From: Rusavskia elegans
Taxonomy: Eukaryota > Ascomycota > Lecanoromycetes > Teloschistales > Teloschistaceae
DNA length: 64,000 nucleotides
Assembly (NCBI GenBank): GCA_011316305.1
Contig: SAUG01000052.1
Span: forward strand, 434,001 to 498,000
Direction of reading: 5' to 3'
Shown here in pieces: positions 1-64,000 of this stretch (within the stretch, counting starts at the first letter, position 1; every line of letters begins with the position of its first letter). Position numbers and translations under genes: made by a program. Under the pieces are notes generated by a model, which worked only from the letters and a program-made list of their open reading frames with translations, had not been told where the DNA came from and ran no database searches.

Positions 1-711
1 CTGTCGCTCCCGCTCCTCCATCTTCCGTCTTGCCGCCAAAACCATATCCTCCCTCCTCCTCTGCAGCAGCGCCTGCCTCTCCGCTTTACTCTGACTCCAT
101 GTCACTTGTGGCTTTGACGGTTGCTCCTCTGGTAATGCATCTTCCGGCTGTGAGGCGGCGGATATTCTGGATGCGAGGTTGTATCGCGTTATCAGATCCG
201 GGTGGACAGACTTCGGCGGTGGAGGAGCGGGGCGGGTGGGGTTGGAGGAGGAAGGTGGTTGGATTGGTTGGAACGAGGGTGGAGGCTGTAGTAAATAGAT
301 ATATCGTCAGTAAGACCGAATCCAAGATAATAGTGGTCTTGTGTGTTCTTCCTCTGGTGCGCAAATGTATGACTGTCCTCGGCTTCCACCCAGCATCTCG
401 TATCCATCGCAATAACATCGACAATAAAGACTCACCCTCTCCAACCCCCTGCCACCCAGTACCCTCTCCGTAGTCGCCTGCACACTCCCTCCATTCCGCT
501 GCAAATCCCATTGTATATCCCTCCTATTCAATTGCGGGAACATCTGCTGTAGATGGTCCACTTGCACGGGATCCGCTCCTCGACCGCGGTTTGAAGAGCG
601 AGTGTCGGTCGATGAGGAGGAGAAAAAGAAGTAGCGGATTGAGAGACCGACGAGGATAACGACGAAGACGAGGGAGGGGAGGTTGAGGGTTTGTTGTTGA
701 GGGTCGGACAT
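1..711 (-). CDS. CUE-domain ER membrane protein (Cue1-like), 3' end cut by window edge
   Basis: Exon 1 is 436-711 (92 codons) and exon 2 is 285 down to the window edge, joined by a 150-nt intron (286-435, GTGAGT...CTACAG, phase 0). Seen: one N-terminal membrane segment at about residues 11-33, then a CUE domain at about residues 46-90 with the MFP motif (LQQMFPQLNRRDIQ). After a Pro-rich linker, the last visible part has a conserved fungal block with DLITRYNL, then WSQSKAERQALLQRRRED followed by an Arg/Lys/Glu-rich helix. In yeast Cue1, a membrane anchor plus CUE domain recruits the E2 Ubc7 to ER-associated degradation; a similar role is inferred here. I chose the ATG at 711 because it directly precedes the membrane segment. 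The longer upstream frame is not CUE-like. The C-terminus lies outside the window. Confidence 0.85.
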
Positions 712-1148
712 CGGGTGGGTTGGGTGGATTAGTGCCGGTTGTGGTTGGAGGAGATATTGAGCGCTGATCGAAGATAAACTTCCTGGCTCATCTGGTGGCG
801 GACATCGGAGAAAGGTAGTGATAGGACTCGAACAACGATGAATGTAGGAGCAAAGACTCGAGGATGCGGTAAAGATTAAAGTCTGGATATCGGAGGTTGA
901 ACATTGTGGCTCTGCTAGCGCTAAAATATCGTGGCTTTGAGAGGCACACGACAGGGATGCTTCAGAACGACATGCGGGTACTTCAACATCGGAAGAATCA
1001 ATATTATATATCAACCCCATGATACATTATTGAATACAATCCATCCATGCCAGTTTCCTTTGGCATTGCTTGAACCCAGCCCTCATCAATCCCTCGGAAC
1101 GCCAACGCTTTATATCACACCATGTCCAACCCATAGAATCCTGTGTAA
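712..1148. other. Intergenic: CUE gene promoter / smc2 3' region
   Basis: This 437-base stretch lies between two minus-strand genes. It should hold the CUE gene promoter and the smc2 3' untranslated region. I see no further gene or repeat. Confidence 0.6.
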
Positions 1149-4100
1149 TCATTTCAAATCCGCCGGCGTCAAAGCCTGCACCACACTCGTTCCTTCACTA
1201 AACCTCGTCCTGAAGATCCGGTTTGCATTCTGGAACATGCCGTCCTTCAAACTCACCACTATGAACTGACTCCCCTTGAATCTCGTCTTTATCAGTCGAC
1301 CAATGTTCTGCGTATGCGAGAGATCCAGAGCGGCGTCTACTTCGTCGAGAATATACATGGGCGCGGGTTTGAATTGGAGGAGAGCCATGATAAGGGAGAG
1401 GGCAATGAGTGATCTATGGAGAACAGATATCAGTACAACGTTTAGTGCTGATAACCAGGGGCATGCATGCTTACCGTTGCCCACCACTCAGCTCAGTCAG
1501 ACTCTGCTTCCAGATCTTGCCCAAACTGACTTTCACCTCCAAACCATCCGAGATCTCTTTACCCTCTGGAGGATCCAGTTTGGCAAAGCTCCCAGGTAGC
1601 AACTCCGCAAAGATCTGACCGAAATCGCCGTTGACTTTCGTCCAGGTCTTTCGCAACGCTTCCTTTTTGTATTCATCGAGGCTGACGATTGTTTCTTCGA
1701 TTTTCCGCTTGTCCCGGATGACCGTCTTCATCATGTTCTTGAGCGCTGCTTCTTTCTTTTCCACACTGTCGATCATATTCATGACCTTAGGGTTGATCTT
1801 CTTCTTCATGCCTTGGAATCTTTCCGTCAGGTTCCGCAGCGATGATTTGCATTCTGCAATGTTTTGACCGTTGAAGTCATAAGCGGTGTTGGATCGACCA
1901 AAGCTTTCCTTCTCATCCGCTATCCAGTCATGCTCATTTTCCATGTGCTTAAGAGACTGCGAAGCCGCTTGTTGCTCTTTTTGAGACTTCTCGACTTGGT
2001 GGGTGAGTTTCTGCATCTCCAGGCCTTCTTCTGTGATCCTAGAGGCTTTTGACCTAGAAGCACTTTCAAGCGCCTTCAGTTCTTCGTCGAAGCCTGTGAG
2101 CTTAGAACGTTCGTCGTCGAGACGTGCTTGTGCTAGATCATGAGCATCCTACGAACACTCATTAGCGCTCGTCAGGTGAGATAACGGTGGATCAACTTAC
2201 TTTGGCTTTGGCCTGCTCCTGCTTCAGCTCATCCACTTCCGTCAGTTGCACCTTGAGCGTCTCGTCAATTTCCGTCAATTGATCCTGCGCGGCACCGAAG
2301 TCTGCCCCAGATTGTTCCGCCTCAAGCCGGGCCGACTGAAGTTCCTTTTGCAGCGTCTTCACAGATATTGAGTTCTTCGTTTGGGCCTTCTTTAAGTTGG
2401 TCAAAGAGTCCTGTAACTCAGCCAATTTTGAATCTTTGTTATTGGAGAAGTCATTTATGTCCTTTTCGATACGCTTGATATCCTTTGTTGCCTCCGTATG
2501 CCGAATTTTGGCATCCGCAATATCCTTCTTCAATTGCTCAATGCTGGCCTTCATCTCGTCGACCGCGTGGATGATCTACTTCTGTTAAATTTCGAATCAC
2601 TTGGTCGAGAAGGAACACTGACCGAAGATGAAGAATTCCCATTGATCTGTTCCTCCGTCAACTTGATCTCATGCGACTTCAAATCCAGCTCTTGTTTCGT
2701 CTTTCGAGCCGTCTCGAGCTTCTTCTTATCCTTTGCCATGGTAGCTTGTAATGCCGCAAGCTCCTCTTCTCTAGCGTTGAGCTCTGTTGTTATTGCATTG
2801 AGTTTCTGTAATGTTACAAGCACGCCGCTCGAGTTGGGCGAGCTACCACCCGAGAGCGTCCCTGAGGGGTCATAGACATCTCCTTCCAGCGTCACACTCT
2901 TCATTCGGACGGAAGGATCAAAAGTGACTCGCTTCGCTGTTTCGGCATCTTGACAGATCAAGGTAGACCCAAAAACATATTCCATCGCAGAAGCAACTTG
3001 ATGATCGTAACCAATTAGGGAAAGGGCAAGATCTACTTTTCCCGGTGCCAATTTCTGCGCAGCCCCTAACTTCTCCGCCGAAGCCTTGAACGCCGCAATC
3101 TTGTTCAAGGGGATGATTGTGACTCGTTTCTTGAGCTTGCCGTTCTGAAGCAGCTGTGTTCCTGTTTCGGCCGAGTCGACCACGACGTTGTATAGTCTGC
3201 CACCTGCACAGATCTCAAGGGCTGTTCCTGCCTGGGTCTTGTCTTTATCAAGGGTGAAAAGCTGGGCGACAAGACCCTTGACTTTAGATCTATCGAAGCT
3301 AGGGGTAGGGTCACTGTAGCCGAAATCGATGTTCGAGACTTTCCGCTTCATGATGTCGGCCTGCTCCCGGAGTGCTCGAATTTGTGACTGTAGGCTCGCT
3401 TCTTGCTGGTACATCTCCTCTTCTGTTCCAGCATCAAACCCAAGCTTGCTCAAGTCCGCTTCTAGCTTTTTTGCATGTGCGCGTAAGGCCTCCAGATCTT
3501 TGAGCAACCCGGAATTCTGCTCCTTTGCCTTCTTAGCTCTTGGCTCGTCTTCTTTGATCCGCTTCTCGAGATTGGAGATCTTCAACTTAGCCTGCTCTTG
3601 CTCTGTATTTGCAGCACTGACTCGATTCCTTGCCTCTTGTAGCTGTCCTTGGTAGCCACTTTCCTGACCTTCCCTTGAGGCCACCCCGGTCTGTAGAGTC
3701 TGGAGCAGCTCTTCTTTCTGTTCGACCACTGCCACTTGCTTGTCGAAGTCGGCCTTTGCTGCATCGTATTTGGATTGCATCTTCTCGAGTGATTCAGTTT
3801 TAGCCTTAAGTTGTCCTTCAAGATCTGCCACGGATTTCTGGATGCCATGACGCCGCTCATTCTCCTCCTGCATGCTTGCCTGCTTGAGATCGAATAGAGT
3901 AGCCAGACGCACGGTTTCGTGCGATTGGACTTTCACCTCCTCCTCTAAAGCCTGAAACTTCCCGCCCTTGCGCATCTCCTTGTCTCGGGCAGCCCTGACC
4001 TTTTTGACGTCTTCCTCGAGATGCGTAATCTCACTCTTCAACCGCTTTGCAGATTCTTCAAGGTCTAGCGCTCTCTGCTTTTTGGCATCCAAGTCATTCA

Positions 4101-4914
4101 CGGATTGCTTGAGTTTTTCTTTGTTCCTGACATAGTCGTGGGCAACCACCAACCGCGTCAACCTTTCAAGATCGCTTTGTGTTTGCTGAAAATCCAGGAA
4201 AGCTCTCTTCTCCGTCCGTAGCTTTTCCAGTTTCGGTTCAATCTCCTCGCGTAGCAAATCCGTGATCTCTTGGACCTTCATCTCCTTCTTTGCCATTGTC
4301 TTATGGGCTTTTTCCTTCCGATCTTCGAACATCCTGGTTCCAGCAGCTTCCTCAATCATCGCCAATATTTCTACCGGCTTCATGTTCAGTACTTTGGTGA
4401 TTCGCCCTTGCATGATTAGGAAATTGGGGTTGTTGATATTCAATTGGACGGACTGGAAGAGGTTCTGCACTGTCTGTTGTTGCGCGCGGTGGCCATTGAT
4501 GAGGTACTTGCTCGTTCCACCCAAAACAATTTGTCGCGTGACGGAGATCTGCGCATACTCCTCGAAGCCGATGGGGGACTTCTTCTTGTCGTGGTTGTCG
4601 AATACAATGGTGACGCTGGCTTTCGTGACGCCGGCTTGGCCGCGTTTGTAGATTAGGTCCTGTCACGAACAAAAGCATGAGTAATCGCATTGTGCCTCCA
4701 AGCACAGTACTCGAAGCAACCGTACCTGAATATTTTGCGCCCGTACAGTGCTCATACTCGTGATCCCAAGGACGAAACATATCGAATCGAGGATATTGGA
4801 CTTCCCACTGCCATTCAGACCGGTGATCGAATTGAAGCTTTCATCCCACCCGCTAATGACCGTCCGGACGGCGTAAGACTTGAAGCCATCGATCACGATC
4901 TCGACAACCCTCAT
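1149..4914 (-). CDS. smc2: Condensin subunit SMC2 (structural maintenance of chromosomes 2)
   Basis: Five exons: 4726-4914, 2623-4659, 2201-2575, 1475-2148 and 1149-1413. The introns (66, 47, 52 and 61 nt) all keep frame and give 1179 aa, the usual SMC2 length. Seen: Walker [10 protein letters not shown] at residues 32-40, a long coiled coil, a hinge at about 525-670, a second coiled coil, the signature LSGGQ at 1087-1091, and Walker B YILDE at about 1112-1116 followed by the D-loop. SMC2 pairs with SMC4 to form the condensin ATPase core that compacts mitotic chromosomes in the nucleus. The start is the ATG giving [14 protein letters not shown]; the in-frame TTG four codons upstream is not a likely start. 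The gene looks intact and under normal constraint although a retrotransposon lies only 4.5 kb away. Confidence 0.97.
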
Positions 4915-5988
4915 ATCGGCGACCAAAGAGCTATCGACCGTACGGAACCGATTTCGGATGGTGACTCTGGTTTCATGTCAATATTGACAGGTCGCGGCTG
5001 CACTAGTGACGCGCGTGTAAATACGATGATGCCAAGTCCTTCATCTTGGCATTCGCTACCACCAAAGTAACTGCTGCCACCATAAGTAAAGCCGTAGCAA
5101 AATCGCGTGACTACCTCCCTGAAGTCGCTAATACCTTACACCTTTCTACTATCAGTGTATTCAAGCACAACCTCACACCCTTTAACTATACCCACCAAGA
5201 AACAATCCCATCCCTAACCGACAACACCCTTACACCAGATCTCGCGACCAACTACCCACTCCCCAAATCAAATCTCGCTAACCCTCGTCACCCATCCACC
5301 CATCCACCCTAACCTCCCACTCCCCCCACCCCTCCAATTCTCCCTCTCCCTCTCCCTCTCCCTCTCCACCCTTCCTCTCCCTCTCCCCCTCCTATCCCAT
5401 CCCCCTTCCCTTCTCCACACAAACACACATCCCATACACTCACAGCCCACAACCACATACATATCCCTAAAACATTACCTCCCCTCCGCCTCGAGGTTAC
5501 CGCTGGCTTAACTACATTAGGTGGTTCTGGAAAAATGTATGCAGTTGAAGTGTCGAGGGTATTTAGAGGTTATGTAGAGGGTGCATTTTTCTGAACGTAG
5601 AGGATATGGAGGTGGGGTGGGGTATGTTGGTTTGAGGTATGTAGATTGGTGGTTGGTGGTGCTAGAGCGGTGTATAACATTGGGAAAAGGGGGGGGGAGT
5701 AGTTGGGGTTGGAGCTGGGTAGAAAGTTCAGTGTGCGAATGTTTTGTGTAATATGCTGTATAAGTGCTATGCTTCATTGCCGTTGTCGTGTTGCGAGATT
5801 CCATTTATCAGCGTGGTATGGTACTCTCTTGAAGTGTCGATATAAATCCCAGCTCATTCAGCCGATAAAAATACCCCCATGCGCTCCGTCTCTCAACACC
5901 GTCATTCACATCACAATTTCAAGACAAGGGCTCGAAACTCCCATAGCGCTAAATACAATTTGCTTCCCCCACTCTCCCCGGAATAAAA
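4915..5988. other. Intergenic: smc2 promoter region / permease 3' region
   Basis: This 1.07-kb stretch separates the permease stop codon from the smc2 start, both on the minus strand. It holds a pyrimidine-rich tract around 5280-5410. Short open frames here have no recognisable product and I treat them as chance. Confidence 0.6.
5339..5386. repeat. CCCTCT hexamer microsatellite
   Basis: There are about four perfect CCCTCT units and then a degenerate pyrimidine run, 420-470 bp upstream of the smc2 start codon. On the smc2 sense strand it reads GAGAGGGAGAGG. Such GA/CT tracts are common in fungal promoters; any regulatory role is inference. Confidence 0.8.
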
Positions 5989-8045
5989 TCAGATAAAGAT
6001 AGCATGGTACAACCGCGCCGGCATATCACGAATCCCCCATTTCTTTTTCTTCTCCATGTCCAGGATCTCCGGGTTGAATTCTCTCAAACCCGTCAAGACG
6101 TCCATTTGGTGCGATCGCACGTACAGGCCCGGCCCGCCGCGAGACTTGATTTTCCAGAATGCGTACAAGGCGATGGCAATGGGCGCAGATAGGAATGTGG
6201 TGAAGAAGGCTTCGGCGTTGGGGGGGCTGCCGATGGGCTATGTGAGAGAGATATTGTTAGTCGTGGTGATTCAAAGGTATAGGTCCACAAGGGAATAAAC
6301 TTACGAAGAGGGAAACGTAGAATGTCGCGGCAAGTGCCACAATGTTCAGGAAAAACCCAATATAGGAGCCAATGACGCCGAATTGGGCTTTGAACGGCAG
6401 TTCGTCCAAGGTATGGCCCTGGGCCGCCCATCCTCGCCGGAAGCGGATATGCGAGAGACAGATACTAGCCCAGACGAAGAGATTGTTCAGGGCCGACAAG
6501 GAAAGGAGCCAGGTGAAAACCTGGGTTCCAACATTTGCCTCGTTGATGAAAGCGAGCAAGCCGAAGACTAGCTGGAGAATGATGCACCAGAGTGGACGAC
6601 CTTGAGGGTCAACATACTTGAGGAAGGACGGGGCCATGCGGTTCATGGCCAGGGCCTGCAGGGTACGCGTTGATGCAAATGTGGCGGAGTTGGCGACACT
6701 GATGACGGACAATGTAATGACGGCGTTGAAGACGGAAGGAAGCCCACTGATGCCTGCCTCTTGAATCGCCAGCACGAACGGTGAGGCCTTTGTGTTTGCG
6801 CCGGATGCGCCAAGCAACTCCTCATTGTCAGACGGGAGGATCAACCCAAGGATGAAAAGACTGAGAATGTAGAAGACTGCAATCCGCCAGAAGACCTGCT
6901 TTGTTGCCTTGGGGAGGGTTTTGCGAGGGTCTTCGGCCTCGGCTGCTGCAAGACCAACGAGTTCCGTCCCCGCAAAGGCGAAGGCTGCGGTGACGAAGAC
7001 GCTGCAGAAGCCCTTGAAGCCGTTCTTGAACGCTTCCCGAGTCGAGTCTGGATTGTTTGCTTTGTGCCAGTATTGAGCGCCAATATAGCCACGGTTGTCG
7101 CTCGGCACGCCTCCGCAGTTGATGATGACACCCAGGAAGATGAAGCCGATGACCGCAACAATCTTTATTATGCCGAGGACAAATTCGACTAGAGATGTGA
7201 CATCCTTGTTAACCGGCTGTCGCATAGAGCTTGGAGATTTAAAGAGAAGATTACTAACCTTCACCATAGCCACGGACTGCAAAGAATTGGACGAGTACTA
7301 GGAGCGTCAAAAAGACGGCTACCCAGACTCCGATATTGATGTCGTCTCTCCAATACTCGATAGTGATGCCGGCGGCGGTGATTTCGAATGGAAGGATGAC
7401 GAGCCAACTCAGAGCATACTCCCATCCCATGGCAAAGCCCCTGTATAATCGATTATTCGAGATGCTATACCAAGCTGTGGTAGGAAGGCGAGTGGAGACT
7501 TACCATGCTGGGTCGATGAAGCGGACGGCATACATGTAGAAGGCTCCATTGACGGGAAACAAGACGGCGAGTTCTCCCAGGGCTTGCACGGTGAACAGCA
7601 ACATGGCGCCAATGATGATGAAGCCGAGGAGCTATGCCAAGCAACTCCGGGTCAGCCAAGTCAGTCCGAAAGCTTGTCGTGAAGCGGTCTCGATGCCAAA
7701 GAAGCTTGTATGAACGTGCGAATACCGTACCAGACTTCCAGGTCCTCCTTTATACAGCGCCGATCCAGACCCAACGAAGAGCCCAGCGCCTATCGATCCA
7801 CCTGCATTCGAACGTTCCCATGAGCGAGAGAGCGATGAGACCGGGGTTCAAGTGGGCATCATACCGATGGCTATCATTTGCATATGACGGCCCTTCAGCG
7901 CTCTGCTCAACTCTCTCGTCTCACCAGCTCCCAGTTCATGATGCCCGCCAGCGCTGGCGCCGGTGTAGGCGGGCGGGGCCACACCCTTCTCGTCATCGCT
8001 GCTGAAGTGTTTCTCATCGGCCGCATGTGATGCTTTGAGATCCAT
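5989..8045 (-). CDS. General amino-acid permease (YAT family, GAP1-like)
   Basis: Six exons: 7865-8045, 7731-7801, 7504-7631, 7259-7440, 6305-7188 and 5989-6237. All introns keep frame and give 564 aa. Seen: a hydrophilic N-terminus, the family motif GGSIGAGLFVGSGSALYKGG in the first membrane helix, FEITAAGITIEYW, RGYGEVEFVLGIIK, and the block GTELVGLAAAEAEDPRKTLP. About 12 membrane helices and a basic C-terminal tail follow. YAT permeases are plasma-membrane proton symporters that import amino acids. The exact substrate range (broad Gap1 type or a narrower one) cannot be read from sequence. The start is the first ATG in frame. The upstream GATA-motif cluster suggests nitrogen-source control. 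Length and motifs are complete, with no sign of decay. Confidence 0.93.
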
Positions 8046-9375
8046 GTTGAAGTCAGCGAGCGACAGAGCAGAAACGAGGGATACCTCAAGGAAAGCGCGT
8101 GATTGCGACCGAACTTAAGTAAAGGCGCCGTTGCTTACGGTCGTTGAGGACGCGGGAGCTCGCTTGTCGAGGAGGCAAACATGCAGGCACATGGGCGGAG
8201 GGCGGAGGGTGCGTCACTTTCGGGCCTAGCGGCATGCACATTCACTCAAAGAGGCAGCTCGTCCATCTCGTGCGCTGCCACAATCAATAAGGTCTCGAGT
8301 GTTCCTCCATGCAGCTGAAAGATCGGCTTATCGGACCTTCTGGTTATTGATAAGGAGACCGACTTATCTCATCAGGTTCATTGGCCTAGTTGCGATGAAA
8401 ATGCTGGGCAATCCGGACAGCTTGGTGTCTGACTTGCAGGTCGCGCATCCACATCCGAGGCCCGAGATACTCGTACTTTTCGACTAACGTGCCTCCTAGC
8501 TCCTACCACCCCACGACCCGGCATGACCGTTGCATTCGGGTCAAGCGATGAAACCTTGGAGATCTCGCGTCGATGCCACGAGGTAGCTAGTGCCAAATGA
8601 TCCGCCACACGCTCGCTCGATAATGAGAACACTTCGAAGGCAGCCATCCGATTAGCAACACGGTCCTTCATACTATTAGGAGACTTAAAATCGGGGATGA
8701 TACCTTACTTGACGCAGGCTGAGATGGTGGATTCAGGTGGAAGAGGGCAGGGATCTGGCGGTAGTACAGAACGGGCAAGAGCCCTCCCCGCCCGCTCCCG
8801 TTAGGGCCTCGGCTCGTTTTGCCACTCCGAATCATCATCACTGTCATTGGACCACGAGGCGCACCTCGGCCAGGGATGAAAGGACGCCTCATGACTTGAC
8901 TACAGACGGCCATTACGCCCATTATTATCAACAGATTATCATCCTCTTGGACACCGCAGCTGTCTATGTCGTCCTCGTTTCCAATGGACGTTGTCGCTTC
9001 TCTACATTCATTGCCAGTAAGAAAATATTGCCTCGTGGGAGTTAATCTCCCAACCAGCAAGTGGAGAGCTGAATCAATATCTCACACATTTGCATTGGAA
9101 CATACGTTTTTTAGAACTTGACTGAGCTCTCATACATGCGGCCTTTGAGCCAGGTCCTCTATCTCCTTGAGATTATTTCGAGCCGCCTACACCATAGTCC
9201 CCAGCTCTGTCACACTGCTAATCCTGTAGATTACTAAGCATGCCAGATATCCTAATACTGTGTAATATGAACCGACTATGAGATAACGGGGTGACGGTAG
9301 AAGGCCGGATCGTACAACACACCAAGCCATGTCTCACACTTTGTATTTGTTTTCGGGGATCCACCCATGTCTGCG
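8046..9375. other. Intergenic: permease promoter, then no recognisable gene
   Basis: This is 1.33 kb of normal composition ending exactly at the first retrotransposon. The first 350 bases are the permease promoter. Overlapping open frames on both strands at 8668-9060 (about 100-130 codons) show no known domain or plausible start context, so I do not call them genes. Confidence 0.5.
8327..8369. promoter_or_regulatory. Three GATA-factor motifs upstream of the permease
   Basis: Within 43 bases lie CTTATCG (8327-8333), TGATAAG (8348-8354) and CTTATCT (8363-8369). All three fit HGATAR, the site bound by AreA/NIT2-type nitrogen regulators, and they lie about 280-325 bp upstream of the permease ATG. 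Clustered GATA sites are typical of nitrogen-catabolite-controlled permease promoters. Function is inferred. Confidence 0.55.
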
Positions 9376-9594
9376 TGAGAGCCTGTATAGGGGTTATTAT
9401 GATGGAGATACAATTTGGTTAGATATATATTAACTAATAGAGTTAGATTACTAATTACAGGAAGTTTCTAATTATATCTAAATAGATTTAACGTAGTTTT
9501 AACGAATCCTATTTTTTCTTTATTAATCTTTTCTATAGAACTTTTCTCTAGAACTATAATTATCTATTTATATACTACTATCTATATATTTATA
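9376..9594 (+). repeat. 5' LTR of element 1
   Basis: 219 nt, beginning TGAGAGCC and ending in what was CACA (now TATA). It differs from the 3' LTR almost only by C/T and G/A transitions. Confidence 0.95.
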
Positions 9595-11019
9595 GTTATA
9601 AACCCGGTATCGTATATTACTATACGACTATTATTATTATTATTTAAATAATCTATTATCTAAAAAATAGTCGTTTTTAAAAATCGATTTATCGTAATTT
9701 ACTTAGGCGGATTCTATTATTAAGAATTTACTTTAGTTTAGAAACTTATCTACGCGAGTAATTAAAAAGCTAAAGTCTTCGACTATTACTTCTAATAATT
9801 AATAAAAAACTATTAAAAGCTCTATATAAAAAACGGTTTAAAAAAAAACTTTTTCGCCTAAATAATTTTTTTTTTAATTTATTAATTTATTAACGTATTA
9901 TTATTATAAGTAAACGCGAAGTTAAATTAGTTCTATCTAAAAACTAGAACTAATAGTTTACTATCGTTAAAGCTAAAGTAATAAACCTATTTATCTAAAA
10001 TTTAATTAATCTATTAAAAAATAAAAAGCTTCTATATTATATAGAATCTATAAAGCCTAAACTAGCTATACTTCCGGCTAATACTTTTACTAAAACTAAA
10101 GTAAAAGTAAAAAAGAATTATAAAAATATAAAAAAGGACTATAAAGAAAAATACTCGCGTTAGAAATACTAGATCGAAGCTTTTACTAAAATAGTCGAAT
10201 ATATCTATAATATAGTATCCGCTAGTAATATTATTTTTATTTAAAATATCGAAGTTTATTTCTAGAATCTTCTTCGAGTATTTAAAGTTAGATTAATATT
10301 AATAGATTCGGTATAAATATTAGAAGTCGAACGTTTTTATAAAAAAGTCTTAACGAGCCCTACTACTAAATAAAGCTATAAAATATAGCTCGATAACTAT
10401 ATTTAGATATATATAAAAGCTAAATATATTAGAGTAATAGAAATTAAAGATTTTCGGCGAGTATACCGAGATTTTTTCTTTACTATTTCGAGTTCTATAC
10501 TAATCTTTACCTAAATATATAAAATTTTACTCGATAAAACTACTAATTATAAAATCTAATACTTTAAATTTATCGAAAAATTCTGTAACTATATTAGGGC
10601 ATATAATATTAAATATACGGCAGTATATTACTACGCTTTCGCCGCCGAAAAAGGTTTTTCTAGTAACGAAAATAATAAAGGCAAGGGTAAAGAAAAAGGA
10701 AATCCTTTCTTTCGAAATTAAAATTCTATACTACTGCTATATATCTATAGCTTTAAATATTAGTTTAGCGATTACTGGATTCTATATAACTATTTCGGTT
10801 TTAAATATTCTAAGTAACTATCGAATTAGAAACCTAAAAAGGAAACTATAAAGGAAATTCGCGATAAATTTAATAACGATACGGAAAAGAAAAATAAAGT
10901 TAAAATAAAACTAAATAGATTAATTTAATTCGCTAAATAAAAAGAAAAAAACGAAGATAAATTTCTTCGATTAATAATAGTAGAAGATAGTACGTTTACT
11001 ATATTTTCTAGAAGCTTTA

Positions 11020-11590
11020 CATCAGCATTTTCCAAAACCGGCTTGAAGCCGGTCTCGGGTATATCCGAAGCTGCGTGGCTGCGCGGCTGAAACGGCTGAA
11101 ACGGCTAAGCGGTTAAGACGGCTGAAAAGATTTAGAGATTCGATTTTAAACTCGTTTAAGTCTTTATTAGTAGTTAGTAGGCCTATATACGCCTATATAT
11201 AACGCTAGGCTAACTTCGTCTAAATCGAAAATATTAGGTTTCTTTACTAGAATCTAACTAGATTAGGTCTAGCGTAGTTTATTAAATAAATATTCGACTT
11301 CCGTTATTCTCGCTTTTAGCGGCGGCCGCTAAACTTTATTTTCGACTTAGATTATATAGGTTTATTTTTAACTTATATATAGATTCTATTTTAGATTATT
11401 TATTAAGTAGATTTTCGTACTATAGATACTATTAGAGCTTTAATCTATCGAAAATCTATTTTTTAGATTTTTGAATTATTTGGATTTTTAGATTATTTGG
11501 ATTAAAATAGCTGTCAGCCGGTTTAATCTGAAAATCTATTTTGGGATTCGTTGATATACCGTCGACTTTTAACTTCGATCTTTCTAGATA
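11020..11590. repeat. Possible MITE-like insert with less mutated GC-rich ends inside element 1
   Basis: The copia frame is broken between gag and protease by about 0.55 kb of unrelated sequence. Its left end (about 11025-11140) is GC-rich, holds the palindrome ACCGGCTTGAAGCCGGT and several CGGCTGAAA units. Its right end has CAGCCGGTTTAATCTGAAAAT. The two ends share AAACCGGCT and ATTTTC in inverted orientation, a weak terminal inverted repeat. I found no clear target duplication. The middle is AT-rich. The borders are approximate. Confidence 0.4.
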
Positions 11591-14500
11591 CTCGATAGCG
11601 GTTTAGTAATTAATATCTATAATAATATAATAGCCTATCGTTTTATTCGTAAAAGAGAATATATAGACGGATTATATATAGTTTCCGGTAAAGGACCTAT
11701 AATAATTATTACCTATAGCTAAATATCTATTACCGTTAATTACTTTTAAAATAGTAAATAGATTACGATTATAAACATCGCCTATATTCTAGAATTTATA
11801 ACGAACTTGGTATCCGAGTTTTATTTTAAAGATAAAAGTAAACTTTTCCGCGATAGTAAAGGCCGCCGTATATAATAAATAGGTTAAATAATCTTTATAT
11901 ATAAAAGAATTAGAGGTTATTATCTATTTAAAGATAATATAAATAGTTATAGAGATATAGTACTAGTAATATTTACTACTTTAATAATTAGATCCGGTAT
12001 AACGTATTAATAATATTATCTATTTATTTATATTACTAATAAAGCTATATAGTATCTATTATAATTAGCAAAAGAGATAAAAATTATAGATAATATTAAA
12101 GCGCCTATAATAAATATATATAAGATCTATATTAAATTTAAAGTTTATAAATTAATTTCTTACTCGTATTATAAATTAAAGGATTTGGATAAACCCGTCT
12201 ATTATATTATCTACGATTTTATTTCTCTACTAGTTAGTTTTAATAAATACGAATAGATTATATATATTATCTATATTAAAACGGACTTCTATATAGTATT
12301 TATATATTATATTAAAGACGAGACGATTTACTATATTAAAAAGGTAATTAAAATTATCGAAACGCGCTATAAATATAAGGTTATTTTTTTAAAATCGGAT
12401 AGAAAAAGAACGCTTTTAAATAAAAAATTTAAAGACCTTTTAATAGAACTAGATATTATTTAAAAAGTCTTAGTACCGGCGATCTTTAAATAGAATAGAT
12501 ATTCGGAATACCTAGATTATATCTTTATTATTAAAATAAAGGTATTAACTATTACTTTAAATTTACCGGAATATCTATTTTCTTAGATTATCGAAACCGC
12601 CGCTATAATAATAAACCGTATCTCTAAAAAAAAACTTAGATAGAAGACCGTTTATAAAATTATTATAGGTAATTATTTTTATCTAGGCTATTTATATATA
12701 TATAGTTATAAAATCTATATATTAAATAAATATATTCCGTATAAAAATAAGCTTTTTCTAAAAATTTATACTGGTTTTCTAGTAGAATATAAAAGTACTA
12801 ATATCTATAGTATCTAGATTTCTAATTAACGAAAGGTAATTTTAACCTGTAATATTATATTCGATAAGATTTAGTTCTATTTCTCTAGAGAAATTAATAT
12901 AGCTTAATTAGAAAAAGAATTATTTATCTATAATATATTCAATTTTTAGTATATAGATCCTCCGAAAGAGGATTTAAATAGTAGTAGTAATAGCGAAAAT
13001 AAAGTAGTTATCGTTCGTAAATCTATAGAACGAAATTAAAAGTAACCTATAGAGAAACTAAATAGTAAAAGTAAAAAAAAGGAATATTCCTTCCTATCTT
13101 TCCTAAATCTTTCTACTATAGAAGATAACGATTTATCTACCGTTAGAAATAATAATACTTTTTAAAATTTAGATAATAGAGTAGTAACTAAAGCTATATA
13201 TAATTTAAATAATATATACTTTAAAAATAAAAATAACTTTTATAATACCGCCGAGTAAATAATATCTAAATCTAAAAAGTCTCGATTTTATTATAAAATA
13301 GAAAAAGATAATATTATTTCTAAAAGGGTATTACACCGCCGGAAAATAACTAAATAAAGTAAAATAATAATAAAAAAAAAAGGGAAGAAATAAAGCGAAT
13401 ATAATAATACTATAGTAAATAATTAGTAAAAAGCTAAAAGTATTTTATATAGCGTTTAATATATATATTACTATTCGATTACTTTATAAAAAAGATTTAC
13501 CGGTACCGTAGGAATTTAAATCTTTTCTACTAGATATAAAATATTATTAAAATTAACTTCTACCGGAATTAAAATATTAGTAGAATATATTAAAATATCC
13601 GTTTATAAAAGGCTTTTTTAAAGCTATTACTACCGAAAATAAAGCTCTTTAGATAAAGAAAACCTAGAAGGAAATACTTTTCGATAAAATAATAAAAAAT
13701 AATAAAACAGCGATTCTAACTATATAGGTATTTAAATATAAATTCGATAACTAAAGCTATTTACTTAAATTTAAAGCTCGTTTCTATATTAGAAATAATT
13801 TATAAAATACTATAGCGAATATATATATAATAATATTAGCTATATATATTTTCCGAATACTAATAGTAATAGTTATATTCTTCGGTTTTAAGATTTATTA
13901 ATATAACGCCGTTAACGCTTTCGCTAATAGCGAAATTAATAAACTAATATATATTAAAGCTCTTTATAGATAAATAGAACCTAAATTAATTTTATTATAT
14001 TTACTTCGAATATTATACGGCTTTAAATAATCGCCTATCTTATAGTATCGCTATTTTTCGAAAAGCTTTACCGAAATAGACTTTTAAGCTATTTTTAGTA
14101 CCGAATATTTATTTATTAATTAGTATATATTACTTTTCTACTTTATTGATAATATTGCTGTTATATATAAAGTAAGATACGAGAGGTATATTAAAGAGTT
14201 CTAGGCGAAATTCTTTAAACGATATAAAATAAAATATTTTAATAAAATATCCTAATTTCTAGATATTAAAATAATATATAATAGAGAAGTTTATCGGCTT
14301 TATATATACTTGGATTCGTATATTAATAAAATTATAAATAAATACTATATCGATCTTTCTAATAATATATCTAAAATACTACTAGTTAATATAAAAATCT
14401 TTAGAAAGAATTCCGATTAGGTAAAACTATAGCGAATACTAGCCTACTAGTAACTTATTAGTTTAATTAATTTTATAGTAGTTATAATATAAGTAGATAT

Positions 14501-15294
14501 TTTATTTACTATATTAAAGTTTTTAGAATTCCTAGTAAATCTATCGGAACATTATTACGTAGTAGTAATTCGAACTATATAGTATTTAGAATATATAAAA
14601 TTTTATTCTATTATATATAATACGGAAATAATAGATCTAAATACTACTTTTATTACTTTATTAGATATATTATTCGCCGATAACCCGGATACTCGCTATA
14701 GCTCCTAGGAATATTACTTTAAATTATTCGACGGTTTTATTAATTAGAAGATCTTTAAATAAAAGACGGTTATATTAAATTCTACTAAAGCCGAATTATT
14801 TACTATATCTATAATAGGAAAGGAGCTTATCTAATAGAATAGATTCTTCGAAAAAATTTTATTAGAACTAATATATATATTATATATCTAGATAGATAAT
14901 ATATAAATAATCTGTATCTTTAAAAACGTTAATTTATAGTTTATATTAAAATTCTACTATATAGATATTTACTGCTATTAGCTTCGCTAGAAAGTTAGAA
15001 ATAGAAATATTAATATTAAATATATAGCTTCCGTAATAATTCTAGTAGATAATTTTATAAAAGCCCTATTTATATTATATTATAAATAGTTTATTAAACT
15101 TTTAGAATTCTAAAATATACTTCTAAATAAATAATTAAATTATAATTCTAATTCTAATAACTATAGTATCGCTAGTATCTATAATTTAATTAATACTAGT
15201 CCGATTTATATAAAAGATAAAACCCCTAATAATATATAAAATTATCTAGTAGGATTAAGCTTATTATATATATTATAATAATTTTAAAAAAATA

Positions 15295-15513
15295 TAAAAA
15301 CCTATATAAAAGTTATTATAATAGAGATATAATTTAGTTAGATATATATTAACTAATAGAGTTTAATTACTAATTACGGAAAGCCTTTAATTATATCTAA
15401 ATAGGCTTAGCGTAGTCTTAACGAATTCTACTTTTCCTTTACCGATTCTTTCTATAGAACTCTTCTCTAGAGCTATAATTATCCACCTACATGCTGCTGC
15501 CTACATGCTCACA
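15295..15513 (+). repeat. 3' LTR of element 1
   Basis: 219 nt. Its first half is RIP-mutated (begins TAAAAACC). Its last part is nearly unmutated and ends GCTCACA right before the duplicated CTGCG. Confidence 0.95.
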
Positions 15514-15518
15514 CTGCG

Positions 15519-15867
15519 GTACCTTTCTACACTGTTCCTACAGAGCTGTAGTAACATCTCTTTGAGTCTATCTCCGCCAAGCCTGGAACCCAATACTGAA
15601 CGTTTTATTCTTCTAGAGAAGGCGCAGATGAATATCCAGCAGCTGGTCGAACTCGGCGTTGTATTGAGAACACGACAACAGACTAGTGTCAATATGAGAG
15701 TAAAACCAAGCATGCTCTAAGTATCCTCGTTTGACTACGTATATACCAAGCTCATCTGGTTCTTCAAGGTTATGGGACGACGCATCAACTTCATATCGAG
15801 AGACCAGCAATGCAGCTGGTTGGATGTTGCACCGGTCACTGCCCCAGTCACTGCCTGTGTGCGTTCA
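15519..15867. other. Short single-copy-like stretch, no gene supported
   Basis: About 350 bases of normal composition separate element 1 from the solo LTR. Overlapping open frames of about 65-71 codons exist on both strands, but none has a recognisable domain. Confidence 0.5.
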
Positions 15868-16091
15868 TGTCAGCATGTAGGAGCGATCATGAGGTGTTCA
15901 TGGAGAAGCCAGTTGGCATTTCTCGCTGAGACTCGCTGAGGTCACGTGCACCTGCCCCATGAGGTTTAGCGTGATCCCAAATAGGCTTAGCGTCTCCTTG
16001 GCACTGACCACTTTTCATGTAAACTAGTTCTCCATAGATTTTCACTCGATCATCAATCAATCATTACGTGACTCCTTCCTGCCGGCTGACA
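15868..16091 (+). mobile_element. Solo LTR of the element-2 copia family, unmutated
   Basis: 224 nt, starting TGTCAGC and ending GCTGACA (a perfect 7-bp terminal inverted repeat). A perfect target duplication GTTCA stands at 15863-15867 and 16092-16096. It aligns end to end with the LTRs at 22611-22834 and 46686-46909 but keeps its CpA and TpG dinucleotides. A full element once stood here and was lost by LTR-LTR recombination (known mechanism; inferred here). Confidence 0.95.
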
Positions 16092-16096
16092 GTTCA

Positions 16097-17346
16097 TGAT
16101 CAAGCTAATATAACCCTCTGCTCCATATTCATTCGGATTGAGAATCAAGGCCTACTTGCATTCTATGACGGCAGGATCTAGATTACTGCCCTACAACATG
16201 GTAGCTAAAGGCTATGTCATCTTATCAAGGTCACTTTCTCCTGCTACTTCGAGTATCACGCAATGTTAACGACTGACAGCATATAGTAGTCTCCCCTCCA
16301 GGGCGTAGGAGTTATTCTAAGCATCGTAGTTCAATTTTGTCAATTTCCCTGGAGCCCGACCACCGAAAAAACGCAACCACTTGGCGATCGGACTGCAACA
16401 GAATCAACAGGCGATCTAACCGCGTAAGAAAGTAAAAAGTCTCCTTGCGTGCTCTTCCTTTGCTTCAACGGCTCCAGCAATATCAAGCCGATCTTGAACA
16501 ATGAGGACTGTTGCATCGCTCGTATCATCGGTGTGGTTCTTTTCACACAGCGCATGACGTCAATCCCGAATAGAGCTAAATGGAATCCACACATGTACTC
16601 CGTATTTTAGACGAGTTTGCTGCAATTTTTTCGACACAATGCGGTACCACAAAGAGCTGATTAGCTTTCTCATGCAACTAATCCGCAGATGTCATGAAAT
16701 GTGAGGCGTTTGCTCCTGACTCAGCTTTGACCCCACCCACCGAATATCCAATCCCGAGCGAGGCAAAGATCGACTGGCCACGTACGATCATCGGTTTTCT
16801 ACAGCTAAAATCTCACTCAACTGGAAAATTTCGGTAAGACGTGAGTTTTTATTTTCTCTGACGAGTGTTAGAGAAATGTTTCACCAGTCGGAGTTTCGTC
16901 TGGATGACCCTTAACGGGCCAAACGATATACTTGTTTGACAACGCTTGCCTCTTCATGCGGTCCAGTGCATAGCAGTGTCTCATACAGAAGCACTCACCT
17001 TTAACAGGTGCCGTGCCACAATGTACTGCACAGGATTCGAACAGTGTTGACGTTGCGGCTGAGGCACAATCAATGTTCAGCGCCACTCCACGGGGCTGAG
17101 ATTGCAGATCACAGCACTCATGAACCTATGATCAATGTCGACACGAACATCTCATGTCGTACTACCACACATAAGCAGACTGGGCCAATCTCCACTGCAA
17201 CCAGTCTCCGGGGCTCGCCTACTAAGAATACGACGCTTTTGCTCTCGACAATCTCTTATTTCGCTCGATTCCCCTCGTAAGATCATTGACCTTCTCCTTC
17301 TCCTAGAATATTGCCTTTTCGATACAATCTCTTAATTGTGAAGATA
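16097..17346. other. 1.25 kb without a supported gene
   Basis: Normal composition. Open frames are short and lack domains or good starts. A Cys-rich 72-codon frame at 16868-17086 (minus) begins with GTG rather than ATG and has no signal peptide, so I do not call it. The last 200 bases are probably the promoter of the gene at 17347. Confidence 0.5.
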
Positions 17347-18203
17347 ATGAACAACATTCATCATGAGCAGTCTGACAACCCAGTGTCTCAGGATCAAGCC
17401 TACAGCCCGTACCAAGAAAAGATCCTTGAGGAAAACCCAATTGCCGGCTTGGAATTGTATAGAAGCACAATACAGCCATCCGAGCATAGTCATCGGCAAC
17501 AACCTGGACTATTATGCCCTTCAGATGAGTCGAGCCACACGTCAGATAACTTGACGACCAAGGACTCTACACCACAGGTTCCTCCATCTCGTCATTCTCG
17601 AGGCCCGAGGTTTTGGCTCATTGCAAGTCTTGGTGTCTTCGCCATCATGGCCACCGTAGCGGCTATAGTAACTGGGGTCTTGCTCGCGAAAAGCCGCAGT
17701 ACCCATAATCAAAGGTATTATCGAGGCCACCATCCAGTCGACGTCAAGCTCTCTATTAACCTCTCAAATCCAGGGACTCATCCCTTCACTCCACGTCTCC
17801 CTCCGGCAGCCCTCCCTGCTCAAACAACACATACTCACCCTCCAGTCTCCAAACACCCAAATCCTCCTGTCCCACCCTCCGCAAAAACCACACAGTCGCC
17901 GCCAATCCCGCCTCTGCCATCAATGCCAGCACTGACTTCACGCTTCGCTGCGGTCATGACTACAAGCTACCCCTGATCATGGGTATCCGCACCTACACAT
18001 TCGAAAATTGCATCAATGCCTGTGCATCCCAACGAACAAACGTCTATGCCAACGGGGCGGATGGGTCCTTGGCATGTACTGCGGTGGCCTACAAGCCGGA
18101 TAGCGGGCAGATGTTGACGTGCTGGTTGAAGTCAGACATGGGGAATACTGGTGCGGGGGAAATAGAGAGTCAGGGTGTTGATGGAGCGGTGGTGGTGGTA
18201 TAG
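17347..18203 (+). CDS. Single-pass membrane protein with conserved Cys-containing C-terminal domain (unknown function)
   Basis: I do not recognise this gene by name. The first frame (17347-17976) has a Pro/Ser-rich cytosolic-type N-terminus and one strong membrane helix (FWLIASLGVFAIMATVAAIV) followed by positive residues. The C-terminal domain lies in another frame (about 17899-18203): it starts VAANPASAINASTDFTLRCG and contains TYTFENCINACASQ and CTAVAYKPDSGQMLTCW, with five cysteines. Its layout resembles small extracellular PAN/WSC-like fungal ectodomains, which is inference. A candidate intron 17699-17895 (GTACCC...ACACAG) joins the frames in phase and gives 219 aa. The alternative is a frameshift in the linker. 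The C-terminal domain looks intact, so I favour a working gene. Confidence 0.6.
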
Positions 18204-18667
18204 AGTTGAGGATTTCGGCGCGGGCTGAATGGACTGAAATGAATGTCTGTCTGACGTGCTGCCCACCTATCTCCGACTGAAAATAATGTATCCTTCTGGA
18301 TCTAAAGCAGCTTGGAAAATGTCTGGAATGCAATCTATCTAGTGGTGACATCCATGCTGATAACTTTCCATAAAGACATATATATCGCACCTGAAGTGCC
18401 AAATCTGTGTTTCCCATCAACATAAAGACCGATCTCTCAAGCCGACTGCTTGTACATGGCTGTGGAGAGACCCATGATTATTCCTTTTTTAAGATGGGTC
18501 TTTCATACGATATAAGCTTTTCCACGACTGGAGACGAAACCCCAGAGCACGGAATCGACCAGGCGTAGGCAAGAAAAATCTTTTGATCTTCAATGGCAAT
18601 CCTGCGGTGATACCAAGTTCGAGAAAGTCTTTGACCCTCAAGATGACTTTGATGAATAGTTATAGAT
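18204..18667. other. Intergenic, no gene seen
   Basis: This lies between the membrane-protein stop and the convergent end of a broken small-family gene. It probably contains both 3' regions. No repeat noticed. Confidence 0.5.
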
Positions 18668-19133
18668 CTATCTCCTTTGCAACGTCTCGTCTCTGCTTCT
18701 CAATCTGCAACGCATCAAAGGACAAGGAGCGCCCCTGAAAAGCAGAGGCTGCCAACCAGAATCCACCATTTCCTCGTACAAGCCAAAAAGGTTACCCCAC
18801 ATTCGCTCCACGTCTTTCCAATACGCTGAATTCTCCATGACCAGGGATCCCGGAACAGAATCGGTAGATCTTTCGTGCAGAAGCTTAAGAACCTACGCGA
18901 CTTTGCCACCAAATTGCGAAAGCGTTGATTGATCGTTGTTATGGTTTGAGCAGATTGTTTGCAGGCTCTGTGGTGAAGTGTTGGGGCAACGCCAGTATTC
19001 GAATGTTGTGATTGGTGTGTGACGTATTTAAGCTATTGTCCGCGATCCATTTTTTCGATAGACTAAACACAGTATACGAGATAATCACCGTTTTCGTGAT
19101 TTGATCCTCATGCATGGTCGAGTCTGTAGCCAT
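18668..19133 (-). pseudogene. Broken member of the small two-exon 'SKHF' family
   Basis: The start MATDSTMHEDQITK is like the first exons of its relatives, and VFSLSKKW matches the family's second-exon opening. Further on, NQRFRNLVAKSRRFL matches the central QRF block, and YWKDVERMWGNLFGLYEEM matches the Trp-anchored coiled coil. These pieces fall in different frames and are separated by stops near 18940 and 18890, so at least one frameshift and two nonsense changes have occurred. Relatives lie at 19504, 20216 and 47071-52401. I infer a dead gene copy; no function is known. Confidence 0.5.
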
Positions 19134-19503
19134 CTTGGGTCAGCCAGAGATATAAAGTTGAGAGAGATATAAGGGAGGGAAATGTGATTGAGGAGAGAAG
19201 TTACTTATCTACTAGACTTCAAAACTGGCAAAGTCTGATGAAAAGGGAACAGTGTTACTATCTGCTCGGTAGCTGTAGTGGTTGATTATTCTGATAATCA
19301 ATAATATTGAACACCACAACAATATGTCTCCGATTTGGTCGTTATCTAATCCGATGCTCTGAAGTCGTGGTGTCGACTTCTCGTTTGAAGCCAATAATGA
19401 ATTCATTCATGATGTCATCTGCGCCTTCAACCTCCTGATTTGATCCGGTGCAGAAGAAGCCAATTACAACATACGTTCCTTGATCCCTGAACCTTTATAC
19501 ATC
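19134..19503. other. Intergenic between divergent family members
   Basis: 370 bases between the broken minus-strand copy and the plus-strand member. It presumably holds both promoters. No repeat or other gene recognised. Confidence 0.4.
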
Positions 19504-19893
19504 ATGAGTCCGTGGAAAGAGGTCGGGAGCTAAGCTTCCCTAGTATACACTTTACAACACGCTGATCTGTCTCAGGTCTTCCAGTCAAAGCATTTCAGCT
19601 ACACGCTCGAAGTTCCACGTCTCATAGTCACCTACCATTGCCAGACCTGCGAGCGCGACTTTGCAGAGTCACAGCGCTACTACAAGAATCGCCATGCCCT
19701 CCAAGGGTTGGCAAACCTGCTACAGCAACAAGGGACCAGAGTAGACAATGCCGAGCAAGATGATGATATGAAGAAGCTTTGGGAGAAGGAAATGGCAAAT
19801 TTGGAGACCAAAGCTGGAGAGTTGGTCGAGGAAATGAAGGGGATTGAAAGGGATATTGAGTGCTCCTCGAAAAAGAAGCGACATCGAAGCTAG
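19504..19893 (+). CDS. Small two-exon 'SKHF' family protein with a CxxC pair, 111 aa
   Basis: Exon 1 is 19504-19521 (MSPWKE) and exon 2 is 19576-19893, with a 54-nt phase-0 intron. The donor GTCGGG is weak, so exon 1 is the least certain part. Exon 2 opens VFQSKHFSYTLEV, then YHCQTCERDFAESQRYY, and ends with a charged coiled coil (LWEKEMANLETKAGELVEEM) and a basic tail (KKKRHRS). The block CxxCExDFxESQR is shared closely with the member at 47071-47637. There is no signal peptide or membrane helix, so it is probably intracellular. I do not recognise the family and assign no function. The gene is convergent with the next member at 20216. Confidence 0.6.
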
Positions 19894-20215
19894 GGTTTGA
19901 AGGTCATCATTGGCGTGAAGTCCATGGGTCAATTGAGATGGCTCTTCGTCGTCGGAGAGAAAGCGGATTCTACGACAAGGAAAGGTCATGTATGAATAGT
20001 CCGGATCTCCAAAACTTGACGAGAAGAATCTCATGGTTTTGTGAATTCTAGTGGGAGAACAAATTCATTTCCTAAAAACTTTTGAATATCCGGCTGACCG
20101 ACCATTACCACGGATTTCCCCTTCCTACTCTGCTCGAATATCCGTAGCTCCACAGCCTCCCCTGATCCGACATGAAGATCTCGATTCCGTCCAGCAATGT
20201 ACCACCTCCATTATC
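19894..20215. other. Intergenic between convergent family members
   Basis: This 322-base stretch separates the stop codons of two convergent small-family genes. I see no additional feature. Confidence 0.5.
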
Positions 20216-20629
20216 CTAAGGCATCCAACTAGCCTGCACTTCCAGCTTATGATGTTCCCTGAGCGGGCCCTCTACCTTTCGCTTGACCGACCTCATATTC
20301 TGCACCCACAGCTTCATAGCATCATCGTGTTCACTCGCGTGATCCTGGGTTTTTGTCACTGCGCCGAGTCGGTCCCACAGGTCATGAATGGCTTTTCGGT
20401 CGGAGTAGAATCGCTGTTTTTCCTGAGTATCGAATTGATGGAGGATTTGGTCGCTCCAAGATGTGTAGTATGGTGTGTGCTCTGGACCGAAAGAGGGTCG
20501 GGTGTAGAATTTGTAGGTGAAGTGCTTCGAGGAGAGGATCTGTGTAAATCATTAGTACTACCCTGGTCTTTTGCATTTTGCGTACAGCAATGCCAACGGC
20601 GGACGTACGTGATTTGGCTCGTCTGCCAT
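20216..20629 (-). CDS. Small two-exon 'SKHF' family protein, 114 aa
   Basis: Exon 1 is 20609-20629 (MADEPNH) and exon 2 is 20216-20539. The 69-nt intron (GTACGT...TACACAG) is phase 0. Exon 2 opens ILSSKHFTYKFYTRPS, has the central block TQEKQRFYSDRKAIHDLWDR, and ends with the Trp-anchored helix AMKLWVQNMRSVKRKVEGPL. It lacks the CxxC pair seen in the 19504 and 47071 members. There is no signal peptide or membrane helix. The splice sites are good, the layout is the same as in the other members and the frame is open, which together support a real gene. Function unknown. Confidence 0.68.
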
Positions 20630-21443
20630 TTTTGTAGTTGGAAGTGTTGTTTTCTGAGGTTTCTCAAGTAGACTGAAGGTGGTGGATACAGTTTGGAAGG
20701 AGTGTATTTATAGAGAGGCATTTTTGGGAAAGACAAAGAGATGTGAAAATGTTGACTCGATGTGTAATGAATCTTTTTTGAGCATCACTTAAGAAAAAAT
20801 GATGACAGATTGTAAATTTCAATGAAAATCATGCTACACTTTTTTCTCTCCCAGAGTTCTAAGCTCCATTCCGAACCCATTTGAACAGATAGAATAGTTT
20901 TGATCGAGCACCTTGCGAGCGTCACTTCCTATGGTCATAGATGCAACCAGTTGTGATTACCTCTGCAACTACTTCCTGACAAGTCTACTGAATTTACAAA
21001 CTGTTATATTTTTGTTGGTAGGCGTAAACTCACCAGCGCTTGTACATATTGGTATAGGAGTAATAGAGCCAAAGGTGCAGTGGGAAAGGAGATAGGTATT
21101 ATTTGCCACGCTCTGAGGAGGATTATCTTCATTTTCAGGTTGCAGCCCTTATTAGGATGAAGGCAAGCTGCTTCTAGATATGTAGGCTAAGTACTTTGAT
21201 TGAGCGAACAGATGCTAGCGACATGGGAGAAGGTGTACTTTTTTGTTTTGAATAGGACGACCTCTAATGATCCTTCTGAATCTGAATATCAAAGATCAAT
21301 CATGTTTGCAGAAACTTATCACTCGAATGCCACCGGCCTTTAGAAAACCATAAAACCATAGAATATTTCCACTTAGCAGGTATTTACCCAGTGTTTAAGA
21401 AATCCCACACCCTTATCACCTCCATAGTTCTCTTTGATCGGTT
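20630..21443. other. 0.8 kb without a supported gene
   Basis: The first part is probably the promoter of the 20216-20629 gene. The rest has no recognisable product; composition is somewhat AT-rich but not RIP-like. Confidence 0.5.
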
Positions 21444-21915
21444 CTAGATTATATCTTCAACAACAGAAGTCTCCTTTTCATCGATCGTTGGCTCGTCATC
21501 GTTGGACGACTCTTCGACACCCGCAAGGAATTCACTTGCTTTCTCTACAATACCATCCACTTCTCGAAGATATGGGGCCATTTTCCACCTGAGGTTTTCC
21601 ACCCCTTGACACCAATCGGTCGCCGACGCTGTCATGGACATCATGTCTGGAGTGGGAGGGATCTTTGTACGGTTGAGTAGCTGAGAGCAATGTTTGGCGA
21701 GTGCGTGATGGTTGGCCTTAAATCGCTGGACTTCTTTGATATCATATCAGTCAGAGCTGAACCAGGATGGGTCGTAAGGTGGGCGGCCATAGGACTTGTG
21801 ATGGAGTTTTTGGTGATGAAAAATTAGATCTTCTTTTAGTATACATGCAGTCTTTTCACTCTGTCAATGCCAAAGCGTACGTAAACTGGTGCATCAGGAC
21901 GCCAGGCTTCAGCAG
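21444..21915 (-). pseudogene. Broken member of the small two-exon 'SKHF' family
   Basis: An exon-1-like piece ends DAPVY with a GTACGC donor at 21880. The exon-2 region reads FFITKN, then after a one-base frame change HHKSYGRPPYDPSWFSSD, a TGA stop, and YDIKEVQRFKANHHALAKHC. An open C-terminus of about 66 codons follows (WKMAPYLREVDGIVEKA). The order and motifs match the intact member at 20216-20629, including the EVQRF block. No ATG is visible for exon 1. A frameshift and a stop indicate a dead copy. Confidence 0.5.
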
Positions 21916-22265
21916 GTATTACCAGAACCGATACTAGAGGCTCTTTCACTTCCAAGGTAGGCGGTCAAGAGGAAGATTGGGGTAGCTGGAATTTTATGGC
22001 TATCAGGGGGATTTGATAGAGTTTCTGAGTTGAGTCGGCTGGTGATCGAAAAAAGACCGGGAAGTGGGTGGACAAGAACATGTCCTCTGAAAAATTTGTA
22101 AGTCAGTACAACAACAATGGAATGATCACGGTACCGACAGATCTCTCTGTATTAATAGAGATTATCGGTTTCCTCAGATCAATATCTTGCTGAAGCTTTC
22201 TTTTATCGTGACCGTGGCGGGTGCAAGAAGGCTACAATCACTTTGGTACGTATCAATACCTCCCG
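21916..22265. other. Short intergenic stretch
   Basis: 350 bases between the broken copy and the open frame that ends at 22266. No repeat or coding feature recognised. Confidence 0.4.
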
Positions 22266-22605
22266 TTACAATTCATTGGACTTGACAATAGAGTATTCCA
22301 TTTCCACTCCATGGTATATTAAAACACTCCCCACCACTTCAAACAATCCATTAATTCGTCTTCGCAGTCTTGCCTGCTTCTCCTGCCAATTGTCCCTGGA
22401 AACCTTCCTTCCTTTTCTAAATACATGAGCTCTCGATAACGACCTCCTGCTGGCGCAGCAGTGTATGTACACGCAAAAGAGCTCTCTTCCAAGCGCATCT
22501 GACCTTGCCTTCATGAATATCTCGTTTCGTAGACTTCGTAATGATATCAGCTGGGTGGCAGTACTGTATAGCTCAGCGCGTTTTCTCAAATAGCTGTAAA
22601 GATAC
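22266..22605 (-). pseudogene. Distal half of an open frame split by the 24-kb transposon nest
   Basis: Deleting the nest and one TGCTC copy makes the minus-strand frame at 47070-46910 continue in phase into 22605-22266. The result is about 166 codons without a stop, directly downstream and in frame with the TAA of the small-family gene at 47071. This half includes RKRAELYSTATQLISLRS. No known domain is recognised. It may be an old 3' part of that gene, an unrelated gene, or chance. Confidence 0.35.
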
Positions 22606-22610
22606 TGCTC

Positions 22611-22834
22611 TGTCAGTATATAGAAGCGATTATAAAGTATTTATAGAGAAGCCAGTTGATATTTCTCGCTAAAATTTACTAAAATTATATATATCTACTC
22701 TAAAAAATTTAGTATAGTTCTAAATAGGTTTAATATTTTTTTAGTACTAACTACTTTTTATATAAACTAGTTTTCTATAGATTTTTATTTTATTATTAAT
22801 TAATTATTATATAATTTCTTCCTACCGACTAATA
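22611..22834 (+). repeat. 5' LTR of element 2, RIP-mutated
   Basis: 224 nt, beginning TGTCAGTATATAG. It differs from the unmutated solo LTR mainly by C-to-T and G-to-A changes. Confidence 0.95.
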
Positions 22835-24187
22835 ATTATAAGCTCGGTTATATATATTTTTATATTTATAATTATTTAAACATTATTTAAATAATTATTT
22901 ATAATATAATAAAGTTTTAGAAAACTCTACCGTAGACCTTTTAATAAATTATTTAATTAATTAAATCTATTAAAAAGGAATTTATATTTTATTAGAAAAT
23001 TTTCTTTTTCTTTAATATATTTATTTAAAAATTTAAAATAAATAAACGCGAGCTAAAGTTCGATAAAGCTAAAAATTAAAATATCTAGATTTCTATAGTT
23101 AGAAATAAAGCCGTTAGCTTTCTAGTCTAGAATTTTATTAATTTATTAAAATTAATCAGACTTTAATATATAGCTAGGCTAATAGAATCTAAAATAAATA
23201 TCTAAAAAAATACGGATATAATTATTATAATAATCGCTATATCTATTTATAATACCTATATAAAATGATATAAATTAAAAATAGTTAAATAAAAAAAGAA
23301 TATAATATATTTAATAAAATTATTGAATTTATTTAAAATATAATTACTATATTAAAATATATCTTTATTTCAAAAATTGAAATCTATTTATAGAATTTTC
23401 TATAAACTTTTAAAACTAAATTTATTCTATTAGATTTAGCTAGAACTTTTAAATTTAAATACTATTACGCGAGATTTAAAATAGAAATAATTTTAAAGCA
23501 ATAGATTAAAGTATAAGTTAATAATTAAATATATAGAAATATTTTTATAATTTTATTATAGTAATTAATAAATACGCTTTAGTATTTACTTAGATATATA
23601 AATATATAATCGAAATAAATACTAATAATAAATGTTTTTTTTTAATCTAATAGAAAAGTTTTACTAGTATATTCGCTTTTATAATATTAAAAATTTTTAT
23701 ATAATAGCAATTTATTTAGTATTTTCTATAGATACGCCTAAATAAATTAATAAGAAACTACTATATAACTTTTTATTTTAAAAAAAAATTAATAATCTTT
23801 TAAAAAAAAAAGTATATTTATAATAAGCTAGAATAATATAATAACTACGATTACTTTTATTATAATTAATTTAAAAAACTAGATAAAAATTTAAAACCTA
23901 ATCTAATTATTAAAAAAAAGATAGAAAAGACAATTAAAAATCTATAAATAAAAATAAAAATAAAATAAACTCTAAAAAAAATAAAAGAATAGAAAAAAAA
24001 AAGAATTTTAAAATTTAAAATTTTCCTTTTTTAATATATATAAGATTATAGTACTTTTACTATTTTTTTAAAAATGTTTACTATCGATTATATTTTCTAT
24101 TTATTATAGATTTTCGATAATAGATTAGCTATTAATATCTATAATAATATAATAGAATATAGATTGATAAAAAAAAAGACTATATCG

Positions 24188-24597
24188 TATTACGTCCACG
24201 ATTCCACAGAGGTTCTATAAAGAAATTGGTCAGGCAAGCGAATCTAATTATTTATAGCCGCCTATAGCCGATATAGCCGCTTCTCTAAACGGAACTTTTA
24301 GCAGGCGGCTATTTATCGGCTTTTATAGCTATTTTTACTATATATATCGTTTATTACTCCTATAGATAGTTTCTCTCGTTAGTTATTAATATAATTATTA
24401 AATATATCTCTACTATTTCCTTCTTAATTACTTTATAACGAAAATACCTTATAATATCGCGACCGTACTTCTACGGGTATATAGGATTAGTTACGATAAC
24501 CTATACTAGGACTTCTTTACTATTTAATAGCTCGGACTACGTCTATAGCTATAGCTAGACTCGAGTATAATACCTTCTAATATATATAAATATTATA
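24188..24597 (+). repeat. 5' LTR of element 4
   Basis: 410 nt, LTR family A. The first 60 or so bases are less mutated than the rest. Confidence 0.9.
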
Positions 24598-27124
24598 CTT
24601 TAATAATTTACTATATTAGTTTTATTATCTCGACCTATAGATCGAAGCGATACTATTAAAATAGTAACGCTAAATATCTATAAAAGAGATAAAATATCCT
24701 TAAAACTATAGATTATTTAGATAAATATCTACTTTATATTATATATAAACTAGTTTCTAAACGAAGTAGTTAAAGTTTTATTTATAATATTATATTTAAA
24801 AGAGGCTGCCTTTAATTAGATATAGCTTCGAATAGAAGATTATCTCGATAACTTAAAAGGATAGAGAGAAAATAAAATATTATAGATTTTCTATACTTTC
24901 GGTAATCTTATTATAGCTATAAAAGAAGCCTTCGGAAATAATAATAAAAATAGAATAACGGAAAGGAAACTAATAGTTCTAAAATAATAGAAATCGGTAG
25001 TTATCTATACTATTTAGTTTAGAACGTTAGTTTATAAGATAGACTAGGAAGACTTAGTTCTAAAAGTTTACTTTTATAAAGAACTCTAGATAAAAGTTAA
25101 GAAAACTATAGTAGCGATCGAAAAACTAGACTTATTAGTAAAATTTATTAAATTTACGATAAAGATCGATACTAGGTAGTATAAAATATACTTAGATAAA
25201 CAGGCGTTTAGTAAAATAGGACCTGCTAAAAGAAAGCCTAGAAGAAACCTAATAGAGCTCGATATTACTAAAATTAAAGGATTAAAAACTAAAGTTTATT
25301 ACTTATATAGAAAAACAGGATACTTTAAAAGGAATTACCTAATTAAAAAGGTAACTAAAGTAATTAAATACTTTTTTAAAATAATAGAAAAATTACTTTA
25401 TAAATATATAGTAAAAAGTTAGTTAGCCTACTATAATAATACTTATCCTATCTATCTATTAGATAAAGTAGAGATAGGATATTACTCTAAAGAACTAAAG
25501 AAAGCGCGGGAAATAAAGCTAATAATCGATTTTAAACTATATAAAACCGAAAAACCCCTTATAGTAGTATTTAAAGTTAAAATCGGAGGTTAATAGATAA
25601 TAGCTTTTATAAATAGAAAGGAAGATAATAAAGTTATAAAGGGATTCTATAATAAAATTAAAGGATATTTTTATAGATAGATAATAGAAAATAATAGAAT
25701 CTTCGATATTAAAGTTAAAATAAAAAATAAATTAATTAGAATAATAAATTTTACTATTATCGAAAATTAGAAAAGTTACGTTATCCTAGAAAATAAATAG
25801 AAAAAATTAATTTTAGAAAAACTAATAGAAAAAAGTACTATAGGTAAGAAAATAGAACCGTAAATAAAATATTTTCTAGCCTATAAAAACCTTTTATATA
25901 AAGAAATAGACGTCGTCTCTATAATGAACTACGATAATATTAAAAGATTAGATAAAAGTTTTAAAAAAGGCGGAGAAGTTTAGAATATAAAGGTTTAGAA
26001 AAAGTACTACTACCTTTTTTAGTAACTTACTAAAAAATATAATAAAAGTAAAAAAATAATTTAATAGCTTTAGATAGACTATATTAGAAAAATATACTAA
26101 AATTTAGTTAAAGGTATTAAAATCGAATACTATAAATTAAATTAAATAGACTAGAACGAAAGAATACTAGATTCGATATTTAGTATATAACCGAAAGATA
26201 AAGAGTTCGATTAGTATCCGTCCTCGTTATTATAGGACGAAATAGTCGCTAAAGAATAAAATTTAGTAAAACTATTAGAAGAACCTAAAATAACTTATAA
26301 TATAAATATATAAACCAGTTATAAAAATAAAGGTAAAAGAACTTTTAATTAAATCTTTTTCAGAATCCTACGTTTTCTATAGATTAAAAGAAGTTAAAAT
26401 TTCTTAAAATTTAATCTATATTATCCGAACTAAAACTAGGTATCGATTTAATAGAAGCCTTTTATACGGCTAGTATAAAACTAATAGAAGAGTAGAACGC
26501 GACTAGATTATTAAACTTATTAAGCCGAAATAATACGCGTTACTTTTAAATAATAAAATTACTTTTATATTTATCTAAAACGCGATAATAAATAATAAAA
26601 CGCTTTTATTTATTAAAGAGCCGGCGGAGATCCGATTTCTAGGCTAAATATTTATTACGAATTTTCTTTTCGGAATTAAGAAAAAATTTAATATAATAAT
26701 AAACCTCGGAATATTTATTAAAAATACTAGTAATATTAGAACGGAATTCATTTTTTTTATCTTTAAAACGCTTCCCTGCGAAGGTTAATAAAGTAAAAGA
26801 AATAAAGAATTAATATATAGATAATATTAGATATTAGAAAATTATATAATTTCTAAACCCGAGTATATTTACTATAAATATTACTATTAACCTCGACTTT
26901 ATATTCTTTTAAAAGATTACGGGTATATAGAAAATAAAGAAAAGGTATTATAATTCCTTTTAACTAAATATAATAAAAAGATTTTAAATAATTTCCTTTT
27001 CGAAAACGTATAGTAAAGATATTAAAGGATAATAAAAAAAAAAAAAAAAAGAAAAGGAAAAATACTCTTTTTATATCCCGCAGATAGCTTTCGAGCTAGG
27101 TAAAAAGCGATATAGGAAGGGCTA

Positions 27125-27535
27125 TATTACGTCTACGACTCTATAGAAATTCTATAAAAAAATTAGTTAAATAAACGAATCTAATCGTTTATAGCCGTCT
27201 ATAGCCGATATAGCTGCTTTTCTAGATAGGACTTTTAGTAGGCGGCTACTTATCGGCTCTTATAGCTATTTTTACTATATATATCGCTTATTACTCCTAT
27301 AGATAATTTCTTTCGTTAGTCGTTAATATAATTATTAAATATATTTCTACTATTCTCTTTTTTAATTATTTTATAATAAAGATACTTTATAATATCGCGA
27401 CCGTATCTCTATAGATATATAGAATTAGTCGCGATAATTTATACTAGGATTCCCTTACTATTTAGTAGTTCGGACTACGTCTACGGCTGTAGCTAGGCTC
27501 GAGCGTAACGTCCTTTGATATACAGGGACGTTATA
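27125..27535 (+). repeat. 3' LTR of element 4
   Basis: 411 nt, LTR family A, ending GGGACGTTATA before the duplicated TATCG. Confidence 0.9.
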
Positions 27536-28384
27536 TATCGATAGTTCTATTCTTTTTATAAAAATCTAATAAAAACGAATTATTATATATAGCCGAGTTA
27601 AAATTATTATTATAATTCTAATTAAAAAATGATTTATTATAATTATAAATATTATATATATTCTAAATTTTATTACTAATTGGAATCTCCGCTAGTATTT
27701 TTAAAAATAAAAGCGATCTATATATCGATAGCTTTAATTACTATATAAGAAAACGTTCTAGTAAAATAATCTTTTCGTTTATTAAAATCGGAAGCTATTA
27801 TCTATTTAAAGATAATTTAGTTAAAATTTTAAATACTATAGCTTTAGTAGTAATATTTCTAGTATTAATTAAATCGGGATCTATATATAACTAGTACTAA
27901 TTTCTTATTTATACCGATAATAACGCTATCTAGTATTTTACTAAAACTACTAAAAAAAATAGAAATTATTAATAAAAATAAAATTTCTATAATAAATAAA
28001 TATAAAATATATATATTATTAAAAAATCATTAAATTATATTAAAATTATCTTTTAAAATAGAAATATTCGAAAAATTCTTTTACTATATTATATATAACT
28101 TTATCAAATTAATAGCTATATTAAATAAAATATAATAGATTTTATATATTATATATTTAGAATCAGACTATAAAATAGTCTTTATTTATTACTATAAAGA
28201 TATAGTACTAGCTATTTTTTATGAAATAATTAAAATAATCGAGGTTTATTTTAATAGAAAAGTAGTATTTATCTATTTAAATAGAAAAACTTTATTAGAC
28301 TAGAAGTTTTAGAAATTTATTATCGAGTAAAATATTATATAGAAGCCGTTAGCTCCGGATATTCTAATATAGAATAGTTATTCG

Positions 28385-28600
28385 TATAGTGGTTAGAATT
28401 TTGAATTATATAAACGGTTTAAAAGATTATAGAATATATATCTGAATTTTATAGTTATATACGAATTCGGATACTAATTAATCCGGGTACTAATCGCGAG
28501 AACGGATATAAAAGCGGGTATAGGCCTAGTATAGAGATATTTATATATATAAATATTTCATTTCTCTATAATTATAGTAAAATTTGTTTAGAATTCTATA
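28385..28600 (+). repeat. 5' LTR of element 3
   Basis: 216 nt. Starts TATAGTGGTTAG (originally TG) and ends AATTCTATA (originally CA). Confidence 0.9.
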
Positions 28601-31600
28601 CCAGTAGTAATAACTTTTTAGGTTATAAACGATCTAATTTTACTTTATTATTAAAGCTTTTTTAAATCGATTTTACTTACTTTTATAAACGAGATTCTCT
28701 AAGTTCGAATATAAATTTCTAAATAAAATATTTATTCTATCTTTAGTTTAACGCTAGTATAGAGCGAATAATAGTATATAATAAGAATACGGCCTTTTTT
28801 AAAATTTATACGAACTAGAAATCCTATTATAAAATCTCTATAAATAAATTACTTACAGTCTAATTCGCTATTATCTCTATTATAGAAGAAGATATTCCTA
28901 GAAAAAGCGTTAGTCTCGAAAGTACCCTAGATACTCCCGGAAATAACGATTTTTATAACGGCGATAATAAAAGCAGGCTTAATAGTAGATATAATCGACT
29001 TTTTAATCGTCTTTATATAAATTATAGGAATAGTTATATTGGTTTAAATTATCGTCGTTCCTGTTATAGTAGTTCTAATCTAGAGCTACTAGGGCTTTTT
29101 AGTAGAAACTCTAATCCGGTATTATATAGGTCTATTCTTTCTAATATTTCTAATATTTCTATAGTTTATATAATATTGAACGTCTATAATAAAAAGCTTT
29201 CTGATTTTAAAGATTATAAATATAACTATTATATCGTCTATACCTAGCTCCGCTGTTATAAATACTACTATTTATCTTATAGTATAACTATTATAGATTC
29301 GGTTTTCTATAGTAATTAATATTTTATTAACGATACTAAATCGTAGTATATTAAATAGATTTTTAATCTAGATAAAAGTTTCTAGAAATACTTTAAAAAA
29401 ACCTTTCTAAAATATTAAAATAAACCGAATTTTATAGAAAACGCTTTAGCTATTTAATATAGATTAGCCTAGAATAAGAAATTTAGCGATATTAAAAATT
29501 ACTATTCTGTTTTTATTAAATTATAAATAGATTTTAAAGGTAAAATTAGTAAATATACTGCTTTAAAATATTTTATCGATTATCTAAAGCCTAATATCTA
29601 GATAGTAACCGAAAGATATCTCGTTTTATAATAATAAAATAGATAACTAATTAACTTTATAAATATTATAAACGTTATAATAATATTCGAAAAGATTACT
29701 ACTAAATACTATAGTAACCGGAGTACTATAATTTTCTCGACGGTCGAATAATCTAATATTACCAAAATTAACTTTATAGATACTAGTCGAAGTGGTTAAA
29801 ATAGCTATAGCCGAAGCCGAAGTAGTCGAAGAAAAAAAAATAGACGAAGGGGATTAAATAGTATAAATAAATACTATAATTATAGAAAGTCTAACTATCG
29901 CGAAAAAGATTACCGGAACGTTTATATTCCGGGATATACTTTTACGGGATAGATCTTTTTTTTTTAAAAAAAAAAAAGGCCTATTAGCGACGGCTAATAA
30001 CGGGTTATCGGAAAATAAATAGCGTCGTATATATTTAAACGTATATATAACGCCGATAAAAAGCCTATATAGTAGAAAAATAGCTTAGTCTAGTTAAAGT
30101 AAAGATCGAGGAATTAAAAATAACTTTTAAAAAGACGTCGGAAGAAACTTTAACTGCTTTCTATAATATAATATCGTCGCTTAAAAATATATAGAATAGT
30201 AAACGATTTTTATATATAGGTCGAATACCGAACTTTAATAGATAGATACGGTTTAACCTAGAAATTAATAAAAATCGCCTCGAAGTCTTCGTTAATTTAA
30301 ATACTATTAACTACTTTATTACTAGGCGTATTATTAATTTTCTAGAATTAGAACTCTAGTAGTTATCGGATAGAATATAGTTCGAAAGTAGTAAAACTAT
30401 AGATATTTTAAAAGTAATAGAATTTTTATAGTTTTATAGAATCTTTTCTACTACTATTCTTTATATAATATTAGATATAAACTATAATTTATTTTTTTAG
30501 AAAAGAATTCTAGAAGTAATATAACTTAGTATCTAACTATAATATTCTAGAAATATAAATCTAGAAAAATAGAATTATATATTAATTATATAGCGTCTCG
30601 AATATATATAATTTATAACTTTTTAAAAATACTTCGGTTAAATTTTCCGAAATTAATTTTAGAAGGTTCGAACAATTTATTAGAAAAGATATACAAGCCT
30701 GGCTATATATTATATAAAATAAATCTATATTTCTAAAATAATTTAATCTAGTCTAAAAAATAATAGATTATATAGAACTAGATAGAGTTTTCGGCTCGAA
30801 ATTTCTAGATCGCCTCTAAAATAATCTCCCGATAAAACTACTACCGGAGAGGCTATTAGATTATATAATTAAAACCGGCGATATTTAATCTAGTAATTAA
30901 ACTTATTATAGTTTATCTTCTAAATAAAATAAAGAGTAGAAGCGTTAGATTAAATATCTTACTAAACGAGGATTAATTCGATTAAATTAATTTTTTTAAA
31001 ACGCGCCCGTTTTTTTCGCTAAAAAGAAGGATAGTAGCTAGTATATATATATCGACTACAGAGACTTTAATAGTATTACTATAAAGAATAGATATCTGTT
31101 ATCTAAAATTTAAAATTATTTAAATACTATCGAGATAGCGAAATATTTTAATAAAATTAATCTAATAAGCGGTTACTAACAGATTAATATTATTAAAAAA
31201 AATCGTACGAAAATAGCTTTTAATATTAAAGCTAGTAAATATAAATTTTTAGTTATACTATTTAGATTAATAAATATACTAATAACGTTTTAAATTATAA
31301 TAAATAATATATTTAGGTCGTTTTTCGATAATTTCGTAGTTATTTACTTCGATAATATTTTAATCTATTTAAAAAACGAGGAGAAATATCTATAGTATAT
31401 TAAAGCTATTATAGAAATATTCGAAAAGAATTAACTATTCGCGAAATCTTCGAAGTATCTATTTTTCTAAAAGTATATTAAATTTTATAGATATATAATT
31501 AGTAATAGAAAAGTACGAATAGATATAGCGAAAGTAAAAGCTATTAGAAACTAGCCGTCGCTATAAATAGTATACGATATACGGTCCTTTTTAGAATTAT

Positions 31601-31859
31601 ATATCTACTATCGGAGATTTATAAAAAAAAATTCTTTAATATATAAACCTTTATATAAATTAATCTAGAATTCGAAAGATAAAAAATATAAATTTAATTT
31701 AAATAAATTTCTTAGCTCGAAATACGTATAAACTAATTAAAAATATTATAATAAATAATAAAATATTTATTTAACCCGATATAATTCTATCTTTTATTAT
31801 CGAAACAAATATTTCCGATTATAAATAAAGCGCCGTTCTCTATTAGGTTAATACCGATA

Positions 31860-32291
31860 TGTTATAGAGCTACCTGGAGGTTCTGATATCTCCAAGGATT
31901 GGTTGGACTTATTAGTATATCTATAAACGGAGGTATAACAGGTAATTACTTCAAGTTAATATAAAAACAAGTTAGTCTGATTACTAGAACAATATATAGC
32001 GATAACTAATAAATTAAATACGAGCTATAAGGGCGTCGAGTTCGAGATTTATATAGATAATAAGATCTTCCTTTCCTTAAATATCTTATTCGTTAAGATA
32101 ACTAAAATGCCTTTTCTTAGGTGCCTTACTTACTAAGATAACTGAGATGCCTTTCCTCAGGTATCTTACTTACTAAGATAACTGAGATAATAATACCAAG
32201 TCCGTCCTGCCTGTCTAGACGTAATAAGAAGTTCTAGTATTATACTGAGTACTACCGCGTTTCCGAAGTCACGCCGTACGTGCTTATAACA
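31860..32291 (+). mobile_element. Young solo LTR inside element 3
   Basis: 432 nt, starting TGTTATAGAG and ending CTTATAACA, with a perfect CGATA duplication at 31855-31859 and 32292-32296. It cuts the RNase H region of element 3. Its CpA and TpG content is normal while its surroundings are saturated by RIP, so it arrived after the mutation or was too short or too rare to be hit. No other copy of this LTR is in the window. It carries a 40-bp tandem repeat. Confidence 0.92.
32076..32188 (+). repeat. 40-bp tandem repeat (2.8 copies) inside the solo LTR
   Basis: Units start at 32076, 32116 and 32156. Each contains AAGATAACT, so AGATAA (a GATA-factor site) recurs every 40 bases. Tandem motifs in a U3-like region are typical of LTR enhancers; this role is inferred. 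Confidence 0.85.
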
Positions 32292-34179
32292 CGATAGTAT
32301 TAAATAGTCTATTACTTTTAAAAGTAAAGTATTTATATTTATAGAACGTAATTACGCTATCTATAAATAAGAACTTTTCGCTATTAAAGAAATTCTATAG
32401 CGATAGCGTTATTATATTAAAAATAGAATAACTATAATTATTAGGACGGATTATATAGGTTTATAATATTTTAAAACTACTATTAAATTTTCTAGATGGC
32501 TCGCTCGCTAGCTCGCGGAGTTTAGAAAATATAAACTCGATATTAAATATAAACCGGGTAGTAAAATAACAGTAGTAGATATTTTAAATCGAAAAAGAAA
32601 TTTCTAGCTATTTACTATAAAGTCGATAATTATATAATTTTATTTAATAACGCTATTAGAATTTATATAGAATCCGGAATTCTATCTAATAGTTCGGAAT
32701 TAAAAGTTACTTTAAAAAAATATAAATACTATTTTCGAATTAAAAATAATATAGTATAATATCGAAACTCGTTCTAAAATAATTAAATACTCTATATTCT
32801 AATATAAACTCGTATAAACTTTCTAGACTATATCTATAAATAATATTATTACTATTCGTACGAGATAATAATAGATATTATTTATATAAAATAGTAATAG
32901 CCCGAGATAAAAAAAATATTAAATATTATATTAAATACTACCCCGAATATCAGCTTACTACTATCTTTCGCGATATTAAATAGAATATAATATATCCTTT
33001 TGGTATCTAGAATAATAGGTTAAATCCTTTTAAATATTAGAGATTTAATTTTATCGGTCCTTTATTAAAAATCGAATAGAGTAATAAATAAATTATAACT
33101 ATAATTATTAATATTACTAGATAGCCTATAGCTTAATTGCTTTTAAATATAATAGTAAAAATACTAGCCGAATTTATTATCTATTAGATCTAATATAATT
33201 ACGACTTTCCGAAGGAAATTATTATTAATTAAAATATAAATCTTTAGACTCTAGCTATAAATAAAGTAAACCGTCTACTAGAAGTTAAATATCGAGGTAT
33301 AACGTTTTGTTATCTATAAATAAATAGCGCTATCGAAAGGTTTATTAAAGTTTTTAGAGAAATATTTACTAAATACTATATCGGGTAGCCGAAAAAAATT
33401 TAAAATCTTTATTTAAATTAGATTCTATTTACTACGCGTATTTATATATATATAACTACTGGATTTTTACCTTTCTATTTACTTTATAGCGTTAACCCGA
33501 CGTTGCCGACTAATATTTCTAGCTTTTTTCCGGAAAAATATAATAAAAGAATCGATTCTATACCGTTTCTTTTATATAATCGAACTAAAGTATTTAAAAA
33601 TATAATAATATAAATAAAGATTAATAAAAAGATATAGAATTTAAAAGTAAAAAATAATACCTTTATTAAAGGAAATATAGTTTTAATTAGAACTAAGTAA
33701 TTTTAAAAGTTTAAAGTTAACTAGTATAACCTATATAAGGTTATTTAAACGGAGATTTTAAATATTTATATTCTAAAACCTTTTATTAAATTAGCTAATA
33801 AATATTTAATTAGTAGAAATTATATAAAAAAATATTTTATAGAAGAAAATATTACTATTAGATAAAGAATACTTTATAGACGTAGAAGATTAAAAAAAGT
33901 TACTATAAAGTAGCTTCCGCTAGACGTAAAACGTAAACGAGGAAAACTTTATAAATTAAAGCCAGCGAAAAATCTAGATAATAATTATTTACCTAAATTT
34001 AGATCTATATCTAAAGATAATATCTATAAAAGAAATAAAAATAAAATATAAACCTCTAGAAAAGAGAGAAATTAATTAGATTTTTACTTTTATTTATTAT
34101 TTTATATATTTAATTCCAGTTTAAATATAACGTCTTTACTTTTTATTTATATTAAGAAAAAGTTATTCTTATTAATTTT

Positions 34180-34385
34180 CTATTTTCTACGTTGGTTGAG
34201 TTATCGGTAGAAGGATACGTTATATTGCTAAGCAGATTTGAATTGAAATTCTATAGAAAGAACCGTTATTTACGTTAACTAAACTGGAATATAAATTCTG
34301 CTACCGTATATTCAATGTTGGTATACCAACGCTTGATTTGCTTACCGAACTACTGATTCACCGGGTACTAAAACCAAAACAAATT
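34180..34385 (-). repeat. Dispersed repeat, inverted copy of 47723-47920
   Basis: About 200 bases match the reverse complement of 47723-47920, sharing GGTAAGCAAATCAAGCG, TTGGTATACCA and AATATACGGTAGCAG. It is much less RIP-mutated than the gypsy sequence around it. I see no clear terminal inverted repeat or target duplication, so its type is unknown. Confidence 0.75.
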
Positions 34386-35730
34386 AAATAAATAAATTGA
34401 TTTTCTATAGAATAAAAAATAAATAAATATATAAATAATTTTAAAATAATACTAAAAACGGAATTTTTTACTAGTTTACGAAATCATATTTAGTAAAAAT
34501 TTAACGGCGACTTTAGATACGGTTTTTTATTCTAAAATACGTATAATATATATTCGTTAAACCGAAAGAATTTAAATTAAAAGTTTAGAAAATTAGACCC
34601 GTCTAATATTTTAATATAGAGCTAAAATATAATAGAGCCGCTTTTTATATTATAATTATTATATTTTAAACATAGCTACGCCGAAGTTCAAATAACTATC
34701 TACTACTTTTTAGTTTTAATATATTTACTATCTTCGATAAAGCCGAAGTATCTATTTAAAACTAGAATAATCTTTATTAGTAAAGTCGAGATCTTCGCGT
34801 TCGCGTTTCTTTTTATTCTAGAACCGTTTTATTTAACGTTAAACTACTATATACTATATCTTAAAGGTATATATATAGTAAATCTTATAGCAAGCCGTAT
34901 AGACGTTAATAGGAACAGCCGGTAAAAGTAATATATTTTCTAGATCCGAAAGCGTAGAAAAAAGAAAAAATAATCTCTAAAAAAGCTCGAAGCCGAATTA
35001 AAATTCTAATTAGATATAATCGGTATCTAATAAAAATATATAGTTAAACGAATTTATAGCTTTTAATATATATAATAGAAATCCAGCTAACGAACGACTA
35101 TTAATCTTTTTTCTTTATACTATATTCGTTAACGAGATTTCGGTTTAAATTATAAAAAGTTTATTTTAATATTTAGATCTAATAGAATTATTAATAATAG
35201 ACTAGAAAAATAAAACTAAAAGATCGAAACTTCTATTACCTTGTAGAAAATTCGCCAGAAAAATATTACGGTCTATAATTCGCTTCGATAATAATCGACG
35301 CAGCTATAGTAGAATAAAAGAAAGTAGTAAAAGATTATTGCCTATATAGTTTCTAGTTTTTATACCCGCTCGTTTTCTAGAAAATTACGAAATTTATATC
35401 TATAACGAAAACTTTATATTAACTATAAACTATAATCTATATTTAAAAAAATATAGATATTTACTTTAGTAGTACTTTTATAAATAATTATTATATATAC
35501 CTCCGAATTCCTATCGTATATTTATATAGTATACGAAGGGACGAGTAATATCGCTAGTATAAAAATTATAAAATTTATTCGATTAAATTCTATATAGCTA
35601 AAAGAAAGTTAATTATTAAAAAAAAAACAATTCGTATATATTTTAAAGACGACTTATTTATATAAAAAGGATATTAAACTTTTAAGAATATATAATTTTA
35701 ATAAATCGGTTAAATTTACTAAAAAATTCT

Positions 35731-36140
35731 TGTTACGTCTACAATTCCATAGAGGTTCCCTGGAAGAATTGATTAGGCAAGCGAGTCTAATTATCTATAG
35801 CCGTCTATAGCCGCTATAGCCGTTCCTTCTAATAGAACTTTTAGTAGACAGCTACCTACCGGTTTTTACGGCTATTTTTACTATATATATTACTTATTAT
35901 TTCTATAAATAGTTTCTCTCGTTAGTTATTAATATAATTATTAAATACGTTTCTACTATTCCCTTTTTAATTACCTTATAATAAAGATACCTTATAATAT
36001 CGTAACCGTACTTCTATAGCTATATAGAATCAGTTATAATAATCTATACTAGGACTTTTTTACTATTTAATAGCTCGGATTATATCTATAACTATAGCTA
36101 GGCTTAAATATAACGCCTTCTAATATATAGAAATATTTTA
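35731..36140 (+). repeat. First LTR of the tandem array (family A)
   Basis: 410 nt, starting TGTTACGTCT. Its first 60 or so bases retain CpA and TpG. Confidence 0.9.
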
Positions 36141-39100
36141 TTTTAATAACTTCGGAAAATAAATAAAAATCGGATTTTTATCTAACTAATATTATTTAGA
36201 TAATCTATAGAAACTTTAATTAATTTAAAAACTATTCGGAATATTATATTAGAAGAATATATAAAAAAATTTAATATTCTTTTAACTAGAAAAATAGAGT
36301 TTTATTTTATAGAATTATTAATAAAATAGAATTTATTAGAATCAAGTATTAGATTAAACTCCTATAGATATAAAATAATAGATATAAAAAAAGAATTATA
36401 TTTAATATTATAAAAATATAAAGGAATATATATTTAGATATCCTATAGTTTATATTATAGAATCTAGAAATTATTTAGAAAGTAATATTAATAAAAATAG
36501 AAAACTATCTTTTTAATATATCTAAAAGACTAGCCGCGATATAAAAGATATATAATATTTTTATTTAGAAATAATAAACTAAAAAGAAATTAGCTATTAT
36601 AAATAAAATTTTATAACTTTTTAAAAAATTCTAAAATATATTAAAAAAACCGGAAAAAAAACTATTTTTACCGGTTTATATCTAGAAAAACTATAAAATT
36701 ATTATAATAGATCCGGAAAAACTAAAAACTAGACTAATTTATAAATTAAATAATAATTAATTAAAAAAATTAAAATAATATATTAACTATAATTATAAAA
36801 GCAGATATATATAATATTTTAAATTAAAAATAAAATAACCGATTATATTTATTTCTAAAAAAAATAGAAATTTTTAATTTTATATTAATTTTAGAAAATT
36901 TAATATAGTAATATAAAAAAATAAATATCTATTTCTATTTTTAGTAGATTTAAAAAATAGAATCGGAAAAACTAAATTTTTTATAAAATTTAATCTAAAA
37001 AATATATTTAATCTACTATAAAATAAAGCCGGAAATAAATAGAAAATTATATTTAAAATAAAATATAAACTATTTAAATATTTAATTATATTTTTTAGAT
37101 TAATAAATATACCGGCGATTCTATAATATATAGTTAATAAAATATTATATAACTATTTTAATATTTTTATTATAATATATATAGATAATATACTAATTTT
37201 TTTTAAAATTAAAAAAGATTATATATAATATTTTTATAAAATCTTATAAAGATTCCGAAAATATAATTTTAAAATTAAAAAAAAAATTAAAATTCTATAA
37301 ATATAAAATTATATTTTTTAGCTATATAATTAGATCTAGAAATATTATTATAAAAGTAAATAAATTATAAATAATACGCGAATAGCCGGTACTAAAAAAT
37401 AAAAAAAATATTTAAAACTTTTTAAAATTTACGGAATTCTATTAAAATATAATAGAAAAATATATAAAAAAAATAATTTTATTTTTAAATTTATTTTAAA
37501 ATAATATATTTTTTTAATAGATATATATCTAGAATAAAATATTTAAAAAATTTAAATAAAATTTCGTATCTAAAAAAACTTTAATAATTTTTAATTCTAA
37601 TAAATAGATTATTTTTTATATAAATATTTTAAACCGAATAATAGAATTATATATTTTTTAGAAAAGAAAACTTTTTAGATATTATTTTAAAAAATTAATA
37701 CTAATAGAAATTAACTATATAATAATAAATAAAAAGATACTAGTAGTTATTATATATTTTATATACTATAAAATATAAATAAATAAAACTAATAAGAAAA
37801 TAATAGTATATATTAATTATAAAAACCTTTTATTTTTATTAGTTAATAAAAAATTTAATTAATAATAAATAAAATAGATAGAAAAAATAATCTACTATAA
37901 TTTTAAAATAAAATATATTAAAAATACTAATAATATAGTTATAAATACTTTAAATAAAAAAATAGATTATAAAGCTACCGAAAAAATATCTAGATCTTTT
38001 TTAAAAAAAATAAAAGATATTTTTAAAAAGACCGAAGTTTTAGAAAAAATAAATAAAATAATTTAATAAATATATAACTCTAAAATAGCTAGATATTAAA
38101 AAATTATAAAAATATTAAAAAGAATTTAAAAGAAAACTAACCTACTAGTATTTAAAAAATATATTAAAAAATTTATTAAAAACTACCCGGAATATATATT
38201 AGTAAAAAAAAATTTTTAAAAACTAGTAAATAAATTCTAGCTAATATAAATACTAAATATATTCTATTAATAAATTATATTAAATTTAGTTATAAAATTA
38301 CTAAAATTAGTTAATCTATATATAAAAATACTATATAATATAATAATAATAATTATTAATAGATTTATTAAATATATAAGATTTATATTATATAAAATAA
38401 TAATAATAGCGGAATAGCTCGCTTTTCTACTATTATAAACGGTATTTTATAAAAATAAAATTATAAAAAAAATAATTTTAAATAGAAATAAACTATTTAT
38501 TTTAAATTTTATAAAAAGATTAATATAAATAGTAGAAACGGAATAGATTATATTAAAATCGTTCTATCTATAAATTAATAGATAAACGGAAAAAATAAAT
38601 TAAATATTAGAAATCTACTTTAGAATCTATTATTTAAATAAAAGAAAAAATTAGATTTAATTTATTATATAATAAAGATATCTAGATAATATCTAATTAG
38701 TTATTTTATAATAAAACTATCCGGAAAAAAGTATATTTAAATATAAAAAACCCGGCGGTATAATCTTTTATTAATAAAATAAAAAATAACTAGAATAAAG
38801 TAAAAATAAAGATTTAAAAAATAAAAAAAAATATTAAAAAAATATTAAATAAGTTAAAAAAATATTATAATATTAATAAAAAGGATAAAATACTATTTTT
38901 AATAAAAAATTTAAAAGATAGAAAGTTTAATAAACTATATATAAAAGCTTTTAAAATTTATAATATTAAAGAAATAATAGTATATCTAAAACTTTCGATA
39001 ATAGAAATTTTTTCTAAATTCTATATAAATTTATTAAAAAAAATACCGGAATATATTTTATTAGTAAAAAACTAATATTATTAGAAATATAAAAAATATA

Positions 39101-39254
39101 AAGTCGAGAAGATTCTAGATAAAAAAAAATAGATAAATTTCTAATAAAATAGAAAAGATTTTCCGATAAAAAAAATATTTAAAAACTAAAGAAATATTTT
39201 AAATACGTTTAAAAAACTTTAAAAAAGTTTAAAAAAACGATATAAAAGGAACTA

Positions 39255-39663
39255 TATTATATCTATAATTCTATAGAAATTTTTTAAAAAAATTAATTAG
39301 ATAAATAAATCTAATTATTTATAGCCGCCTATAGTTATTATAGCCGCCTTTTCTAATAGAACTTTTAATAGATAGCTATCTATCGGCTTTTATAGCTACT
39401 TTTATTATATATATTATTTATTATTTCTATAGATAGTTTCTTTTATTAATTATTAATATAATTATTAAATATATCTCTACTATTTTTTTTTAATTACTTT
39501 ATAATAAAAATATTTTATAATATTATAACCGTACTTCTATAGCTATATAGAATTAGTTATAATAATCTATACTAGAACTTCTTTACTATTTAATAGCTCG
39601 GATTATATCTATAGCTATAGCTAGATTTAAATATAACGTCTTTTAATATATAGAAATATTTTA
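39255..39663 (+). repeat. Middle LTR shared by both units of the array
   Basis: 409 nt, RIP-mutated. It serves as 3' LTR of the first unit and 5' LTR of the second. Confidence 0.9.
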
Positions 39664-42600
39664 TTTTAATAATTCCGGAAAATAAATAAAAATCGGATTT
39701 TTATCTAATTAATATTATTTAGATAATCTATAGAGACTTTAATTAATTTAGAAACTATTCGGAATATTATATTAGAAAAATATATAAAAAAGTTTAATAT
39801 CCTTTTAACTAAAAAAATAGAGTTTTATTTTATAGAAATTATTAATAAAATAAAATTTATTAGAATCGAATATTAAATTAAATTTCTATAGATACGAAAT
39901 AATAGATATAGAAAAAAAATTATATTTAATATTATAGAAATATAAAAGGATATATATTTAGGTATTCTATAGTTTATATTATAAAATCTAGAAATTATTT
40001 AAAAAGTAATATAAATAAAAATAGAAAACTATCTTTTTAATATATCTAAAAAGCTAGCCGAAATATAAAAAGTATATAATATTTTTATTTAGAAATAATA
40101 GATTAAAAAGAAATTAGCTATTATAAATAAAATTCTATAACTTTTTAGAAAATTCTAAAATATATTAAAAAAACCGGAAAGAAAGCTATTTTTATTAATT
40201 TATATCTAAAAAAACTATAAAATTATTATAATAGATCCGGAAAAACTAAAAACTAAATTAATTTATAAATTAAATAATAATTAGTTAAAAATATTGAAAT
40301 AATATATTAATTATAATTTTAAAAGAAAATATATATAATATTCTAAATTAAAAATAAAATAATCGGTTATATTTATTTCTAAAAAAAATAGTAACTTTTA
40401 ATTTTATATCGATTTTAGAAGATTTAATATAATAATATAAAAAGATAAATATCTATTTCTATTTTTAGTAGATTTAAAAAATAGAATTAAAAAAGCTAAA
40501 TTTTTTATAAAATTTAATCTAAGAAATATATTTAATCTACTATAAAATAAAGCCGGAAATAAATAAAAAACTATATTTAAAATAAAATATAGATTATTTA
40601 AATATTTAGTTATATTTTTTAGATTAATAAATATACCGGCGACCCTATAAAATATAGTTATTAAAATATTATATAACTATTTTAATATCTTTTTTATAGT
40701 ATATATAGATAATATACTAATTTTCTTTAAAATAAAAAAAGATTATATATAATATATTTATAAAATATTATAAAGATTCCGAAAATATAATTTTAAAATT
40801 AAAAAAAAAAATTAAAATTCTATAAATATAAAATTATATTTTTTAGCTATATAATTAGATCTAGAAATATTATTATAAAAGTAAATAAATTATAAATAAT
40901 ACGCGAATAGCCGGTATTAAAAAATAAAAAAGATATTTAAAGTTTTTTAAAATTTATAAAATTCTATTAAAATATAATAAAAAAATATATATAAAAAAAC
41001 GGTCCTATTTATAGATCTATTTTAAAATAATATATTCTTTTAATAGATATATATCTAAAATAAAGTATTTAAAAAATTTAAATAAAGTTTTATATCTAAA
41101 GAAATTTTTATAATTTTTAATTTTAATAAATAGATTATTTTCTATATAAATATTTTAAATCGAATAATAAAATTATATATTTTCTAGAAAAGAAAACTTT
41201 TTAGATATTATTTTAGAAAATTAATACTAATAGAAATTAACTATATAATAATAAATAAAATAATACTAGTAGTTATTATAAATTTTATATACTAGAAAAT
41301 ATATATAAATAGAACTAATAAGAAAATAATAGTATATATTAATTATAAAAACCTTTTATCTTTATTCGTTAATAAAAAATTTAATTAATAATAAATAAAA
41401 TAGATAGAAGAAATAATCTACTATAATTTCGAAATAAAATATATTAAAAATACCGATAATATAGTCGCGGATATTTTAAATAAAAAAATATATTATAAAG
41501 TTACTAAAAAAATATCTAAACCTTTTTTAAAAAAAATAAAAAATATTTTTAAAAAAACCGAAATTTCGGAAAAAATAAATAAAATAATTTAATAAATATA
41601 TAATTCTAGAATAGCTAGATACTAAGAAATTATAAAAATACTAAAAAGAATTTAAAAGAAAACTAATTTACTAATATTTAAAAAATTTATTAAAAAATTT
41701 ATTAAAAACTACCCGGAATATATATTAATAAAAAAAATTTTTTAGAAACTAGTAAATAAATTCTAGCTAATATAAATATTAAATATATTCTATTAATAAA
41801 TTATATTAGATTTAGTTATAGAATTACTAGAATTAGTTAATCTATATATAAAAGTATTATATAATATAATAGTAATAATTATTAATAGATTTATAAAATA
41901 TATAAGATTTATACTATATAAAATAATAATAATAGCAGAATAGCTTACTATTCTACTACTATAAATAGTATTTTATAAAAATAAAATTATAAAAAAAATA
42001 ATTTTAGATAGAAATAAACTATTTATTTCGAATTTTATAAAAAGATTAATATAAATAGTAGAAACAGAATAGACTATATTAATATTATTCTATCTATAAA
42101 CTAATAGATAAATAGAAAAAATAAATTAGATACTAGAAATCTATTTTAGAATCTATTATTTAAATAAAAGAAAAAATTAGATTTAATTTCTCCCGACTAT
42201 ATAAATAGTATTTAATTTATTATATAATAAAGATATCTAGATAATACTTAATTTGTTATTTTATAATAAAACTATTCGGAAAAAAATATATTCGGATATA
42301 AAAAACCCGGTAGTATAATCTTTTATTAATAAAATAAAAAATAACTAGAATAAAGTAAAAATAAAAATTTAAAAAATAAAAAAATAGATTAAAAAAAAAT
42401 TAGATAAATTAAAAAGATATAATAATACTAATAAAAAGGATAAAATACTATTTTTAATAAAAAATTTAATAGATAAAAAGCTTAATAAACTATATATAGG
42501 AGCTTTCGAAATTTATAATATTAAAAAAATAATAGTATATTTAAAACTTCTGATAATAGAAATTTTTTCTAAATTCTATATAAGTTTATTAAAGAAAATA

Positions 42601-42812
42601 CCAGAATATATTTTATTAATAAAGAACTAGTACTATTAGAAATATAAAAAATATAAAATTAAAAAGATTCTAAATAAAAAAAAAAGATAGATAAATTTCT
42701 AGTAAAATATAAAAGGTTTCCCGATAAAGAAAATATTTAAAAACTAAAGAAATATTTTAAATACGCCTAAAAAACTTTAAAAAAGTTTAAAAAAGTAATA
42801 TAAAAGGAGCTA

Positions 42813-43221
42813 TATTATATTTATAATTCTATAGAAATTTTTTAAAAAAATTAGTTAAATAAATAAATCTAATTATCTATAGCCGCCTATAATTATTATA
42901 GCTATCTTTTCTAATAGAATTTTTAGTAGATAGCTATCTATCGGCTTTTATAGCTATTTTTACTATATATATTACTTATTATTTCTATAAATAGTTTCTC
43001 TTTTAGTTATTAATATAATTATTAAATATATTTCTACTATTTTTTTCTTAATTACTTTATAATAAAAATATTTTATAATATTATAACCGTACTTCTGCGG
43101 CTATATAGAATTAGTTATAATAACCTACGCTAGATTTTCCTTACTATTTAGTAGTTCGGACTACGTCTACGACTATAGCTAGGCTCGAACGCAACGCTTT
43201 TTGATATATAGAAACGTTATA
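42813..43221 (+). repeat. Last LTR of the tandem array
   Basis: 409 nt, ending GAAACGTTATA just before the duplicated ATTCT. Confidence 0.9.
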
Positions 43222-43735
43222 ATTCTATACGAATCTCGATATTTTAACGTCGGAAATTATCTAGAAAAGTAACGCTTTCTAAAATAAATTAACGGAACTA
43301 CTAATATAAATAAAACTTTTATCAAATATATTTAATTTACGGTTTTCGATATTATATAAAAATAGTATTTACCGCTATAAATAATTATTACTACTTTATT
43401 AATTCGCTATCGATTATTACGTAAAAACCTTATAATAATTCTAACCGCCGCCAGATTAGGTACGATATTCTATAATAGTTATTATTACTATTAATAGAGT
43501 AGATAATCGATAATATTAAAGGAAAAACATCAAAAATTACGAAGTTTATAGTTATAGTAATCGATAGCAAGCTTCCGTTAATATATTTATTTACTTCTAT
43601 ATAAATCGTATAAAAGTAAATATTTATTTCTCGCTTTATTTTATTTATTATTAATAATTATAGTTTTATATTTATTATTATTTAGTTCTAGTAAATATTT
43701 ACTTCCTCTCTATATTTTATTTAGGAAGAGGAAAA

Positions 43736-43950
43736 TATAGTAGTTAGAATTCTAGTTATATAAACGATTTAAAAGATTATAGAATATATATCTGGATTTT
43801 ATAGTTATATACGAATTCGGATACTAATTAATTCGATCGTTAATCGCGAAAGCGGGTATAGAAACGGATATAAATCTAGCGTAGAAATATTTATATATAC
43901 AAATATTTTATTTTTCCGTAGTTATAGTAAAATCTGTTTGGAATTCTATA
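43736..43950 (+). repeat. 3' LTR of element 3
   Basis: 215 nt, one base shorter than its partner, directly after the polypurine tract. Confidence 0.9.
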
Positions 43951-46685
43951 TTCGAAATATAAAAACGGAATTCTAATAATAGAAACTAGAGCTATAAAGA
44001 TAGAAGTAAATTTATTTATTTATTTTTAGTTATAGTATATATAAATAGCAGGCTTTCTAATAAATTATACTATAATAAATAAATATAAATAAAAAATTTC
44101 TTTCTAGATAGTAATTATTTATTAGTTAAATTTTAGTTATTTAAAAGCCTATAGATATAAAATATATCTATTTAATAAATTAATTTTTTATAAAAAGGAA
44201 ATAGTATTTTAAATTTGTCTAAAATTTTTTATAGATTATAAAAGAATAAAAAACTATAATATCTAGATATCTAACTAATATAAATTTATCCGGATTCGTA
44301 ATATTACTTTCGACAAAGCTATATTTTATAAATCTAACGAAATTAATATTATATAGTTTAAAAAAAAGCTATTTTTATATTCTATATTTAAAATCTTTTA
44401 TATAAAATCTTTTTATATAATCGAAAATCTTTTATTAGATAGCGATAAAAATAACTATATTATAGTTATTTCTTTAATTTTTTTGACTTTTTCTATTCTA
44501 GTAATTCTAGAATAATTAGAAAAAGGAAAAGAAAAGAAAATATACAAATTTTATCTTTTATTACTAAATCTTTTAACTTTAAAAGATAAAAGTGTTCCTT
44601 CTATAGATAATATCCGGGAAGACTTTTATTATAATAATAAAATTTTAGAAAATATAAAAAAAAATTATATAATTAATAATATATATATTCTAGAAAAACT
44701 AGAAAAATTAAAAAATTTTCTATTAAAAAAACTCGTAAATCTTATCGCTCTAAATATAATAAAGATCTTATTTTATCTAATATAGTAAAACGCTAGCGAA
44801 AGTTAAAAGTAATATTAAAAAAAATAGAATTAGATAAAATAGTAAATAGAATAATCTAATTATTTTATATAGTATTTATAATATTTATCACCGTTTATAT
44901 ATACTATAAAAAGAAGATTTGATTATTCTAGTCTATATAGGCTCTAAGTTTATTATTAATAAAAATCTATCGCGACTAGTTTTCCTTTAAATTAAAAAAC
45001 TGGAATAAAATATTTAAATACCTCTATTATATAGAATTTATAAATACTATAAAATTAGAAATTAAATAGTTTTAAGAAAAGTAGACCTAGCGCGAGATTC
45101 TATATAAATATATAGAAAAAATAGAAAAGATTTCTATTTCTTTTATATAGATTTTTAAATATAAGCTAGATAATTAGAGATTTTTTTTCAAATTTAAAAT
45201 AAGATTTTATACTAGAGAAAATATATAATATACCGAATAGAATATATATATAACTATACTAGCGATATTTATCTTTTAAATTTTTATAGTATTTATTATA
45301 GTATTCGGCCTAGAAATTTATTAGTATAATATTATAAATACTTTCGCTAATAGCGATATAGATAAAGTAATATATATTTAATTTCCGTAAAAATAAAAAG
45401 AATTAAAAATACTATTTCTACTACTATATATATTATATAGATTTAACTAATCTTTTATTTTATAGTTTAATTATCTTTTAAATATATTAAATAACCTAAA
45501 ATTTATTTAAATACTAGAAATAGAATATCTATTTATTATCGAATATATTATACTATTTTGTTTATAGATAATATTACTATTAATTACGAGTAATATAATA
45601 TATATAAAGTAGATAAATTTTAAACTAAATTTTTCGAAGCCTATAAAATATATTATTTAGAAAAAATTAAATAGTTTCTTGAAATTAAAATATTTTATAA
45701 TAAATCTAATTACCTATTTTATCTTTATTAAAAAGGTTATATTAATAAGTTTATTACTAAATTTAATATTAAATTTATAGCTAGATATTCTAGTTCGCTT
45801 TTATTAAATATAGAAATATTAATTGAAAATATAAAATAAATAATATTTTAGTAAATCTACGCCTACTAGTAATATATAGATTTAATTAATTTTATTACTA
45901 TTATAATTTAACCGGATATTATTTTTATAATATTAAAACTTTTAGAATTTATAATTAATTCTACTATAGAATATTAGATTATAGTTAAACAAATATTATA
46001 ATATTTTAGTTATATAAAATACTATACTATTATATATAATATAGTATACAATTTCTATATTATATTTTTCGTTTTTTTTTAGATATTTTATTTACCGATA
46101 ATCCGATAATTTACTATAGTTTTTAAAAATATAGCTTTAAATTATTTAACGGTATTATTAAATAGCGAGTATTTAAATAGAAAACTATTATAATAAATTT
46201 AACGAAAGTAGAACTCCTCGCTATTATAATAATAGCGAAGGAAATTATATAATAAAATAGATTTTTTAGTAAAATTTTATTAGATTCCGGCTATACTATA
46301 TAAATTTAATATAATAATATATAGACTATCCGAATCTCTACAAGTAATAATTTATAGTATATAATAAAGTTCCGCTATATAGATATATATCGTTATTAAC
46401 TCTATTAGAAAATTAAAAATAAAAATATTAATATTAAATAAACTATTTCTATAGAAATTCTAGCTAATAGCTTTATAATATTATAAATAGTTTATTAAAT
46501 TTATCGGATTCTAGAATTATAAATTAAAATTATAGTTAAATTCTATAAAAACGACTATTACTTCTAATATTAAAATACTTCTATAAATTAATTTAAAATC
46601 TTAAATTTAAGAAATAAATAAAATATTAGAAGAGAAATAGTAAAATTATATTGATTATTAATAATATATTAATTTTAAAAGGATA

Positions 46686-46909
46686 TATTAATATATAGAA
46701 GCGATTATAAAATATTTATAGAAAAGTCAGTTAGTATTTTTTTCTAAAACTCGCTAAAGTTATATATATCTATTTTATAAAATTTAACGTAGTCGTAAAT
46801 AGGTTTAGCGTCTCCTTAGTACTAACTACTTTTTATATAAACTAGTTCTCTATAAATTTTTACTCTATTATCAATTAATTATTACGTGACTCCTTCCTGC
46901 CGGCTGACA
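46686..46909 (+). repeat. 3' LTR of element 2, RIP fading out at its right end
   Basis: 224 nt. The left part is saturated with transitions. The last 40 or so bases (ATTACGTGACTCCTTCCTGC...) equal the unmutated solo LTR, ending GCTGACA. Confidence 0.95.
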
Positions 46910-47070
46910 TGCTCCCATCTCGATTTGAGGGAAAAACAGATCGATGAAAAGAAATGCGTCTTCTGGTAGGTGTCTCGGCGTTGAAGATTATCCGGCTGTC
47001 GAATCTTGGGAAACAACCAGGAGAGGGAGGATAGATTTGGGTCTTGAGTGGTTGGAGCATCGAGTAGCAC

Positions 47071-47637
47071 TTAAAGTATGCTATTAGGTAACTCAGCTGC
47101 CGAGGGTGCATCTCTCTTGAATCTGGCAAGCTCTTCAGACTGTAAAGAAGCATCGAGGCATTCTCCACTCCCTTCTTCGGCTTCTGCTCTAAGAACGCGC
47201 AATTCAAGCTCAAACAGCTCTACCACCCAGTCGCCGGATTTTCTCTTCAGATTGACCATCTCCGATTTCCATTGAGCACACCAACCAACATGAACCTTTT
47301 CTGGGCCTCCAGGCATCTGTGTTACTCGGAGGAACTGGGACCGTAGATTTTCAAGAGCGGTCCTCCACGCGCGATGGCGCTGGGATTCAAGGAAGTCGAG
47401 TTCGCAATTTTTGCAATGGTTGACGGTTGAACAGGTGTAGCAGTAGTTGTAGTGGAAGGTCTCTGAGCAGAAGGTCTGTTATCTCTATGTCAGTTACCAT
47501 CTGGATGGTCGAAGGGAATAGAATCTAACATATTTTGGGATACGCTTTGGTGCTGAATCCGGCGGTGCCACTGTCGGTGTTGCGATGGTCAAGATTCTGG
47601 GGGAACCTTCTGGTGCTGAGTGCGACAATGTCGACAT
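47071..47637 (-). CDS. Small two-exon 'SKHF' family protein with two CxxC pairs, 170 aa
   Basis: Exon 1 is 47530-47637 (36 codons) and exon 2 is 47071-47475, with a 54-nt phase-0 intron (GTTAGA...ATAACAG). Exon 1 looks like a doubled family exon 1: SAPEGSPR, then APPDSAPKRIPKY. Exon 2 opens TFCSETFHYNYCYTC, then CKNCELDFLESQRHR, giving CxxC-x5-CxxC, which could bind zinc (inference). A Trp-rich charged helix follows (WCAQWKSEMVNLKRK). It is the closest relative of the member at 19504-19893. The frame stays open past its TAA stop across the transposon insertion site. There is no signal peptide or membrane helix. Function unknown. Confidence 0.65.
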
Positions 47638-48289
47638 CACTGTTGCGAGAGCGGGGGGATGCTGCTCAATGAATATGCAAGTGACAAATAAGATTTGTTG
47701 TCTGTACTTGGTTTATTTTTGGTTTTAGTTTTGGTTTTGGTTTTGGTGCTCGGTGAACCAGTGGTTCGGTAAGCAAATCAAGCGTTGGTATACCAGCATC
47801 GAATATACGGTAGCAGAACTGGTACCCCAGTTCACTTAACGCAAATAACGGTTCCTTAGAATTTTAATTCATGTCTGCTCAGCAATATAACGTATTCTCC
47901 TACCAATAATACAACGTAGAAATTTTTATAGATATGTATCCCTCGCAGTCATTGCTTCTTCTCACTTCTTCTTCTTTCACCAGCAACACCTGATGTCTGT
48001 ACACAAAACCTCGGGTAAGGAATTCACTGCTCGACAGATTGCATCTAGAAATTTGGTTTGGTAGAATAATTGTTGAAGATAGATTGTTATTGAGAATGAC
48101 TGCAACTCCTGATTTCCATACCCCTGACGTGACGTAAAAGGTGTTTGGGAATGGCAACAGTAGTTGATCGTTCGATAAGCACTTGTATCTGGGCAAAAAA
48201 TGCTGATGTGATATGCATGACCAGGCAAAGACGAAAATGAAATAGGTCACGATCGCCGGAAGGAAATTGAAAGCCGCCCTTCAGATTTC
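47638..48289. other. Intergenic, contains a dispersed repeat
   Basis: 650 bases between two minus-strand family members. It contains the repeat at 47723-47920; the rest shows open frames on the minus strand (47900-48250) with no recognisable domain. Confidence 0.5.
47723..47920 (+). repeat. Dispersed repeat, unmutated copy; starts with a GGTTTT microsatellite
   Basis: Matches the reverse complement of 34180-34385. It begins with several GGTTTT units (about 47720-47746), then CGGTGAACCAGTGGTTCGG and TTGGTATACCAGC, and ends near ACAACGTAG. It keeps CpA and TpG. Class of element unknown. Confidence 0.75.
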
Positions 48290-48761
48290 CTATTGTGCGC
48301 CTGCCTCCTCAACGTAGCCAGGAGGAGTCCAAAGCAACCCAGGATTTATCCCAAGATTCTTGAACATCTCTCTGTTGTCTGCAATCCTGACCCTCGTTTC
48401 AAGATCTTCCATCTCCTTCTGCCAATCCGAGACTTTGCTCCACAGTCTTGACATCTCCCATTGCCAGAGATAATATGGAGCCCTATAGATTTCCCCGGCG
48501 CGCTCGTAAGCCTGGTCGCTGTGCAAAATGATCGAATGTATGTCGCGGAGTGCTTTTCCCCACGTGTCAAAACGCCGAGCTTCCGGGGAGTCGCTTGTAT
48601 ACCAATCGCTGAAGCTGGGGGACCAAGGGAAGAAGTCGTAGGAGAAGTTTTTGGAACGGAAGACCTTTCAGCAACGTTAGCTATCATGTAGGTGGTATGT
48701 GAGAATGGACGCTGACATGTTTAGGGGCACCTTCTGGTGCGGAGCCTTGTGGTGTGGCCAT
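48290..48761 (-). CDS. Small two-exon 'SKHF' family protein, 139 aa
   Basis: Exon 1 is 48717-48761 (MATPQGSAPEGAPKH) and exon 2 is 48290-48664. The 52-nt intron (GTCAGC...CTGAAAG) is phase 0. Exon 2 opens VFRSKNFSYDFFPWSP, has the central block SPEARRFDTWGKALRDI, then the coiled coil WQWEMSRLWSKVSDWQKEME, and ends in a Pro/Gly tail. It keeps all family landmarks but not the CxxC pairs. There is no signal peptide or membrane helix. I do not recognise the family. Confidence 0.7.
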
Positions 48762-50060
48762 TATTGTTGCGGGAGTCGAGGATGCCGAAAGATAAATCTC
48801 TAAGCGTAAGATGTGGTATGATCTTTGTATTTGTATCTGGTGATTTCTGTTGATTGCAGGTGAAGACGTTATGGGATGTTGTTTATTCACAGACCATTCA
48901 CCCACTGACTGTATCTGAAGATATGCAATGGTAAACATAAGTGCATTTGAAAAGATGTTAGACACTGATCGTCAAGTAGACTCCCCCTGCAGGCGCCATC
49001 ATCGCTATTGGTCATGTCTTACCTAGATATACGTGTTGAGGCTTCCCCGAATAATCGAACAAGTGCATCTGTATACCGTGTCAGTATTTATCAACTGAAA
49101 AGTCCTGTGACTGGCTAATTGTCTGACTGTATCCGGAAGAGGGTCCGGACGCTTCCGAGGGTGCCGTTAATGCGTCCGTATGTGCCTGTGATGCTCCCAA
49201 GGGTGGCTGTGCTGCGGCCATGGTAGATATACAGCGCAACTAAAACTTGTGGCAGATCATCCTATTGAGTTTCAATTCACGGATATATTGACCCTTGGTC
49301 TTGTAGTACGTCCACACCCAAGTCGAGGTATCGATTTCTAGGCTCAAAAGCAAAGTAGATAAATCATCATATTTCTATGGAGGGTCTATTTTGGTTTGGC
49401 TTTCCCCGGAGAGTAAAGACTTATCATAAGTATTACTCTTCTTGATTTGCTATGTTAGTACAACCAAGATTTCCATTAGCTGTATCAACCAACCCTCCAG
49501 CGAATTGCTAATGCCATCAAAGGACAAATTCGGTACCTCGTAATTTACGGTCTAGTGTGTTTTGCCTTCATCTCCTCAGGGTTAGACTTTTGTTCCTTGA
49601 GATTGTAGCAAAGGGACATGATGGACGTATATTTTGGATTTCGGGGGTGGACTGCAGCTGCTGAAAGACCACTCGTCGCTGAGATACCCATCTGACGAGA
49701 GGAGCACTGGAAAATGACTAGATGTCGAGCAGACCCGGGCTCAGAATAGTATAGACCCCCTCGGTTGGAAACACTGGCCTTGTAGTCGCCGTCATGAGCG
49801 CGAAAGGGACAAAGCATTGGAAACGACCGAATTTGAAGAGCGTGAAGAAGTCACTGGGACGAGGTACGGATTGACATATTTGTTGACAGCGCTTTTGGTG
49901 ACGATTCTAGCCGAGTCGAGCTCTAAAAGAAAGTATGCCCATTTGTACTTAGCGACAGACAGGACGACCTAGAGCGTTGGGGTATGAATTGGTGTGCCAG
50001 ACTTCTTCGGACATCCATCGCCTTTGTTCATTGCCAATTCCACGACCTAGAGTGTTACTG
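48762..50060. other. 1.3 kb without a supported gene; possible orphan first exon
   Basis: A minus-strand ATG at 49223 opens MAAAQPPLGASQAHTDAL followed by APSEASGP, close in style to family first exons, but no second exon with the SKHF motif follows. It may be a truncated copy. The frame at 49545-49817 has no recognisable domain. Confidence 0.4.
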
Positions 50061-50500
50061 TCAAGTTCTCATCTCCACCCAACAGGCTGTTCTGATAGCC
50101 TTCTCGATCTCTTCAATCTCTCCTTGCATGACGTTGACCTTGTCCAATAGTCCCGCTACTTCCCTTTGCCAGCTGGACAGATGTGTACTGAACCTGATGT
50201 CGTGAAGCAATTGTTCGGAGGCGACACCCTTCATCTCGAGTTGAGATGACATTGAATCCAGACCCGCGGAGTAAGCGTACAAGCGGCGGTTTTCCTTACT
50301 GTCGCGGTCGCGGTAAGGGTCACCTGGGTGAGGATCCCAGAAGTTGGTAAGAGAGTAATGCTCGAAAGTGAAATGCTTTGTAATGAAGACCTGGAAAATG
50401 TAAGCGAGTCGAAGTCGGAGGAGTGTCTCGGTAGTGTGAGGATATGTACATATCTGGGAGCCTCTAAAGGCGCCTCAGCCGGTGCTGATGCTGTGGCCAT
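50061..50500 (-). CDS. Small two-exon 'SKHF' family protein, 126 aa
   Basis: Exon 1 is 50450-50500 (MATASAPAEAPLEAPRY) and exon 2 is 50061-50390, with a 59-nt phase-0 intron (GTACAT...TTCCAG). Exon 2 opens VFITKHFTFEHYSLTNFW, has the central block SKENRRLYAYSAGLDSM, and ends with WQREVAGLLDKVNVMQGEIE, a predicted coiled coil. It has no Cys pairs, signal peptide or membrane helix. It lies head to tail with the members at 50804 and 51968. Function unknown. Confidence 0.7.
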
Positions 50501-50803
50501 ATTGACGCAACAGGACCTCAGGGGAGGATGTATGGGGCTTTTCGACGAGTTGCCGGAAGGGGGGAAAGTAAGTGGATCTTCATGCCACCCACACGTGACT
50601 ATCTAGAAAATTCAACAGTATATTAATTTCAGAGCGGGTGATCGCCAAGCAAATCGGAAGAGTCACTATGTGAGGGTAATCTACTGATAAAACATCGATC
50701 GAGCCTCTCAATGTGACGATTATTTACCATAGTGATCCATCACTTACTTGCAATGGTCTTGCTTGGACTCCTTTCCCAGTCAAATTCAAGAGATGAAGCC
50801 CAA
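50501..50803. other. Intergenic between family members
   Basis: About 300 bases, presumably the promoter of the 50061 member and the 3' region of the 50804 member. No other feature seen. Confidence 0.5.
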
Positions 50804-51226
50804 TCATCTCCACCCCGCGCTGATACGTTTCGCCACCCTCATCTTGCCGGCGATATCGTCAAGCTCCTGCAGGAAAGTTCCAATCTTCTTCTCAAGTCCT
50901 ACCATATTCTCTTCCCACTTCGTCACGGCAGCTTTGTCAACCTCTGTCGATAAAACTATTCGGGGGCTACGGCGAATCTGGCTACATGAATTCTCAAGGG
51001 CGTTGTATGCGGCGTCGAAACGTTGAGTCTCAATGTAGTCGGGATTATCGTGATCGTAGCGGTAGTAAGGCACGAATTTGGGTTCTATGAAAGCGAAAGA
51101 AAAATGGTCGGTGTGAAAGTTCTAAATGCCATGTTAGCTTTATGGGTTTTTGTGGGATCACGTGAAGATTGAAGGCTGAAATAGGTCGGTTTACGCCACC
51201 GGCGATGGCGTTGGCAATCGAGTCAT
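50804..51226 (-). CDS. Small 'SKHF' family protein, first exon uncertain
   Basis: Exon 2 (50804-51121) is clear. It opens NFHTDHFSFAFIEPKF, has the central block YIETQRFDAAYNALEN, and ends with VTKWEENMVGLEKKIGTFLQ. Exon 1 is unsure. One option is 51200-51226 (MTRLPTPSP) with a poor donor GTGGCG. The other has a better donor, GTAAAC at 51194, but its reading starts with ATT where relatives have ATG. If the second is right, the start codon has been lost and the copy is dead. Landmarks and open frame of exon 2 otherwise look sound. Function unknown. Confidence 0.5.
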
Positions 51227-51967
51227 TCTGGGAAAGTATATCTCGAATCCCTGGCCAATCTGATCATATTGAACAGCTGCTCCGTACACGCCTACAGTGG
51301 AGGTGTTCGGATCCAATGACATCATTACTTGGCATCCCTGACCGGTCTAGTGCTACCCCTGAATTGCCCCCTTTTCCACATTCAATGCCCGAGGGACCTG
51401 TTCCCCATCGATCGATCCACACCCCCCAAAATACTATGTTTTGATTTAGCTGTCCTCGAACTCTATCGATAGAGCTCCCCAGTGCTGCTGCCAAAAACAA
51501 GTTCTGTAGCAAGACGTTGCGGCTCGATAAACCCTTCTCTAAGCTTTGCTCTTCCCGTAGGGTAATTGCTGGCAAGGGACACAGAGGGATGATCCTAGAT
51601 AGGGGTCGTATACTGAGCAAATAAGCGGACAATGCAGTGACCTATACGTAAACAGATAAAAAAAATACTTGGGCTTACAAGCAGCCAGTACCCGATTCTA
51701 TTCTGGGACGTTTGGTAAGTTGTGAGTCTGGAGTTAAAGTATGGTTCAGTAGCCATGGAATGCAATAGATCTCAACAGCATTTCGATTGGAAACACGCCA
51801 GGGTAATGGCCTATACTGCGTGCGATGAGAAGGGTTTGAAGGCCTCTGGACTTGAGTCCAAATATTCATATGGTCAACCACGGATTTCTTGGCCCAGGAT
51901 GACCTCTTAGTGGTCCAATTATCTCAATCTTCTCCTCCGAGAAGTATCTTTCGCTCCTTTCCGTGCT
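51227..51967. other. 0.74 kb without a supported gene
   Basis: Open frames on both strands at 51264-51910 have no recognisable domain or family landmark. It probably contains the promoter of the 50804 member and the 3' region of the next gene. Confidence 0.5.
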
Positions 51968-52401
51968 TTATTCGGCAATCCACCGACCACTGATGATTAT
52001 CGATCCTTCATCGGCAAGTTGTGCCACTCTCCTTGCCATCTCCTTCGTCTCTTCCAGTAAGTCCTCCATTTTCTCTCGGAGCACATGAATCTCCTTACAG
52101 AAAGCCCTAGACTCGCTCTTATACAACTCGGCCTGTATAGATAGCTTCTGGGAGTCTGATCTGCGCTGGACTAAGCTCCCAATCAAGTCTCCCAGAGATA
52201 TCATCCAGAGCCCATCAAGGTGTTGTCCGAGCCATCTAACGTCGCGTCCCCGGTTTTCAATGGCCATGTATTTGAAAGCGAGATGTTTGGTGCGCAAGAC
52301 CTAGACGCAGACGAGGTCAGCAGAGTTCTCTATCACGCGCTGAAATGTCTACTGACATGCACGGGAAGCTCTATCTTCTCGTCAATGGTTTCCGTTGCCA
52401 T
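51968..52401 (-). CDS. Small two-exon 'SKHF' family protein, 125 aa
   Basis: Exon 1 is 52357-52401 (MATETIDEKIELPVH) and exon 2 is 51968-52300, with a 56-nt phase-0 intron (GTCAGT...GCGTCTAG). Exon 2 opens VLRTKHLAFKYMAIEN, a variant of the family motif with Leu for Phe, and ends in a long charged helix (CKEIHVLREKMEDLLEETKE). It is the most divergent intact member and lacks an obvious QRF block. There is no signal peptide or membrane helix. The first exon and intron placement match the other members closely. Function unknown. Confidence 0.66.
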
Positions 52402-52510
52402 GATGGAAATGATAGCTGAAGACTGCACAGGTGATTAGGAGTTGGTCGCCTTGGTGAGGAAGATAGTTGGATGTGGACAGGTGATTGGGAATTGTAAGTT
52501 GAAAAGCTGT

Positions 52511-53878
52511 TCAGGGCTTGCCCACTGCCATTTCTGAATCCGGAGGCGGCCTTATTTCAACATGGATCTTTCCCTTGACTTCTGCATCGAAACGACTCAT
52601 GACCTCGATCCCGAGGAAACACCACTGTGTTGCCTTGAATTGATTGTTGGGAGTTAGAACGTTGGCTTCAGATATCGCTGTTTGGACGTCCTCCTTCTTG
52701 ATATTCGTAATAATGCGCGAGGAGTTTTTGCAAACGTGCCCTTTGATCAATTCTGCTCCATTGGTTTTCCAGAAATCGTCGTATCTAGGCGGAGGCTGAA
52801 GGCCCTTCCTGCAATGCCAAACAAATTCCTTCCATTCGTTGCTATACCACAGATCCTTGCTTCTTAGACTGTCAACAAATGTTTTCTTAACCTGTACCTG
52901 CAACAGCCAGATCTCAGAATACGGACAACGGGTCGCGGCATAGTTGCAGTACTCCTCGGCGGTTTCAAGCTCCAGAGTCCAGTAGTATGCTGGATTGTTC
53001 AGATTGAAATCACCCTTCGCGTACGTACGCAAACCTTCCAGTTGGAGAGACCCGTCGGCAGAAATCCAATCCCCCATCTCAACTGCCGCCTTGCCTTTGT
53101 ATAATGTATAGTGATCTGGCCTATCTACCGGTCGTACTGCTACCGCACTTACATGTGCTTCGGGCAGATTATGACAGGCAGATAGGCCGGGAATGTTAGA
53201 TGTCACTGTAGCTGTACCGGATGGCTGCCAGACTGTTTCGGGTTGGAAGGTTTCCGGATGTTGGACAGACTTCCGCTTCTTCTTTGCGCGGGTGTACACG
53301 GCAGCCGCTTTGAGTCGTTGCTGTAACAAGAGAAGAGTTTCATAGTTGACTTCGATAGTGTTGCGCACCCATGCGGTAATCGATTGTGTTTGCCGTATTT
53401 GCTCAAATCTATCATCCATGATACGATCCTGTATCGCCTGTCCCAGACCCATCTTGCTCATAGCTACCCTTGGTAGCAATTCATCTTCATTCTTTGCGCG
53501 ATTTGTTTCACTTTTCATGTAGTCCAATAGTTCGTCAGGATTGTTCGGAACTGTACGGGAGACAAATCTGGAATATATCTGCTGAGCGGCATCCAAGGTA
53601 AAGCCACAAAATTCGATAGCTGCCACACTTTCACTGTGATCCGGCAGAATGATTGTATTATTTACGGCAGCTAGAGGTTGGAAGCGAACTGATGCCGTTG
53701 CACTTGAAGACGATGATGATGAGTAGTTGGAGCTTAAAGAACCAGCGTGAGAGGATGGGGGGGTAAGAAGTGACGCTGAAACCTTTCTCTTTCCGCCCGA
53801 TAGTTTCTGGACGACAATACGATCTTCTGCAAGGGAGTTTTCATCTTCTGCAGTCAACGACGTATCTAGGGAATCCAT
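52511..53878 (-). CDS. Unrecognised 455-aa protein, single exon
   Basis: An intact single-exon frame starts at the first ATG (MDSLDTSLTAEDENSL). Parts seen: a Ser-rich low-complexity N-terminus (residues about 35-65), a helical region (about 80-200) containing IEFCGFTLDAAQQIYSRF and ending in a basic patch KKKRK that could be a nuclear signal, then a C-terminal domain (about 250-440). That domain has YTLYKGKAAVEMGDW, AYYWTLELETAEEYCNYA and VWHCRKG. I recall similar uncharacterised proteins in other filamentous ascomycetes. The LYKG...YW...A.EY pattern faintly resembles ADP-ribosyltransferase-like folds, a weak inference. The long clean frame makes it a real gene; no function is assigned. Confidence 0.72.
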   Translation of the reverse strand: MDSLDTSLTAEDENSLAEDRIVVQKLSGGKRKVSASLLTPPSSHAGSLSSNYSSSSSSSATASVRFQPLAAVNNTIILPDHSESVAAIEFCGFTLDAAQQIYSRFVSRTVPNNPDELLDYMKSETNRAKNEDELLPRVAMSKMGLGQAIQDRIMDDRFEQIRQTQSITAWVRNTIEVNYETLLLLQQRLKAAAVYTRAKKKRKSVQHPETFQPETVWQPSGTATVTSNIPGLSACHNLPEAHVSAVAVRPVDRPDHYTLYKGKAAVEMGDWISADGSLQLEGLRTYAKGDFNLNNPAYYWTLELETAEEYCNYAATRCPYSEIWLLQVQVKKTFVDSLRSKDLWYSNEWKEFVWHCRKGLQPPPRYDDFWKTNGAELIKGHVCKNSSRIITNIKKEDVQTAISEANVLTPNNQFKATQWCFLGIEVMSRFDAEVKGKIHVEIRPPPDSEMAVGKP

Positions 53879-54120
53879 CTTGACTTTCGTTGACTTGGGG
53901 TATGAGGGAAGTCAAAAACTACAAGTTCGAAGAGTCAAAGTCGAAGATTTAGCCGAGGGAGCGCAATCCCGCGCAATCCCGCACTTTCGCTTCTTGGCGC
54001 CATCTGAAAAGTAAGGTAATTAGAGGGATTTTGCAGGTTTTTTCTAGTCTAATGGAGAAGGGGGCCCACCTCCTACCATGCACTGATCCACTGATCCACT
54101 CCCATTTCTTTCCGTTATTG

Positions 54121-54558
54121 ATGGAAAACAACTCTCAGAATAATGCTACGGCATCAAACCGCATGTCGGAAGCCCCGCAACGCTTTGTAAAAGCCCGATC
54201 ACGTTTAGCTATGACTTTTTTGCTCACCTTGGCACCGTCCCTCGAAACGGAATACTTCTTCGACTGATGGCTGTTCATTGGGAATTCCGTGAAAAATTTC
54301 GTGCTTTCCGTGACGATTGCCCTGGCTGTGCGGCCGACAAGCAAGAATGCATCCCGCTTCTACGCCCACGGCGCTGCTGTCAAGCATCGATGTCTTTAAA
54401 TTTGCCAAAAGCTCAGTCTTCCTGCTGAGTTGCCCATCAATAATTCAATAGAGCGCCTTTGGCAGGAGGAATTAAGGACTCTTTTGCGTATGATGGAGGC
54501 TTGCCTGGAGTACATGAACGATCTTGCAGCAAGCTCTGATGACGATGATAAGTCGTAA
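54121..54558 (+). pseudogene. Probable broken member of the 'SKHF' family
   Basis: One plus-strand frame opens MENNSQNNATASNRMSEAPQ, like family first exons, and ends with ASRFYAHGAAVKHRCL and ERLWQEELRTLLRMMEACLE, matching the central RF[YF] block and the Trp-anchored helix. It contains TGA at 54265 and TAA near 54391, both one transition away from sense codons. The SKHF motif itself is not recognisable and a frame change is possible. It is on the opposite strand to the cluster at 47-52 kb. Confidence 0.4.
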
Positions 54559-57500
54559 TCGGGAAGCTTAATCAACGAACGGGACAATACTGCATAAAGG
54601 CGTGACGTGGATGCTTAAGTGGAGTAAACAGGCATTGAACTACGGACTCTGAAATTGTCACGCAGGAACGAGTTTTCTTTGAGTGGTCAATTCTGAGCCC
54701 ATTTACAACATAATGGGTCCTCTGCACTACGTAGTACATATCTGGCTGCCCAAAAGCCGCTTGGGATATTGAGAGGTAAAGACTTCGTTGCGCTTGTGGA
54801 AGAGCATAGCGTACCTGATAGGTTCTCCAAACTATGTTCGCTGGGTGATAGTAAAGGAAGATGAGATATCGAGAAGATTCAGGACGTTCGACCGCATTGA
54901 AATTTGAGCATGCATGTCCGCGTAATGAAACGACGCCTGCTGCTCACGAGTCATGTGTCATCTTTATTGCTTCGAGCGGATCTTTGGTGGAGGCAGTAAT
55001 AAACACAGTTGTCAGCGCCGGCTCGATCAATGCAGTCTCCTGTCAGGCTGACTTTGTCTCAAAAGCAATTTGCTTAACCGAACACGAAGCGGACATGCTA
55101 ACACAGCTTCGCTGATTGTATTAGTTGACGCTGCAGATGCCATACGAGTGTGTTCGCGAGCAAATCATCAATCGATCCGTGATTATGGAAGGGAGCGCAA
55201 ACTTATCAGATTACGCAAGAAAGAGGAATGTGGCCGAAACGGCGCGGACCGAGTTTAGCTGCGTGATCGCGAATTGACGAAGCGCAACCGCTTCAATGGG
55301 ATCTGGGACGCTCCGGGGAACCTTCAGGAACGGTCTGTGTACGTACATCTGCTAGTCGTTTGCGGCTCTATGAAGACTTAGCGGAGAGTCTACTGTACTG
55401 GCATGAAGCGTCTACCGTTGCTGGTCGACAAGCAGGTCGAAGGGATGGAGCGTCAAGTAGGACAGGACATGCAACGGTCAAGGTACCTGCACACCATGTG
55501 GCAACGTCGCACCGCCTATTCTTTCTTGGAAGACAGCTTGTGTGAGAGAGTTATTGCTGGAGATCCACCTACTACCTCGGTATGGGTATGTATCATTCAA
55601 CGAGAGGGGTGAAGCCCGAAGTGGAAGCCAAGATTGACGTGCAGATTGCATTGAAGAAGCCAGCCTCATTCGGTTAGTCGCAGGCTATGCAAGCGCACAT
55701 CACTCCGATCGGGCCACGTGGAAGCCACCCACCACCACCCACCATGTGCCGGCTACTTCCTTGCTTAGCAGCTTCAATCAAGATCGCCGATTTGTAACTA
55801 CCTTACAGTAGACCGCGGCTTAATGCAGTCGGCAACTTGCACGCCTAGGCAACACTTCGCTGAACCGCTGCCTGTCTCCTTCAGGCTTGTTCGAGGCAGT
55901 GGAGCATTCTCCTGCTGTTCATTTCAAGGACACTACTGGTGTCGCACCAAACCCATCGACTTCCGCAGTATCTCTTGACGGGTGTAACGACTGCGACTGG
56001 TCTTGTGCTTCGGTGTTTTCGGTGTTGGAGCATGTCCCTTAAACCCGCAGGCGGATGCTTTGGTGGCGTATGGCTATGCAACGTTCGGACATGGTACCCC
56101 CAATTCGATTGGTCCACGAGGCATCAGCCCAACATCAAGCTGTGCTGACCACGCGGCACCCCTGTCGCCTTCGTGCTCACTTCCTCACAACTTAGTAATT
56201 TGCAACCTATCCAGTCTCCAAGGAATTTTGGTATATCCACGTTTCAGTGTTGCAGCTAGAGTCGTGCGCACAACGCGCAAGTCCTTTGCAAGTGCGAAAC
56301 GCCCTCGCGCCGTCGATTGGGGATGAGCAACAGTGCTGTCATATGTGCCAATAGAGGCGGTAAGCTTCCTACTATTTTAATATTTCCTTCTAGTGCACAT
56401 GGCAACATGGGATCTGTAGGATGAGTCACAAGCCACTGGAAACTTGTGGCGGTCTCCAAGCATCTCTAGTCAATAGGAAGCCAAACTCAAACTTGAATAA
56501 CAGAGCGGTTTCGATTGGCGCTGGACAGTTGGGCGTTTTAACAAACTAACACTCGTCTGTTAAGGTGAAACGAAAGAGACGAATTGGCCACTGGGATTTG
56601 CTGCGCTGGTACTGTGGTTTTGGCGGCGGTAGAAGGGTCCGGTATATGGTGTACCCGGTGATGTACCCGGTGGTGTAAGCTTTCAGATTATCCTTCGACA
56701 CATGCTTCTAGTTACGCGAGAGAATGATGCGGCAATACCAACGACGCGGCAAGCTCTTCAACAGCCTACATCATGACAGCCGCTTATCTTGGATTACTCA
56801 ATGCTCACAATCAGACATTCATCCAGGTTCCTACACAGTCATATGTATCCTCGTGCCACGCTCAATATCAAGCACTCTTCTCGACTGTGGGCCTCGGCAA
56901 AGAACCCTGCAACTTGAAATTCTCAGGGGCGCTTAAGCTGAAACCCAACAGCTCCTCCATGTCCTGGCGATAGTGATAGTTGACAGCCCCACTATTGGTT
57001 GTAAGATCGATCCAGCGCCCTCCTTTTCCCTGACAGTCAAGACGACTATGCAAGCTATACTCTGTGAAAATCTAGGGAGTATGAGCGACAGTACCAGTCA
57101 CCAACCGAAAGGGCAGGTACGTCCATGGTAAGCTGGAATTGAATGGGAATACCCCACGATACCGACAACCATGCCGGATCATCAGCACTAATCACTCCAA
57201 TCTTTGCGCTACATGTAACCTTTTTGGACAACGGCACTCATGCCTGTCAAATAACTTCCTAAAGAGGAACCTTATTTTTATCGGTGGATGAAAAGTCAAA
57301 ACGTCTCGTAATCGCAAGTAGTAGTACATGTCCAGGACGAACCCTTGCTGATGAATGACACGAGTCATGGAAAGAGGCAGATCCGATGACATCAGCCGCT
57401 ATCGACAGGGATCGATCCACCCAGCCCGATGCGGACAAGTGGGCTCCACAAAAGATCCTTGATGCCACGTGATAGTCGCGGGCCTAGTAGATCTTCTCGT

Positions 57501-57981
57501 CCGACTCCTCAAACATGCACCTGCACCGCCTGCAACCTGAAGCCTTTTCCGACCCTTTGAACGATCATCTTCTGCTGCCGTCAAGCTAAGCGCTAGTCTT
57601 TCACCTTGTACGGCTGTCACGGAAATCAACCGCCGCCCAGGCATCCAGCTGTGCTGTGGTTTGCCCGACGCTCGCTCATCCCCCTTCCACCGTGTCCCCC
57701 ACATAGGCCAACCACGTTCCTCCGTCGTTTCCAACTAGCCTCTCCCTTGTACTCCATTTTTACCTTACCCTCCAGCTTTTCCCACTAGGCGCTCGTTTCC
57801 ATTCTTCAGACGACCCATATCCTTTACACATCGTTTTCATCGTCCAATGACGAAGCACTGGTCTTGACTCTTTAGCTTCATCAACCGGTCCAATCTCCTG
57901 CCCATCGCCCTACTACTGGTCCACCGGTCTCGTTTTTCCTGCCCCTAGCCGGCTTACTACCACGTTTGCCGATTGCCTTAC
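54559..57981. other. 3.4 kb without a supported gene; right end is the flbA 5' region
   Basis: Open frames here are short, overlap on both strands and carry no domain I can name. Composition is normal, not RIP-like. A short direct repeat (GTGTACCCGGTGATGTACCCGG) lies near 56646. The pyrimidine-rich stretch at about 57600-57980 is probably the promoter and 5' leader of flbA; developmental regulators often have long leaders (inference). Confidence 0.45.
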
Positions 57982-60261
57982 ATGACGGGCTTGTCATCCG
58001 TCCTTCAACCTCTCTCGACCGATTCTACCCTCCTCAAGCCTACCGACGACCACCATCGCGACCGAGTCAAGCCTCCTCCCATCGACTCGACCATCACCGT
58101 TGACCCTCCGCCTGCCCTTCCGCAGGCTCTCAGTGGTCGTCAGCCTCCGCCCGTTCCATTGCCCTCGACATCGAATGAGTCTGAGAACTCTCCTCCGAAT
58201 ACCAGACACCACCGCTACTCGTTAGCTGCCATTGCTCGGGAAAAGACCAACAACGCCCTTGCAAATTTATCTCTTCGACCAAAACCTTCCTCGCAGTCTC
58301 TACATTCATCGTCCTCCTCTTCCGGCAGCCCGACAAAGCTCGATCCAACTGTCGTAGCTTCGACTGCTCAGCGGACCCTGAATCCCAAACCAACTCTATC
58401 CGACCTCAGCCAGATCGGCTCCGCCGAGGCTGACGTCAACAAATCTATCGAGCGAACATATCCCGCTCCCATTGACCGCCTAGTATCGAGCAACCAACCT
58501 CAAAGTCGCGACGAGGAAAGGACGTCTCCGCCAGCCCAGGAACCGGAATCTGCTCCAACCACACGGAACCTCCAGGGCGCTCTCAGTAAGATGCACCAGA
58601 CATCCTCCCGCCTTCTCCGTATGACGGACGAAGAGCGACCTTTCACTCGAGATTTTGAAGACCTCTTCTCCACACTGATGGTTAGCTTGCCGCTTTCCGC
58701 GCACAGAGTCCGCTTCCAGAAGGTGGAGCACACCTTTACGTCGGAAGAAGCCATTAACAATCTCGGTTCGCTGAAGTTCTCTCAATCCAACAGGATGCCT
58801 GATCCCAAGGACCCGTCAAGAATAGTGACTACCACAACCACGACCACTTTCTCCATGGCCAAAGAGATGGCTCGCTCCGTGTGTCAGCGGTTCATGGATG
58901 CTCGGTTCATCGAATCTGCTGATGGGAAATACATCTCCAGCTTTCCATTGAAGAATGCTGTTTGGCAGTTGACGCCCAAAGGCATGCATGTTCTCACAAG
59001 ATTCTGCCAGCGTAACGGGATCAATCAGCGACACGTCCTAGATGTTTTGGACAGCGCGCGGAACACAATGCAGTTGGTGATATTGGAAAGAGATAGCACA
59101 ACCGACAAACTGTCCCACGACCGTGCTACGATAGAGGTCATCTTTCGTCGCTTCACCGGCCAAGAGGGCCCCAACCTGAAGTCGAGCATCACATCGTCCG
59201 ATTCTGACTCACTGAGTGATTACTATAATGGTCTGATTGGAGTCAAGATGGCGAAAGAGCGTAAAATCATGGAGCAAGTTTACAAAAATACATTCACCGG
59301 CAAAGCAGCAATAGATTGGCTGATGGACTGCTGCACTACTGTGGATCGACGCGAAGTCTACGAAATCGCCGAGCTCTTTGTTTCCCATGGACTCATGGGA
59401 TCTGTCGTTGAGGACAAGATCTTCATGCACCAGAATCCTGGGGCCTCAAGATTTCAACCAACCAAGAACGCTATATATCTTCTGAGTGAAAAGGGCGAGC
59501 GGGTAGCAGGCTGGAGAGCTGATGACAAGGACAGCGATGACGCTCGTACCGTCTCGACCAAGACCGGCAATGGTAAGAAAGATCGTGGGAGCGCACGAGA
59601 CTCGAACAACAATCGCCTGCAATCAATCGTCACCGATGCCGCCTTACGCCTTCTGTTTCGGGAGTTCTTGCGGGACACCCATTGCGAAGAAAACCTTTCC
59701 TTCTACCTCGAGGTCCGGGATTTCACCAAAAACTACGACAGTGCCGAACGGGCTGGGTTGTTTAACAGGCCGGATGCCATCAGGGAAAATCTTGCGGCAG
59801 CGTACGGTACGTGTGACCTTACAAGGCCAGACCGCTGGCTTGACCCCGCTGACCAGCTCTAGGCCTGTACAATGCATTCTTGGCTCCTGGTTCGCCCTGC
59901 GAGCTGAACATTGATCACAATTTGCGGAACAGCCTTGCCGGAAGGATGACTCGTGCGGTCGGCGACGACGGCACAATGTTTCAAGGTTTACAAGAGGTTG
60001 TAGCGCTGTTTCGAGAGGCGCAGGCTTCCGTGTTTAGGCTCATGTACAGTGTAAGTACTCTGCCAGGCCATGCATGCCAAATTATGTTGCGACTGACATG
60101 ATGAGCAGGATTCGGTACCCAAGTTTCTCAAGGAGCCCAAGTACGCCGCCATGCTCAGCCAACACAACTTCGACAACTCGTCACCCAGCTCTCATTCTAC
60201 GTCTGCGTCGATACCGGAACGAAGCAAGAGCCGCGCCGTGAGAGAAGGCAGGGTAGGATAA
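57982..60261 (+). CDS. flbA: FlbA-type regulator of G-protein signalling (DEP-DEP-RGS)
   Basis: Three exons: 57982-59806, 59863-60050 and 60109-60261, with introns of 56 and 58 nt. The product is 721 aa, close to the 719 of Aspergillus nidulans FlbA. Seen: a disordered Ser/Pro-rich N-terminus, a fungal DEP-like region (about 214-345), a DEP domain (about 417-512, with TGKAAIDWLMDCCTTVDRRE), and a C-terminal RGS box from about 547 (LLFREFLRDTHCEENLSFYL) ending near 690. FlbA accelerates GTP hydrolysis by the Galpha FadA, ending growth signalling and allowing conidiation; this role is known for the family and inferred here. The start is the first ATG of the frame. No damage seen. Confidence 0.93.
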
Positions 60262-61304
60262 TGCATTGCAGCTGAAGTACAATGACGAGGAGCACGCACT
60301 GAACTCCATCCCAAGGGCGTAGCACACGGTTCTCTCGATGCTGTAAAAGTGTCAACACCTAGGTTCTCTTTGGGAGCGAAGCAAAAGCAAGGTTACCACA
60401 TGAGATTGTTCTTGTTCGGCAACGCAGGGGTTGCTTGGCCGGAATGATGATCGATCGAGGAGGGTCCTCGGGTACGCACGGCGTTCTCAAGGCGTCTGAC
60501 GCATGACGATATGGAATGAGCACCGAAATAATTGGTTTTTACGACTGCTGCATTTTCGTTGGTGTTTTAGCATTGTTGCTCGGCTGGTGTGTGTTCTTCC
60601 TCAAATCATCGTTGTCTTTCGGAAAGCGTCGGCAGGCGCAACGAAAGGACATTGGCCAAACCCTCGCGCTTGGAAAGAAGAAAGGAGAGCCTTTGAAAAC
60701 CAGGATTAGACATCGGGGGCATAAGAGAGGATGGTTGAGGCGAAGAGAGCCTTCTTGCTTCCTTGTAGCCTATTCATCCAGGTTTAGAAATGTACAGAGC
60801 ATATCAAACGATTGCGTTGCTGTAGAAAGTCCTTTGACTCCTTTTTAGAGTACTACCGAGTACAAAATGTCCTTGGAGTTATAGAGGGATCATGAGTTGG
60901 TCGGAGCAATAACGTTCTCACCACAGGTCGGTGTATACAGAAGTATACCGGAGTCACGCGCTAACGTCTAGATTGCCCAATGCAGCAGTAGCGCGATTTC
61001 CCCAGGTTTTGTTCTGTGGACCAAGGGATCACAAGCGATTCATGCTACCCACTGCATCTACATCCCTGGTTCGTCTTCGACCCTCACTCTCGTAAACTAA
61101 ACCATCATTCAATCCTTCATTGTGGCTGTCTCTCGGCCATTGAAGTTCTTTTTCCTTACTCTTATTATCTTCATTTCCCTTGTGCTCATCCTGGCACCAG
61201 GTGCCCGCATCACCTTACGCTTATCTTCACTCTTCCACCAGATCCCACCGTTGGCTAGTAGACCCACAGGCACGACTGCCTTCCGGCCCTTGACCACCGC
61301 TGCT
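60262..61304. other. Intergenic between flbA and the oligopeptidase
   Basis: Just over 1 kb. The first part is the flbA 3' region. A 110-codon frame at 60516-60848 has one hydrophobic stretch but no homology I recognise. From about 61098 an ATG-less frame reads into the peptidase (see findings). Confidence 0.5.
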
Positions 61305-63630
61305 ATGGCTCCACAAAGCTTCAAGAAGCCTCCTCAACCGCCCCCCGTCTTCACCGGCACTCCCAAGTCAGTCACCGAGGACATCAAGAGTATCATAGAG
61401 AAGAGCCGTGCCGTCCAGGACAAGATTGCTGCAGATGTGAAGCCCAGCGATGCCACGTTCGACAAGGTTATGATACCAATGGCTCATGATGAGAATCAAA
61501 TGGGTTTGGCAGCCCCCGTTATCGGCTTCTACCAGGCCGTCTCCTCAGATAAAGCTCTACGGAACGCCTCAACGGAAGCCGAGAAGCTGATCAGTGACTT
61601 CTCCATCGAGGCAGCAATGCGCGAGGACATCTTCAAGTTGGTCGATGCCGCATTCGAAAAGAAGGAGACTTTGGACCCCGAGTCGCAAAGATTGCTGGAA
61701 AAAGAGCGCAAGAATTTCATTCGCAATGGTTTAAGCCTTCCCGCTGGAGAGAAGAGGGATCGATTCAAGGAAATCAAGAAGAGGTTGAGTGACATCAGCA
61801 TTGCATTCCAAAAGAATTTGAACGAGGAGAACGGGGGCCTTTGGTTCACGCCCGAAGAGCTGGATGGGACACCCGACGATGTGGTATCGACATTTGAAAA
61901 GGGCGAGGGTGAGAATGCTGGCAAGCTGAGAATGAGCTACAAATACCCGGATCTGTTTCCAACATTGAAATATTGCAAGAACATCGAGACGAGACGGCAG
62001 GTTTTCACCACCAATGAGAACAAGTGTAATGAGAATGTCCCACTTTTTAGGGAAGCCATCGATCTTCGAGATGAAGCTGCTAGGTTGTTGGGCTACCCTA
62101 ACCATGCTGCTTTCAAGGTAGAGGACAAGATGGCCAAGACGACAAAGACGGTGGATGATTTTCTGGGTGACCTGAGAGAGCGGCTAACTAAAGGGGGTGC
62201 ATCGGAAAAGAAAACGCTCAATGAACTAAAGGAAAAAGACTTGAAGGATCGAGGTGAGGAAAAGACGATCGATGGGCACTATTTCCTCTGGGACAACCGC
62301 TTCTACGACCGCTTGATGCTGGAAAGGGATTATTCCTTGGACCAGGAAAAGCTATCAGAGTACTTTCCGCTGCAAACGTCAATACGTGGGATGCTGCACA
62401 TCTTCGAGCAGCTCTTCGGATTGGTCTTTGTAGAAATCGAAGGGTCCGATCGTTCTTCCATCGCCCCATCCGGCAAGGGTGAAGACATTGTCTGGCATCC
62501 GGATGTCAAGCTCTACAGCGTCTGGGATGACGAGGGTGAGGGCAGTGATTTTGTGGGATATCTCTACCTGGACTTGCATCCCCGGGACGGGAAATACGGA
62601 CATGCAGCCAACTTCAACCTCCAACCGGGCTTCATCGACGAGAAAGGAAATCGGCGCTATCCTGCCACGGCTTTGGTATGTAATTTTTCGAAGCCGACTC
62701 CGAAAAAGCCCAGTCTTCTGAAGCATGATGAAGTCGTGACGCTTTTCCATGAATTAGGTCACGGCATCCACGATCTCGTTGCGAGGACAATCTACTCGCG
62801 ATTCCACGGTACAAACACCGTCCGCGACTTTGTCGAAGCGCCTAGTCAAATGTTGGAGAATTGGTGCTGGACACCCAGTCAACTAAAAGCACTCAGCTGC
62901 CATTATTCGTCATTATCGCCAGAGTATGAGAGCGCATGGAACGAGCATGCAAAAGGCGATAGTAAGCCTGATGCTAAGTTGCCAGACGAACTCATCGACA
63001 ACCTCATCAAAACAAAGCACGTCAATGACGCCTTGTTCAACCTACGTCAACTACACTTTGGCATCTTCGACATGACTGTTCATGGACCAGAGAGTCATGA
63101 GCAATTGCAGGGGTATGACATTCCGGAGCTGTATAACAGGCTAAGGAAAGAGATATCTGGTCTAGATGGGCCTGAGGATTTGGGCGAAGGCTACAAATGG
63201 GGTACGCTATGATTCAATCCTTCCTCTTATCTGACCAAAATTATTGATGCTGATCATCTATCAACCAGGCAACGGACACGCAACATTCGGTCATCTGATG
63301 GGAGGTTACGACGCCGGCTATTATGGCTATCTCAGGTACCCTTCCCCCTTCCATTCTCCCCAATCCTTCGACGGAGAGAAAACCTTTTATCAATTGTTTT
63401 CTTCCTAAATCAACCACCCATCTAACACCCACGACAGTTCCCAAGTCTACAGCGCCGACATGTTCCACACCGTCTTCGCCAAAGACCCCATGAACGCCCA
63501 AGAAGGCCGCCGCTATCGCCATACCGTGCTCGAGCGCGGCGGCAGCCAGGACGAGATGCAGACGCTCGAGGATTTCTTGGGCAGGAAACCGAGTACCGAG
63601 GCTTTTTACAGGGAATTGGGCCTTGCGTGA
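61305..63630 (+). CDS. M3-family zinc oligopeptidase (thimet oligopeptidase / saccharolysin type)
   Basis: Three exons: 61305-63201, 63269-63335 and 63438-63630, both introns in frame, giving 718 aa. Seen: the zinc site HELGH at residues 482-486 with the third ligand Glu at about 511 (FVEAPSQMLENW), and the substrate-side Gly/Tyr loop NGHATFGHLMGGYDAGYYGY encoded across exons 1-2. M3 peptidases cut short peptides, up to about 20 residues, in the cytosol or mitochondrial intermembrane space. I chose the ATG at 61305 (MAPQSFKKPPQPPP), where related fungal proteins begin. The frame stays open upstream for about 60 codons with a hydrophobic segment but no ATG, so a second, organelle-targeted form is conceivable. 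Complete and undamaged. Confidence 0.94.
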
Positions 63631-64000
63631 TGCTGTTATCAATTTCCTCCCGTAGCGAAAGAAAAAGGGCGATGAGGGAAACGATTTGAAGAAAATGTCA
63701 CACGCATGGATGATATTATGGAGCCTTCCTTCCGTCAACAATATGAGTTGCTATTTCCTGTTTTGGCTGCTTACTGGGCAAAAACTTTTGTTTATGATAT
63801 CCACATCATGGTGGCTTTGTTTCGATATCTGCTTTAAATAGATGAGCGTGTTCGAATATTGAGTCCGTTTTATTTCCTCTTAGAATATCCGGCAATTTTC
63901 ATTGCGGTATGTATATCTATCTCCCGTGAACCGACTCGCTATCGCCACAGATTCAGATACAGACACATTGCACACAATCGCAAAACAACAGTCCAGGAAA
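63631..64000. other. 3' region of the oligopeptidase gene
   Basis: 370 bases to the window end. No gene or repeat recognised. Confidence 0.5.

Follow-up and report, generated by a model that had tools for sequence, protein, structure and literature searches.

A Family of Two-Exon Genes in Rusavskia elegans

The seven intact two-exon genes found in a 64,000-nucleotide stretch of the genome of the lichen-forming fungus Rusavskia elegans (the window) belong, as judged from profile comparisons, to a genuine protein family that is old and has as yet no name, and whose intron position and conservation between genera are evident at the sequence level. An earlier note on this DNA had described a fast-evolving, locally amplified cluster of seven such genes; all seven are present where it placed them, and the description is partly borne out, the duplicates being clustered but apparently old.

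Exon 1 comprises 6 to 36 codons and exon 2 encodes 105 to 134 residues before a stop codon, yielding soluble-looking products of 111 to 170 residues. The intron is phase-0, GT..AG, and 52 to 78 nt long in all seven. The single plus-strand gene, w1, has a six-codon exon 1 (19504..19521), a 54-nt GT..AG intron (19522..19575), and an exon 2 (19576..19893) carrying an SKHFSY motif and one CxxC. On the minus strand, w2 consists of exon 2 (20216..20539), a 69-nt intron (20540..20608), and a seven-codon exon 1 (20609..20629) whose peptide resembles the starts of the database proteins P0006 and P0007. Exon 2 of w3 (47071..47475, minus) encodes seven cysteines and is preceded by a 54-nt intron (47476..47529) and the longest exon 1, of 36 codons (47530..47637). 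The remaining genes, likewise on the minus strand, are w4 (exon 2, 48290..48664; 52-nt intron, 48665..48716; 15-codon exon 1, 48717..48761), w5 (50061..50390; 59 nt, 50391..50449; 17 codons, 50450..50500), w6 (50804..51121; 78 nt with a GTGGCG donor, 51122..51199; nine codons, 51200..51226, with in-frame ATGs upstream as possible alternative starts), and w7, the most divergent member (51968..52300; 56 nt, 52301..52356; 15 codons, 52357..52401).

Exon 2 typically opens with the pattern x-hydrophobic-x-[ST]-K-[HT]-F-x-[YF]. Other parts of the shared plan proposed earlier needed adjustment. Richness of exon 1 in Ala, Pro, Ser, and Thr holds for four of the seven genes (fraction 0.53 to 0.67) but not for the other three (0.27 to 0.33), and the intron, given as phase-0 and about 50 to 70 nt, has that phase throughout and mostly that length, w6 being the exception. 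The tryptophan said to anchor the coiled coil is present in six genes and replaced by phenylalanine in w7. In the middle block, given as [QR]RF, the [QR]R stands but the next residue may be F, Y, H, or L; the block is indistinct in w7.

Profile Evidence for Common Descent

In the profile comparison that the earlier note had proposed, the window members find one another: among 1,616 ORFs, each gene was recovered by a profile of the other six (7/7), with E values of 3.7e-18 (w1), 1.1e-13 (w2), 6.1e-13 (w3), 1.5e-15 (w4), 1.3e-9 (w5), 4.3e-16 (w6), and, weakest, 2.6e-4 (w7, 51968-52300). Beyond the window, members occur on five other contigs of this 44-Mb genome, making at least six contigs in total. 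Single-sequence searches of the genome yielded few relatives (one gave a single weak match besides the query), and profiles over fetched stretches were therefore used; the genome-wide counts are lower bounds covering the window, about 110 kb of longer stretches, and short segments surrounding matches. When each contig was left out in turn, all 23 members were recovered at E ≤ 0.0021, a figure conditional on the choice of members because those outside the window had come from pairwise and profile searches together with reading frames. Some ORFs classed as nonmembers outscored members, as did L057:2436-2804, which ranked above w7 and w8 (a broken member, below) with C169 left out. A profile-profile comparison of the window genes with eleven members of other contigs gave a probability of 98.3 and an E value of 1.6e-14.

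Could the likeness reflect coiled-coil composition rather than descent? Few positions are invariant, and coiled coils make up most of the sequence matches in the PDB (best E 0.01). However, not one of the 29,502 decoys, shuffled or reversed, fell below E 1e-3 (scored with the 7-member and 21-member profiles rather than with each leave-out profile), the window's own SMC2-like coiled-coil ORFs scored no better than E 2, and neither the motif nor the intron position is part of the coiled coil. We therefore reject composition at the family level as extremely improbable; it could account for single weak pieces such as that at 54121. Together, the leave-one-out and leave-one-contig-out profiles with their decoys uphold the claim of a real gene family.

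A Diagnostic Splice Position

In 19 of the 20 members that carry the motif, the splice acceptor lies exactly three codons 5' of the conserved [ST], versus 1 of 16 other motif matches, although it had already been noticed at several sites before this table was made. Outside the window the count is 12 of 13. The exception, L057:4340-4696, lacks an AG at the expected position. Two broken members (L041:54-275 and L032:5093-5272; profile E 0.22 and 1.8) were classed by hand, and without them the counts are 17 of 18 overall and 10 of 11 outside the window. The four C92 members, whose motif differs and was not matched by the motif expression, have the acceptor AG at the same codon (4/4), as read off the DNA. 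The gene-structure script located 18 of 19 members (all except C101_453). Thus, the family-wide intron position, which the earlier note had put forward for checking, appears upheld.

Database proteins point the same way. The Xanthoria proteins P0001, P0006, and P0002 share the junction of exons 1 and 2, to the residue, with the genes at 19504, 20216, and 51968, respectively. Entries from Xanthorioideae labeled "hypothetical protein" belong to the same family, and in eight of the nine named ones with an N terminus a start resembling exon 1 leads into the motif region. They differ at the junction in P0010, a Rusavskia model that continues into sequence that is intron in the C188 gene, and the records seen give no domain or function.

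Relatives in Xanthorioideae

Eighteen database relatives were identified (P0001 to P0018). An organism is named for ten, all of them Xanthorioideae lichen fungi (Xanthoria sp., Calogaya, Polycauliona, Rusavskia, and Flavoplaca), and identity between genera is 63 to 96%. For five of the seven window genes, a relative reaches 85 to 94% identity: w1 (P0001, 90%), w2 (P0006 of Xanthoria, 93%, with P0007 of Calogaya at 72%), w5 (P0004, 94% over 72 residues), w6 (P0003, 85% over 89), and w7 (P0002, 87%). For the other two, w3 and w4, none of the 18 is a close relative. P0008 (E 0.15) was counted among the relatives on the strength of 73% identity to w2 over 60 residues. No named relative outside Xanthorioideae appeared in the protein searches, which needed an exact five-residue word and left 8 of the 18 matches without an organism. 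A literature search, whose coverage took in few subscription papers and may thus have missed a published annotation, returned no paper on the family.

Old Duplicates beside an AT-Rich Block

The cluster is divided by an AT-rich, RIP-altered block (22500..46900; GC 0.19, TpA/ApT 1.24, (CpA+TpG)/(ApC+GpT) 0.14), and the gene-bearing blocks of the window are not RIP-altered. Three broken copies had been claimed, with differing outcomes. The copy at 21444..21791 on the minus strand (w8) is supported as a broken member, its exon-2 region with one in-frame TGA being found at E 5.8e-10 by a profile lacking w8. On the plus strand, 54121..54558 is a doubtful relic with broken frames, weakly indicated by a helix-like piece at 54400-54555 (E 0.0059 and 0.62), and at 18668 nothing was detected below E 10 or, in another profile search, E 5.

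Dispersed members, several broken copies, and nearby transposon blocks would fit a coiled-coil ORF of a transposon that had spread through the genome and left remnants. Many near-identical copies would then be expected, whereas a genome search with the DNA of w4, the only gene so searched, matched w4 alone, and BLASTN among the window paralogues detected no similarity. The fixed intron position, open-frame relatives in other genera, and the unaltered gene blocks also stand against this reading, which we disfavor as very unlikely.

Contig labels on a tree of 28 rows (w8 dropped, 6 of the 18 database proteins included) required 7 changes, against a mean of 10.9 when shuffled and as few in none of 200 shuffles. 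This clustering fits local duplication, the part of the local-amplification claim that holds, but C92 is the only supported clade among the contig groups and members occupy several contigs. A branching order was not drawn because 16 of 25 inner branches are open and long branches meet. End branches of paralogues outside C92 measure 1.1 to 2.6 changes per site, versus 0 to 0.41 for orthologues. Two C92 paralogue pairs gave dN/dS of 0.28 and 0.47, gene-wide means for C92 only, with dS (1.44 and 1.07) near saturation. Recent amplification or an arms race finds no support in these long paralogue and short orthologue branches, in the lack of window BLASTN similarity, or in the close relatives of five window genes, and the fast evolution that the earlier note proposed is only partly borne out (rates being compared within the family only).

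Clustering, broken copies, and strong paralogue divergence might nevertheless indicate intracellular conflict genes (allorecognition, killer, or anti-parasite elements) diversifying beside transposon-rich blocks. AT-rich blocks split the C169 cluster, adjoin the C188 and C20 members, and lie about 4 to 5 kb from C92, but none is present in the stretches fetched around the C101 and C113 members. Against such a role, dN/dS was 0.28 and 0.47 in the two pairs tested, although selection on single sites could be masked in a gene-wide average; relatives are retained across genera; and PADLOC returned only weak matches, for two of nine proteins (E 0.0026 and 0.034). We consider conflict genes unlikely.

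Predicted Fold and Proposed Role

No solved structure matches, nor, as the earlier note had supposed, does any curated family. The best Pfam-A match across the seven window exon 2s, 16 members, and eight database relatives had an E value of 0.0041, with none at the curated cut-off; matches were below every printed cut-off, none having been printed for the 16-member set. In NCBIfam, a library for prokaryotes, the best match for ten proteins was E 0.0019 (18.2 bits versus a cut-off of 83). The weak matches in these libraries, as in PADLOC and the PDB, resembled coiled coils. A C2H2 zinc finger was rejected: of the seven window members, w1 and w3 have a CxxC, with no His pair after it and no Pfam zinc-finger match.

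Two AlphaFold2 jobs, with input alignments of 14 and 13 rows, gave the same secondary structure of two strands followed by two long helices. The first reached pLDDT 67.0 and pTM 0.34, with hairpin residues at pLDDT of about 51 to 55; the best model of the second reached pLDDT 78.6 and pTM 0.66, its five models spanning 78.6 to 55.3. The predicted outline is thus a beta-hairpin and two long charged helices. Foldseek gave no match at E ≤ 0.001, and the VIA-align list held generic helical hairpins, which give no function; generic antiparallel hairpins compared were the SerRS arm, the N-terminal part of Cdc37, the CHMP4B hairpin, and designed hairpins.

A hydropathy scan of nine members, including the seven window genes, found no strongly hydrophobic leader in any (maximum mean Kyte-Doolittle over 12 residues within the first 45; highest 1.14), a crude measure rather than a dedicated predictor, yet consistent with the absence of a signal peptide noted earlier. 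An ordinary secreted effector was dropped on these grounds. Action outside the hypha, directed at the algal partner or at other microbes, would call for unconventional export. The proteins are small and have been seen in just a single group of obligate symbionts, and 4 of 23 members (w1, w3, C92_102, and C101_451) have three to seven cysteines. However, the other 19 have zero to two, the scan detected no leader, and the two pairs tested carry no sign of diversifying selection, so we judge extracellular action quite unlikely.

We put at about even the chance that this unnamed Xanthorioideae family encodes intracellular helical-hairpin modules for binding or dimerization, old duplicates kept by constraint. 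The beta-hairpin would start at the splice junction, with the two long charged helices after it; the helical hairpin might self-pair or engage a partner; and its cap may be the conserved aromatic beta-hairpin. Tandem and dispersed duplicates, both old, would bind different partners and be retained by constraint. Location in the cell, capping, and binding are our inferences. A bolder proposal, that the family was born in the lichen-fungus lineage to Xanthorioideae with its own type of fold and occupies at least six genomic places, with the widely kept C188 as the core member and the clustered members as specialized partners in building or keeping the thallus, seems a long shot.

Comparison with Clustered Gene Families of Fungi

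What makes a lichen may lie in genes that only lichen fungi carry, and few of these are defined enough to test. This family now comes with a profile, an intron position that is diagnostic, a predicted outline of the fold, and relatives from five named genera, so that direct tests can address its expression in thallus and culture, whether it occurs outside Xanthorioideae, and which partners its proteins have. Filamentous fungi harbor lineage-specific clustered gene families near RIP-altered transposons. The family described here resembles them in its clusters, its relics, and, at some places, its AT-rich neighborhood, and differs in its old duplicates, the apparent absence of a signal peptide, and members that, in the stretches seen, lie away from AT-rich blocks. 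A divergent gene cluster next to a transposon block need not be young.

Identification of one gene family

In the 44.16-Mb, 217-contig Rusavskia elegans genome, of which the window covers 64 kb of contig C169, all seven intact two-exon genes proposed in an earlier note were borne out at their coordinates. These are w1 on the plus strand (19504-19893; exon 1 of 6 codons and an intron of 54 nt) and, on the minus strand, w2 (20216-20629; 7 codons, 69 nt), w3 (47071-47637; 36 codons, 54 nt), w4 (48290-48761; 15 codons, 52 nt), w5 (50061-50500; 17 codons, 59 nt), w6 (50804-51226; 9 codons, 78 nt, with upstream in-frame ATGs as alternative possible starts), and w7 (51968-52401; 15 codons, 56 nt), every intron being GT..AG and phase 0. 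The proposed Ala/Pro/Ser/Thr-rich exon 1 held for four of the seven (more than half of residues) and not for the remaining three.

Profile members found one another. Six exon 2 sequences recovered the seventh in 7/7 leave-one-out trials among 1,616 ORFs, with E values of 3.7e-18 to 1.3e-9 for six members and 2.6e-4 for the weakest, w7 (51968-52300). The seven-member profile also scored ORFs on contigs C188, C113, C92, and C20, in stretches selected beforehand by pairwise searches; C101 was reached via a weak pairwise match and inspection of reading frames. Leaving out one contig at a time recovered 23/23 members, including the broken copy w8, at E ≤ 0.0021 among 2,682 ORFs (22/23 at 1.8e-4 or better), which reflects mutual fit rather than unbiased yield because the members were originally found by such searches. 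Among 29,502 decoys made by shuffling or reversal, none reached E 1e-3 with the 7- or 21-member profile (best, 0.026), and the window's SMC2-like coiled-coil ORFs gave no family-profile score better than E 2. Window members matched a profile of eleven members on other contigs with a probability of 98.3 (E 1.6e-14). Some ORFs classed as nonmembers scored above w7 and w8 in the leave-one-contig-out test; the top ones (L032:6080, L057:2436, L031:643, and L032:5118; E down to 3e-7) are situated within the family's own clusters and are probably additional or broken members.

Among three suggested broken copies, 21444 (w8) was recovered (E 5.8e-10, one TGA), 54121 is doubtful, and no profile detected 18668. 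An open stretch of 46 codons at 49081-49221 (minus strand), exon-1-like and Ala/Ser/Pro/Thr-rich without a full exon 2, may by its sequence be a further relic, possibly an orphan exon 1. On C101 (~450-451 kb), L056:8098-9308 holds two further members ~0.5 kb apart, one of which has seven Cys, five in the loop preceding the first helix, and recalls w3. A C92 member makes up the last part of an open frame of 257 aa (L026:5640-6410), the upstream part of which matched no Pfam family at E 0.001; the frame could represent either one longer gene or two separate ones.

Conservation of the intron position

The splice point was predicted from the protein motif, with exon 2 starting three codons before the conserved [ST]. 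An acceptor AG stood at this point in 19/20 motif-bearing members versus 1/16 nonmember matches to the motif within that DNA (Fisher p 4e-8), upholding the family-wide intron position claimed earlier; the count was 12/13 outside the window and 17/18 without two broken copies hand-classed as members, and all four C92 members likewise had it. Nine of the named database proteins include an N terminus, and eight of these (P0001, P0002, P0006, P0007, P0008, P0009, P0011, and P0014), judged from protein sequence, lead from an exon-1-like start to the motif region across the equivalent residue. The model of P0010, a Rusavskia elegans protein, continues into sequence that is intron in the C188 gene, reflecting either alternative splicing or a wrong model. 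Xanthoria parietina ESTs are described as informing gene prediction in one Teloschistales metagenome study (PMC9907504).

Genomic setting

An AT-rich block at 22500-46900 (GC 0.19, TpA/ApT 1.24) divides the cluster, and a second one lies at 9500-16000 (GC 0.24, TpA/ApT 1.30), both with a strong RIP signature; the window's gene blocks are not RIP-altered. AT-rich DNA also adjoins the C188 and C20 members and lies ~4-5 kb from those on C92, with none in the regions retrieved near the C113 (10 kb) and C101 members. Just upstream of w3, 47724-47922 matches 34184-34388, within the block that divides the cluster, in inverted orientation at 83% and is probably a repeat fragment.

Pfam matches identified ordinary neighbors: an SMC hinge/SMC_N protein (2554-4662, minus), which we read as SMC2-like, an amino-acid permease (6260-7297, minus), a DEP-RGS protein (57949-59859, plus), and an M3 peptidase (61101-63209, plus). 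A 466-aa ORF directly adjoining w7 (52511-53911, minus) had no Pfam match at E 0.001. Near the C188 member, a 451-aa open frame (L029:8646-9998) is presumably valyl-tRNA synthetase-like, judging its residues by eye.

Age of the duplications and relatives in other genera

BLASTN at E 0.01 detected no similarity between window copies. End branches in the tree were 1.1-2.6 changes per site for paralogues outside C92 and 0.2-0.8 for C92; orthologue branches were 0-0.41. Two C92 pairs had dN/dS of 0.28 (dS 1.44) and 0.47 (dS 1.07). Together, these results, with dN/dS taken from the C92 pairs, suggest old duplications and proteins under constraint and revise the earlier description, "fast-evolving, locally amplified." Contig labels were more clustered on the tree than expected (7 changes versus a shuffled mean of 10.9; as low in 0/200 shuffles), which fits old local duplication, and the only supported single-contig clade was C92 (98/99).

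Relatives of the window genes in the protein database belong to Xanthoria and further lichen-forming Teloschistaceae, and the degree of protein identity very probably places the source genome in Xanthoria or close to it. The searches yielded 18 such proteins, and the 10 that carry names are all Xanthorioideae (Xanthoria, Calogaya, Polycauliona, Rusavskia, and Flavoplaca). Measured to the nearest of 21 members, identities were 90% for w1, 93% (Xanthoria) and 72% (Calogaya) for w2, 94% over 72 aa for w5, 85% over 89 aa for w6, 87% for w7, and 81% for the C113 member; w3 and w4 had no close relative among the 18. The widest generic spread belonged to the C188 member, the single family copy in the C188 stretch examined, with relatives in Rusavskia (96% over 80 aa), Polycauliona (73%), and Flavoplaca (65% and 63%).
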